Origin: Tribonema minus
Taxonomy: Eukaryota; Sar; Xanthophyceae; Tribonematales; Tribonemataceae
NCBI GenBank assembly: GCA_017506865.1
Contig: JAFCMP010000051.1
Coordinates: forward strand, 310,001-374,000
Reading direction: 5' to 3'
Length of the DNA: 64,000 bases
The notes under the pieces were generated by a model. The model ran no database searches and had not been told where the DNA came from. It was given only the letters and a program-made list of their open reading frames with translations. A program made the translations under genes and the position numbers. Shown piece by piece: positions 1 through 64,000 of this stretch. Every line of letters begins with the position of its first letter. Positions within the stretch are counted from its first letter, which is position 1.

Positions 1-125
1 AAAAAACCGGAGGCCAGTGACCTGACCGACCGGCTTCACCGACTTGTCCGTTAGCCGAAGCCGGTCGGCTGAGCCGGTTTCCGCTCAAAACACTTAAAAT
101 CACAGTCTAAGAGCGCCGCGCATAC

Positions 126-3100
126 CTGTAAAAGCGCCGCCCGTGAGAGACGACATCATACAGGTGCACCACCGGCGGGTCCTTAATCACCACCAGTTCC
201 TTCAGCTGAACCACCTCCACCATATCGCTCCCCTCTTCCCCCCCCTCGCCCCCCCCCGCCCCCTCCTTCGCCTCCTGTGCCGCCTTGCTCTCCTTCCGCA
301 GGCCCAGAAACCCCCCGCTGCCGCGCGATTTCGTGGCAGCGTTCGCGGCGGGCGCTGCTGACTCACTCTCAGAGTCTGAGTCATCGGTGTCCGAGTCGGT
401 GGCCAGTTCCGCGCGTGGAAGCGTGACGCGGTGTACCCCCGCAAGTCGGGCCAGGACCTGGTTCTCAGAGTACTTCAAGTCCGGCATGAAGAGTTGAAGC
501 TGCGCATCCGCAGGGAAAGGAGGGGAATAATGAGCGCAAAAGAGGCCAGTGATTCCAAGCCGGACTGGCACCGAGAGGTGGCGAGTTTGCTGGTGCATGC
601 GCGTGGCACGCATGCATAGGCTGTAGAACGTTGGGCGATCTACAGTTGATATGCACACGTTGACACAATCACATGCATGACCGCACAGCATACCTTTAGA
701 CAGGCATGATGTGGAGTGGTGATAAGGCCCCCATGGCGTACTCTCCCCGCTTCGCCTGAGGGCAGTACTTGATCATGGACTTGTACTATCGAGATCTCAT
801 CTAGCCTATGCACACAAGTATACACGTGAAATCACACGCATGTAAGGAATCCAATGCAAACACACAGCACGCGAGACATGCGCGCCCGTCTCACCCGAGG
901 CTAACCCTAACCCTAACCCTAACCCTAACCCTACTTGGCCCTCACGGCTCTAGAACGAGCTTCAAAACCTGCCTGCGCCTTTGCACGTGCACCCGATACA
1001 ATATAATTGCATGCAGGCATGCACAATTCGTGGAAGTTCACGAGTGCACAGTGACGTGCACTCGTGAACTTCCACGAATTCCATCAATGAAGATTTCCAT
1101 ACGATGTGAGCTTCCCGTCTCACCTGAGGGAAGTACTAGGCCCCGACGGGCTCTAGAATGAGTTTCGATGCCTGCTCTTGAGTGTCCATACGATGTGACA
1201 CATTGTACCGACTGCTGTGAAGCAGTCATAGGGGCCCCCACAACATGCGCTCCTCTGCTCACCTGAGGGAAGTACTTGGCCCTAACTGGCTCCAGGATGC
1301 TGGCTATCCAGCCCTCCCCGTCCGCACCAGACATGGGGCGGTAGGGGCGGCTGTAGGGGCATGGGTTGCTGCGCGGGTCTGCATCCCAGTACTGCACAAG
1401 AATGCAAGGAAGCCAGCAAGTGTGATTGAGTGTTTTCACAAGCTGACACTTGATGTTCAGTTCATGATGACGGTGGTACCGCTGCCTGTCTGCGAATAGG
1501 TGCAATCATGACTCAGCTGAGCGCTGCTGGGGGTCTGCGTCCCAGTACTGCACAAGAGTTAGGGCAAGGATTAGGGTTAGGTTCAGGGTTACCCTGTTCT
1601 GACTGCTGCAGGAGTCTGCGTTTCAGTACTGCACAAGGGTTAAAGATAGGATTAGGGTAAGTGAGGTTTAGGGTCTGCGTTCCAGTACTGCACGAGGGTT
1701 AAAGATAGGGTTAGCGTTAGGTTTAGGGTTACTACCCTCACCCTACTGCTGCGGGGGTCTGCGTCCCAGTACTGCACAAGAACATAAGAAAACCAGCAAG
1801 TATCACTGAGTGTTTTCACAAGATGAACCTTGAGTTGAGTCATGATGACGGTGGTGGCGCTGCCTGTTGCTGCCTGCCTAGCCCTGAGGTTAGGGTTAAG
1901 GAACAGGTCGTTGTTGCTGAGAAGTGGGGTCTGAAATATAATTGTGCGTGATAGCTGCAGTCGGGGTTGGCTGAGCGGTACTGTACCTTTTGTACGCAAC
2001 AAATCACTATCGCTGGGGTGTTCCCTGCTGCACATCTGCTTCCAACACCCTAGACCTGTTGAGTTGCATCATCACACTTGGTGCACTCGCGTGCCTCACA
2101 AACATATCAATGTGTGGTTGAAAGCAGGGTTGGGGTTAGGGTTGGACTACCACCGCATGTATTCATGTACGTAGGTATGTGTACCTGCTGTACCCATTTT
2201 TTCATTACCACCGCATGGGATGTGGTGGTCGGGTGTTCTTTGCTGCTGGCACAGCCAGCTTTGGCTGCCTAAATGTGCCTGATCTCAGCATGATCCAGTG
2301 TATCCATATGACTTGCGTACATGCATTTGTGTGGTCAGGGTTGGGGTTGAGGTCAGGCTGGGCTCTGAGCAGCTGCGTTTCAAGCATCGCAACTGCCAGG
2401 CACGTATGCAAGATTTCTGGTTTCAGAGCACTGATTTGCACAAACATGCACTTGAGTTCAGCACTGCAAATCACTCATACTTTGTAGTACAGAAGTATCA
2501 GACAATCCAGTAAATAGCAAGTCAATCCTCCATACCTGTGCACGTCATGGCGCCTGCGCACCAGGTGCAGCTACTGCCTCTGCTCCAAGTTGTTCAACTT
2601 TGAAGTATCAATCCAGCCATACATACATGGTTCACACTACAACACGACGCGGGTACAACCGTACAGTACAGTACAGTACATTCTTGATACATACATACCT
2701 GCACGTCGTGCCGCCGGCCCACCAGGCGCAGCCACTGCATGTGCTCCAAGTTGTTCAGCTTTGAAGTACAAAGCAGCGTGGTACATACACAGCTCACACT
2801 ACAACACGATGAGGGTACAAACACTCATAATACATACATACCTGCACGTCGTGCCGCCGGCCCACCAGGCGCAGCCACTGCCTGTGCTCCGAGTTCTTCA
2901 CCTCCGCGCAGCCTATGGTGGTGACGGTCTTGCCGTTGGTGCTGCCACCGAACACGCTCACGAAGTCGGGGTGTGACTCGATGTGGCTTGGCAGCGTGGC
3001 CATCGCGTGCCGCTTCAGGGTGAACTCCCCCAGCTGTGGTGGCAGATGCATGAAATGAGCAGCGCCCGGAGTATGTACTTCAGGCATTACAAGGGGGTAT

Positions 3101-6100
3101 GTGCGTGCATGTGAACAGGGTGAATCTGCCCAGCTGTGGTGGCAGATGTAAAAAAAGTGCAGCACCTGTTTTGTAAGGAGGCTATGCTTCAATGCACACG
3201 TAGGTACACAGAGTGAACCCAGCTGTGGTGGCAGAAGCCAATTTGAGCAGCGCCCGGAGTAAACAATTGTACTTCTATGAGAAGGCTATGCTTCAATGGA
3301 CATGTATGTACAAGGCATGTGAACTGCCCAGCTGTGGTGGCAGATGAAAGAAATGAGTGCCCGCAGTACGCATTTCGAGCATCAGAAGGGGTGTGTGTGC
3401 ATGCATCTGTCGAGGGCGAATGCACCGGCAGAAGGAAGAAGTGCGCAATACCAGCAGTAAATTTCTATATGAGAAGGCTGTACTTCAATGCACATGTACA
3501 AGAGGTGAACTCGCCCAGCTGTGGTGGCAGACAATAAGGTGTGCACACCTTAGACGACGGAGTCGCGACGGACAGTCGCGACAGCGCTAGTGAAACTCTG
3601 TCGTGACACTGTCGCGTACGAGTGCCCCACTTGCTGTCGTCTGCACGACACCGTCGCACAAGGATGGTGCAGTTTCCGTCGTCTGCACGACGTCTGTTGC
3701 GCATGGTTGTCGCAGCTCCGTTCCATTCCGTCGAACCAAAATAACGCTTATTTGAGTGATTGCGGCATTGTTGCATAGCGAGCTGGCAGCGTATAGACGC
3801 ATCGCCGCCTTTGCTTGCGTGTGGATGCTCATTTCATTGTCAAACATTGTCAAAACATGACTTCAACTCCGTCAACTGGCAGTTTCTGAGGAGTTCAGGA
3901 TCTCCGTCGTCTGCACGACACCGTCGACTGCTGCTGCTGGATAATACTGTTGCCGTTGTCAGCACTGTCGCATACAGTCACGCCAGAGTCTGTCGTATGC
4001 ATAACTCCGTCATCACGCCTCGGTCAGATTAGCCGTCGTGCTGCTCGACTCCGTCACGACGGACTGTCGTCTAAGTTGTGAAGGTGTGCATGCATGCATG
4101 TATCATGGTGAAGGTGCACAGCTGCTGAGGCAGACAGGAGTGCAGCGTTCCAAACACTGCCATACTGCGTGCACACGGAGGTAAAGCGTGGCGACAGCAG
4201 ACACATAGTGCTTCCCGAGCAACCCTCACCCTGACCCTTGCCCCAACCCTAACCTTTACCCTAACCTAACCTAACCCTAACTTAACCCTAGCACCAGTAG
4301 CTGCATACGGTATGTACCTGCACGTTGATCTCCACATCCACGCCCTGGGTGGTGAGCCTCAGCCAGTCCTCATAGCTCATGCTGCACCCAAAACGTACAA
4401 GAGAAAGCAATGTGGTCAGAACGCACAGCAACGATCAGGACGCAGAGCAACGCTCAGCATATTCAGCGATGCTCAACATGCTCAGCAACGCTCAACAATG
4501 CTCAGCAACGCTCAGCTTAGCAGCGCTCAGCTTAGCAACACACAGCAACGCTCAGCATTTGCTCAGCAACGCTCAGCTTAGCAGAACTCAGCAGATGCTC
4601 AGTCATTAGGGCAGTCAGCGACGCTCAGAAAGCCATGTTCAAATGTGTCGCCCGCCCATGCGGAATGTGAACAGAGAGAGTCAAGTCGCTGCCGCATGCT
4701 TCACACTCGCACATACTTTTTGTGGAAATACACACGTAGTTACGGTTACGCGTACGCTGTACACCAGAAAATTCAACAACTGTATTGCTGCTACACGAGA
4801 GAGAAGTACTTGGGGAATTTCCGATTGCGCCACCAACTTCTGAATACACACACTTCGAGTGGTATACGTACCTGTGCACAACGGCACTGGCAAAATTGTG
4901 TACAGTGATGCTTATTGAGTCCCTCGTTCCTCCGCCAGCTATTGTACACCAGTGGGTTAGGATTAGGGTTAGGGTTAGCGGTAGACACACTTTCACCGAG
5001 CTGTATACTCTGACAATATCACCATACTCCAATTTTTTTGTTGCACTTGAAGTACATGCTTCAGCTCACTGGTTGTGCCAGTGTGTCACACACTATCGCT
5101 CAGCTGTATTGACAGACACGATCTCCATACTTCAAGTTTCTTATACTTGAAGTACATTCTTCAACTTACTGGTAGTGCCTGGCGCCGCTCTGCTCGTCTG
5201 CCAGCTGCTGCTGCACCAGTGCGACGTCCGGCACAAAGCGGCCGATGCAGTCGGTGCGCAGCATGGTGGTCCACTGGCGGTTCACAAAGCTGCACAAACA
5301 CACCATAGCAGCAGTCACGAACAACATTCAGAGGGTGGTTAGGGTTAGGGTAACGTAACTTATTACTATTAGGGTTAGGGTTAGGTTACCCTAACCCAGG
5401 GTCAGGGGTAACCTAACCCTAACCCTAACCCTATGCAGTCGGTGCGCAGCATGGTGGTCCACTGCCGGTTCGCAAAGCTGCAACGACATACAACAGCAGC
5501 AGTGACAAACAACATCCAGATGAGAGTTTCAAAAGCAAACAGCCGTTTGCTTGAAGTACGCTAATCTTATTACAGCTGCACCAGCGCACACACAAAAACA
5601 AATCAGTCACGAACACTATTCAGAGGTGCGTACTCAAACAGTCGCAAGGATGCAGCCGTTTGATGAGCTCTTGAGCAGCTGACACATAATTGACAACTGT
5701 CGATCGCCGAAGCTGCATTGATCATTTTTCAAAGATCATTGTTGAACGGCATATGCACACTCAACCAAAGTATGCTCACTTATTCGAGAAACTCGTTGGT
5801 GTATGACGCGTGCTCGTGGAAATCGGCTCACTGCATGCCTGTCCGCACGATGACTCTAAGCTTAACCTTAACAATGTCCTCCTCCTTGTGTGACCCTAGC
5901 GCTTACCTGCGCCCTGACACTGCTCCAACACTAACACTAGCCTGAACCTTGTATTCTGGTGTCTTTAGAACTACCTGGTAACATGCGCCCTGACACTGCT
6001 CCAGCCCTAACGCTAGCTCACACCTCATACTCCTGTATGTTGAGGTTTACATCGCCCTGCGGCGCATGCCGATCCCCCGTGAGCGTGATCACCCTGATGA

Positions 6101-9100
6101 CCCCCTCCATGACATCATCCCCTACCAACCCTAACCCTACTCATCAAGCCAGAAATTATAGTCTTAGCCCAAAGCCCTAACCCTACGACTAGGGTTAAAG
6201 CTAGTTTTTTTTTCAAATTTAACCTTATAAGGTTGGAATTAATTTACCTGGTGTCATCGCCCTGCGGCGCGTGCCTGTCCCCCGTGAGCGTGATAACCCT
6301 GATCACCCCCTCCATGACGTCATCACACCCCTGCGCGCCCGGAGTGCTGCCATCAAAGCCCTGAGCACTGTCATCAAGCCCCTTACTGATGCTGCCGTCG
6401 GTGGCGCCGCGCTGCCCCCCTCCCGGGGGGCCCTTGGTCTCGTTGGCGCGCAGCCACTTTACGATCTTGTTTCGGTGCTGAGCGAGGATGTCAAAGATCT
6501 CCGTGGGGGGTATCTGTTGTTGTGGGATAGGTATGAGGGAACAGCTACAACAGTTGTTGTGGGCTGAGCGAGGATGTCAAAGATCTCCGTGGAGGGTATC
6601 TGTCGTTGTAGGGTAGGTATGAGAGCACAGTTACAGTTATACCAATGGTTGACAGCTGACGAAAGGTGTACTTTGCTCTGAAGAGCCTGCCAAGACTACA
6701 CCTGATGCGTGTTCCACAGGTACGCAGTGCTGCCAGCAATGAAGCCTTGGCTCCACTTACGGTTCAGCCTCACCCTCACATTAACTCTAACTTAGCCTTA
6801 CCCTACCCCTAACCCTAACGTTGAATAGCGCACAGCGAGCACTCACTTTGCAGCAGCTGCGACACACCCAGGTAGTAGTTCATCATTATATAAATGCCTC
6901 TATATAAATGCCTCTGACAGTGCTGCAGTACCACACTGCCAGAACCCTAATGCAGCCCTGCGATGTCAACAATCTGCGCGCCGCTGCTGCACTACTGACG
7001 CCCGCTTACAGGTTCAACCCGTCAACTGATTTTGCATGCCCCATCGACACACAAGTACATACCTGCAGCTGCGAGGCCACCTGGTCATACGCCTAGCTCT
7101 TGCGACGACCGTTTGCGCCCGTTGCGATGCTACATACATATTTCAGCAATTGAACATACATTTACACATCCCATCAATCAAGCATGCCTACCCCATAACC
7201 ACATACATACCTGCAGCTGCGAGGCCATCTTGTCGTACGCCTGGCTCTTGCGCCGCTGCTGCACGACCGACGTCCGCTTGCGCCCCTTGCGGCTCGTCAC
7301 CTCCAGGTCGAAGCGGTAGTGCACCGTAAGCCACACGTGCGCCGCAATGACGACGCTCGCCACGGTGAAGTTGACGTCGGCAGCGGTCATGTTCTTGAAG
7401 AGGAACAGGATGTGCGCGTGCAGCAGGCAGGCGCCCTCGGTGTCATTCTGCTTCACCAGGCGCGCCAGCCACCGCTCCAGCATCGGGAACGCCACCTGAA
7501 GATTACAGTGACGGCAGTTGAGCGTTGTCATAAGCATCAGTAACAATGTTTTAGGTGGCGCCACCGCTCCAGCATTGGAAACGCCACCTGGGAATTACAG
7601 TTGAGCGTTGTGGTGAGGAATGCTAGTTGAAGTTTTGGCTTGATGGGGCGACTTGACAGTTAAAGGTGAGTGCTCTGTTGAATGAAGAAAGAACGAAAAC
7701 TGAGGCTTCTACTTCACCAGGCGCACCAGCCACCGCTCCAGCATCGGGTATGCCACCTGGAGATGACAGTTACGGCAGTTGAGCGTTGTCGTAAGCATTA
7801 GTCATAATGTTTTAGGTGGCGCCACCGCTCCAGCATCGTGATTGCCACCTGGCAGTTACAGTTGAGCATTGTGGTGAGGAATGACAGTTGAAGATAGAGC
7901 TTGACCAGGCGCGCCAGCCACCGCTTCAGCATCGGGGAACGCCATCTGACAATGACTGTTACGGCAGTTGAGCATTGTGCCGGGAATGGCGGTGGAATAC
8001 ACAGTTCGGGTCTACATAGATTCCATTGTGGCAATCTACTCAGTGAAGCGTGGCAGCAGCTGCTGCAGCACGAATGTTTCAATCTGACAAGTGGATGCCA
8101 ACAGCAGAGGTGAGGGTGGTAGTTGCAGTGACATCTTGGTGCTTGGTGTGAAGCAGTGGCAGTAATCTGGCCATGTTTGTGTTAGTAAGCAGAAGACTGG
8201 TGCTGAACGCTGCCTGCGATGCTACCCACAGCTGTTCCCCTTCGTCAACTGAGCCGGCAAAGCTGCACCAGCAACTGGGGTGAGCGGTGCTGCTGCCGCT
8301 GAAACCGGCTGGATGTTGGCTGCATGTAAGTTTAACGGACCTCGTTAGGCTTGAGCCAAATCTAGCTTCAGCGCTACTGAAACATGGAATGCAAGCATAA
8401 CTGACCTTGTTGAGCTTGAGGCGCATGCGCTTCTGCGCCTGCGCCAGCGTCGCCAGCACCTGCGGCGCGCCCTGCAGCCTAACCCTAGCCCTCACCTCAA
8501 CACTAGCTTCAACCCTACTGTAATGTTTGATACAACCATAACTGACCTTGTTGAGCTTGAGGCGCATGCGCTTCTGCGCCTGCGCGAGCGTCGCCAGCAC
8601 CTGCGGCGCGCGCTGCTGCTGCTGCAGGCCGCGCGTCGCGTTGCACAGCGCGTCGTCCTGCAGGTACAGCATGAACGCCTCCACGCGAACGCACAGGCGG
8701 ATCACGTACAGGATCACGGGGCTCTGGTTGATGCTGTACTTGCCCGTGTCCAGCTCCAGCGCGGTGTCGAGCATCTGCAGAGGTTAGGGTTAAGGTAGGG
8801 TCAGGATTACGGCTAATTCTGGGTTACGGTTACATTGGTTAGGATGGAAGGGAGGCACACTGAACGGAGCACAATATTTTACTAACCCTAAGTATCAGGT
8901 GCTGTACTTGCCCGAGCCGGGCTCTAGCGCAGTGTCAATCATTCTGCAGTTACGGTTAGTATATGGCCTTCCGCAGTGTCGATCATTCTGCGAGGGTTAG
9001 GGACAGGGTCAGGGCTTATGGTAGGATCAGGAGTAGGGGTAGGAATAAAGAGGAGGCGCACGCAATGTAGCATGGCAGCGGCAGCAGTTCATATCATCAG

Positions 9101-12100
9101 AGGAGTATCAGGTGCTGTTTGCCGGTGTCGAGCACCATTGAGGTGTCGAGCGTCTGCGAGGGTTGGGGTCAAGGCTAGAAGAATTAGGGCTAGGGGTTAT
9201 GATAGGGTCAGGAATAGGGGTAGGAATGGAGGGAAGGCACACTCAACTAAGCATAGCAGTGCCAGCGGTGCACATCATCAAAGGAGTATTAGGTGCTGTG
9301 CTTGCGGTGTCGAGCACCAACGCAAAGTCGAGCATCTGTCAGGGTTAGGGTTGGTTCGGGTTCCGGCGGGGGGTCAATGGGGGTTGAAGATGGGGACACA
9401 CGTGTGAGCATGGTGGTGGCGGCGGTGCACATGATCAAGCCAGCCTACCTGTGCTTGATTGAAGTGGACATCAGCATCTAGCGCATGACGAGCCCCATGC
9501 GACTCTAGGGTTAGGGATACCGTTTGCAGAAGAGGCATCAACTGCAGGTGAATATCAGTGAGTACTACAAGCCAAAACTTTACGACTCAAGACTTGAGTA
9601 TCACTGCTTCTTCCGGGAATTGTCAGATGCTGGGCAGCTGCTGCGCGCGAGTGACAAGCATGTTCATGCCAAAACAAGCTGCGGCACTGCTCTGAGGCCA
9701 CTGTAGATGCTCAGTCGCTGGTGGCGGGGTATTGGCGGCTATTGGCATGCTATACATACACACCTCATGGCCAGTGATAGCAACAGGTGCTGCGTCAAAG
9801 GAGGGCTGCACACACGTAGCAGCAATCAGGAGGCTGTGCGCCAGCAGTGGTGATACATGCATACCATGTACTGCAAAGTATATGATACAAGAGCTTTCCA
9901 TGCTGAACACCCGTGCCTCGAACGCTAAAGCTTGCACACAGAAATCTTTTGGCTCCTGTGGATATGATGGCACTGTTTGACTCGTGGCCAGCTACTGCAG
10001 CAGCGGCAACCACGGTTATTGTTGGAAGGCACTGACGGCTAACCACCCCTTGTGACCTAGAGCTCTACAATTTTGGATTCGTTCCATACATGCATACCTT
10101 GTCCAGGCTGTCCAGCAGTGTGTTACATACATACCTATACTGCAAGTATATGATACATGCATACCTTGTCCAGGCTATCCAGCAAAACCTTGGGGCTCTT
10201 GAGAAGCTCGTTGAACAGCAGACCGCAGGGCGTGGCCAGGTGATCGCGATTCGGCGCAGGTATCTGCGTAGGGGGTGGCACATTGGCCATCTCTGGAGAC
10301 TGCCACGTGGCAGGCTCAAACAGCGCTGCGTCGAGCACCTCCTGCAGCTCCTCTGACCTGCGTTACAGAATGCCAGACGATTGATTTCATTGGTGAATGA
10401 GGTCAACGACGGAACAAATGTATACACTACAAGCTCACGCATATGCGTTGAAAGAGCTCAAGTGAGGGGACAATCACGGGCTAAACCAAGGCTGCATCGA
10501 GCACCTCCTGCAGCTCTTCATACCTGCGTTGTAGCACCTGGGGCAATGGAGAAACGTTATTTGCCTCACACAGAAAAAGGGTACATTGGAAGTACGTCAC
10601 AAGGCAACAAAAGATGCGGTCAAGACAAGCCATCTCTGGAAACTGAGGTGGCAGGCTCAATCCCCCCAAATCTCAACCTCTACCCTGCCGCAATCAGTGC
10701 ATACGCACCACTGCGCTTGCATCTTAACAGGTCCCGCAAAGAAGTACATGACGAGCGGAATGCGCAGGTATGGCGCCATCAGGAACTGCAGCTCCTCACT
10801 TCAATCCCAGCTTTGCAACCCTAGCTCTCATTCAGGCCCTTTATTGACCCTCAACCTACATGCCGCCTTCATACTCTAGCGGAAAAACTCACCACAGCGC
10901 CTGCATCTTGACGGGATCAGCGAAGAACTGCATCACCAGCGGTATGCGCAGGTACGGCGCAGTGAGGTGCTGCAGCAGCAGCTCGCAGTCGCGCGCGCGC
11001 TCTAACTTCAACCCTAACCTTGAACTTCAACCCTAGTCCCAGGTCAATCCCTGACTGCGACCCTCGATGCCGCATAATCAATGCAAACTTACCACAGCGC
11101 CTGCATCTTCACGGGGTCCGCAAAGAACTGCATCACCAGCGGTATGCGCAGGTACGGCGCCGTCAGGTACTGCAGCAGCAGCTCGCAGTCGCGCGCGCGC
11201 AGGCGATCCCCGAAGTCCGGCAGGTTCTGCACAAACAGCACGTCGTCCTCCGTGTCTATCGTCTTGTCGACCAGGTTGCTGGGGTTTGCCCCGCTGGGCG
11301 GAGCACGCGTCTTTCGCCCCATGTTCATCCTCCTTGCGAGCCGCGCCAGCAGGCTCGTGCCCTCGCCCGCCGCCACGCTGCCGCGGTTGTTCGGCGGCGG
11401 CCGCTTCGGCGCAGCAGCAGCAGCGGTGGAGTCAGCGCTCGGCGCAGCGTCGGCGCTCGAAGGGGGCGGCGGGGGGCTGTTGCTGGTGTCAGCGCTGGAG
11501 GAGGGGGCGGTGGTGTCGACCGCGGCGCAGAAGCCTGAGCACTGCAGCGTCTTGTTGCCGAAGCCGCGCACCTCGCAGCCCTGCGGTGTTGGTGGGGAGG
11601 GAGGGGGAGGGGGAGGGGGGAGGCAGAGGCTAGGAGTTAGGAAAGCCCAAGCATTGCAGCACGAGGTAGCTGAAGCCGTGCACCTCGCAGCCCCATGTTT
11701 CATGGGGGGAGGGGTGTGTGTGTGTGTAGGATAGTGGAGCGTGAGCACTGCAGCATCTTGTTGCCGAGGCCGCGCACCTCGCAGCCCTGCGGTGTGTGTG
11801 TGTGGGGGGGGGGGAGAGGTGGGGAGAGTAAGGGTAAGGGGTTAGAGCCTCATAACTGCAGCCTGTTGCCGAAGTCAGTAGTGGAGGCCAAGAGGGGGGG
11901 GGGGGGGGGGGCATAGGCAGGGGCCTGGAGTTAGAAAAACCCAAGCACTGCAGCATGTGGTAGATGACGCTGTGCACCTCGCAGCCCTGGATTGGCAGGG
12001 GCAGAAAGGGGCAGGGTGAGGGGAAGCGGAGCCTTAGCACTGCAGCGTCTTGGTGACCAAACCCGTGCACCTCGCAGCCCTATGTTTCATGGGAGAGGGG

Positions 12101-15100
12101 GGGGGGGGGGGGGAGGATAGGGTGCAGGGCCAGGGCAGGACTGCCCGCAGTCTGAGCGCTGCAGCGTTTTATTGCTCAAATTTGAGGATCTTGATGTCAA
12201 AGCCGCGTATCACTGGAAGGCGCGGAAGCTAGGGCGTGCAACGCATGAGCACTGCAGCTTCTTGTTGCCAACATATGAGCACACAAGGTACCAGTGGTGC
12301 TCCAGCAAAAGTACGTTAAAGTCCAGTATTGCCTACGTACCTACATTTGCTACTCCTCCACTGTCTGAGCAACATGACACACAAAATAACCCCAACCCTC
12401 ATTCACGCCCACATCCTTACCCTAATTGAGAGAAGCATCAAAAGGTGGTGGCTGCTGCAGGGCAAAGGTTAGGCATCAGCTCACATGGAGGACCCTTCAC
12501 GGAGTGGACAAATATACATGATGCTTCGAAGCAACCAAGTTCACACGAGGATGGTGTTGTAGTGTTTTGGAAGTACCTGAAAGAAAGGGTCAGCCTACGC
12601 TTTGGCTGACCCTGACTCTTCCCTTCCAAGTTACTCAATTGACGGCAGACAAACGCTGACAGAATGAACGTCACGGACATGTTTCAAGCCATGTACTCAT
12701 TGCGGGCATCATTGTACTGTTCATGTACTGTGCCACACCCTCACATGTACTGTTGGTGTATTGTTGGTGTACTGTTGGTGTATTGGGCCATACCTTCTCT
12801 GGGCCGTTCCACTTCCACTTGAGCTTGGCGTCCTGTGGGTTCCATGCGCGCACTTCCGGCAGAGCATCGCTGCATAGCATCAATGGTAAAGTGAACAGCA
12901 AATGAGTGGAAGCACGCCTGAGCACTGTGTGCATGCACGCGCCTCTTGTAATTGGTATACTTTGCAGTACAAGAGGCTTCTGTGGTGGCAATTTGGGCAT
13001 GTATGCCATGCCATGACCTGAATCTAGGGCGGGAGGCGCTTGCACAGAGCTTATCGGTGAAGTTGATTGCATGCACTTCTGGCTGAGCATTGCTGCATAG
13101 TATTCCAACAGCAATAATAACAGCAACAGCACGGCCTAGCAAGGTAGGCACGCCATCACATGAATGATGGCACCCTGTATCGCTGCACTTTCGGCATGTG
13201 CGCACGGGCGGCATGCCACGACCTAAACCTAGGGTTGGAGGCGCTTGCAGAGAACTTGCTGATGAAGTTCATTCCATGCTCGCAAACGCACAGCCGCGGA
13301 AGGGGCGTCAGCACTGCCGTAACCACGTACGAAAGTGCCAGAGTGGTAATCCACAGTGTGTGTGTTCCCACAAACACCATGATTATGGCCATGCGCAACC
13401 TTACCCTACCCCTCTAACCCTAGCCCCAATGCTGACACCGACTCTGGTACCCTGCGTAGGCACAATCAACCTCCTGCACTCTGGAGCAGTGTCCCTTTGC
13501 AGCTACAGCATTTTACATTCAACCAGCTTAAGCATGCGCCTCGGCTGTCCTCTTTGACTACTGCCGGCAATATGCACCTGGTGGGGGCCATGGCAAGCCT
13601 TGAGCAGGCACACAACATATCTGAACACACCCCAGTTCACGGTAGTCGTCATCAGCAGTCTGCGCGAATATAGCACTTTTGTACGCGTCAAACTCTGGTC
13701 TCGACAAAAATACATATCGACCTGTGCTTCTAGGTTGGTCTGCCCTAATTAGTCGGGCCAGTGGGTATGAAGGTGTGTGCTGTGTTGCTTATGGCACCTA
13801 TGCAATCAGGGTGCTTGATGGTATGCTGCAGAATATGTTGTGATGGACTTTGCCAACTACAGCAAGTAGACAACAGTGCCCATGTATGCAATGATTTATC
13901 TCCCTTTTGCATTCCAACCTCACCTAGTGGGCGCCATGACAGCCTTGAGGAGGTATACAAGTCCCTGAACACACCAAACTCGAAGTAGGTGTCCATCAGC
14001 AGTGTGTACAACTAAACAGCACTTTTTTTACAGCATCCAGTATTTCGATTTGCATTCCAACCTCACCTAGTGGGCGCCATGACAGCCTTGAGCAGGTACA
14101 CGATATCCCTGAACACGCCCAACTCCGGATAGTTGTCCATCAGCAGCGTGTCCTCCCCAGTGAGCAGCGCAAATGGCTCGTCGGCCTTGTAGCCCATGTG
14201 CAGGCAGATCTGACTGAGCAGTGCTGCCTCTGCGGCGCCGAAGGACATGCTCGTCTCAAAGCCAAACAGGACGTGGTCCTCGCGGATCGTGCGCTGCTGG
14301 TAGCGGAAGTAGTCGAGGACCTGCAAGCGCGTATGATAATTTGGTGAGAGAGAGAATGTGTCTGAGTTCAAGTCAAGATGTTTGCATGGTTAGGCCAGGG
14401 CTGGTCGAACTCATGCCCTGCTGGTAGCGGAAGCGGTCGACAAGCGTCACGTTGAGGTCAAGTTCAGGGTTGGAATCGGCATGCTATGAGGATTGGGGTT
14501 TAAAGTTGGGTTGTTAGTTTATGGCTGGATTAGATCGTGCGCTGCTAATACAGTAGTGGAAGTAGTCAAGAACCTGTAAGCGCCATGACATGGTGATAAT
14601 GAGAGTAGGTAGGGTTGAGGTTCAGTTAAGATGTTCGCTTGAGGGCATGTTAAGGGTTCATTAGGGTCAAGGTAGGCAGGTAGACGTTCGTGCCGGATCA
14701 TGCGCTGGTAGCGGGAGTAGTCAAGAACCTGCAAGCGCATGAAATTAGCGGCATGGTGAAGTCCAATTCAGGATTGGAATTGGCATGCTAAGTAGGTTGG
14801 GTCAGGAATGGTGTTAAAGGTGGATTAGGTTAGAACTGGCTTAATTCATGCGCTGCTGGTAGCTCAAGTAGTCGAGAACCTGCAAGCGCGTATGGCGTTA
14901 GCGTGTAATATTGAGTTAGATCCAAGGTTAGGTTGCAGGTAGAATAGGCATGCTAGCTACCTTGGGGTTAGGGTTGGGGGTGGAGTTACGTGAGGTTAAA
15001 ACTGGTTGAGATCATGCGCTTTGGGTAGGGTTAAGGTTAGAATTAGGCACGGCTGCAGGCGGCACAGCTGCAGGCTCACTGGCAGACGGCAGCAGCAGCG

Positions 15101-18100
15101 GCGGCTGCGCAATACGAGCAGCAGCAGCGGGAGCAGCAGCAGTTGCTACAAGAGCAAAAGCGCCAGTAGCACCGTTGTGAGCACCAGATGCATCAGCCGT
15201 TGCCGTCGGCGGTGCCCAGCAGTGACCGAGGGTGCAGGTTGCAGCTGCAGAAGCAGAGGCGACAATGACACAGCTCGCGTCGGCAGCGGCAGCAGTAACA
15301 GCAAGGCCACGACGTACGGCGGCGCTTACGCAGCAGCAGCAGCAGCAGTCGCCGGCACTGCAGGAGTCACAGCCACAGCCGCAGCGCAGACGCACCTGGA
15401 GGTCTCATGTATGCCGCCTCCCGGCAGCGTGAGCAGCTCCTAAACCCTAACCCAAACCCTAATCATAAAGCAGCACCAGCATGGTGCATTCTGCCCTCTG
15501 CTACAATAGCTAGTTTCAGTGTCCCCTATGCAACTCGCCAATTCATCGCAGGCACGGGGGAGGTGTGGTGGCCCTATGCTTAGGGCTTGACAAGTAGAAA
15601 CGGGAGCGTCACCTGCCTTGACTGCACTTGAACAAACAGTGATCACTCTTCTGCGTGGATCTGGTCATGTGTGGTGCGCTGCTGCTGCTGCGGTGGCTGC
15701 TGCTGCGTAAGCGCTACCATACGTCGTTGCCTTGATGGTATTGCTGCCGTTGCAAACGCGAGCTGTTTAGAAGTCAGTGTCATTGTCGCATCTGCTTCTG
15801 CAGCTGCCACCTGCACCCTTTGTGATTGCTGCAGCACCGCTGACTGCCAAGGCCGATGCTTTTGGAGCTCACAAGGTGTTGCTGGCGCTTTTGCTCTTGC
15901 AGCAGCAGCAGCAGCAGCTGCTGCTGCTGCTGCTTGTGTTGCTGCTGCTTGCGCTGTTCAGCCGCCGCTGCTTTTGCGGCCTGCCAACCGCATCACTAAT
16001 CATAGCCCTGGCTGAGCAATGTTGCACAGCGCAACAGGCATCCGACATGAGCGCTGATGCGATCCTGTCCCTACCCCTATGCCAGACCTTGGCCCTGCCC
16101 CTGATGTTAGCCGTAGATCATGCGCTGTCGCAATGGCTGGCAGCGCACAGTCTGAAAGGCAGTGTCACTCATGTGCATTTCAATTAATCCCACCCTTCAC
16201 CTTTTCCTGGCCGTAATTTCAGTCGTGCACTGCCTGAAGCCGAAAATATTATACTGCTGATTCTATACCTGTCCTTTACCCTAACCGCAACTGAAGTAAC
16301 CATAATATTGAGCGTTGTTGCAATACCTGGCAGCGCACAGCCTGGAAGGCGGGGTCCGGCAGCTTGCACCACTCCGACTCCCCCTCAAAGTACCCCATGC
16401 TGAAGCCAAAGGGGTAGATGGGCCCGGGCGCCTTGCCACTGCAAATAGGGGGCAGGGAGAAGGGGATAACTTAGCAACAGGGCTTCCCCAGGTTTGGAGC
16501 GCTTTGTTGTACAGGGCGCCAGGATCGACCATCACTCTTAGCGCAGTCCATTTTCTGCCTCTACTTGCGCATAGTATTGAATTCTAGGAGGCGCGTGCGT
16601 GCTACTGCACGTAAATAGGGGGCAGCGGGAAGGGGAGTTGGGTCAGCAAGAACGCTTCACCAAGGTTTCGGCAGTTCAAAGTACGAGGTTGGCAGGTATG
16701 TAACTTCAAATCTAATGCAGTACATCACCTCCTGCTATTTGCATGTTGTGCTCAACTCAGGAGGTGCGTGTGACCGTGTGCAGACAAATCCCAGGGCACA
16801 GGATGAAGATAGTGGGGCGTTGTGGCTGTAACACGCTACTCAGCGACAACAACAAAATATCAAGTAGTTCCGAAAAATATATTGTACTTGCAGACACACT
16901 TCTAAATTTATGCATACCTGAAGAGCATCCCAGTGCTGTTACATCGGAGACCCTAACCCTAACCCTAATCAGGCTCACAGGACGCTCATGTAGACGGCCC
17001 TGACCCCTAACCCTGACCCTAACCCTAACCCTAACCCCCAAGCTGACCCTAACCTAACCCTGGGTGCACCACAGGCCAGCCTAATTTTGACCCCAGGGTT
17101 AGCGGAGAGGGGGACGTAACCCTGAGCGTAAGCCTAATTCCCTGAGCCCTGATAACATGAAGTGCAGCGAGCATATGCTGGGTGCGTCACAAGTTAACTT
17201 CAATGATTCTGCAGGCCCTTGCCATACCCTTACTCAAAACCAAGCATTACGCTGCTCATCTCGAGTGCGGCAAGCTAAGCCAGGGCTACATGAACTTTTG
17301 CAATTCTAACCCCTTCGCCTGTAGTGCAGGGAGCAGATGCTGCGGGTGGAATAGGCCATGATGTCCAATCATCACTTCAGCCACAGTGGCCATGCACACC
17401 ATCATCAAGGTGTCCCAACCCGACATCTCTCTAACCCTCACCCAGTCCTCAATTATATATTGGTTGTAACACCACTTGAAGCATTGATCAAAACCCTGCT
17501 AACCTGTAGTGCAGCGAGCAGATGCTGGGTGTGTCGCAGGCCTTGATGCGCATCACCACGTCGGCCACCGTGGCCATGCACGCCATGGTGAGCATGCGCA
17601 CGGCGTCGAAACTGCGTGTGATCTTGAGGCTCAGGCTGGCCGAAACAAAGTGGCGGCACAGCAGCCCCATCTGCAGTCACACATTTAGGGTCCAGTAAGT
17701 ATGTAGGGTGAAGGAGAGTAGGGTTGGGGCATGTGAGCAGCAGCACAGCAGCGCATCTGCAGTCAGCCAATCAAGGAGAAGGTCGGGAAGTAGGGCTCAT
17801 CAACAGTAAATCACCCGAAACGGTTAGGGCGAGTGATGGCACAGCTGGCCCATCTACATGCAGTCGATACAAAGTGGCGGCACAGCAGGCCCATCTGCAG
17901 TCACACAATAAGGGTTAGGGAGGGTAGGGTTAGCGCATGTGGCAGGCGCTGGCGTATCTGCGGTCCCACATTTAGGGTTGAGGAGGGGTAGGGTTAGGTT
18001 ACATTGCAGCTGATTACCGTCAATCACTCAGGATTAGGATTGGTAACTAGGGCTCAGCTGCAGCTGATAAATCAGGGTTAGGGGTAGGGTGAGTGATGGC

Positions 18101-21100
18101 ACCGCTGGTCCATCTACATTCAATCGACTGGGACTACAGTAGGGTCTCAAGAAGGGCTCAACTGCTGTCAATAAGTCTGGGCTAGCGGTAGGTCAAGTGA
18201 TGGCACAGCAGGCCCATCTGCAGTCAGTCAAATAGGGTTAGGGTTGGGGCTCATGTGCAGTCAATGGTACAAGATTATGGAAAATCACTGGGTCAGTGCA
18301 CGGTTAGGGTTGGGGCTCATGTGCAGTCAATGGTACAAGATTATGGAAAATCACTGGGTCAGTGCAGGGTCAGGGTTAGGGTTAGCACAGCAGCGCTCCA
18401 AACGCTAGGGTGATGCGCACGTTCTGGCGAAATGACAAGAGGTTGGGTTTCGGTTGTAGGGCAACAGGTCCACTGATAGGATTGATGTGAGCGCCACATG
18501 GCCTGGTGAACACTGAGTAGAAGTACTTCATGCTTCAAATTCAACCAGCTTGGCTTTGAGCAACCCTCACATACCACAGCGCCAGCAAGAACAACATTTT
18601 TTAATCAAGGCTCCAACCAGGTTAAGTCCATCACACATGCGTAATAATGTAAACCACATGTAAGGGCGAGTATTGGGTAAGCATCAGTTCCCTATAGGCC
18701 TTCAATTAATTTGAAGTCAAGCCAAAGCTGGGCCAGACCCAGAATTTTAAGGTAGACCATCACCAGTGGCCTACAAGGGAAGATAAACAAGTACATATGT
18801 ATACTGCCACACCCACCCCACCTAACCCTAACCTAACCCTAACCCTAACCCATGTATGTGCACACGCCTGGAATACATTACGAAGCAGCAGGAGCTTTTT
18901 CGAGCGCACACCGGCAAAGCCCATGCGGTAGTTCGCACACAACAAGGCACTGACGGCTTCGTGGCGATGCCCAGCTCAAACTTCAAGTCCTACTTGACAC
19001 AGCCCACGTCGCACAGCAGCACCAGCAGCACGCCAGACTTCAACGACCGCTGAAACCTCAAGTGGCGCGCGCACACCAACCTCCAATTATTACCTCAACA
19101 TCATCAACATGAGAAGCCAAACTTCAACTTCTCACTCTAAGACCGGCGCCCGCGGCGCATGGCGCATGCGACGCACTGCCGCCTCCGGAACCCAACTTCA
19201 ATGACATTTTAAACTTCAAGTTATGTGGAGCAGCGCGCACCTGATTGAGGATGTGGGCCTGCGTCTCGTAGCGCATGCGGCGGTGTACGCCCTGCCAGAG
19301 ATTCCAACTTCAATGACATATGTTGAAACTTCAACTGATGTAAAGCAAAGCTCACCTGAGGATGGGGGCGCGCGTCTCATGGCGGATGCGACGCACTGCC
19401 GCCTCCAGATGCACAACTTCAATGACATGAATTATAAGTTCAACTTATGTAAAGCAGTGCTCACCTGATTGAGAATGTTGGCCTGCGTCTCGTAGCGCAT
19501 GCGCCGCTGCGCGCCCTGCCAGAATTTCATCTTCAACTACATAACTTGAACTGACGTAAAGCAGCAGTGCTCACCTGATTGAGGATGTGGGCCTGCGTCT
19601 CGTAGCGCATGCGGCGGTGTACGCCCTGCCAGAGATTCCAACTTCAATGACATATGTTGAAACTTCAACTGATGTAAAGCAAAGCTCACCTGAGGATGGG
19701 GGCCCGCGTCTCATGGCGGATGCGACGCACTGCCGCCTCCAGATGCACAACTTCAATGACATGAATTATAAGTTCAACTTATGTCAAGCAGTGCTCACCT
19801 GATTGAGAATGTTGGCCTGCGTCTCGTAGCGCATGCGCCGCTGCGCGCCCTGCCAGAATTTCAACGTCAACTACATAACTTGAACTGACGTAAAGCAGCA
19901 GTGCTCACCTGATTGAGGATGTGGGCCTGCGTCTCGTAGCGCATGCGCCGATGCGTCCCCTGCCAGAAGCAGCGCGCCGCCGCCTCGGGGTGCCCCACGG
20001 GCAGCGGCAGCGGCAGCACGCGCGTGAACAGGTGCGCAAGGAGCGTCGCCCGCAGAAGATACGTCGACTTCAACACGTCGCGCTGGTTCGCCAGCAGCGT
20101 GCACACGTGAACCGCGCGCTGCAGCGCTCGACCGACGTCTTCGAACGTCTCGAGCTCCCCCTTGTCGGGAACGGAGGTGAGCTCGACGGGGCGCACGATG
20201 GGGGGTACTGCGGACCCCCCTGCCAGGTGGTCCACCCCCGTGTCACGTCTCAGTCGGCCGAAGAGGGGGAGGACGCCGGACCAGGGGACCTTGGCGCCGC
20301 TGACGGCGAGGGCGGGGGGCAGCACCTCCAGGCCTGCGTGAATGCACGTTCACGAAATGCATGTTCATGAAATACATTATTTATGGTTATTTTTCTTGAA
20401 ATGTTGCTCGTGATGTGGACCTTGGCGTCGCTCACAGTCAGGGCGAAAGGCAGCACCTCCTGGCCTGCAATCATGCATGTTCATGAAATGCATGTTCATT
20501 GAGTTTTGTCTTGAAGGTTATCTCTGAAGTGTTGCTCGTGATGTGCACTTTGGCGCCGCTCAGGGCGTGAGGGGGGGGCAGCACCTCCAGGCCTGCATTC
20601 ATGATCATAAACTCACAGAAGGGATTCATGAATGGTCCTTTCCGCCATGGTGAGAGTAGATGCAGCATCTCGAGGCCTGCATTGCTGTGCTTTCGTAGAC
20701 TAAATGATCATGAGATTGGTGTCATCGAGAGGCAGTTTAGTATTGTGGGCGATAAAAAGGCACTTTTGGGCGTCGCTCACAGCGCGGGTGGGGGGCAGCA
20801 CCTCCGAGCGTGCGTGCATGCACGCTGATGAAATGCATGTTCATGACATTCGTTGTTGATTGTAGATTTCTGAAGTGTCTCTGATGACGTGCACTAGTGG
20901 CGCAGCTCGGGGCGAGGGCTGGGAGCAGAACTTCAAGCAAATGCATTTCATGACTTTGAAGTTTAGTGAAATGCTCTGTGGCGCCGAGCACCTGGGAATG
21001 GGTTAGGTTAGGGTTAGCTAAGGTTAGCATTAGGGTTAGCTAACCCCAACCCTAACCCTAACCTAACCCTAACTCTAACCCTAAGTTGGAACTGCTCATG

Positions 21101-24100
21101 ACTAGAGGCTCCACCTCAACACCCAAACCGTTCCAGGCGCACAGCTAGCCTAAGGATGCACACAAGCTACTGCGCATGACATACTGGTGTTGTGCAGCAC
21201 CTATGTAGGTATTCCCGTCGCTGCCATCGGCGCCGTTTCGTCGTTCACGTGTACTTGAACTTACACAACTGAAGTCGAACTTGCAGGATCGCATGCCCCT
21301 GCTAGGAATGTGCATCAAGAATGCTTGCACATATGCAATCTTAACGTGTATGTGCCCATGCTCGTCACCGCCATCACGGCACCGCGCACTGTCACATGCG
21401 CATGTGGTGAAGACCCATATGTCACTCGCTATGCGCAAAAAACACAAGTGTTCGTTCATACGTACCCGTCTTGCGCAGCACCTCTGCCTTGCCGACCACC
21501 GCCGTGGCGCACTCCCTTATCGCCGTCAGCGCCGCTGCGTCCATATCCGGGTTGCGTGCGTTGTACGCATCCGCAGCCGCCCTGGCCAGCTCCCTGCATG
21601 CCAGCTGAATGGGCACCGCGTCTAGGCCTCGAAGGCGCATGCCGCTGGCTCGAACCCCGTCGAGATCAGCCTGCAGCAGCTGCACCGTGGCCAGGCGCAG
21701 GAGGACGTCGCAGTACTGGCCCTGCTGAGCGCTGAGGCCGCTCAGGCGCAGTGCATGGCGCGTTGCCGCAAGGACCGACCTGTGTTTTTTTTGGGGGGGG
21801 AGTATCGATTAGATACAGTCTCATGATTCTCCCTGGTAAGGTGATAGCTATTAGTACTGGCCCTGCGGAGCGCTGAGGCCGTTGAGGCGCAGTGCGTGGC
21901 GCGTTGCCGCGAGCATCGACCTGTTTGTGCGCGGGGGGGGGGGGGGGGGGGGGGGGTGAGGGGGGGAACACGTATTATCATACTTGATGATATGCGATCT
22001 CATGACTCTGTTGTATGTCAAACTTGTATTGTGGTATGATAACCTCTCACTTCAAGTATTGGTACTGGCCCTGCTGAGCGCTGAGGCGCAGCGCGTGGCG
22101 ACCGACCTGTGCGGGGGGGTGGGGGGGTCGAGTACCGACACTGACGGGCAAGAGCAAAGTTGGCATGATCTCATTGACTGAAACGGGCTGGGCCCCTTCA
22201 CTTAAAAGTAATCCACCCATGCCAATGCCACGTGTGCTCTGAGACAGGGCCCAAACCCCAAATCCTACATATTTCAACCGCAACCACCCTTCCCCCTTCG
22301 CACGTTGAACAAGGACTGATCTACATTTACTGGCATCGCTCTGCAGTATCAGTACCCACCTTGCTCGGTTAGGTTTAAGGCTAGATAAGGGTTGGGGCTG
22401 GGGTCGCTCAGCATCGCCCACTCTGCTTGGTCGCACGCCCTGCTGTGACATGCTGTACTGGCCCCTCGAGCAGCGGCGCGTTACACGCGTCACATTCCAC
22501 TGCACTGCGCAGCGATACAGGCGCCAATCCCGCCCCCCCCCCCCTTTACCCTGGTCTTAATTATGACCCACCAGGGACCTGACCCCCCTCCCCCAACCCT
22601 CAGTTGCTACACATTCGCTGACCTGCACTTTATTCTTTTGACCTAGGGTTGCCCTCTCAAAAGTGGCCCACAGCATTGCTCAACAACACGCCGTAGGACA
22701 TTTTGTGCTACAGAGGGCGCAAGTTGAAGTACAACATCACTGCTTCTTAGCATCGCACGCACGATTGCTGACCTGCACTTGCTGGGGTTGCCCCCCAGCG
22801 GCGGCGCATCAAACTCCACAGCATCGCTCAACGACACGGACGCCGAGACGTTCGCGTAGAGCGGGCGTGAGTTGAGGTAGGGCAGCAGCCTCTCGTACAG
22901 GAGCTCGGGGCCATTGGCCTTGTTGGGGTATACCAGGGGGCGCATGGCCAGGAACCAGAAGGAGGCGTCCTTGAGGCGCGATGCCGGTATCTCGGTGAAG
23001 TGGAGAGCTGCGGCATTGCAGAAGAAACAAGCGGGGGAAGATGGTCATGCTGCACAGGTCATGCGCCACCGAGAAAAGGGTTTAATATGGTGATGGCTGA
23101 GGAGACACCAGGTTGGGTGGGGTAGATCAGGGGGCGCATGGCCAAGAACCAGAACGAGGCGGCCTTCAGGCGCGATGCCGGTATCTCGGTGAAGTGGAGC
23201 GCTGCCACATTGGACACAAGAAGACAATTCCATGAGAACAAGTTTTTTTGGTGCATTCAAATTTAGAGCTTTGTGGCAGAAATTGGCACTTAATTGTCTG
23301 TTGCGCACGCAATACGTATCGGGCGCATGCGCCAGAGAGAGACATTCTTGAGGCGCTGGGCCGTTCTTTGGGTGAAAGTGGAGCCCTGCAGCATTGGCTG
23401 CATTCAACAACGGGAAGAGAATAACCTTTACTTTGAAAAACCGTTCAGTTAAGGTGTTGCGCATCAAGCTGACATCGTAGCAGGTGTTCTTGTTTACAGA
23501 AGACTTATCTTCTGAAGATTCAACAGTTGCATGTACAGGGTTAGGGTTAGCGTTAGGCTATACAAAGGCAAGTCAACTCAGGGATGCCAGAAGAGGCACG
23601 ATTAAACTGCGACGCTGGTAGCAGCCCCATAACCCTAACCCTTACCCAAACCCTGCACCCTAAAGTTAGTCTAGTGCATGTCACTACTTGTACGTGATGG
23701 CACTGCAATATAGCAGCTACTGAGCATCGCCACCATCGCCGCGTGAAGCATCATGGCATGAACCGCAGTCAGCCATGAAGCTAACCCTAACCCTAAAACT
23801 TCTCCTCAGCGCCCATGTCAACTTCGGCGCATGCAAAGTCAGGGTGAGATTGGAATTGCGCCAGGCGCGCCAGTCCAACGTCCTAACCTTAAGTTAGGGT
23901 TAGGGTCAGGTGTGGCAAGCCCCGCATTGTTTTCAACTCCTTCGATCCCATGAAATATGAGTGGAAACCTAGCCTCAAATCTGGGCTGCCAGCACACCTG
24001 GCTGCTCCATTCATACCCTCACGTTAATCATAAACCCAACCCTGCCGCTGAATCTGCGCTGCCAACATACATGCAGTGGTTCTGCGCACTCCTCAGTTCT

Positions 24101-27100
24101 ACCCATAGACCTAAAAACCGCATGATAATGATATCCCCCCCCCCCTCTCACACCACCGGCAGCAAACATAGGACTGAGGAAGCGCATGTTGAGATTGACA
24201 CTGTTGACACTCCTCTCTTTTGCATTAGTGCAGCCCTAGCCCTATGAATTGGCGCATACCTGGCAGCTGCTGAACGTTGCCATTGGCAGGGTCAGGCCTC
24301 ACAGCATGATACCGCGCCCCCTGCCCCCGATTCACACTACAGTCAGCAAATATGTTTATAAATAAGGAAGCGCAAGTCGGGATTGACACTCTTGACACTC
24401 CTTCCTCTTTGCCTCTGCGCAACCCTAGCGCTATGAATTCGCGCATACCTGGCAGCTGCTGAACGTTGCCATTGGCAGGGTCCGGCCTCACAGCGTGGTA
24501 CCCCGCCCCCTCCCCGCTGGGGTTCACCACCGTCAGCGAGTACGAGTCCGCAGACACGTCAGTGCGCATAGAGTCTGCACTTAAAGTTGACGCTCCCGGC
24601 ACCTCCTTCCGCACCAGGAAGACCAGCAGGTGGCCCGTTCCGTCCTCTCGCATCCACCCCCCCGGGGCCATGGCAAACTCCCCTGCCCGCATCTGGGGGG
24701 GGGGGGGGGGGGGGGGGGCAAGCGATGCGTCATGTAGGTGAACACATGGAAATCACATTCATGAGTGAAAAAACTGAGGTGTGTGTGTGTATGGTATCTC
24801 CCAGGACGCCTCGCATGTAGTTGCAGCGCGGGTGTTGGCTCCCCGGCGCGCACCAGAGCGGTTGAAGTGAGTGAAGTTGAAGTTGCAATGATTCTCACGG
24901 CGCGGGTTGGGGACAGCAGTTGCGTCAGTGCATCAGCATGCATGCCACTCGGTGCACACATCCCTGCAGTGCAGCGATCATGGCTAATAGCTGTCCGGTT
25001 TGCTCGCGAACAAATGGCTAATAGCTGTTCGGTTTGCTCGCGAACACAAGATCACTCATGTCTGGGTATCATACCGCACATATGAAAGTACGCACCTGCT
25101 TGGCCTTTTTGACCCCCTTAGTAAAAACTTCAACATGGAATGCTGCCTTGAACTACCGCCATAAATACTTGAAGTACCATTCCCCTTCCTTCAGTTGACG
25201 CATTAGTAAAGAACTTCAACATGAGATGCCGCCTTGAACGGCCGCCACATAGTACTTGAAGTACCGTTCCCCCTTCTTCAATTGGCGCATTAGCAAAGAA
25301 CTTCAACATGACATGCCGCGTTGAACTACCGCCATTTAATACTTGAATTACCGTTCCCCTCCTTGCAGTTGACGCAATACGCACACGCACCCGCTTGACC
25401 TTGTCGACCCACTTGTTGACGAACAGCAGGAACCGATCGTCATTGCACGCGGCAATCAGCAATGTATCGCTCCGTGTACTCTTGAGCAATCAATCACTTG
25501 GATGAATTAATTGACTGAGTGTCCACACACATGTACCTGCTTGACCCACTTGTCGAGGAACAGCAAAACTCATTGCCGTCGCACCCAGCAATGGCCTACG
25601 TATTACACCGTGTGCTCTCGAGCAACCAATCACTTGGATGAATTAGGTGTCCACACACAAGTACCTGCTTGACCTTGTCGACCCACTTGTTGAGGAACAG
25701 CAGGAACCGATCGTCATTGCACGCTGCGATTGGGAATGCCTCTGTAAAGCCATACGCCTCCCGCAGTGCTCCGTGCACCGCCCTGTGGCGATCGCTGTTG
25801 GTGTCCGTTGCCACCTTGCCCACGGCCCGCGCCATGAAGTCAAATGACGCCGCCAGTGCCGCAATATCTGCAGTATTGAGAGAAATGTATCGTGTCAGCA
25901 AGACATTGGAGAGAGATGTGCCGCGTCGGCAACTACCATTACATGTGCCAAACGGTGGCGAGGGTCACAATTGGGTGTTGGTGTCCACCTTGCCCACGGC
26001 ACGCGCCATGAAGTCAAATGATGCCGCCAGCGCAGCAATAGCTGCAGCAACCAGATATGGGCCCAGGGGTGTATGTTGCCATCCATGATCCACACGAGAT
26101 TCTGTCACAGTACCAAGAATGACTGGAACCAGAATGGGGGCGAGGTTTGGCCTGGTCATGTTTGCTGTTGGTGTTTGTGCACGGCATGCGCCATGAAGTC
26201 AAATGACGCCACCAGCGCCGCTATGTCTGCAGCATTAAATGGGATGTCACATCAGCAAATGACTCTCATCACGTGCTGTCAAGAGGTGCGAAGGATTAGG
26301 ATGAGGGTGTTGTAGCTAGCCTGACACCCTCCACATGGTAACGCTTGCCGTTCGCGTTCGTTGCCACCTTGGCAGCGGCTTGCGCTAACCCTAACCTTAA
26401 CCCTAAGATTTGATGGTGCCGCAGTGTATGCGGCGAAAAGAGTATGGCAGCTAGGAGCAAAATCACATGCTACCAAATCACGAAATCTTGGTAAAACCAG
26501 GGTTGGCGTTATCAGAAGCGTCCCTGGCTTCAAGCTCCAGCTATTGGACACAGCCATCAATGTTATTACATTGTGTATGGAATGATGCCACCAGCGCTGA
26601 TGCATCTGCAGCAAGTAGAGCCGGGCACGGGGATGTATGCATGTCATCAGCTGTGCTCTGAGATTACTTGCCCTGCGAGGTTTGCGCACAACAGGTATAT
26701 ACAGAGTGTACTGATACTTCAATGTGTACATACCTACCCATCGCTGTTGCTGGCACCCTTCTATTTTTACCGTTCAGCTGCAGTCCGCGGTTCGGGCATG
26801 AAATAAATCATGTTGTACACGCATGTACTGTACATGCATGTATTGTACATGCATGTCCTGTACACGCATGTACTGTACACACATGTACTGTACACTCATG
26901 TACTGAAGTCGGCGGTCAGGGAACTGTCTGCTGCACCACAATAAAGCAATGAGGGTTAGGGTCAGGGTAACCCTAACCCCCTAATCCTAACCCCTAACCC
27001 TGATCAATGACCTCGAAGCGGCCAGCTCAGGTGCTACTCCTTGCAGTTGGGGTTTCAACCTATGTAGGGTTGGGTCGCTTGAACGCACCTTGTGTGGGAC

Positions 27101-27467
27101 TGTCCTTGCACCTTGTGTAGGATTCTGTTTGTTGTGTCCGCAAATGCCCACAGCCTTCCACAGCACAATGCGTATACAACCTCAAATAAGCCGAACGAAG
27201 CCAACTTGGGCATATACTTATGCCTTAAAGTTTCGGCCAAGCCCTCAGGCTAGGGTTGCGCCGCTCACCTGGAGTGGGATTGTCCCTGCGCCTCATATAG
27301 GGGTCCGTCATAGTGTCCGCAAATGCCCACAGCCTCCACAGCGGCTTGGCAAACCCCAGGGCGCTCGCTGCGCGCCTGTGCCCGCTCTCTCCCGCGCGCG
27401 ACGATTGCAGAAACGACGCTCCGGGCTTCCAGTGCGTAACCGCCGCCTCCGCCGCTCCTGCCGCTTG
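126..27467 (-). CDS. Large conserved protein of unknown function, 20-exon gene, 3' end beyond the window
   Basis: Exons in coding order (high to low): 27467-27269, 25867-25665, 24692-24449, 23007-22773, 21779-21466, 20333-19909, 17670-17504, 16438-16327, 14320-14067, 12869-12794, 11580-11093, 10357-10165, 8774-8547, 7495-7211, 6513-6248, 5289-5170, 4381-4318, 3033-2842, 1391-1263, 499-126. Every exon ends at a GT donor and starts after an AG acceptor, and every junction phase matches the next, giving about 1,520 codons without a stop. Conserved-looking blocks include DRFLLFLNKWVDKVK, FWFLAMRPLVYPNKANGPE, FGFSMGYFEGESEW, REDHVLFGFETSMS, EHRQWLRLVGRRHDVQ and VVHLYDVVSHGRRFYRYAR. The middle is rich in predicted helix; an acidic Ser/Asp stretch lies near the end. 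I see no signal peptide, membrane segment or catalytic motif. I do not recognise the family by name. The 5' start is open: an ATG at 27473 overlaps the proposed acceptor, and the SH3 exons upstream are also phase-compatible. A donor at 125 shows that more exons follow. Confidence 0.8.
900..933. repeat. Interstitial telomere-like tract (CCCTAA)n
   Basis: Five or so consecutive CCCTAA units in an intron of the large minus-strand gene. Confidence 0.95.
1025..1080. repeat. Perfect 25-bp inverted repeat (hairpin)
   Basis: Arms 1025-1049 and 1056-1080 are perfectly complementary around the 6-bp loop AGTGAC. It lies in the intron between exons 1391-1263 and 499-126 of the large minus-strand gene. 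Confidence 0.9.
1525..1790 (-). repeat. Acceptor-side echoes of exon 1391-1263
   Basis: The exon start with its acceptor (plus strand GGGTCTGCATCCCAGTACTG then CACAAG) is repeated near 1534, 1612, 1673 and 1754, separated by TTAGGG-like spacers. In each copy the minus strand still reads CTTGTGCAGTACTGG. Confidence 0.8.
2540..2780 (-). repeat. Donor-side echoes of exon 3033-2842
   Basis: Copies of the exon end (plus strand CCTGCACGTCGTGCCGCCGG in the real exon) lie at about 2699-2765, nearly intact, and 2536-2600, more diverged. The intron sequence next to them (TTCACACTACAACACGA) is duplicated as well. Confidence 0.85.
3100..3536 (-). repeat. Acceptor-side echoes of exon 3033-2842
   Basis: CCCAGCTGTGGTGGCAGA, the real acceptor junction at 3029-3046, recurs near 3129, 3217, 3328 and 3515, each with GTGAAC-like exon sequence on one side. 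A further diverged copy is at about 4107-4135, beyond the inserted MITE-like element. Confidence 0.85.
3549..4075. mobile_element. MITE-like element with 10-bp terminal inverted repeats
   Basis: The ends are CTTAGACGAC and GTCGTCTAAG, perfect inverted repeats. The interior is a patchwork of variants of CCGTCGTCTGCACGACACCG (near 3632, 3676 and 3901) and other GTCG/CGAC-rich stretches unlike the surrounding intron. It sits in the intron between 4318 and 3033. I see no coding capacity and no clear target duplication, though the flanks share a GGTGTGCA motif. Confidence 0.5.
4220..4292. repeat. Interstitial CCCTAA-type tract
   Basis: Degenerate AACCCT/AACCTAACC units just downstream of exon 4381-4318 in gene direction. 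Confidence 0.85.
4421..4629. repeat. Minisatellite, CTCAGCAACG-type units
   Basis: About 200 bp of degenerate tandem units built on GCTCAGCAACGCTCAGC with variants (CTCAGCTTAGCAG, CACAGCAACG), in an intron of the large minus-strand gene. Confidence 0.85.
5334..5433. repeat. Interstitial TTAGGG and CCCTAA tracts facing each other
   Basis: GGTTAGGGTTAGGG on one side switches to CCTAACCCTAACCC on the other within 100 bp, next to an acceptor-side echo of exon 5289-5170. Confidence 0.92.
5434..5484 (-). repeat. Acceptor-side echo of exon 5289-5170
   Basis: About 50 bp repeat the exon start (plus strand CAGTCGGTGCGCAGCATGGT and onward) including the acceptor AAGCTGCA, with three or four mismatches. 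A donor-side copy is near 5041-5080. Confidence 0.9.
6028..6122 (-). repeat. Donor-side echo of exon 6513-6248
   Basis: Plus strand CATCGCCCTGCGGCGC then CGTGAGCGTGAT and CACCCTGATGACCCCCTCCA repeat the last 70-80 bases of the exon. An acceptor-side echo is at about 6560-6612. Confidence 0.85.
7553..7965 (-). repeat. Acceptor-side echoes of exon 7495-7211
   Basis: The exon start (plus strand GCCACCGCTCCAGCATCGGG then AACGCCACCTG) recurs at about 7556-7592, 7712-7762, 7818-7853 and 7905-7950. Each copy keeps the acceptor and some adjacent intron (TGACGGCAGTTGAGCGTTGT). A donor-side copy lies at 7050-7100. Confidence 0.88.
8396..8478 (-). repeat. Donor-side echo of exon 8774-8547
   Basis: About 80 bp nearly identical to 8535-8617, covering the donor (CTGACCTTGTTGAGC on the plus strand) and the last 70 exon bases. 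It is close enough to serve as an alternative exon end. Confidence 0.92.
8890..9345 (-). repeat. Acceptor-side echoes of exon 8774-8547
   Basis: Copies of the exon start (plus strand GTGCTGTACTTGCCCG ... GTGTCGAGCATCTGCAG) lie near 8898-8948, 9110-9157 and 9293-9337, with TTAGGG-like spacers between them. Confidence 0.8.
10085..10128 (-). repeat. Donor-side echo of exon 10357-10165
   Basis: CATGCATACCTTGTCCAGGC then TGTCCAGCA repeats the donor and the last 20 exon bases. An acceptor-side echo (GCATCGAGCACCTCCTGCAG) lies at about 10487-10532. Confidence 0.85.
10690..11000 (-). repeat. Donor-side echoes of exon 11580-11093
   Basis: The exon end (plus strand CCACAGCGCCTGCATCTTCA ... GGTATGCGCAGGTACGGCGC) is repeated almost perfectly at about 10891-11002 and in diverged form at about 10708-10800. 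Confidence 0.9.
11636..12270 (-). repeat. Acceptor-side echoes of exon 11580-11093
   Basis: At least six copies of the exon start (plus strand GAGCACTGCAGC ... TTGTTGCCGAAGCCGCGCAC then CTCGCAGCCCTG) lie near 11652, 11738, 11852, 11945, 12034 and 12155, with a trace near 12246. They are separated by poly-G/GT tracts. Several still encode GCEV..FG with an acceptor in front. Confidence 0.9.
13016..13345 (-). repeat. Acceptor-side echoes of exon 12869-12794
   Basis: TGCACTTCTGGCTGAGCATT at 13073 mirrors the exon start near 12850-12869. The block before it (CTAGGG..GGAGGCGCTTGCA) recurs at 13026 and 13230, so exon edge and intron were copied together. Confidence 0.65.
13567..13990 (-). repeat. 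Donor-side echoes of exon 14320-14067
   Basis: Plus strand ACCTAGTGGGCGCCATGACA then GCCTTGAG..GGTA recurs at about 13919-13990, with a more diverged copy at 13576-13660. The codons for PELGVFRD and a lost donor can still be followed. Confidence 0.88.
14415..14892 (-). repeat. Acceptor-side echoes of exon 14320-14067
   Basis: The exon start (plus strand GCGCTGCTGGTAGCGGAAGT then AGTCGAGGACCTGCAAGCGC) recurs near 14418, 14536, 14695 and 14848. At least three of them keep the acceptor-side CCTG(C/T)AAGCGC. Confidence 0.88.
15080..15985. repeat. Large imperfect inverted duplication rich in CAG/CTG
   Basis: About 280-300 bp at 15080-15360 reappears in reverse complement at about 15985-15680, with a spacer of about 320 bp. 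Shared landmarks include GGTGCAGGT(T/G)GCAGCTGC, AAGAGCAAAAGCGCCAG and GCGCTTACGCAGCAGCAG. Both arms contain CAG/GCA runs, expanded at 15898-15935. It fills the intron between exons 16438-16327 and 14320-14067. Confidence 0.75.
16120..16165 (-). repeat. Donor-side echo of exon 16438-16327
   Basis: GTCGCAATGGCTGGCAGCGC then ACAGTCTGAAAGGCAG parallels GTTGCAATACCTGGCAGCGC at the real exon end. Confidence 0.75.
16952..17062. repeat. Interstitial CCCTAA tract
   Basis: Interrupted (CCCTAA)n with CCCTGA variants over about 110 bp in an intron. Confidence 0.92.
17157..17402 (-). repeat. Donor-side echoes of exon 17670-17504
   Basis: Plus strand CCTGTAGTGCAGGGAGCAGA (17319-17338) repeats the real exon end, and the similarity continues to about 17402. 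A second, shorter copy starts near 17159. Confidence 0.85.
17745..18366 (-). repeat. Acceptor-side echoes of exon 17670-17504
   Basis: Variants of GGCACAGCAGGCCCATCTGC followed by AGTCA (the exon-start junction) recur near 17740, 17877, 17945, 18100, 18194 and 18256, interleaved with GGGTTAGGG. Confidence 0.75.
18236..18366. repeat. Tandem duplication of a 66-bp unit
   Basis: Two essentially identical 66-bp units starting GGTTAGGGTTGGGG, within a stretch of acceptor-side copies of exon 17670-17504. Confidence 0.9.
18812..18851. repeat. Interstitial CCCTAA tract
   Basis: CACCTAACCCTAACCTAACC and following perfect CCCTAA units. Confidence 0.92.
19140..19908 (-). repeat. Donor-side exon-echo array of exon 20333-19909, 334-bp period
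   Basis: The exon's 3' end (minus strand ...ACGCAGGCCCACATCCTC, donor CAG/GTGAGC) recurs near 19238, 19350, 19463, 19572, 19684 and 19797 before the real junction at 19909; an older copy without a donor lies near 19150. Three equivalent points, 19238, 19572 and 19906, are exactly 334 bp apart, so a block already containing several echoes was duplicated again. Copies differ in retained codons and often keep a donor-like CAGGTGAGC. Confidence 0.85.
20400..20940 (-). repeat. Acceptor-side echoes of exon 20333-19909
   Basis: Plus strand GGCGCCGCTGACGGCGAGGG ... GGCAGCACCTCCAGGCCTGC recurs at about 20420-20466, 20550-20598 and 20768-20815, with a weaker trace at 20893-20935. Linked intron motifs such as GAAATGCATGTTCATGA are copied too. 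Confidence 0.88.
20998..21085. repeat. Interstitial TTAGGG-to-CCCTAA inversion
   Basis: GGGTTAGGTTAGGGTTAGC switches to CTAACCCCAACCCTAACCC, forming a telomere-motif foldback. Confidence 0.92.
21850..22115 (-). repeat. Acceptor-side echoes of exon 21779-21466
   Basis: TACTGGCCCTGCGGAGCGCT and the following 50 bases (21854-21925) repeat the exon start through its acceptor. A shorter copy lies at 22062-22110 and a diverged trace near 22455-22500. Confidence 0.9.
23109..23216 (-). repeat. Acceptor-side echo of exon 23007-22773
   Basis: About 100 bp nearly identical to 22913-23012, including codons for HFTEIPASRLK and FWFLAMRPLIYP and the exon start. A second, more decayed copy is at about 23320-23395. 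Confidence 0.92.
24170..24352 (-). repeat. Donor-side echo of exon 24692-24449
   Basis: About 180 bp match 24370-24552, covering downstream intron, donor (GCGCATACCTGGCAGCTGCT on the plus strand) and the last 100 exon bases. The copy still encodes YHAVRPDPANGNVQQLPG with an intact donor. Confidence 0.93.
25083..25600 (-). repeat. Donor-side echoes of exon 25867-25665 and a linked repeat
   Basis: TTGACCTTGTCGACCCACTT then GTTGACGAACAGCAGGAACC at 25395-25450 repeats the exon end. A partial copy is at 25535-25570 and a trace at 25094. Between them a unit of about 100 bp (AACTTCAACATG ... GCCGC..TTGAACTACCGCC) is repeated three times at 25127-25370. Confidence 0.85.
25970..26240 (-). repeat. Acceptor-side echoes of exon 25867-25665
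   Basis: GCGCCATGAAGTCAAATGA plus the following GCCGCCAGCGC..GCAATA.CTGCAG junction recurs at 25978-26046 and 26178-26232, with a trace near 26580-26612. Confidence 0.9.
26814..26904. repeat. 15-bp tandem repeat, palindromic units
   Basis: About six copies of a 15-bp unit close to CATGTACTGTACACG. GTAC and CATG palindromes recur, so the array can fold on itself. Confidence 0.9.
26949..27003. repeat. Interstitial TTAGGG/CCCTAA tract
   Basis: GGGTTAGGGTCAGGGTAACC followed by CCCTAACCCC-type units in inverted arrangement. Confidence 0.88.
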
Positions 27468-27529
27468 CTGCATGGTGGAACGTCACGATATGAAGTCGTG
27501 AAGAGGTTCAGTGGTTCGAAGATTCGATG

Positions 27530-27585
27530 TGCCGGGCTTCCAGCGTGTAATGGCCGCCTCCGCCGCTCCTGCCGCTTGCTGCATT
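27530..27585 (-). repeat. Acceptor-side echo of exon 27467-27269
   Basis: The minus strand again encodes MQQAAGAAEAAITRWKPG, a diverged copy of the exon start MQQAAGAAEAAVTHWKPG. A donor-side echo of the same exon lies at about 27075-27165 (GTGTCCGCAAATGCCCACAG). Confidence 0.9.
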
Positions 27586-28081
27586 GGGGACTGTCGTAGC
27601 TTAAATATGTGACGAAGATGACTGCTGTCCAGTACGCAGAGACCGATGCTTTGCGACAACAAAAGTTGCTGCGCAAGGCAGTGCCCCGGCGTAATAATCA
27701 CCTGCATGAGCAAATCAGAGTTTGACAACATTGATTGACAGGTCGTTTTGCGATGAGTAGTTGGCTGGTGCTGGTGGCTTGTTCGGCGTCCAAACTTCAA
27801 GTGCTGCTATGATCCTGCTCACACATGGAGCCCACTTATGTTGAGCTGATCTGCAGGTACTTGACATTGCAGACCTACATGCTGTTCGAAGTTTACACTT
27901 CACTTTGGTGGCAGTGACAAGGGAACGAGACTATGCCCCAAACTGCCACGTTGTTGGTGCATAGTGCGCATACTTTGCGCACAACAGCGAGAAAAGGTTA
28001 CACCTAAACAACCGCACAGCCTCACTCCGACCTGAACCCTGACCAAATCCTTCATATCCCTGGGCACACTGCGCTGCTCAC

Positions 28082-29108
28082 CTGTGCCGCTACTGCCAGC
28101 GCTGGCGGCGGCGGCGGCTGCACTGCTGCCGGCGGCGGTGGCGCTCCAGGCGATAAGTGCGTCGAACCCGCGACAACCGACCCAATCGCCACGGTATTGA
28201 AGTTTGCGGCAGCAGCGGCAGCTGCAGACGGTGGCGCCGCGGCGACAGTGTTGAAGTTTGAGCCGCTGGCGGAGGGCTGGTGACGTGCCGCCGCCGCCGC
28301 GATTCCCGCCGCCGCCGCCGCTGCGACCTGCGCCTGCTGCTGCTGCTGCTGCGCGCCCGCTGCCGCCGCCGCCGCTGTGCTGGCCCCTCGGCTGTGTATC
28401 TGAGACAGGCGTTGAGCGACTGTCCCCGCCGCTGCAGCTGGCGCCGCCGCCGCCGCTGCCGCCGCCGCTGCTGCGGGTGGCAGGGCCTGCACATAGTTGC
28501 TGGGGAACAGGCCCGAAGCGGCGGAACCCGCCGCGGAACCGCGCCACCAGTCGCCATCCTTGCTGATGACTGTGATGAGGTCTCCCACCTTGAAGCTGAT
28601 CTCGTCATCAGCACGCGCTGTGTAATCGAAAGCGGCACGCACTACCTCCGCCTGAGGCCTCGCCGCGGATTGGGGCCGAGACTGAGCGCCCTGGGCTGCT
28701 GCTGCTGCCTGCGCAGCAGCTGCTGCCGCCACAGCTGGAGAAATTGCTGCTGGCGGAGCGGCAGCTGACGGAGGCGCTGCATTGGGTGCCGGCGGCAGAG
28801 GTGAAGCTAGATCCACATAGGCTACAGGAAACCATCCTGACAGCCCGTTCACGTCCCCGAAGCCCCATGGCCCTCCCTCCTGCACCCTCGTCACGGTGAT
28901 CACATCGCCTGTGGAGAACTTTAGCTGACCAGCTGTACAACAATGTCGCAGAGGCGCAGCAAGCGAGTGTTCTTCGCATCAGTTGAGGATTCAGATCATG
29001 AGAGTTGGTGTACGATACATATGTACAAGGTAAGATACACTTGCCTTCTCCATCGAAGTCGTAGAGTGCACGGCAGAGCCGCGGCGGCCCTGAGCTACTG
29101 GCAGCCAT
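28082..29108 (-). CDS. Tandem SH3-domain protein (two 5' exons)
   Basis: Exon 1 is 29108-29045 (ATG at 29108) and exon 2 is 28932-28082. Joining them through a GC-AG intron (donor AG/GCAAGT at 29044, acceptor at 28933) restores an SH3 core reading ALYDFDGEAGQLKFSTGD then WFPVAYVDL, residues about 14-63. A second, complete SH3 domain (VVRAAFDYTARADDEISF ... DWWRG ... GLFPSNYVQ) occupies about residues 118-170. The spacer and the following 130 residues are low-complexity Ala/Pro/Gln. SH3 domains bind proline-rich ligands, so an adaptor or scaffold role is likely; no enzyme domain is visible. Exon 2 ends in CACAG/GTGAGC in phase 0, so the gene continues. The next phase-compatible exon is 27467-27269, so this may be the amino end of the large neighbouring gene rather than a separate one. 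Confidence 0.75.
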
Positions 29109-31700
29109 CCCACCTTCAGTCACGCTGCATGAACTGCTCGAACTGTTTCCTTTTTCTTAGTGGAAGCTCAACTTTGAACTTTCAGCCAGACAACTTCACC
29201 AGGCCGTTGAAAATGCAGGCACCAGTGGTCTCAGACCACTGGCAGCCTGCTACGCTAGAAGCAGCGAGGCCATCGGCGCTACAGCAGCACAAACGCACTA
29301 AGTAGAGGAGCTTTCAAGAGACAGTAGACCCTAGGAATCTCAGTACGAAACAACAGCGCCCCGCTCGAGGCCACCAGCGCCGCAGCTGCACAGAAAGAAA
29401 CCCGGCAGCGGAACAGTCGACATTTTCAAGCATTGAAAAGAAATAGTGAGTGACGGCGGCGGTACGGGAGAGGGGGTGCACTGTTTGAGCCTCAGATCAT
29501 CTCGCCCTGCAGCCCTGGCACGTCTGCATCGCTATGCGCCAGCTCCACTGCTGTTCATTTTGCACATCCCTCAGCAGCGCTTCAAAGCATCCTGGTAACG
29601 AACCGCTTTGCAGAGCACATGGCGCCATATGCATAGCGCCCATAGTTTCTGCTCCCAGACAGGACACATTATGAACAACATGGCGCTGACATATGCGCAG
29701 CGCCAGATGCAGTGCGTGCCATGATTGTGGCGCTGATGCTGCGCACACCAATCAGCAGAACGTCAGAATGTCGTTTCTTGAGATGAGGACCTCATGGCGC
29801 CCAGCAGCTGCTGATTTCATGACGCATTGTTGCACAGCATAGCGTTGTCACATTGCGCACTATCACCCTGACGCTCAGTCTATACAGGACTCTAATACTG
29901 ACTGCAACGAGCAGCTCTAGCGTCTCGAAGTTCTGAAGCCCGAGATAGAACAGGCAAAGACAGTGGTGAGCGCTGCAGCACTCAAAGCGCACGCAACAGC
30001 TGAGGTGGCAGCTACATTGGCTGCAGAGGCGACAGCGGCGAGGCGAGCGGCTGTGCAGCGGCGGCCTGCGCAGCAGACACTGTGACAGCTGCGGCGGCGA
30101 GGCTTAACGTAGAGAAGGCGAAGCTAGCATATGCCTCACTGAACAAAAAGTTGACACAGCGCTGTAGGCGCGGAAGTAGAGGCGGTGGCATGCACTGCAA
30201 GTTTGTCATTGGAGGGGGGGGAGAATGAGCAGGCGGCGGTGGTGTCGGGTGCCGTGGTGCCGTAGTACCCTAACCCAAAACCTAAACCCAAACCTAGAGT
30301 TTGGGTTAGGTGTACCATTAAGTTTGAGTAAGGGTAAGGTTTGGGTGCCGTGGTTGCTGTACGCTCACCCTTGCCTAACCCTTAACCCTAGGCAACGGAG
30401 GAGAGGAGGAGGACTCGGAGGTAGGAAGGCCGTACTGGCGACAGCAGCCGCACACAACATAATGTATGCCGCTTGGGGCTTGCGGCCTTAGATACCATTG
30501 TGCGTGCACAGCAGTCGACACCCTTGGGCGCTGCACGCTTTCCGAGGAGCTGCCTTCAAGAATCAATGACTTAAGTTCAAGGTGATGAAAAAAAACAATC
30601 TATGAGTCGCTTGGCAGACATGTGTGTGAGTGACTAGCGCGGTGATGCTGCCAGTCTGTATGATAGTGTGGAACACATTGACAAAGTTCTGCTGGTTCAC
30701 ACAGCGTCAGCGTCCTTGTTTGAGCTTCAAATTGCCTGCATGCTATGCAGTGCTTTCAATATGGGCGATTGAAAATGAATGATACTTGTGTGCACATGTG
30801 CTTCGCTCACCTGAAGTCTGGTGCAGGCGATGATGTAACATGTTCAATGCTCACTTTAATTAGCTTCATGCGTTCCACAAGGCAGATGAAAGCGAAGGGC
30901 AAGTCTTGATCACTGCTGCAGCAAGGGCTCTCAAGAGATGCCTGCATCCTGGTTCTGTGGTGCTCACGCTGTGGCAGGCCTCTGGTGTTCAGCTGCTACC
31001 ATGTCAGGAGCGCTGCTGCGGTAGTGTACTCCTGCTAGACAAGCGCTTCACCTGTGACGCTGGTTGCGTGCCGACGGCATGGAGGTTCTGAGGGACGTCC
31101 ACGGCTGAATCAGATTCTTCTGAAGTTGGTTCTCGCGCGGTGCTGTAGAGTCGATGCACATTGCTAATAATATACTTCGAAGTAATATCAGAGAGGGCCT
31201 GCTTATGCAGGGTTAGGGTTACCTAACACTACCCCTAACCCTGGCGCGTACATGATCATCAATGATTCTGAAGCGATGTAGCGGCAGATGTGTGATCAAG
31301 TTTTGATGGAGGCAGCATACGGTTTGTTGTATGCGTGCACGTGCGCCGGGCTGACAGCTGTCTTGTGCCGTGTCCGCGTTCCGTCAGCTTGAGGCTCGAA
31401 TTGTATGCTTGGCGCATGCAGGTCAGGCGGTCACATGAGTGGTGATGAAGAGTGCACCGTTGCCAAACAGCTCATTGTGCACATGCCACCCATGTCGATG
31501 GCTTGCTGGCCTCGCACCCCTAACCCTAACCCTATGACCTAGCTCTAACCCTAGTTGCCGGAGATGGGGTAACCAGGGTTTTAAAAGTAATACCCTGGTT
31601 GCTCAACATACGCCAGTGCTGCAGCGCTGCTAGCTTCTTGCACTGGCGAGTGCTAGCTTCTTGCACTGATGGTACGCGTCACTGCTGCTTCTCTTTGCAG

Positions 31701-31857
31701 CGGTGAGATCTCCGGGGCGCATGTGATCAAGGCTATCGGCATGGACCCCGGCCAGAAGTCGATTGCGGTCAGCGTCCGTGAGCTCGTGACCCCAGGCCTG
31801 TCCGCTGCAGACCTCAAGGGGACAGCGGTCAAGTCCAGGACTGCTGACTTAAGCTGA
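31701..31857 (+). pseudogene. Possible remnant of a TnpB/Fanzor-like nuclease (RuvC-I-like motif)
   Basis: After an acceptor-like TCTCTTTGCAG, the frame reads GEISGAHVIKAIGMDPGQKS, then IAVSVREL, and stops at 31857. An aliphatic stretch followed by G-x-D-P-G and a beta-strand-like IAVSV resembles the first RuvC motif (catalytic Asp) of TnpB/Fanzor proteins. The fragment is only about 50 residues, with no RuvC-II/III or zinc finger joined to it. The assignment is tentative. Confidence 0.25.
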
Positions 31858-32656
31858 ATTCAAGTGAGTCCCACAAATTCAAGTGAATCCCACAAACTTT
31901 CAGCACCAACCAAATGCTGCAGTGGTCGGTCTGGGGGTTGCTGTAGTTGGTGTACATGCTTTCTACTGCTGCTCTTGAGCACTGACTCCTCAATCATGCT
32001 GCAGCCCTGGCCCTCGTTTCAGCGCTGACTGCTGATCGAATTTACATATTTCGCCTTTGCTGCGCTCAGCGTCAGCAGCAGCAAACATGCCTAAATGTGA
32101 CATGTCTCACAGCAAGCACTGTAATCTAGCCTACGATTTAGAGCGCGCGCAGTGAATGCCTGCAGCAGCAGAAGTGCACAATCAACTTTGAAGAAGCATG
32201 AGTATGTTTGACTGCGCATGCGAAGGTCGTAGGCATTGTAGCACATTGCAATGACGGCGAGGCGGTGATTTAATGGAACTTTGAAAAAGCAAACGTGTGG
32301 TGATGATGTGCATCCACTTGGTCACAAGTGATGATGCACAGCAGGTTGGGGGCGAGTAGGGGGCGTAACATGCATTCAGAGCACTACTATTTGCACCGTG
32401 CAGGCTACTCTGACATGCACTGATGCAATGCTTGCCAAGTGACAAAAGTGGGCACGGTGCATGCCAGTGGTGCAGCCTAACAAGAAGCAGTTGAGAACGG
32501 AGGCCAATTTCTGTCTGTGATCATGCAAGTAGTTGAGAACGCCAGCCTGTATGGATTTTATGACATGTATTCTGATGCATGCAAGTGCACACCAGCAGAG
32601 ACTTGTGGCTCACTGCAACCCCCCCCCCCTCTTTGTTGTGTGCTCCCCACTCAGTC

Positions 32657-32923
32657 TGGCAGTTTGGAGGCGTTGGCAAAGAGCCCGCGGCGTTACATTG
32701 AGAAGTGCGCCAGGAGCGACCCGCAGTTCCACGCGGCGGATGCGATATTCACGGAGGACTCGGAGATGTCCTTCCGCAGGCCTGGCGTCACTGCGACATG
32801 CAGCCAACTACGCCGCAGTGACGCACGACACGCTGTACGTGCGCACGCGCCATCACTGCACCTGGGAGCGGCGGATGTGATCCCGGCACACAGACGGAAC
32901 ACTGACCTCGCAGCAGCTACATA
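32657..32923 (+). pseudogene. Frameshifted protein remnant, possibly from the same element
   Basis: After CTGGCAG, one frame reads LEALAKSPRRYIEKCARSDP then QFHAADAIFTEDSEMSFR. The sense then continues in a second frame (LRHAANYAAVTHDTLYVRTR then HHCTW) and returns to RNTDLAAAT. The switch between frames and lack of a start suggest a decayed coding segment. It lies about 1 kb downstream of the GMDPG fragment in the same orientation, so the two may be parts of one dead gene. Family uncertain. Confidence 0.25.
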
Positions 32924-35099
32924 GACTGTCGGAGTGTAGGCGCTGATGCGGTCTTTGCTACTGAGTCTACTCTTTGGAGGAACTTGCAATGCCCTTAATA
33001 CTGATGCGTGCAAGGTTTTATCACTCTGTGCCCGAGGCTTTTGCCTTGCACTAACTTGGAGTTGAAGTTTGCAAGCATACTTGGTAACTTAAAGGCTGAA
33101 ATGAAAGAGTATTGATGACACAGCTGATATGAAGGCTGGGCTGTGCCTGGCAACTGTGGCAATGAACCCAACGGCATCTTGCAGTGCATCTTTCAGCATA
33201 TACCGCATGTACAGTGCTATATGCCAGTGTACATTGGCGAGATTGCCACATGTACCTACTGCAGGCTCAATTGTGTTTGCTTCTGTTTCTATTCACAAAA
33301 AACGTGCATGCTGCGGACAAATCCGCACTGTACAGAAAGGCAGAGATAGTCAACCCTCAGCATCGAGTTGAAGTATTGCCACCTCGCCACTGGTACAGCA
33401 CAATTGTGATCGACTTCAGTATCACGCTCTGGCCATGATGCCAAGTGCCACGAAACAACTTTGCAGCTCCGCGGCAGCAAACTCCAAACTTGACAACTTG
33501 AAAGTGCAGCTCTAAAGGATTAGGGCACAAATTTTATCAAAGCCCTTACAGGCCGCCAAGTGTTCTAGTAGCCGCGCGGGGATGAGACTGCAGCAGTCTG
33601 ATATGTGCCCAGTGCCAGCATGCTGCTTTTGCTGCTGGAAAGCTTGTGCGCATTGCAGAGCTTGGGTTAGCCGCTACAGCTATGCCAAAGTGACTGGGCG
33701 CAGCCAACGCCTTGGGCGCAACCGCTGCTGCGGAACTTAAGGGGGCAAAATTGAAGTAGGTGCAGAGCGTGCCACAACGCAGCCACCATCATGATGATCG
33801 ACGGTGATGCTGCCGTTTTCTTCTGCGCGCACGGCCCACCGTGACGCTGCGGACCGGTCTGTGGCAGCGCCTGCAGTGCGGCACCTCAGGCTGCTGCAGC
33901 AGTGCTCGAGCGCTATTCCTGCGCCGCGCAGCATCATGATCCACACCCTGTGGCCACGTCACGCAGAGTGACTATAGGTTATAGCCTAACCCTACACTCA
34001 GGCTGACAGCCTTGAATTGCGAAACAGGGGTGACCTCAGGCTGAATTGGAAAAAATGGGACCCAGCATCAAACCAAGTACTTTGGTGAAGTCTGGTTGAA
34101 CCCTACCAGCGTTTGATGCTCAATTTCAACATGATGTTGAGGTTGTGAGGTGAAGTGCCCAGTGTTGAAGTTGGTTAGGACTCATGTTGAGCACTGAGCA
34201 CGTTTCAACCTTCAAATTGGAACTGAACTCCCGTACTTAGCCAAAGTTCACAGTCGAGGTTGAAGTTCAAATCCAATTTCAACGTGGTATATCTCAAGAT
34301 CCTGAACGTAAAAAGACCCTGTGGGTCCCTGAATTCAGGTCCTGTTTTTCGAAGTTCAAACCTCTGTCACACGGTGTGGCATCATGATGCATTGTATGCG
34401 CCGCGGCTTGCACCGTGGCGGCACCTGCAGTACGCTGACGCCGTCTTTCACTAGTTGGCAAATGTTTTGACGAGTAAAGCGTGCGCCGCGGCCCATGCCA
34501 TGGCGGCGTTGGCACTTGTAGCTTCCTCTATGATAGACTACGTGTTGTTCGTCTCCGGGTATACTACACATCACGGCCGACTATTACAAGGTGGCTGCTG
34601 TCACCATGTGACAGTAGCAGTGACTGTAGTATACTGCAGCTGCTACGGCTCGAAGTTTGTGCACCTTCAAACTGGTTGAGAGGGTGATATATCGATACTA
34701 TGACACATAGGCATAACTTGTGATTGCCCCCAGAAGGTTCGAGATGCTTGTTATCATGCGATGGTCAATTTTCGCTTGGGGCGCGAAAAACATTGAAGCT
34801 CTACTAGGTACACCAGTGCTGACAGCTTCCTACTTCGAAGTATATAGCTTCAAAGTATATGATTACTAGACGCATGCATATATTGACACAGTTTGATGTA
34901 TGTATTCTGCACAATGAATCACTTCGCGGTATATGATGAGCAGTTTTTGGTATCCGGTCATACCGTATTACTCAAGAGTCCAAAATGCAGCAATTAGAAA
35001 TCACTAAACGTCCCAAAGGGGACAAGTTCAAGACCCCTTGTTAGAATTTGATCTTGATAATGTGGCCTGCGGGAGTTTCAGCTTTTTCTGTCATAGTAC

Positions 35100-36431
35100 G
35101 TATGGACTTGTATTTATAAAGGCCCAAGGGAGGCCGGATTGCCTATGCAATCGAAAAGCTTGCGTCAACGCAGCAGCCTAGTCTGCGCTGTGTCCTAGGA
35201 GCTTGGATACCGGCGCTGCAACACAGCCCAGCATTCGCGCACCGCGTGTGTACGCCATGACGTGCTCCGCCAACTCTCGCGCCAGCGACATGCTCAGCTC
35301 AATGAGGATCTGACGCTTAGCTAACCCGGCCTTGCGTAACACATCTGCCTTCCCCCCCCCCTGAGCACAGTGCTGAATGCATTGCCAACTCCTTGACAAA
35401 AAGTCTTGTCTGCTTGCCCAGCCGTCCGTACGACTCCTGCACGAATGGCACAAAAGCCCAAGATGACGTCAAGGTGCCGGTGTGGTGCTTGACCTTCGCG
35501 TCCTCCCCCACCCCAGCAGCATAGCCGTCCGTGTTCGAGGCATTTGTTTTGCCTGTCAGGTACGAGCTCGCTGTGGGCGCGCGCACACTTCTGTCTAGCA
35601 CTATTCCCTTGTTATGGTATGCACTGCTAAAGTGCAGACACCCTGGGTCAATGACTGTGTCCGCCCGATACCCCGGTACCTTGAAGACGCTAGCATCCTC
35701 ATTGCGGACAATAGAGACATGGTGCTGTCTCAAGATGCGCTGCAGGCACCGTTTTTGGGCAGTGTGTGTCGCGTTGTGCCCCCGTATGTGCTGGCTGGGG
35801 CAGCTGATCGCATGCGTGGAGGTGGGGCTCACGTCACTGCACCGCCATGGGCACACCTCGCCCTGTATGCCCCACCCATCTATGAAGATCGCAACCAAAA
35901 TCATCGTGGCTGCTGCCATACTGGACAAGCGCGCCGCACCCGGGCGGTCATTGGCAGCGGGTGGCACGCTCATCCACGCCATTGCCCCGGACGCACGCTG
36001 GCTGCGCAGCTGCGCCAGGACCCGCGCGCTAGCCTGTTGGCGGCGGCGGCTGGTGTCGCGCGAGTCACCAATAGGTGCAGCCTGCGTCAGCTTGCCCTCG
36101 GCACCAGCCGAGGCAGCCTCTAGGTCCTTCACCAGGCAATCCTCGTATTGGCGTCGAAGAACATTTGAAAGGCCGGCCTGTAGTCCGTGTGTGAAGTGAC
36201 CGCGCCGGCGGCGAGGCACTACCTTCCTGCAGATCTCGTCAGCATAGGCCTCCCAGTCGTCGTCGTCGTCCTCCTGCCCGCCGCTGCAGTTGCTTTCTTC
36301 CGCGCTCGTTTGTGTTTTAGCGGGCGTGGAAGAGGCAGCCGCGCCAGCGGCTTGAGGGCCAGGTACGGTCGCCGCCGCAGCGGCCGCCTCGGCGCCAGGC
36401 GCAATGCCGTGGGTGTGTGGGGCTGGCTCAG
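35100..36431 (-). mobile_element. Second, shorter copy of the same LINE (5' truncated, frameshifted)
   Basis: Nearly identical to the 3' part of the 36705-40730 copy, starting inside the low-complexity linker before the DDDDDWEAYADEICRKVV segment and ending at the same 3' terminus. The possible target duplication is short: AGTAC at 35095-35099 and 36432-36436. A C run near 35352-35361 has one more base than the corresponding run of the long copy and shifts the frame, so the last 59 or so codons are out of frame with the rest. Many scattered substitutions separate the two copies. Confidence 0.85.
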
Positions 36432-36693
36432 AGTACTGGGATCCTCGGAGACTGAGAGACAAGCACAGAAGCTGGCCCTGATATCAGCCCAACAGACCAA
36501 ATGGCACCCCCAAGAAAGCACAGACTGAGTCTCAATTTACTAAGTAGGATTATAACCACCAAAGTTTTTTTATTTTTTAAAACGTCTCAATGGCAACCAT
36601 ACTAAATTTGTTGGCGAGGGGTCTTTAGGCCGGGAGCGTTTCTTAGACATCACACGTGTGAGTGTCACAGTGGGTTCTGGGACTGTTCTGAAC

Positions 36694-36704
36694 CGTTTTT
36701 GCAC
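36694..36704. repeat. Target-site duplication, 3' side of the LINE copy
   Basis: CGTTTTTGCAC, identical to 40731-40741; it directly abuts the conserved 3' end of the element. Confidence 0.85.
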
Positions 36705-39700
36705 GTATGGACTTGTATTTATAAAGGCCCAAGGGAGGCCGGGTTGCCTATGCAATCGAAAAGCTTGTGTCAACGCAGCAGCCTAGTCTGCGCTGTGCCC
36801 TAGGAGTTTGGATACCGGCGCCGCAACACAGCCCAGCATTCGCGCTCCACGTGTGTATGCCATGACGCGCTCCGCCAACTCCCGCGCCAGCGATATGCTC
36901 AGCTCAATGTGGATCTGACGCTTAGCTAACCCGGCCTTGCGTAACACATCTGCCTTCCCCCCCCCTGAGCACAGTGCTGAGTGCATTGCCAACTCCTTAA
37001 CAAAAAGGCTTGTCTGCTTGCCCAGCCGTCCGTACGACTCCTGCACGAATGGCACAAAAGCCCAAGATGACGTCAAGGTGCCGGTGTGGTGCTTGACCTT
37101 CGCGTCCTCCCCCACCCCAGCAGCATAGCCGTCCGTGTTCGAGGCATTTGTTTTGCCTGTCAGGTACGAGCTCGCTGTGGGCGCGCGCACACTTGTGTCT
37201 AGCACTATTCCCTTGTTACGGTATGCACTGCTAAAGTGCAGACACCCTGGGTCAATGACTGTGTCCGCCCGATACCCCGGTACCTTGAAGACGCTAGCGT
37301 CCTCATTGCGGACAATAGAGACATGGTGCTGTCTCAAGATGCGCTGTAGGCACCGCTTTTGGGCAGTGTGTGTCGCGTTGTGCCCCCGTATGTGCTGGCT
37401 GGGGCAGCTGATCGCATGCGTGGAGGTGGGGCTCACGTCACTGCACCGCCATGGGCACACCTCGCCCTGTATGCCCCACCCGTCTATAAAGATCGCAACC
37501 ATAATCATCGTGGCTGCTGCCATACTGGACATGGGCGCCGCACCCGGGCGGTCATTGGCAGCGGGTGGCACGCTCATCCACGCCATTGCCCCGGACGCAC
37601 GCTGGCTGCGCAGCTGCGCCAGGACCCGCGCGCTAGCCTGTTGGCGGCGGCGGCTGGTGTCACGCAAGTCACCAATAAGTGTAGCCTGCGTCGGCTTGCC
37701 CACGGCACCAGCCGAGGCAGCCTCTAGGTCCTCCACCAGGCAGTCCTCGTATTGACGTCGAAGAACATTTGAAAGGCGGGCTTGTAGTCCGTGCGTGAAG
37801 TGACCGCGCCGGCGGCGGGGCACTACCTTTCTGCAGATCTCGTCAGCATAGGCCTCCCAGTCGTCGTCGTCGTCCTCCTGCCCGCCGCTGCAGCTGCTTT
37901 CTTCCGCGCTAGTTTGTGTTTTAGCGGGCGTGGAAGAGGCAGCCGCGGCAGCGGCTTGAGGGCCAGGTACGGTCGCCGCCGCAGCGGCCGCCTCGGCGCC
38001 AGGCACAATGCCGTGGGTGTGTGGGGCTGGCTCAGTGGTCCCCGTCTCCGTGACGGCAGTTGCGGCGTAGATCGCTTGCACCGCAGTGGGGAGCGTCGAC
38101 GCTGCGGCCGTTGTATCCGCTGCCCACCGTAGCAACGATGCTGGGAGCTGCTCGGCCACAGCTGTGCGTGATTTTTCGCCGCCATCAGCTGTCAGCGCTC
38201 GCGTAGAGCGTCGCACGGCCTCGATGATTGGCGGCAGTCCCTGGTCCTCGCGTATTGCGCATGAGTGCTGCGCGAACCAGGTGACTGCGCCGTGTTCGTC
38301 AGTGCCGAGCCTCAGGGCCCCTGCTGCCACAGTGGCATGAATTATTGCAGGCCGCAGTGTTGTGCATGCCTGGGCCGTGTATGCGGCTGGTGCCAGTAGC
38401 CCCAAAAGCGGCATGCCCAGACCGCCTCGTCGCTCCGGCAACCGTGACGCCCGCAGTGGCACTGCGATGTCCGTGAGTTCTGGCGGGCCCAAGCGCGGCA
38501 ATACCAGCACGCTGCCACTGCTGGCTACCTCATTGTCACCAGCAGTGCAGGCGGCCAGCAGGTGTGACTTCATGACTGCCGCGGTAGCGCAGCCGTGCAG
38601 GTGCAGCATGCGTTCAAGCGTCCATGCACAGAACCCGTCAAATGCGTGCAGCCATGTCTCACTCAAAGCCGTGTCAACGACCCGAGCTAAGAAGCCCATC
38701 CGCTTCGTCAGTGACCTGCGCAGAATGAACTGTGCTGCCTGTAGGTGATGCCGCGCCATCCCAGCTAGCTGCCACGACAATCGCCATGTCCCTGCGTCAA
38801 CAAGATGCTTGCTCATGGCAGCATGCACATAGGCTGGGTGCCCTACCGGTACCCCGACCGACGTAAAGCCCTGACTGGATTCTGGCATGGTGGCGTCCAC
38901 AAACGGTATGTCAAGGGCGCGCAGGCGTGCTCTGGCCGCTTCATCAAACACTGTGCCGCGCATGGCAATGGCCAGCGACTTGTCTGGTCGAACGCGTAGG
39001 CCCCCTGCCGCAAGCCGACGGATCACCTCTGCCACCCCAGCGGCCGCTGCATCGTCGAAGTAGGCAGCTTGCAGCACGTTGAGGTCATCCAGGAAAGCGC
39101 AGTGCGGGGCTGGCGGTTCCGCTGTGCTGTGGCCGTAGGCCGGCATACTGCCGGGCGTCGCATTCACTCCATCAGGGTAGAAGAGTAGGAATGCCGCTGC
39201 CACTGCAAAGTACAGCGGCCCTAGAGGGTCCCCTTGCTGGCACCCTAGGTGGGAGCAGATAATGCGAGCTTCACCGTTCACCTCCACTCGCATCTCTGGG
39301 GCAGTGTCACCACAGTATACGGACTCAAAGTGCGGGAGCAGCTCCGGACAGAAGAGCATAAGTCCCCGCACAATGGCGGCGCGATCCACACTGTTAAATG
39401 CGTTCTCACAGTCCAGCTGGATTGTGGTGCCATACAGCTCGTGCCACACGCGCGCGCGCGCTGCGACATGCTCGACGCCAGACCGGTATCCTACGCCAAA
39501 CTGCGACTTGGAGGCCAGCAGCCCCGATATTTTGCCTTTGACACCCCGTGCCGCTGTGGACCCGAGGAGTCTGCGCCAGACACTGGAGCAGGCGATCGGA
39601 CGCCGCTTCTGTCCTATGCCTGAGAGGGCCGCGGCGCGGAGAAGCCGTTGCGATTGCTCCGGCAGCAGTTCGGGCTCAACAAGCAGCGTCGTGAACACCT

Positions 39701-40730
39701 TGGCCAGGTGATGGGCGAATGCCGGTTCCATCACATCCGATTCTGAATCACCAGCTAGTCCTGGCGAGGCACTGCCCACGGGGCGGGTGGCTGCTTTCAC
39801 TGGTGCACCAGGCCCAGCGGCCATCAAGAGGTGTTCATAGCGTAGGCCGTCCAGCCCTCCTGCCTTCCCCGCCCCTGCTGCGGACAAGGTCGACAGTATG
39901 TCTGTCGCCTCCACCTCGAGGCGCCGTCCGGCTGCGCTGGCAGCATCCTCAGGCCTATCGCTGCGATCATGCGCCTGACCCGATTCGAAGACGGGACTGC
40001 CGCTGCCAGCGGGCCCGGCGGTCGTTGCCACCCCTGCGCCGTGCAAGCAGTGCCGCCGGGCGTCGCGTACCAGGCCGCGCACTTGCTCCATTGGCGTATC
40101 GACTACCCCGGGCCGGGTGCCAGTTTCAGGGTGCTTTGCTGCCAGCACCTGTGCGGTGACCTCGTCTGCTGGGGCGCATGCTTCACGCGCCTCTAGTCGT
40201 GCGGCAGCCAGGCCTACCCCCCGTCGCTTGCCTGAGAGGGCAGCGCATGCTGTTTGCTGCCTGGAGTCAGCCTCCGTCCAGTCGGCATCGAAGTTCGTTT
40301 GTGCCGACGCCGTAGCTGCGTTGTTTGGTTTGGGGGCCCGCAGCGCCGCTGCTGCTGACAGCGTCTTTCTCAGTAGCTCCGCAAAGTCGCCAGACAGCAA
40401 CGCTGCCAGCCGGGCCGCAGGCGGCATACCGGTTCCCTCCGGTTGCCTACCAAAGGCCATTGCTGCTAGCAGGTGCAGCAGCCTGTAGCCGCGCTGCACT
40501 AGAGTCTGAGAAACCTGATGAGCAAACGCCCCGGCACCATGGTGGAGGCGCACCCGTGCCGCCTCACGTGCACTGTCTGTGGCGTCCGCCAGTAGTCGTG
40601 TGGCGTGCTCCACTAGCCGTGCCCACTGGGTGCACTGCAGCTGAGTGCGGAAGGGGTTGGCAGTCGTGGTGAACCGTAGCAGCAGTAGATCCGCCTCATT
40701 GGTCTGGTCAAGTGCGTGGACGACCGAGGG
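36705..40730 (-). mobile_element. 5'-truncated non-LTR (LINE-like) retrotransposon, longest copy
   Basis: The 4,026-bp unit is flanked by identical 11-bp sequences CGTTTTTGCAC at 36694-36704 and 40731-40741, a target-site duplication. The 3' untranslated region is only about 78 bp and ends in CCATAC on the minus strand, with no poly(A) or simple-repeat tail. The reading frame is open at the 5' border, so this copy is truncated although its insertion footprint is intact. The reading frame is unbroken, indicating a young insertion. Confidence 0.85.
36783..40730 (-). CDS. LINE-type reverse transcriptase with C-terminal zinc knuckle and endonuclease-like domain (5' truncated)
   Basis: One uninterrupted frame of about 1,315 codons ends at the stop codon at 36783. 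It is open through the 5' border of the element (40730); no ATG starts it, only an internal GTG at 40613, so the true start was probably lost by truncation. Reverse transcriptase motifs lie about 250-560 residues after that GTG: KAGGLDGLRYEHLL, RRPIACSSVWRRLL, LDCENAFNSVDR (first catalytic Asp), LGCQQGDPLGPLYF and HCAFLDDLNVL, where FLDD replaces the usual F/YxDD. The C-terminal part has a Cys/His cluster (CPWRCSD ... HAISCPSQHIRGH) followed by PGYRADTVIDPG and KGIVLDTSVRAP, the arrangement expected for the restriction-like endonuclease of R2/CRE-type LINEs. No apurinic endonuclease or RNase H domain is seen. The endonuclease assignment is inference from motif order. Confidence 0.85.
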   Translation of the reverse strand, partial: PSVVHALDQTNEADLLLLRFTTTANPFRTQLQCTQWARLVEHATRLLADATDSAREAARVRLHHGAGAFAHQVSQTLVQRGYRLLHLLAAMAFGRQPEGTGMPPAARLAALLSGDFAELLRKTLSAAAALRAPKPNNAATASAQTNFDADWTEADSRQQTACAALSGKRRGVGLAAARLEAREACAPADEVTAQVLAAKHPETGTRPGVVDTPMEQVRGLVRDARRHCLHGAGVATTAGPAGSGSPVFESGQAHDRSDRPEDAASAAGRRLEVEATDILSTLSAAGAGKAGGLDGLRYEHLLMAAGPGAPVKAATRPVGSASPGLAGDSESDVMEPAFAHHLAKVFTTLLVEPELLPEQSQRLLRAAALSGIGQKRRPIACSSVWRRLLGSTAARGVKGKISGLLASKSQFGVGYRSGVEHVAARARVWHELYGTTIQLDCENAFNSVDRAAIVRGLMLFCPELLPHFESVYCGDTAPEMRVEVNGEARIICSHLGCQQGDPLGPLYFAVAAAFLLFYPDGVNATPGSMPAYGHSTAEPPAPHCAFLDDLNVLQAAYFDDAAAAGVAEVIRRLAAGGLRVRPDKSLAIAMRGTVFDEAARARLRALDIPFVDATMPESSQGFTSVGVPVGHPAYVHAAMSKHLVDAGTWRLSWQLAGMARHHLQAAQFILRRSLTKRMGFLARVVDTALSETWLHAFDGFCAWTLERMLHLHGCATAAVMKSHLLAACTAGDNEVASSGSVLVLPRLGPPELTDIAVPLRASRLPERRGGLGMPLLGLLAPAAYTAQACTTLRPAIIHATVAAGALRLGTDEHGAVTWFAQHSCAIREDQGLPPIIEAVRRSTRALTADGGEKSRTAVAEQLPASLLRWAADTTAAASTLPTAVQAIYAATAVTETGTTEPAPHTHGIVPGAEAAAAAATVPGPQAAAAAASSTPAKTQTSAEESSCSGGQEDDDDDWEAYADEICRKVVPRRRRGHFTHGLQARLSNVLRRQYEDCLVEDLEAASAGAVGKPTQATLIGDLRDTSRRRQQASARVLAQLRSQRASGAMAWMSVPPAANDRPGAAPMSSMAAATMIMVAIFIDGWGIQGEVCPWRCSDVSPTSTHAISCPSQHIRGHNATHTAQKRCLQRILRQHHVSIVRNEDASVFKVPGYRADTVIDPGCLHFSSAYRNKGIVLDTSVRAPTASSYLTGKTNASNTDGYAAGVGEDAKVKHHTGTLTSSWAFVPFVQESYGRLGKQTSLFVKELAMHSALCSGGGKADVLRKAGLAKRQIHIELSISLARELAERVMAYTRGARMLGCVAAPVSKLLGHSAD

Positions 40731-40741
40731 CGTTTTTGCAC
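40731..40741. repeat. Target-site duplication, 5' side of the LINE copy
   Basis: CGTTTTTGCAC, identical to 36694-36704. It defines the 5' border of the truncated element at 40730. Confidence 0.85.
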
Positions 40742-40927
40742 ATTGTGGAACTTTCTACATGAACTCATATTATAAAAAAGTTGCATCTTTGGCAGTTGGC
40801 CGCGTCCTGGTATTGATTACGTGCATCACATCATGTTGTCAACATTACACTACTCTGCTATTGTCATGAATATTGGAAAATAGTAATAGTACTCTACAAT
40901 CGATCTTTTGAATCGTTTCCATTGATC

Positions 40928-41075
40928 AGGCTCGCCGCGTGATGACTCACCTTGAAGCAGCGCACTGCAATAGCTGAGAACCTTGTGGTGCAGAGCTGGC
41001 GGCCGCCGTGCAGAATACGCAAGTGACGTGGACAAACCTCACACACAATGCTGAGCCGTATGTAGCGCTGGACCA
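40928..41075. repeat. Dispersed repeat, copy 1
   Basis: Resembles 42749-42880: shared GCTCGCC(G/A)CGTGATGACTC, TGCAGAATACGCAA, GTGACGT and CACACA in the same order. Nature unknown; it has no coding capacity that I trust. Confidence 0.7.
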
Positions 41076-41294
41076 AGCAGGGTAGGGTTTGACCATGATG
41101 CCCTCAGGCTCGTAAAGCTCAAATAAGAGCGCACGGCTCCGCGCGCCGGACTGAGCCCTGCGCGGACCAAAACCCAAACCCACACCCTGCATGCCAGTGG
41201 TGCAAGCAGAGCAATCAGTCTTCCCTAGTAGCTGGCACGAGCTGGACGCTATTCAGTGTGCTGGACAATATTCAGTGTGCTGTAGCGCTTGTCC

Positions 41295-41388
41295 TTATGG
41301 ACTGGTATTTATAAAGGCACAAGGGAGGCCGGGTTGCCTATGCAATCGAAAAGTTTGCTTCAACGCAGCAGCCTAGTCTGCACTGTGC
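41295..41388 (-). mobile_element. Third copy of the LINE, 3' end only
   Basis: About 94 bp matching the 3' untranslated region and the final few codons of the element at 36705-36798, with a handful of substitutions. Truncation occurs just upstream of the stop codon. CTTGT occurs near both borders, but I cannot define a clean target duplication. Confidence 0.8.
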
Positions 41389-44300
41389 TTGTGGCTTGAT
41401 GGCATGCCGCAGTGCCACAGGTACCTTGGTACTACCCTGAGACATCATGCCACTGCATGTGCAGGCTGTACCTACCTATGCGATGTGTACCTGCAGTGAT
41501 GCCGTGCCACTTATATCATAATATATCCCCAAAAAGGCACCTGTTGAGACATGGGGCCTTGCAGGAGGGCCGCTGGCACTGCTCAGCAAGAAGACGCCCC
41601 GCCGTGACCACCAGCCTGAGATGATCCCGTGCAAGAGTCACTGTGGTCAATTGCCCCAGTGTTCAAGTGCAGGCAAGGCAGGTGACACTCCCACTTGTCC
41701 CTGCTCAGCTCGCCCTAAGCATAGGGCACACGCGATGCTACCGCACACCTATAAAGTGTAATTGTTTTATTTGGTAAACATAACTATTTTTTTTTGTCGA
41801 CTTTAAGTTGAAGTACTTCTGTACAGGAAAATGCTAAGACTTGTTATTCATATATACTTTGTTCAGCGCCGGCACTTTTTGCACGATTATTGATGAAAAA
41901 CACGTGAACACTGAGGCATATTGCAGCTGGATTCACGGCATCCTTTCGAGGGCCATGAAGAACAATGGAGTGAATGAATAGGAAAGTAGCCAATCAGATT
42001 GCGCACAGCTTGTGACGAGTGTCATTGCCATGCATCACTCAGCACCGGGCCGAGACGTGGCGAGAGTGGCTGTGCTGACTACTAGTAGTAGTAGTACTAA
42101 GTAGATGCCAAGCTGCTGCTGCCGGCGCCACGAGCGGTGTGGAGCCTTAGCCTAGTAGTTTTGCAGAAAACGTTTTTGGCCACACAATACGGCGTATTTG
42201 GGGCGTATTTGGCAACCAGGAATACGCTTTGAGCCAATGTCAACATGATAGTATGCTGCGTGAAAGGTGTATTTGTGGGGCATGCGGTGTGTCTGCGCAA
42301 TTCCAAGCATACAGTGCGCCACAAAAGGGGTAATTGAACTTGGAAATGAACTTCAGAACACGTTTTTCGTGCAACCCTAGCCTTAGTGCTGTACTTTTTA
42401 TTGATTCTCACTCAGGGCGTGAAAAAGCCCAGATGAATGGCATCTAACTTGAAGCTTGCTGTACGGAATCTACATGTCGTGTGACAGTCTGAAACCGTCT
42501 CAACGACGACCACTCAAATGCCGCAGCCGCCAAATGGCATCTCGGGATCCTCCCCTACGTCCTCTTCCATGTGCCCCCCCCCCCCTGTACCTGCGTTACT
42601 TGTAGTCGCTAGCGCTGCAAGTGACGTTGCATTAGCCACATATGTGAAAACTCGGGCGCTGCTACATGACACAGAATGCGGTAACCGCTAAGAAAAAAAG
42701 TTGAAATCAGTTGGCCGCCGTTCGCATCGGTTTCGCAAACCACAGCAATCAGGCTCGCCACGTGATGACTCGGGGAGCGCAATAACTGGGCAACTTCTGG
42801 TGCTGGCGGCTGTTGTGCAGAATACGCAAAGTGACGTAGCAAAACCTGACCACACACTGGCAGACGCTGCAAGGTGATTGGTGAACGATCGTGCCGTGCG
42901 GCGGCCAGAGCAACTCTATCAGTGCGCTTGGCGCCCAACATTCCGCAGAAAACAGCATTCAAGTTCGCAAAAATCAGCACTCACTGACAGATGCATTGCA
43001 TTGGAACTGTCTTGTCTATAAATGAGGACACTGGCCGGCTTTAATATTTTTGTTGGGTTTAACGCCAAGACCAAGTTGAACTTGAAAACATAGGACACCC
43101 TTTCAATTGCTTCACCAAAAAGATGTCCACTCCCTTTTGATTGCTTTGACAAGAAGCTGCAATGCAGTGCCCACCCTGGGGCCCGTTACTAATAGTATCT
43201 GTGGCACAAAGTCGTGAATTGCTATGCTCACGCTGTTTCAAGCAAGCCGCTTACAATGCAATTGCTGTGAAACAGGCATATGTGCCCAGCAACACCTGAG
43301 TACGTGTTCAGGTTGCAACGTGGCTTTATTGTGATTGGCAGATTCGCCAGCCTGAGGGCAGCGACAATTAGGTCCTCTAGCCATCAGCCTCAATCCCTCA
43401 GGCTGATCCAGTAGGTCTTGCGACTCAGAGGACGACAGAGACATATCGCTTTCACCAGCTGCCCCTGCTGATGCTGCTGCCGCGGCTGCTTTGGTGCTGG
43501 AATTGGCTGTGACCGAATCGGATGTGCTTCTAATAATTGTTGCTTGCGAAGTGCACCAGTGACCAGTAAAACACAGTGACTGAACCTGTAACTGTTACAG
43601 TTGCGAGACTGATTTGAAGTCTCAGACTGGCAGGTGCTGCTTGTCAGCTTTGACCACTGCTGAGTGACTGATCTGAGCAAACTAGGATTTTGCACGTCAG
43701 ACTCTGCGGACCCTGACAATAACTGGCGATCATCACGACTGAAATGCGGTGGTCTCGCGTGCTCGCCAAGGCCAGCGACTATCGTTGAAGAAGAACGAAG
43801 TGTATCGATCTTCTGTGCATCTTTGTGCATCTTTTTGTGCGCTTCTTGAAAAGCCGCAGCCTAAGGACGGTGGCGCGAGCTGGACAATTAGTGGCTTAAG
43901 CAATTGATGGTGTGCTCATGCCACCTACCACGTGCTGTCTGTCTGTAGATACCTTAGAGGGCTCGCACTCTGGTCCCTCGCCTGTAAGAGCGCAGGTGTA
44001 CGTCATATTGGGTTAGGGTTAGAGTTAGGGTTAGCGTTAGTCTCTCGCTGCCAGCTCATACACTAATGTACTTTTATTTATTTCACTTCGCTAGGGGCGC
44101 AAAAAGCCCTATCTTCGGATATGCACTCAATGCAACACTCCTTCTCCGAAGAAAGATTCAAACGCAAAAAGGCTTCTTCCTCTTCACACCGCCACCAACA
44201 CCCCACAACCAAACCCTACTTAGGTTGCCCAGCCGTGAGGCACACTTGTCCCGTCTTGGAAAAGATTTATGCAGGCCTGGGTCGCCTTTGACAGCGCCCA

Positions 44301-45002
44301 GAACTGAGGAGCATGCTGACACGTCTGAATCACGCCCCTAGGCAAAGTGATCACTGGGCACCAGGTACTGGTGCTAAGGGTATCAATGCTGTTGCTACGA
44401 AGAGTCCGACCAAACCCTGACAAAACCCACCCAAACCCTGATTGGTCCCCGCTGTCATGCTGCACGAAAGTGCTAAGCTACTGCCTCCACACGATCAGAC
44501 CCACTTTGAGGCCTCTTGTGTACACACGTGTCCCTGCCAAATGGTCCTAACCGTGAACGGCTTTATGCAGGCCTGGGCTACTGGTAGCTAATCTTCTCGG
44601 CTCTCGGTGACCGGAGCTTTCAGCATATCACCTAACCCCAACCCTAACTCTAAGGTGCAGGGGTCGAAGATGCAGAAGTGTATCGCCCGGCCAATGATTG
44701 CTGCTTTGCAGAGTCCGGTGGTGAAGCAGCGGCGCCGAGCGCTCTCCCTACGCTCTACCTACGACATCTTCACTCGTTGCATGCGAAGCGCAATATAAAA
44801 AAATAGACTAAAATTCTGCCGGCTCAGCGCTTTCATAGGTGCCTTTTCGGCTGGTCGCTTGATTGATCAAGTTCACAGAAGTTTCTGCCGCGCAAATGAA
44901 TGATGACTAAAAACCCACACACGAGAGCCACGGATGCGACAGGATTCGAGTAGAAATTTGCGACTGCGCTGAAACGTTTAAAGAAGTCTCTCTTCAAGCC
45001 CA
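41389..45002. other. Region without a recognisable gene
   Basis: Holds the second copy of a dispersed repeat (42749), scattered TTAGGG motifs near 44010 and a 146-codon minus-strand frame at 43390-43830 with no recognisable features. A motif resembling TGTGGCTTGATGGCGTGCTC is present near 41391, 43900 and 51152. Confidence 0.55.
42749..42880. repeat. Dispersed repeat, copy 2
   Basis: Diverged copy of 40928-41075 in the same orientation, with small deletions. Confidence 0.7.
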
Positions 45003-45104
45003 ACCCTAATCCTAACACTAACCCACTCTCCCACTCCCCACCCCAACCGCAACCCTAAACCTTACCCTAACCCTATACTAAACCTAACCCTAACCCTAAC
45101 CCAA
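45002..45104. repeat. Interstitial CCCTAA tract at the end of the IFT144 homology
   Basis: About 100 bp of interrupted CCCTAA/CCCTAAC units start where the IFT144 coding similarity ends (45103). Confidence 0.92.
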
Positions 45105-47831
45105 GGTGCTCCGGCACCATGTACTTGAACACTGGGACGCAAACGCGCTCTCGCGCAGGCCGCGCGCTGGCACTCGATAACGCAGCTCGTCAGCACGGCA
45201 ACCGTGTGCGCGGGGAAGCGCGACACGGAGCGCGCTACGCGCAGCAGCATGCGCGCCGCGCCCTTGTGCTCGCCGCGCCGCGCGAGGCGCTTGGCGAGCG
45301 TGAACGAGTGCAGCAGCAGGAACGGGCGCCGCAGCGCCTGCGGCACGCGTGCGCGCTTATCCTCCAGGCGCCGTATCACTTGGTAGAGGATGGCGTTCGC
45401 CTCTCGGTAGTTGCCGAGGTCCTGCCGCGGCGCGCGCATGAGCAGTAAGGGTTCCAGTTAGGGTTAGTTACGGTTTAATTAGTGTCGGGGGCAGGGTTTG
45501 GCTAGGGAGGGATAGGGCTGAGAATAGGGTGCAGTTGGGGGTAGGGTAAGGGTCAGGATTAGGGTTAGGCGCAGCACTGCATCCAGTGTCAGGTGGCCGA
45601 GCAAGGGCGGATTAGGGAGAGTGCTGCCATCCGTTGAAAGTGGTCGTCGTAGGTTCTGCAGTAGGTGCTGCCGCGTGCACGGTCAGGGCGGGCAAGGTTA
45701 CGCGGGGTGTTCGTCAAAAGGGAGAACACGAGAAACTGTCCTGCGCCTAGCAGCGCGAAGCAGTCGCAGTGGCCTAGTGATGACGGCCGCCGTCTCCCGT
45801 GGCGACCGCACGCAGCACAACAGCGCAAGCAGCAATGCGCTGGCCGACACATCTCTGACACAGGACAGCTCTAGGCAGCGTCATAGCACCACAAGCTTCA
45901 ACTGTGTGACACACGCAACGCGCGGGCGCCACGCCATGACAAGCGGCGCCACCACCCCACACGCATACAGCAAAATTGCATGCGCGCGCACCTGCGCCTG
46001 GCGTGATCGCCGCCGCGACCTCCGCCTCGCCGCGCTGCAGCAGCAGCTTGAGTCCGCAGTGGTGCTGCCCGCACGCCGCGTAGTGCCGCCCCGCCGCGCC
46101 CAGATCCCCCTGCGCCTCGTAGTACCGCGCCATGCGCAGCGAGTCCGCTGGCGGCAGCGCCCCCGCCGCCGCCGCGCCGCCACCGCCGCCGCCGCCGCCG
46201 CCGTCGCCGCCGCCATTGCGCGCGTGCGCCGACGAACGCTGCCATCTGCCCGTGCGCGCGCGGAGCACGCCCGCCTCGTCCGCGCGCTGCGCCATGAACA
46301 GGAACTCGATGACGCCGCCCCAGTTGCCGGCGGCCGTGCAGTAGCGCGAGACCGTCTCGGCGCCCGCGGCGCTTGCGGTCCCGCGCACGATCGCGAAGGC
46401 GCGCTCCGGCTGTGGCGGCGCGGCGGCGAGTACGCGTGAGAGGAGCGCGTGACGCGCAGCAGCGGGGGGGAGGAAGGGGGGCGTCGGCGCACACCGCGCG
46501 AGTTGTAGCAAGGGTTTGATGAGAGAGGGTGAGTGCTGCACCGCTGTCGAATTACGGCAAAGGCGCAACTTTTGCTGGCAGCTGCTGCAGCAGCGCGCAG
46601 GCGTAGAACAAGCCGCACACTTTAAGTGCACCATGCAAGCGCTGGGTGACGCTGCAGTGCGCTGCGAGCGAATGAACCTGACATGGCGGTAGAGTGGGCG
46701 CTGCGTGGCAAGCGCTCTGTCATGTACCTCGTTCTTCAACAAGTTTTATCACGCCATTTGCACACATCGAATCAGAAGCGGCATGCGCGAGGCTCTGCCC
46801 TGCGTCACCGCCGCACCACAGCACGTCCACAAGGCGCTGTCAACACGCCCGCCATCTGAGCACTGACGTCCAGCTGACGCGCGCCGCACGCATTCGGGTA
46901 ATTAGGTAGGTAGGTGAGCCCGCCGCGCAGCAGTGCTCAGCGCGCATCAGCGGCAACGAGGTTCGCAGGCACCCTGAGCACGCTGCTGCTGAAGTGGGAG
47001 CACTCTCCTGCAGTCCGTGCACTGCAGTTTTTGCCAGAGACACAAAGTGAAGGGGGGGGGGGCGATCTGTGCGCTGCGATGCTCACCAGAGACACCGCAG
47101 TGAGGTGAAGGGGGGGGAGTCACCTGGTCCAGTTGGTCTAGGCACAGGCGCACGACAGCGTCCATGTCGCGCGCGCGCGCTCGTGCCGCCGCGGCCGCGT
47201 CCCACTGGCCTGCTGCCTCACACGCACGCGCGCCCTGCCCCAGCAGCCTGGGCAGCGTCACCTGCGCGAAACGGAGGAGAGAAAGAGGAAAGAGAGGGGG
47301 AGGGGGGGTGTCGAGGTTAGAAGAAGAGTTGTTGTGCTCGGCGGAACGTGAATGCTCGGGAGGAGAGGGGCGGGCGAGGGGGGGGGGGCGGGCGGGTCGA
47401 AGGGGGGGCATTGTGTGCTTTCTGAGACATGAATGCTCGGCTCTGAGCACCATAGGCTGACTCCCCATGGCAGTCAGCCCGGCGGGAAGCTGGCGCCCAA
47501 AACTGTCTCAAGCTGTACAACAGGGTGCAGAGGGCGATGATGCGCGACCATGATGCGCCACAGAGCGCAATGCGGCGGCGCTCTGCGCAGTCAGTACTGA
47601 GCAGCACCGGCCCTCTGCCCACGCTCAAACAGGCACTACACACAGGGGGGAGGGCGTGCGCAGCGCATTGCGCCTGCGGCGCTACCGCCGCCGCCTGCGG
47701 CATGTTGCGCGCCGCCAGGTAGATCGTGAGCGCCCTCTTGAACTGGTGGCTCGCCTCCCACAGCGCCGCCGTCTCCTGGTGCATGTCCTGCAGTATCGCC
47801 GCGCACTCGCGCAGCAGTTGCACGCTGTAGC

Positions 47832-47864
<33 letters not shown>

Positions 47865-49830
47865 CGGCCGCTGCTGCCCGCGCTAGCGCCGTACGTCGCC
47901 AAGCCACAGGTGGCGCGCAGCTGCAGCGGCGGCGGCAGCGGTGCTGCCAGCGGCAGCGGCGGTGGCGGCGGTGCCGTCGTGAAGGCCCGCAAGCGCCTGC
48001 TGGAGCATGCGCAGCGCCGCGTCGCTCTTGCCGCGGAACTTGAGCTGCCGCGCGTATGCGGCGCTGATCTGCCACGCAGCCACAGAAGCGAGGGGGGGGG
48101 GACAGGGAATGGTCAGTCTCGACTGTGCTCCAGCAGCACCGCTCCCGCATCCCCTGTTGGCATCTACGGGAATAGTTCGTGGAGTCGAGTTCATTGGCCA
48201 AGGGTGTGCTGGCCCTGGTCAGAGGTCATGATGGAGAGGATTACATTTACAACATTTACAGGTACTATGACCATGAGGTGAACATATTGCTCAGACGCAA
48301 GCGCACATCCCGAGATTGACAATTCTTCGACATCCAGGGTGGCGCCCGGCGTGAGCACCTAGGGTTATGGTTAGGGTTAGGGTTAGGGTTAAGGGGATAG
48401 GGCCGGGTTTAGGTCAGGGTTGACCGCGATATAGCACGACCACCGCTCACACAATCCCAATGAAGCAAGCGTCCGCGCCGCATGCGCGCCACCTCCTTCG
48501 TACGCGCTCCGCCACCTGCACTTCATCACAAAATTAAAGTTGACGACGACGGCGACGCACCTCCGGCACTGCGCCCGGCCGCAGCGCCGTCGCGAGATTG
48601 AGCGCCTGCTCCCAGTGCAGCAGGTTGCGCCGCATGTTGAGCGCTGCCAGCGGGCGCGCGCCGGCCAGCTTGAGTTCCTGCACGAGGCCGTAGTCGCCGA
48701 ACAGCGCCGCGACCTCGCCCGCGAGCAGGCGCCGGTCCTCCGCCGCCGCCGCGCGCTCGAGGCCGCGCACCTGCGTTGCGATGACGCATTGCGCATCGCA
48801 CCACGATTTGCTGAGCACTGCGCATGAAGGCAGGTATGAAGCATGTCATAAAGGCCACGGCGCTGCGCCGCGGCGAGCTGCACCATGATGGCTGCGCACT
48901 GCGCATCATGGTCGGTACGTCGTACTACTGCCGCCGCGCGGTCGCGGCCGCGGAGCTGCGACACTGCACGCTGCGCAGAGGTATGTGCACATCCACCGCC
49001 AGCACGCGCCTCGCTGGGCTGCTGTGGCGCACCGCAGGCCACGCGTCCCCGCGTCACGAGTATTGCACTTCACCAACATGTCAGATGAAATTGAAGTGTG
49101 GCAGTCTGGCGCCGCACGCGTTGTGCAGCGAAGTCAGCACGCCTGCCAGCAGCCGCCTCTCCCAGCCTCGCGCTCTCCGTTGTGTGAGTGCCAAAGCACC
49201 GATGACAGTCGCGCACAGCAGGCAGGCATGCGACGACGCGCAGCAGGAGCGGGCACAGAACACTGCATGTGCCGTGAGCCGCCACCGCCGTGCCTCCGCA
49301 CGCCGCAGCTCGCACCTCCGCAGCTGCGCACCATGCGCCGCAGCTCTGCGCTGGCCATCTGCAGGTGTGCGCACACATTCGGCCGTCGGTGTCTACGCCC
49401 CAACAGTGACTGCAGCAGCGGCGACCACGCTTTTTGGTACAAGGCACTTGCGGCTTGTCACTTAGATCTAGCTCTATGATCTTTTCATTCGTTTCCATGC
49501 GTGTATGTGCAGTGCAGTTAAGCGGCTGCATGCGGGTGCGCCTATGCTGCTGCGCCCGCTGCCGCCCGACTGTTCATTCGCAGCCTCCGCAATGGCCTTC
49601 GCTGCAACGCCGCAGCGACAGCGGCAGCGGCAGCGGCGGCACTCACCATGCCGGCGTTGCCGATGCGGCCGAACACGCGCGCCGCGGCCTCCACCTCTAG
49701 CACCTCCATGGCGCGGTCCGCGAGCACCAGGAGGTGCTGCCGGTCGCCCAGATGCGCCGCCGCCGTCCACGTGTCCTGCAGCTGCAGCAGCGCGAGCGCG
49801 CGCCACACAGCGTGGCGCGCAGCTCGGCGG
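45103..49830 (-). CDS. IFT144: IFT144/WDR19-like intraflagellar transport protein, C-terminal half only, probably broken
   Basis: IFT144 is a subunit of the IFT-A complex that drives retrograde transport in cilia. Exons, high to low: about 49830-49647, 48770-48561, 48068-47686, 47261-47124, 46409-45992, 45421-about 45103. Residues match the TPR-like half of the family in order: RVFGRIGNAGM, PLAALNMRRNLLHWEQALNL, ISAAYARQLKFRGKSDAAL, LRECAAILQDMHQETAALWE, MDAVVRLCLDQLDQ, RAFAIVRGTASAAGAETVSR, GVIEFLFMAQRADEA, FPAHTVAVLTSCVIECQRA. Phases agree from the first to the fifth exon. Problems: the amino-terminal WD40 propellers are not found upstream; about 50 family residues are missing between 45992 and 45421, where phases also disagree; the frame shifts by one base near 47889 (DVRR then ALARAAAA), and again near 45165 and 45145. 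It is a pseudogene, a split gene, or a correct gene with assembly indels in very GC-rich sequence. Confidence 0.72.
48358..48393. repeat. Interstitial TTAGGG tract
   Basis: Four consecutive TTAGGG-type units in the intron between IFT144 exons 48770-48561 and 48068-47686, or just beside it. Confidence 0.9.
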
Positions 49831-49929
49831 CGCCCGCGTGATCCGCCGCCGCCGCCGCTGTCGCCGCGCCGCTGCCGCCGCCGACGAGCGTGTCGTGAGC
49901 GTGCTGTCGGCGAGCTGGCCTGTGGCAAC

Positions 49930-52781
49930 TTCTAAGCTTGCGCGCTGCAGGGCGTCCGAGTCGCAGACGGCACTGCGATGCGCAACGGCTCGCACCGCCG
50001 CTTGGCACCACGCCCTTACTTAACCTGATGGACGCTGATGCACCGCAAGTGCTCATCTGGCACCTCGTTAGCCCAGGACTGCTGTGGCGCCGCACGTGCA
50101 CGCTCATTGTCCTTGCCATCTTTGCGCATCAGTACAAACATGGGCACGCCAATGACACGGCCATCGGCGTCGCCGCCATCGCTGCCGCTGCCGCCGCGGC
50201 TGCGGCCGCTGGCGCTGTCGCCCCGCCGCGCCTCCACCATCACCACTAGCCAGAAAAGGAGCGGAAGGCGGAGCGGCCATGGCCTTCCCCGTGTACGGAA
50301 CTGCGGCGGCAGTGTGCGCGCACCCATGCTTGCAGGGTGGCGGCGCGGCGCCATCCTCTCAGAGGCTAGGAACGAGGCTCGTTCCTCGCGACACTCGGAG
50401 CTGCGCAGCTTTGTCGCCGTCATGACGCGCGCGTATCCTGCTGCCGAAGGTGGCGGGCCTAAGTCCAAGAAGATGGCCACGCGCGCAGCGGCTACGGCGC
50501 AGGCAGCAGCAGTGGCAGCGCCAGCGGAGGCTGCAGTCATTGTGGCCAGTGCGGCGGCAGCGGTGAACGACGACGACATGAATGCGAATGAATCGTGAGC
50601 GGTGTGTTGGTCATGATTGTCGATGAAAGGTTCTACATAGCAGCATCGTCTTGAGATGCTGCACCTGTTATTGTTGTGCGATCACTGCGACAGCCATTCA
50701 TGCCAAGGGGTGATAAGCTGCATGGGCAAATGCATCATACCTGAAAAAACTTAAGAGAATTTTTCACAACTCTGGGCTCCAAGAAAATGGAAGGTAAGAT
50801 GCCACACGAATGCATGCCGATATCCCCAAGATTGAATTCATATGGTACGCACCTATGTACGCACCTATCACTTCTCAACACAGAGTCGGTGCAAAAACTT
50901 TTGAAGTTGTGTTATACTTTGAAGTTCGCATACTGCAACATCAACTCCTTTGGCTGCTTCACCGAGCGTCATACCTGCTTTATGCCATGCCAATGAGTAA
51001 ACATACGCAGCATCTTCATGGCACCGCGAATGCGGTGTGTGCAAGCAGCCCGCTACTCCACGCACCTGAAAAAGCTCAGCCAGCAGATTTACTTACTAGA
51101 ACAGCCGCCTTCGTTTCAGGTCTCAGTGCTGTGCTGTAGCGCTAAATGTGCTTGTGGCTTGATGGCGTGCTCATGCCACCCACCAGCGCAGGCTGCTGTA
51201 CCTAACTCCAGCAGCAGCAGCAGCAGCAGCAGCCTACATTCTACATATCAGGCTGCTGTGCGGCCGGCGGAACTTTTGAAACAAACCCGAAAATGCGCGA
51301 AGAGGCACAATTGTTTCTCTGATCGTTGTTCGACCGGCTCATCATCCACAGCACAGCGAGCCAACCGCAGCGCGACGACTCACTTCATAGAAGCACAGCG
51401 GGCCCCTCGGCGACGACAGTGCATCGGCAAGCTCTGCGTCCGAGTATCTGTACCAACAAAAGCCGATGACCACGAGCCGATGACCACGAGTTGTTTTGCT
51501 GAAAGTGAAAGCGAGCAAGAACATCCCAGAAGCGAGCGCAACATCAAGGTAAGTCAGGCGCGCGCAGTCACGGATTCCGAGGTCGAGGTCGAGCAGGTGA
51601 TGTGTATATATCTGCAAGTGCGTGAGGGTGAGGCGATACAACGTAAAGTGTGCTGCAACATTGGCAGTAAGAACAGAACAGAACTGATATATCAGTGATC
51701 ATATCACACTTCGCATTGCTTCCAAGTTGCGCCCAGCCACCACAGTCTGTCAGTTCCCGGGTTCCCGGATGATCGCTGATCACTCTGGCGCTATCGCAGT
51801 ATCATACGCCGTCGGGCGGTCTGCTCATTGCTTTTTCTGCATGCTGTCACAAAGATGGTAAGAACCTTCCTGCGTCCCTCTTGATGGTGATACTCAGGCT
51901 GTAGCAGATTATGAAGATGACATTTGCACAACTGGTGCCAGATTATTTAGGCATCGTGTGCAACTTGAACTGACTCACAGGGGACTCACACGGCGATGGA
52001 TGAAAGGGGGCCAGCCAGCTGGTTAGAAAGCCATGCTGATGCTGCCTAGCAGGCCACTCATGCCAGTACTACTAGTACTATTACTAGTACCTTAAAGTTT
52101 TACCAAACAAATTAAGACTGGAGTTGGATTGTGTTGACTGCGATGCTAAGCTTCAACTTCAAGTTGCCGCAGCTGCTCTGTGAAAACCCTCTGGCAGAGC
52201 CGGACCAGCGAGTTTGTCTCTTTCAGAGCATGCACAGGTAAGAGGTGTTGAGCATGACACTCTGTTGATCATCAATGATTGCGAGCACTGGTTGACGATT
52301 GGTGACAGATTCTGAAGCCCTTTCCGCTGCAGCAGACATGCAGGAACTTAGTCATTATGGTATCACGTTGAACATCTCCAGCAACAGCTGTCAGTGATCA
52401 CTTGCAGTCACTGTTGCACACGTGCTAGAACTGTCACAGTCGGCGGGTCGTCTGCACGCCATTGACTCACTGACAGGGCTTGCTTCGTTGCCGTTGCTGC
52501 CGTTGCTGCCAGACTGAGTGCTCGCGGTGCTGCTACTGCGGCTACAGTGGCTGCTGCTGATGCTGTAGCAGGACCTGTTCTTCAGCTTGCAGCTGCTGTT
52601 GCTCTCTACGCCGAGCACGCCTGCAGCAATTTGCGGATCTGCGCTGCCGCAGCCTGAGCCTGAGGCTGACACTGTAACGGCGCTCTGCAGCAGCTGCAGC
52701 AACCCGTGTTCTACAGACGCTCCTGTGGAAACCTCTGGCAGGACCACGCACCAGCCTAGTATTAGTAGTACGCAATTGCTG
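49930..52781. other. Region between the divergent IFT144 remnant and the beta-helix gene
   Basis: 49930-50600 is GC-rich and gives long overlapping frames on both strands that look compositional; none encodes WD40 repeats as expected for the IFT144 amino end. 50.6-52.5 kb is of lower GC with an AGC microsatellite at about 51210-51235. I see no supported gene here. Confidence 0.55.
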
Positions 52782-55700
52782 ATGAGACTTTCAAGCCTGC
52801 TGCTAGTCGTCGCCGCCATGCTGCGACCACTGGCAGTGTTGGCGGCGCCCGCAACAGCAGCAGCTGCTGCAGCAGCAGCAGCTGCTGCGGCCCGCTGGGG
52901 GACTTGCCCTACGCCCTTTTTGCAGACCTTCATGCTGCAAGAGGCCACTGCAAACGCGACACTCATGCAGCTTCAGAAGGCGTTCACACCCGCCGCCGGG
53001 GAGTTGACGATGGGATTCTTCAGCGCCCAGCTCCGAGTCACCTCCGGCACCTATGCAACCTCAACCTCCATTGTGGTGCCCCAGAACACGTGCCTGCAAG
53101 TCACAGGGATGGGCGCCGATGCCGTTACGATTGACGGGTCGTTAGCGCAGCCTGGGCCGCTGTTTAACGTCAGTGCCGGCGCAAAGCTCATTGTGGATGG
53201 GGTGAAGTTACGGGGGGGGTACAGCCAGGCGTCTGGCGGGGCAATACAGGTCGGCAAAGATGACTCATCGGAGTTGATTGGCGTGGGCAGCGGGGGAGTG
53301 GTGCATCTGGTGGACGTCGCGTTTGAAGACAACTTCTCGGAGTTCTCAGGTGCGCCTCGTACACGCTCGCGCAGGTTGTTGCTCCGCTTACAAGTAGGGT
53401 TGCGACAGAACTTTGAATGTACATGTGACGAACATGCATGTTCAAGTTGTACATCCGTACAACGTATATATTGACATATTGTGTGCATATAAAGTGACGT
53501 ACATCCGTACATGATGGCATATGTGGGGCTGGTGCAAGCCCGCATACATGCCGCTGAGGATGTCAGAGGCATCACTCCGGGACCCCCGGGCCAGCATCAT
53601 GATGGCGTATTATTCAATTGGTAGCACAAGCACATCAGCATACCTTAGACATGCACAGATCATGCTCTGCAGCAAGTGATGCTAGCAGTACGCCAGCATG
53701 ACAGCACTGGCAGGGTAGGCAGGCAATAGCACACGCTGGCAGCACCATATGACACCAGTGCACTCACCACAAAGACTTCAACTCCCTTACTTGAATGTTA
53801 CTGTACTTGCAAAGTAGTGATGCAACTGATGCACAGCACAGATACAGTTTCATTTCATTGTGATTACTAGCTGAGTAAGCATTTGGTAAACAAAGTAGTG
53901 GCAACATTTGAAAAGTCTTGCTTTCTTCACCTTTAATGTCAAGCTGTAAGACTTTGAACTGTTCTGCATCTGCCTTCAGACGAGCTGGGCGACTACCGGT
54001 GACTGCGGCAAGCTGATCAGTGTGTATAAATTGCATGTTTAAAGTTTGAGCACTGTAACAGCCTGCCACACACAGATCAGTGCTCGCTTTGCAGTCGCTT
54101 ACGTGAACCACTATGACCGGGGCCTTGCAAAGGCGCATGCAAGAGGGCAGCAGGACTCTGAGCTGCAGGCAGATAGCATAGATGGCGGCATATACAGCCT
54201 GCAGATGTCCGTCGCTAACATAGGCGGCGGCATATACAGCCTGCATATGTCCGCCGTAAAATATGTGTATATTGTATACGCCGTAACCGTACCACGGTAC
54301 CACCACGGTACCGACTTTCGCATGCCTAGCTCCGCTGTGCTGCAAGCCAAAGGCGTAACCTGTGAACTTCGAACGGCCTGGCTCTTGTTATGCGCAGTAC
54401 CGCAGTCAACATGATGATCAAATCGGAGTTGAGGTGCCAGCAAAAAAAACTATTACATTCGACAGTGACGCTTGTCGGGAGGGCGATGCAGCATCCGTTC
54501 AAACGCTATGAATTGTGTCATACCACAACAGTAATATGCACGAGTAAGGCATCATGTAATTTTCTTGTTAACTAAGTATCAAATTGCATCATGGACTGGA
54601 CTTTGCAGGCGGAGCCCTGTTTCTGGGTGCCAAGAGCGTCGCAAGAGTGCAAGGAGGCTCATTCATCAACAACACAGCGGCTGGTCTGAACGGCAATTAC
54701 GGCGGCGGTGCCATCTTCCAGGGCGAGGACTCTGTCCTATATATAGACGGCGTCTTGTTTGACAGAAACAGAGCCAACCTGGGGTCTGGCGTGATGGTGG
54801 ACTCTCATGCTCACAGTCACATCAGCAACTGCATGTTCTCCCGCCACACCGCAAGTGGTAAGCGCAGTGCGAGCGTCATAAACATTCTGTATGATTATAT
54901 CGGCTTTCAAACTTCTGAGGCCTCTAATGAGTTCCTTGCAAGCCCTGGTAGACGGTATCAGTACTGCAAAACACATCACTCACCCATTTCGTATATGCAT
55001 TACTACAGTATACCTGAATTAGTACATTAAACTTTGACAATGCACCAGCCTGACAGTACTTAGGTCAGCGATCAAGCGCTCGGCGAGTGGCAGGTGGACG
55101 TGCATACTATACGCAGTACATCGTACTGACTACATAGTAGTTCATGTATGTACTTCGAAGTATGCAAAGTCTCTGAAGAGTTTGCAATTAGCAAGCTCTG
55201 GGTGCGCACAGTACTTATAATACCTGGAAGTATATACTTGTAATATTTACTGCATCAGCCAATGCTTTTCGCTTCCAGGGAATATGTTGGCACGATCTCA
55301 GGCGATTCAGCATACGTCTAGCAGCGCCGCCATTGAGAACCATGTACGCGATCGTATAAGAATCTGTGAGGCTCGGGGCGCTCTGATGTACCATCTGCTT
55401 CAATGTATGATCTGCTTTATCAGTTTCCAAGAAGTATACATATGATGTTTTTTGCAAAAGAGGCTACTATTGTTAACAGTACTTACCAAGTATTTGAACA
55501 AGTTGTTGCTATTGCTGGCGAGGCTGGCCCTGTGCCAACCGTGCTTCTGTGCACACAATGACATGATGTTTTTTGCAAAAGAGGCTACTATTGTTAACAG
55601 TACTTACCAAGTATTTGAACAAGTTGTTGCTATTGCTGGCGAGGCTGGCCCTGTGCCAACCGTGCTTCTGTGCACACAATGACATGTCATTGCAATATCT

Positions 55701-58700
55701 GTGCTGCATGCAGCACATGCTGTTGTCCCGACCGCAGCTCGGACAACATGATGCTTTCACAATATCCAGTTGCAGCCTCACATCAATCAACGACATAAGT
55801 TGCAGCCAGAAACCATGTTGTGTCGTAACGCGGCAGCCAGAACCAATGGCATGTTGCGCAAGGTTGCTGATCTAAGACTGGATGCTCTGTCATATGTTGC
55901 GTATCTCATACCACGTTGTTACAATATGGCGCTGTTGCACAATAAGGGTTAGAGTAGATACCCTAGTTGAGGTTTGCACTTGAGGTTGTAGTTGAAGTGC
56001 AGTTTTGTTCACGAGCTGTCCGAGATCAGCTCCAGATCACTGGTTTAGGTGACTCAGCAATCCTGAGCTGGCTTGCGCAGGTTTGTTGTTGTTAGTTATA
56101 TCACTTCCTTCAGCTTCCTTCACCACGAGTGTGTGTGTGTCACCTTGTGGCTGCCTCCGTCTGCCTCTGCGCTATGCATTGATGCGGGGTGGCGTGCTAG
56201 CCTGCACGCGTGATTTTCTTTCCATGTAGTGAGTGCACAGCACTGGCAGCGCACACAGAATTGCCGCTGTGGTGGCGACACTGCAGTAGAGAGGCTCCCA
56301 ATGGCAGAGGACTTTGGTGCAGGCTCTGGTGATGACATGTAATCTGCTATTTGACCTTGCCGTTTCACATCATATATAATGACAACTAGGCGATGGGAGT
56401 AGATGCAGTCTTACTGCTTGCCGATAATGACCACGCGCCAGACCCGCTGTACGTCATCTCCGTGTTACAAGCACAGCAATCCCTAAGCGTTTAATGCCAA
56501 GTGCCAACTACAGTAATTCGGCATTGGAAGTACTTTCTTGCATAGACGGCCTTACGACAGCTGCTGCCCCTCACGCCGCACACTGTCAGCCGTGGAGCTG
56601 AAGGTCGGACAGGGCGAGGGCGTAATTTGGTCCAGAGGCACCGTCTTCCTCGACACAGACACGTTCGAAGGGAACAGGCATCACTTCTCCGGGGCTCTAC
56701 AGGTAAACTTACTGAGAGTGGAAGGTTTGTTCTCGGTATGCATTAGAATTAGAATTGTTTGACTGCCTGCTGCGTGTTCTGGAGTAGTGCAGCACTCTTT
56801 GAAGACACGTTCCCCCTTTGCAGATTTAATTTAGCTTTCCAACGGTGCGCAGGTAGGTCCATCTGCGCAGATTACTCGATTACGTGTAGTGAGCTGGTGA
56901 CCTCATGCAGCAGATAGAAAGCATCGCGCATGATCAATGACAGATTAATGCTGGCTGATGCTGTGATTGTCCAAGAGTTTAGTTGTTATAGTGTTGACGG
57001 TTTGAAGCACTGTGCCGCTCAAAACATACACATTTGAGTGGAACGTGCATCGCTTCTGGGGTCATTCAGGTACTTCTGCGGTAAGTTAGGGTAAGGTCGC
57101 TAGCTCGCTGCGCGTCCAGGCGTATTGGCGCCTGCCAGTGTACGCAGGCGCCCATACGCCTGGACATACTTGATCAAGGCGCAAGTCATCTGGAGGCCTA
57201 TGATTGGTCACCGTAGTGTCTGACTGTTCGCGGCATACACCTGGGGAAGGTAAGCTCTTCACGACTGATAGCCGGGCATGTCAATGCTAATGATTTGGTT
57301 GCATTGAAGGGCCCCGGGGTAGATACGTACGTGTCATGGTAGGTATGTCATTCGTCCGGATCCTACAAACTTGCGATAATGACGGCCTAAGGGTTTGACG
57401 TAATAGCTGTAGGGGGTCAGGCTTGACACAAGTAGGGTTGGGGGGTCAAGGGCTTGACCTAACTAGGGTTTGACGAAGTGGGGCCCTGTTCGGCCCCGAA
57501 CTGCGCGCTACGGTTCTGCCGCGTGCACACAACAAGGGTGGAGAGGCATCATACCCAGGACAGAGGTTATTAGTGACATGATATGGACGTTGTGCACAAT
57601 GAGTGTTTGCTGCTGCTGGTCAGGCTCGCTAGGAGTGCCGCTACTGCTCAGCCTGAGCGTGTTTTCAGCGTGTTTTCCGGCGGGTTGCCTACTGGTAGGC
57701 TTCTCACTTATCTCACTAGAGAGGCTGGCAAGGGGTTCAAGACAACTCAAAGACATGCAGCAGCTAGGATGTGCTGGCCCCAAGGCGCAGACAATGCTCA
57801 AATGCGCAGGGCAGGCTTCCGCCACTCTGTCATGCACCAATGCGCTCTCGAGCACATTATAACCCTAGCCTTAATTAGGCTTAGAGCTAGGTTTAGGATG
57901 TTGCATCAACTAGGGTCTGGGGTCATTAGCCGTCATCACCCAGAATCCTGTATACTTACGTTGTTGCTCGTTCTTATGTCGCTACCTGTACTTATGCCAT
58001 ACAGAACACTGATTGTCAACCGCGTCTCAAGGTATACCATGTCTGTGGGCAACACTCAACAAGTCAGTGTACAGCTGGTCTACGCGACCATTTGTAGCAC
58101 AAGCTTTAAATGTTGCAGAGGCATACATATTATCTGCTGGCCTGACTCCGCCCAATAGAGATTGCAGCCTGGCTTGACTCGGAGCTGTGGGGGGGATCTT
58201 GGTGATCCCTAGGCGGGACCCCAGGGCCTGCGCCTGCCGGCCTCTCGTTGCACTTGCAAATGCACTTGGGCTATTAGTAAGTAATCATGAGCAACTGGTG
58301 GAGGTGTTGAGTCCTATTTGTGGTGCTTGCATCTGTGCGCCCAGGTGGTCAATGCAACGCATTTCGACCTGTACGACAATTGTCGTACCAATTGTCGTAC
58401 AGTACAGGACAGTGTGCGCCCAGGTGGTCAATGCAACGCATTTCGACCTGTACGACAATTGTCGTACAGGTCGCATTTCGACCTGTACGAAATGCGACCT
58501 GTACGACAATTGTCGTACAGGTCGAAATGCGTTGCATTGACCACCTGGGCGCACACATCTCATACGTGCCACACCTGATGCCACACCTGAATCTTGATGA
58601 GTTTTAAACCGACACTTACTCCGAGTTAACTCCAGCAATGACGTGCTTGCATCGATACAGGTCCTGAGTTTAGATGGCGATGGCTCTGGAGAAGGGGGGT

Positions 58701-61700
58701 TGACGGCTGTCAACTGTACCTTCCGCAACAACTCCGCCATCTACGGCGGCGTGATTTGGACTAAGCCGGGCTGCACATTGCCTGTCAGGCTCCAGGACTG
58801 CTTGTTGGAGGACAATGAGGCGAGGACCACTGGAGGTGAGGACTCAGTTTAGGACTCAAAGTAAACTGAGGGTGAGGAACATCGCTGTCATTCATGGAGC
58901 AACGTTGAAAGGCGAGCCAGACAGCAGACACTGGCAGCTAATTGCGTACGAGACTCGACAGCTGGATTACCATTTTGTAAGAACTGCTAGAAGTATCAGT
59001 GAGGGCCAGGGCTTGAGTTCTCTTTTGGGTTAAGGTAGGACTAAAGCTGAGACTGAGTATGATCAACAGCTCACACTCTGCAATTGATAAAGTAAAAGTG
59101 CAGCAGAGCAAGATTTGCTGCACATGGGCCAGAAGGCTTTTAAGGTGATGATGAGGCAAATTTGGGCCACTGGCCAACAGGGCTAAAAGTTGGGGTGTGA
59201 TTAAAAATACTGCACTCGGTGTACACTATGATAGTTCATCAGGGCCATGTCGTTGTCAACGGCGCCTTTGTTTTTTCCAATTGGTGACAGGTCAGTTCTC
59301 TCAGCTGAATCCGGCTGCAAGCCGCACTGACTGCAGGGAGCTGGCTGCTGGTGGACCGTGAGACTGGACATAGAGGTGACGGTAGGGTCACACCCTAATC
59401 CTAGCCCTAATTCTCATTCAAACCGTAAGGTGGGTCAACGAAGTTCTTGGCTGAAAGGTAGACCCAGGTGCGCTAGAGTGGGTGAGGACAAAGGCTTGAA
59501 AAAAGAGGGGTTGGGGCTGTCAACAGTGCCTTCAGGATGGTGAGTGCATCTCAGGCATTCATCAGCTCTGGACAGGACCTGGGCAGGACCTGCGTCTCGA
59601 ACTGGAGACCCTAACCCTAACCCTAAGCTGCTCCCAAGTTAATGGACAGGCGGGAGAAAGAAGACGCCGGCCCACAAACATGCATACTGGGGCTACAGTT
59701 AGGATTTTACAGTCAGCTGAAATTATTGCATTTCGGGCCGGGGAGTTGCAGTCTTGGCTATGCAATGCGCAGGTTGCACCCGTACAGGTGGGAGATGTGA
59801 CCAGAATTGTTTTTGGGAGACTGCCCCCTGTTCCGCACACAGTAAACCTCCTGGGGCGTTTGAACTATGCAAGACATGACGGTTGTTCCTCCAGCCTGAG
59901 CTTCAAACGATTTTCGCAACTAACAAATGTGGCACCACAATGAGCAGGTGGCGCCATCAAGGCGGGAGACGTGGCCAGGATAGAACTGGTGAACTGCACG
60001 CTCTCCCGCAACAGGGCGAATGCGGGCAACGGCGGGGCGCTGTGGATTTCCCCTGGCAGCAACATCTACATTACAGGCGGCACGTTTTCCGAGAACACAT
60101 GTAAGCTCAGGAGCAACACAGTAGCACAGTTTTCTATCACCAGAATAGTATGTACTTCGAAGTATGATGATCACGTTGGTGATTGATAAAGTGGCGTCCA
60201 TTCAACATGTGAGCAGCTGGTCAGTAATGAACCCGCCTCTGCAGCCTGGCTTTACTGCCCTGCGCTGCATTCGCCCTCACAATTGTTTAAACAAGTTTCT
60301 GCTGCTCGGCCTCCGTGCTGCGTCGCCGTGCAGCACCGCTGTCTTCGAAGTCTTAAGGGCTGGATGCTTTGTGTGGCGCCTGGCTGCGAGGAGGCGGCCA
60401 CAGTTCGGTCTCGATGTTGTCCATTTTTAAATGACATAGCTTTTGAACGAACGCGTGAAGTTCATCATCAAAGTGACAGAACCTTGCTGCCAAGTGAAGT
60501 ACTTCGAAGTATTGACTTTTGCCTGCTGCATGTCGGCGCGGCTGTGCCATCTCCATCAAAGCGCAACGACAGCACTCTCCAGCTGGAGGACACGGCATCT
60601 GTCAACAACATGCCCGATCATGAGGACACTGAAGTGTGAATCCTGCTTCCAGCATATTTCAGCTCAAGCCAGTCACTGATAGCATGTACAAGAGGATGAA
60701 CCACGATCCCGAAACAGCAGCCCAGATTGTCAATGATGAACAGAATACGTGAAGCATGATCCACATAACAACGCGACTTGTTTTGCTCACCTATTGCAGC
60801 GCCGCGCGGCGGCGCCATCTTCATGGAGGGGTCGGACGACGGCCTACTCCAGCTGCAGGACGTTACTTTTGCCGACAATGCTGCCGACTATGAGGGGGGC
60901 GGCGTGTGGCTCGCGCGCCTGGGCCTTGGCAGCGCCACCAACTGCACGTTCATGAGAAACAGGGCGCAGTATGGGGGCGCGGTTTACACGCGTGAACGCG
61001 ACGCAGACCCATTTACCATTGCCAACTGTAATTTTGAAGACAACGTTGCGGACAACGCGGGCGCCGCCATAATGCAGGTGGGGGCGAAGTGGATGACAAA
61101 CGTGACAAACAGTGCGTTTGAGGGCAACACTGCACAGTGCTGTTACATCGGCGGATATGGCACGGTTGGGCGGGAGTTTGGTAGCAGCTGCCAGGACGTG
61201 GACACGGCCGCCAGCATGTGAGTGCCATCAGGGTTGCACATAAAGAGCATCATTCAGCGTAAACAAGCATTTGGCGCACAGCTAACAAAGGGTAACCTCA
61301 ACAGGCCTGTCATACACGAACATCGGCTGCTGCATGCCAGCATTGAGTAGCTTGTATGCCTTGAATGGTTTTACCGTAGCATGAATGGTCACAATGCGCA
61401 TGAGCGTTGTTGCGCAAAGGCATCAAATGATGCCAAGGAATGGTGATGTGAACGGTTGTGTAAATCATCCTAATCGTTGCATTTGCCCCTCTCATTGTCA
61501 CTCAACACAACTTCCACTCCTCATAAGCTTCTTCGCTGCACAGTACATTGCAGAAACTGCTGTCTGGCCAACACCTGCACAGCATGCGACCACTACATTT
61601 GAGTGTTGTAGGAGCTGACTCTAACCTTCCTCACCCTCACGCTAACCCTAAGTCCGCGTTTACTGCTTCCTTGCACCGCCGACTGCAGAAACTGCTGTCC

Positions 61701-63416
61701 AGCCGACACATACGCAGCGTCCAATCAGTGCGTTGAGTGTGACCCGGTGCTGCTTGACTGCTCAGTACCGGGTACCAATGTGATCACCCTGCCCTTGAAC
61801 CCTGGGTTCTGGCGCGGCAGCATGACTGCGGGCCAGGAGGTGGTGCTCACCTGCTGGAATGACGCCGCCTGCAAGGGGGGAGTGGCTGAGGACCCCGACG
61901 GATACTGCAATGCGGGCTATGAGGGGCCATGTGAGCTCTTCAACTTGGAGTATGTGACCTGTGCTCATGGCTCAGTGTGGCCTGGCGATGTGTGAAGCGT
62001 CGATGCATGAAGTGTCGATGTGAAGTTGCGCGCGCCACTGGCAACTACATGTTGCGCACACAATGGGCTATCCTTGTGCTCGTCGGCGTGGTCAATTGAT
62101 TCATTTGGAACAGACCTTCTGCGTTGTCCATGACAACATGCATTTTACGCATTGTTGCAACTGCAGACTGTGCTGTGTGCGACTCCGACACAGCTACACC
62201 GTGCACACTGCCGGCAAGTGCCACAATTGCCATGTTCTTGTTCACTGGCAAAAGGGTCATTCTCCTCACACTCACGGGCATTCCAGGTTTGAGCGCTATC
62301 TGAAAACTTCGCGTTGGCGATGTCTTGCTTGATGCTCCTGCCTGCAGACTGCGCGGTGTGCGCCCCCAACTACACGTCGGTGGTTGTCTACAAGTGCCAC
62401 GAGTGCCGCAGCCGCGCGGTCATAGTGTTTGTCGCGGTGCTTCTGTTCATCCTCCTCCTGCTCGTGGGCATTCTTGTGTCGTTCGCCCTGAGCGGCGGAG
62501 TAAGGGGCAGCGCCGCCGAGTCTGCCGAAATGGCGGTGACAACGCGGGAGGGGTACCAGGTCATGGGCGGTACACATAAATTTCTTGTCTCGGTGAGCAG
62601 TTTCAATGACATTAATGAGACTTAGGGTTAGAATAAAAGGTTGCAGTGTCAGGTCCAGAGCGGAACGCAGCAGTTGATGGTACTTGAAATCTTTTTCAGT
62701 ACTGTGCATAAACTTCTTTAAAGCATTCAACACCATGCTTCAACTGCTCAATGTTGGCATCATCTGATCAATTTGTTGTCTGCTCCCCTGGTTCTTACAG
62801 CTGGATAAGGTTCACTTACATTTCATGACAAGTGCACTAGTGTAGTATGTCTGGTAGCAACATTGACCTTTGATCAACATGGCACATTGCAGTGCACTTA
62901 TGCCCTAGCCTGACTTAGTTCCATCTAAGGCAAACAAACAGACAAGGAGATTTGACACGTGTACTTAAATACATGCTAAATATACTTGAGATTGAATTGC
63001 AAATATGGTACTTGTAGTACTGTCCATACGCAATAAAAATTGATACGCTCCATCGGCGTTGTGAGCAGTTAAACTATGCAGTGACTTGTCAGATTTGGCA
63101 CGTCGTAGCTTGTGCCAGTCAAAATGACGCACGTCGTGTTACATTCTGTGGCCTGATCACTTAATCCCTTGGAGGGCGCAGACCCTTCAAATTGACCATG
63201 TGGTTGATTTTTGGCCCCTCATATTGTCGCATAATTTTTGTAATCCTAACCCTAACCCTCAACCTAACCCTGGGTTCACCAACTCTGCTGGTATGACCCT
63301 ATGTTGTCTCTCGATGCCCACTGCGCAGCTTGGCAACATTGGCGTGAGGGCCTTGGCTTCCCTGCGCATCCCCATCGTCGTCTTCCAGGTGCTGACGCAG
63401 TACTTCAGCATTACAG
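52782..63416 (+). CDS. Secreted/type I membrane beta-helix (POMP-like repeat) protein, 9 exons, 3' end beyond the window
   Basis: Exons: 52782-53349, 54609-54857, 56590-56702, 58661-58835, 59948-60100, 60800-61217, 61689-61930, 62348-62592, 63329-63416. All have AG/GT borders and all junction phases agree. The ATG at 52782 is chosen because it opens a signal peptide (MRLSSLLLVVAAMLRPLAVL); an in-frame ATG at 52587 would only prefix it. The ectodomain carries repeats of the type NCTFRNNSAIYGGVIW, NCTLSRNRANAGNGGALW, NCTFMRNRAQYGGAVY and NCNFEDNVADNAGAAI, typical of right-handed parallel beta-helix or polymorphic outer-membrane-protein folds. A Cys-rich module follows (CVECDPVLLDCS, GPYCAVCAPNY, KCHECRS), then one strong membrane helix (VIVFVAVLLFILLLLVGILV) and a cytoplasmic part. 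Such architectures are frequent in stramenopile algae; an extracellular adhesion or wall role is inference. Exons between 54857 and 56590 may have been missed. Confidence 0.8.
55442..55683. repeat. Tandem duplication of a 121-bp unit
   Basis: 55442-55562 is repeated at 55563-55683 with no differences that I can see, indicating a recent event. It lies in the intron between 54857 and 56590. Confidence 0.92.
57015..57080 (+). repeat. Donor-side echo of exon 56590-56702
   Basis: ACATTTGAGTGGAACGTGCA then TCGCTTCTGGGGTCATTCAG/GTAC parallels the last 50 bases and donor of the exon (ACGTTCGAAGGGAACAGGCA ...). Confidence 0.8.
58334..58556. repeat. Foldback: 69-bp perfect inverted repeat plus a direct copy
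   Basis: Arms 58412-58480 and 58488-58556 are perfectly complementary, separated by only ACCTGTA. A direct copy of the first part of the arm lies at 58334-58388. Each long arm itself contains a 24-bp palindrome (58447-58470 and 58498-58521) centred on AATT. The structure is in the intron between 56702 and 58661 of the beta-helix gene. Confidence 0.95.
60520..60645 (+). repeat. Acceptor-side echo of exon 60800-61217
   Basis: GCGCGGCTGTGCCATCTCCA ... CTCTCCAGCTGGAGGACAC ... GACAATGC-like positions follow the first 100 bases of the exon in order, with many substitutions. Confidence 0.8.
61548..61613 (+). repeat. Acceptor-side echo of exon 61689-61930
   Basis: GCAGAAACTGCTGTCTGGCC then AACACCTGCACAGC ... 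TTGAGTGT matches the acceptor and first 55 exon bases (GCAGAAACTGCTGTCCAGCC). Confidence 0.88.
62158..62290 (+). repeat. Acceptor-side echo of exon 62348-62592
   Basis: CTGCAGACTGTGCTGTGTGC ... AAGTGCCACAATTGCC ... TTCTTGTTCA ... GGGCATTC follows the exon from its acceptor through the membrane-helix codons at reduced identity. Confidence 0.85.
63241..63273. repeat. Interstitial CCCTAA tract
   Basis: TAATCCTAACCCTAACCCTC then AACCTAACCC, in the intron before exon 63329-63416. Confidence 0.9.
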
Positions 63417-63499
63417 GTTAGTTGTCCAAACTTAGTGTGTGAAGTCTCAGAGTCGGTACTGGGCAGTAGTAGAATTCCTAAGTGCATGCTCATCGCTGC

Positions 63500-64000
63500 C
63501 TTTAAGATGTTGATGCAATACTTCAGCATTACAGGCAAGCGGTGCAGATGCACAGTTGCCTAGCTTTTGCAGTCTACGAGAGTTCCCGCTTAAATGGAAA
63601 TTCCTAGCACGCACTTTCATCGTCAACTCTCAGGTTCTAATGCAGCAGCGCTTCAGCTTGACACACTGTAATAGCAATGTTGGCGGAGCACAGGCACAAG
63701 GGCTGCGTATACTGCACACTGCACAAATGTTGCCCCTCACGTAGATCTCAATGAAGTGCTTCAGCAAGACAGGTGAGTGGACCAGTTGCACTGTTGCAAA
63801 TTGCAGGGGTTTCAGGGTTGCAGTAGGTGTTGATCGACTACGTCGGGTGTGAGTCAGAGTGCCATTTGGTGATAGGATGCTCCATGTCTAAGCTGAGGTG
63901 ATACTCTTGCAATGCACAAACGGAAACATGCTATGCAGTACATTGTCCGTCACTTTCGTGTCCAAGCTCTGCTGCAGCAACGCTTCCTCTTCAGCCACCA
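63500..64000 (+). repeat. Donor-side echoes of exon 63329-63416
   Basis: The exon end (GTGCTGACGCAGTACTTCAG then CATTACAG/GTTAG) recurs at about 63508-63538, 63636-63665, 63750-63776 and 63965-63998. The third copy retains a good donor (AAGACAG/GTGAGT). Confidence 0.85.

Follow-up and report, generated by a model that had tools for sequence, protein, structure and literature searches.

How introns come to be filled with truncated copies of the exon edges that flank them is the question raised by a large minus-strand gene of the alga Tribonema minus, which lies in a 64,000-nt stretch of genomic DNA (hereafter, the window). An earlier note had described such copies in nearly every intron of this gene. 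Comparison of its predicted exons with its introns confirmed the observation: 45 partial copies of an adjacent exon edge, 22 on the donor side and 23 on the acceptor side, were found above a threshold of 36 bits. They occupy 15 of the 20 introns, so that the wording "nearly every" was slightly strong. None of the 380 non-adjacent exon–intron pairs of the gene gave a match in the same screen. The copies are serial, as had been claimed, with a maximum of six at one junction (19909) in this gene, and the examples that the note had singled out as nearly identical are present, at 8406–8478 (95.9%), 23118–23199 (92.7%) and 24260–24326 (92.5%). The copies, with their identity to the parent exon, are as follows.

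107–28651, minus strand: gene region holding the copies; 21 predicted exons after filtering; copies in 15 of the 20 introns tested; ends approximate
27532–27568, minus: acceptor-edge copy of exon 27376–27457, 89.2%
25393–25464, minus: donor-edge copy of exon 25665–25867, 91.7%
25535–25565, minus: donor-edge copy of exon 25665–25867, 87.1%
25974–26040, minus: acceptor-edge copy of exon 25665–25867, 88.1%
26180–26224, minus: acceptor-edge copy of exon 25665–25867, 88.9%
24260–24326, minus: donor-edge copy of exon 24449–24692, 92.5%; tandem array, period 189
23118–23199, minus: acceptor-edge copy of exon 22773–23007, 92.7%
19241–19858, minus: six donor-edge copies of exon 19909–20333, 81–92% (19241–19299, 19357–19393, 19465–19524, 19575–19633, 19691–19727, 19799–19858)
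20417–20464, minus: acceptor-edge copy of exon 19909–20333, 81.2%
20547–20592, minus: acceptor-edge copy of exon 19909–20333, 87.0%
20769–20805, minus: acceptor-edge copy of exon 19909–20333, 86.5%
17319–17402, minus: donor-edge copy of exon 17504–17635, 81.0%
17158–17191, minus: donor-edge copy of exon 17504–17635, 88.2%
16137–16166, minus: donor-edge copy of exon 16327–16438, 86.7%
13924–14007, minus: donor-edge copy of exon 14067–14320, 84.7%
13578–13658, minus: donor-edge copy of exon 14067–14320, 78.0%
14411–14440, minus: acceptor-edge copy of exon 14067–14320, 86.7%
14694–14728, minus: acceptor-edge copy of exon 14067–14320, 81.6%
14846–14879, minus: acceptor-edge copy of exon 14067–14320, 88.2%
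10893–11000, minus: donor-edge copy of exon 11093–11580, 93.5%
10709–10792, minus: donor-edge copy of exon 11093–11580, 83.3%
11643–12269, minus: five acceptor-edge copies of exon 11093–11580, 78–94% (11643–11692, 11738–11786, 11944–11986, 12030–12079, 12243–12269)
8406–8478, minus: donor-edge copy of exon 8547–8774, 95.9%; copied block including intron, 8362–8478
8900–8942, minus: acceptor-edge copy of exon 8547–8774, 81.4%
9113–9151, minus: acceptor-edge copy of exon 8547–8774, 80.5%
7560–7944, minus: four acceptor-edge copies of exon 7211–7495, 89–94% (7560–7587, 7707–7756, 7821–7848, 7899–7944)
7063–7107, minus: donor-edge copy of exon 7211–7495, 88.9%
6978–7007, minus: copy of part of exon 7211–7495, 39 nt inside the donor border, 90.0%
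6050–6119, minus: donor-edge copy of exon 6248–6513, 91.4%
6554–6599, minus: acceptor-edge copy of exon 6248–6513, 91.5%; tandem array, period 86
5430–5477, minus: acceptor-edge copy of exon 5179–5289, 93.8%
2699–2760, minus: donor-edge copy of exon 2842–3033, 93.5%
2539–2599, minus: donor-edge copy of exon 2842–3033, 83.6%

Within 19241–19858, a block of 334 bp, comprising about three units, has in turn been duplicated (about 98–99% identity), a higher-order tandem duplication. Self-BLASTN of the window gave 88 matches, of which 76 begin before 28.5 kb and 12 after; 64 of the former are direct repeats 66–667 bp apart, and only one of the latter is a local direct repeat. Local direct repeats cover 0.326 of positions 1–28,700 and 0.01 of positions 40,000–64,000. 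For the window and the random regions described below, exons shorter than 45 nt, with a low coding score or judged to be copies of a larger neighbour were left out, as were introns longer than 3,500 nt and low-complexity matches. A short exon near 1263–1392, among those filtered out, also has local repeats in its surroundings. Five "distal" matches returned by the screen in the window all come from a separate 1.33-kb duplication at 35–38 kb. A DUF3638-type protein, considered as the identity of the gene, finds no support in Pfam, which recognizes only an SH3 domain at the start of the product. AACCCT tracts had suggested Haematococcus as the source, but one published primer of that alga has no match in the genome, whose light-harvesting proteins are most similar to chlorophyll a/c types. 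Searches for an alveolin, a cryptophyte phycoerythrin and a peridinin protein family gave no match, a result that for the latter two is no proof of absence.

The pattern extends beyond the window. Ten chaperonin genes elsewhere in the genome, with exons defined by protein homology for six and by a gene finder for four, contain 98 copies in 36 of 86 introns, whereas none of 688 distal exon–intron pairs matched and none of the matches was inverted. Exons shorter than 20 nt, zero-length exons and some weak exons of locus L025 were dropped from these counts, as were the last exon of L031 and, in L030, the final two exons and two tiny ones. The shuffled-intron control, run on the chaperonins and not on the window gene, reached a maximum of 30.1 bits over three shuffles. 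Among 106 introns from 20 sampled stretches of 10 kb each, 14 held copies; here 29 matches were proximal and 5 distal, the latter counting against strict locality. The copies are unevenly distributed: four of the ten chaperonin genes are nearly copy-free, with copies in 1 of their 35 introns, and the mechanism proposed below does not by itself account for this. The split into copy-rich and copy-poor genes was made post hoc, so its Fisher test is descriptive. One contig (C279) carries one gene with copies and one without, and no clean class of contigs was seen.

In the chaperonins, the copied stretch starts within 1 nt of the exon border in 78 of 98 cases; with 2 nt allowed, this holds for 52 of 64 copies on the donor side and 30 of 34 on the acceptor side. 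The polarity that the earlier note had described was recovered: among the chaperonins, the copies lie on the expected side, 70% of donor copies (n = 64) in the 5′ half of the intron and 94% of acceptor copies (n = 34) in the 3′ half. The exonic part of a copy spans 21–135 bp (median about 52), and a chaperonin junction has one to eight copies, 19 of 45 junctions having one. Splice sites are copied together with the exon edges: among border-reaching copies, GT is kept in 38 of 45 on the donor side (GC in 5) and AG in 27 of 30 on the acceptor side, and the splice-site score is no lower than the 10th percentile of real sites in 39 of 45 and 25 of 30, respectively. The decoy sites suggested earlier therefore exist as sequence, as candidates for use.

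Divergence between copies and parents follows the course of neutral DNA lying next to a constrained parent. Identity ranges from 76 to 100%, 23 of 27 gaps shift the frame, and mismatches at codon positions 1, 2 and 3 amount to 6.4, 5.4 and 15.4%; position 3 exceeds positions 1 and 2 by a factor of about 2.6, slightly more than the factor of about 2 expected under simple neutrality. The two bases of the donor GT have changed in 2% and 9% of cases, against 5–6% at codon positions 1 and 2, as for neutral decay. No copy comprises a whole exon (0 of 98), but only 2.4 were expected (P(0) = 0.06); the deficit is not significant, and the idea that whole-exon copies are avoided was dropped.

Clean head-to-tail tandems were found at locus L031 (unit 149–151 bp), at L017 (unit 182) and in the window at 19238 (unit 334), 18236 (unit 66) and 55442 (unit 121). 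With L008 and the L013 satellite excluded, however, just 7 of the 41 ungapped runs of near identity are full head-to-tail units, and 3 of 9 BLAST pairs at ≥95% identity cover 90% of the unit. The full-unit signal is modest, with a median span of 0.78 versus 0.62 in shuffled flanks and a span of at least 0.9 in 35% of 199 pairs versus 22%; L013 was left out of the BLAST-pair and unit-span tests. Three clean cases offered fresh breakpoints for inspection of microhomology; they show 3–4 matching bases. Given the few full units and the modest span signal, spacers, later deletions or another copying route may also have contributed.

Chaperonin introns with copies have a median length of 798 nt (n = 36) and those without 375 nt (n = 50), which supports a link between copies and longer introns. 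In both the chaperonins and the window, copies favour exons with high GC3, yet several predicted upstream exons of the window have GC3 of at least 0.9 and no copies. The gene-level GC3 test on the chaperonins is descriptive, its grouping having been chosen after the data were seen, and neighbouring introns are non-independent in all of these tests. Regional GC was rejected as the driver: regions at 0.64–0.69 GC (L012, L014, L018, L020 and L022) had 0–2 local repeats, most local repeats fell in sampled regions of 0.53–0.59 GC, and only the GC3 of flanking exons shows a link.

The earlier note knew of no named description of this pattern. It has one: an article on chicken dot chromosomes (Genome Biol Evol 2026, PMC12954441) terms it exon stuttering, or sequence stuttering. 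According to that text, stuttering affects 190 of the 5,572 introns on the dot chromosomes, a GC-rich class (3.4%), and few introns elsewhere, expansions comprise 1–44 copies (median 4) with an exonic part of median 36 bp, more than 90% of sources lie within 1 base of the exon border, intron length is extensively polymorphic within the species, and stuttering in GC-rich gerbil genes is mentioned as data not shown. As described there, exon stuttering shares with T. minus partial exon-edge copies that carry a donor or acceptor site into the adjacent intron, in direct, tandem-like, imperfect and local repetition beside intact coding sequence. Both also show a link to high GC of the coding sequence and cases in which one gene is affected and its paralogue is not (PHF8 and PHF2 in chicken, L030 and L029 in T. 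minus). By the figures in PMC12954441, density is higher in the alga (36 of 86 chaperonin, 15 of 20 window-gene and 14 of 106 sampled introns against 3.4%), at differing thresholds; junctions carry 1–8 copies with an exonic median of about 52 bp against 1–44 and 36 bp; and the border source is weaker, at a lower score threshold. Since the algal copies in the window gene and the chaperonins are proximal and not distal, exceed the shuffled control of the latter, mostly originate at the border, include the splice site and repeat directly and strictly locally, the pattern is exon stuttering, dense and in a lineage, that of a photosynthetic microbial eukaryote, unrelated to birds.

Rogers (1989), Hellsten (2011) and Gao and Lynch (2009) reportedly described the gain of introns through tandem duplication inside an exon, which PMC2809761 also mentions. 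Such gain shares with the algal pattern the local duplication of exon sequence and splice sites. It places a new intron within an exon, starting with the sequence of the following exon part and ending with that of the preceding exon, whereas in the alga old introns grow and their copies preserve the order and side of the junction. In a single case, the one extra intron of L030, the acceptor copy lies at 326–401 of 645 and not at the intron start. Introner elements form dispersed families and multiply introns in microbial eukaryotes; they resemble the algal copies in massively changing intron content there, but each of the latter is confined to a single junction. The direct repeats that PMC11782384 describes at intron borders, read as insertion footprints, also lie near splice sites but measure 4–30 bp, whereas the algal copies are tens to more than 100 bp long, serial and one-sided.

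What produced the copies is best judged against the readings that compete with local duplication. Real alternative or mutually exclusive exons, or splicing regulators, kept by selection would account for the open frame and good splice sites of many copies (39 of 45 donors, 25 of 30 acceptors) and for the gene finder predicting them as exons. This reading is nevertheless improbable, because most gaps break the frame, the length inserted by splicing at a donor copy would be divisible by 3 in just 16 of 45 cases, whole-exon copies are absent (few though the expected number is), GT changes about as often as codon positions 1 and 2, and the solved homologues hold a single copy at places where a naive gene finder predicts several in series as exons. 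That the assembler duplicated sequence falsely or merged haplotypes is less probable still: nearly identical arrays might be miscounted, but copies diverged down to 76% identity have their own frameshifts and codon-position bias, and the effect is bound to exon borders and to some genes on many contigs.

Two readings that invoke a special element seem to us the most remote, to an equal degree. A mobile introner-like element that inserts at splice sites and carries exon edges along or duplicates them would be in keeping with the multiplication of introns by introners in microbial eukaryotes. For the genes tested it is refuted by the privacy of the copies (0 of 688 and 0 of 380 distal pairs), and when a single 201-bp probe of one copy was compared with the whole genome, only the probe itself and its parent matched. 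Telomere-type tracts (TTAGGG/CCCTAA) as triggers of duplication are suggested by their frequency in the introns of the window gene, between some copies; within 60 nt of chaperonin copy edges they are not enriched, occurring on the G strand at 3–6% versus 5% in three of four settings (0–3% in acceptor settings) and on the C strand at 3–6% versus 3%.

Stuttering very probably arises, as the earlier note had proposed, through repeated local tandem duplication of junction-spanning stretches with one copy held by coding constraint, a process that fits the adjacency, direct orientation, border source, polarity, frameshifts and codon-position pattern of the copies, and some fresh head-to-tail cases. 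In certain genes, short stretches of DNA would be tandemly duplicated over and over, most of the repeat offsets lying between 60 and several hundred bp. Where the duplication extends across an exon border, the outermost splice site would stay in use because only that leaves the protein unaltered; the other copy would turn into intron and decay without selection, and would not serve as an exon. Further rounds, including duplication of duplicated blocks, would fill and lengthen the intron. Tandem duplication combined with selection on the coding sequence would thus set polarity by itself, without a special mechanism. Our preferred upstream cause is error-prone repair of DNA or an unequal exchange of strands, which may act in recombination-prone, high-GC3 genes, as proposed for birds. 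Rather more doubtful, though conceivable, is the wider idea that stuttering is a general mode of eukaryotic intron growth in high-GC3, perhaps recombination-prone, genes and a main source of intron sequence in this alga, tolerated because the spliceosome takes the outermost of near-identical sites, as in exon definition.

The growth of introns is largely unexplained. Here its record is legible, the parent lying beside each copy, so that the copy–parent pairs of each intron can reveal age, rate and loss. The copies mislead gene prediction, and they pose a splicing puzzle: 39 of 45 donor copies look usable by their predicted strength, yet splicing must disregard them to yield the protein. Because stuttering occurs in a microbial eukaryote as well as on bird microchromosomes, a lineage-specific cause is less likely, which hints at a general route of intron growth; T. 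minus offers a small, culturable-size genome in which its cause may be tested.

Exons of the large minus-strand gene (about 107–28651), as predicted by a purpose-written simple gene finder and filtered for redundancy, were screened against its introns. The earlier note had described copies of the adjoining exon edge in these introns, and the screen recovered 45 of them (22 donor-side, 23 acceptor-side) in 15 of the 20 introns, with none in the 380 non-adjacent exon–intron pairs. The source of the copy lies within 2 nt of the exon border in 17/22 donor and 20/23 acceptor cases. Direct repeats 66–667 bp apart make up 64 of 76 self-BLAST matches in the first 28.5 kb of the window and 1 of 12 beyond. 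In Pfam searches, the predicted N-terminus (predicted start near 28.5–29 kb) contains an SH3 domain, and the 832-aa second part of the predicted protein matched no family.

Ten chaperonin genes elsewhere in the genome (158.18 Mb, 554 contigs), located through PF00118 exon matches, provided an independent check. The gene finder predicted serial copies as exons where solved homologues contain the peptide once; therefore, six genes were re-modelled by spliced alignment to homologous proteins (five PDB entries and paralogue L029), while gene-finder models were retained for the other four. A screen patterned on the published exon-stuttering screen gave 98 matches in adjacent introns (64 donor-side, 34 acceptor-side) and none in 688 distal pairs. 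No match was inverted, and shuffled controls reached at most 30.1 bits over three shuffles. Copies are present in 36 of 86 introns.

Chaperonin genes and their introns with copies
L023: 6 of 9
L027: 6 of 9
L028: 5 of 9
L030: 6 of 6
L031: 4 of 7
L032: 8 of 11
L025: 1 of 6
L024: 0 of 8
L026: 0 of 12
L029: 0 of 9

The split between copy-rich and copy-poor genes does not reflect two mixed organisms, because contig C279 bears both copy-containing L027 and copy-free L024. Seven of the 86 introns start with GC in place of GT.

Twenty 10-kb stretches, each from position 100,001 of odd-numbered contigs C1–C39, were sampled; with weaker exon models, copies were found in 14/106 introns and 8/20 stretches (29 proximal versus 5 distal matches). 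Exon-edge copying is real and present on many contigs.

Mismatches in the chaperonin copies fall at codon positions 1, 2 and 3 in 118/1849, 100/1845 and 283/1842 cases, a ratio of 1:0.85:2.4 that is close to the ~1:1:2 expected for a neutral copy compared with a parent changing only at silent sites. Gaps shift the frame in 23 of 27 cases, and whole-exon copies are absent among the 98, with only 2.4 expected. GT or GC follows 43 of 45 border-reaching donor copies, and AG precedes 27 of 30 acceptor copies. Since the GT and AG are altered at about the same rate as codon positions 1 and 2, there is no sign that decoy splice sites are retained or purged.

Repeated rounds of local tandem duplication, as the earlier note proposed, offer the best explanation of the copies, which would then decay neutrally. 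In L031, a unit of 149–151 bp (exon end, donor, intron) is repeated head-to-tail, and the window holds two copies, about 99% identical, of a 334-bp block that already contained about three units. Many other pairs fall short of the full unit: 3 of 9 pairs at ≥95% identity cover it, and full-unit pairs are in modest excess over shuffled flanks (35% versus 22%; 199 pairs). Such partial pairs are read here as tandem duplicates altered by subsequent insertions and deletions, with a different copying route as a less likely alternative. Matching bases extend 3–4 past the unit in three clean cases, too few to claim microhomology at duplication edges.

Other duplications were also observed. Outside the gene, the window contains a perfect 121-bp tandem duplication (55442–55686), a very recent event, and a 1.33-kb direct duplication (35098–36431 and 36703–38035; 96.7% identity). 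In sampled stretch L013, positions 1–3750 form a satellite array with a period of about 236 bp.

The suggestion that copying lengthens introns is supported by the chaperonins, whose introns have a median length of 798 if they contain copies and 375 if they do not. By our reading, paralogues L029 and L030 have five intron positions in common; these introns total about 2.4 kb in copy-free L029 and 6.1 kb in L030, all six introns of which contain copies. The L030 intron at 7801–8446, with copies at both sides, is absent from L029, reflecting either gain in L030 or loss in L029.

GC3 of exons flanking introns with versus without copies is 0.919 versus 0.782 in chaperonins, 0.923 versus 0.863 in sampled regions and 0.926 versus 0.875 within six copy-rich chaperonin genes (p 0.018), in tests that ignore clustering by gene. 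However, local repeats are scarce in those sampled regions where overall GC is highest, and several predicted exons with high GC3 that lie upstream in the window lack copies.

TTAGGG/CCCTAA tracts are frequent in introns of the window gene (e.g. 901–933, 4221–4290, 17005–17061, 21001–21084). In chaperonin introns, G-strand tracts skew to the 5' part (8.3/5.4/2.5/1.1 per kb by quartile) and C-strand tracts to the 3' part (2.2/0.4/0.9/2.8), densities that include overlapping permutations and may be dominated by a few tracts; the G-strand skew is absent from the window gene. Palindromes occur at 1025–1080, 58331–58558 and 5369–5428, the last of them telomere-like, with a copy of the same exon edge on either side.

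Because light-harvesting proteins have at least 92 matches at exon level in the genome and two such gene fragments best fit chlorophyll a/c-type proteins, the organism is inferred to be photosynthetic and probably belongs to a lineage with a red-algal-type plastid. Passages of three Haematococcus genome papers do not mention exon-edge copies, but the organism is probably not Haematococcus. Within full-text, open-licence PubMed Central, no report of exon-edge copying in a microbial eukaryote was found, and a single paper described the pattern (PMC12954441). The earlier note knew of no named description but allowed that one might exist; that paper names it exon stuttering: introns on chicken dot chromosomes contain partial copies of adjacent exons, including splice sites. 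The Tribonema minus copies work alike and agree with the testable parts of the definition given there. Their interest lies in their density and in the phylogenetic distance from chicken, rather than in novelty of kind.
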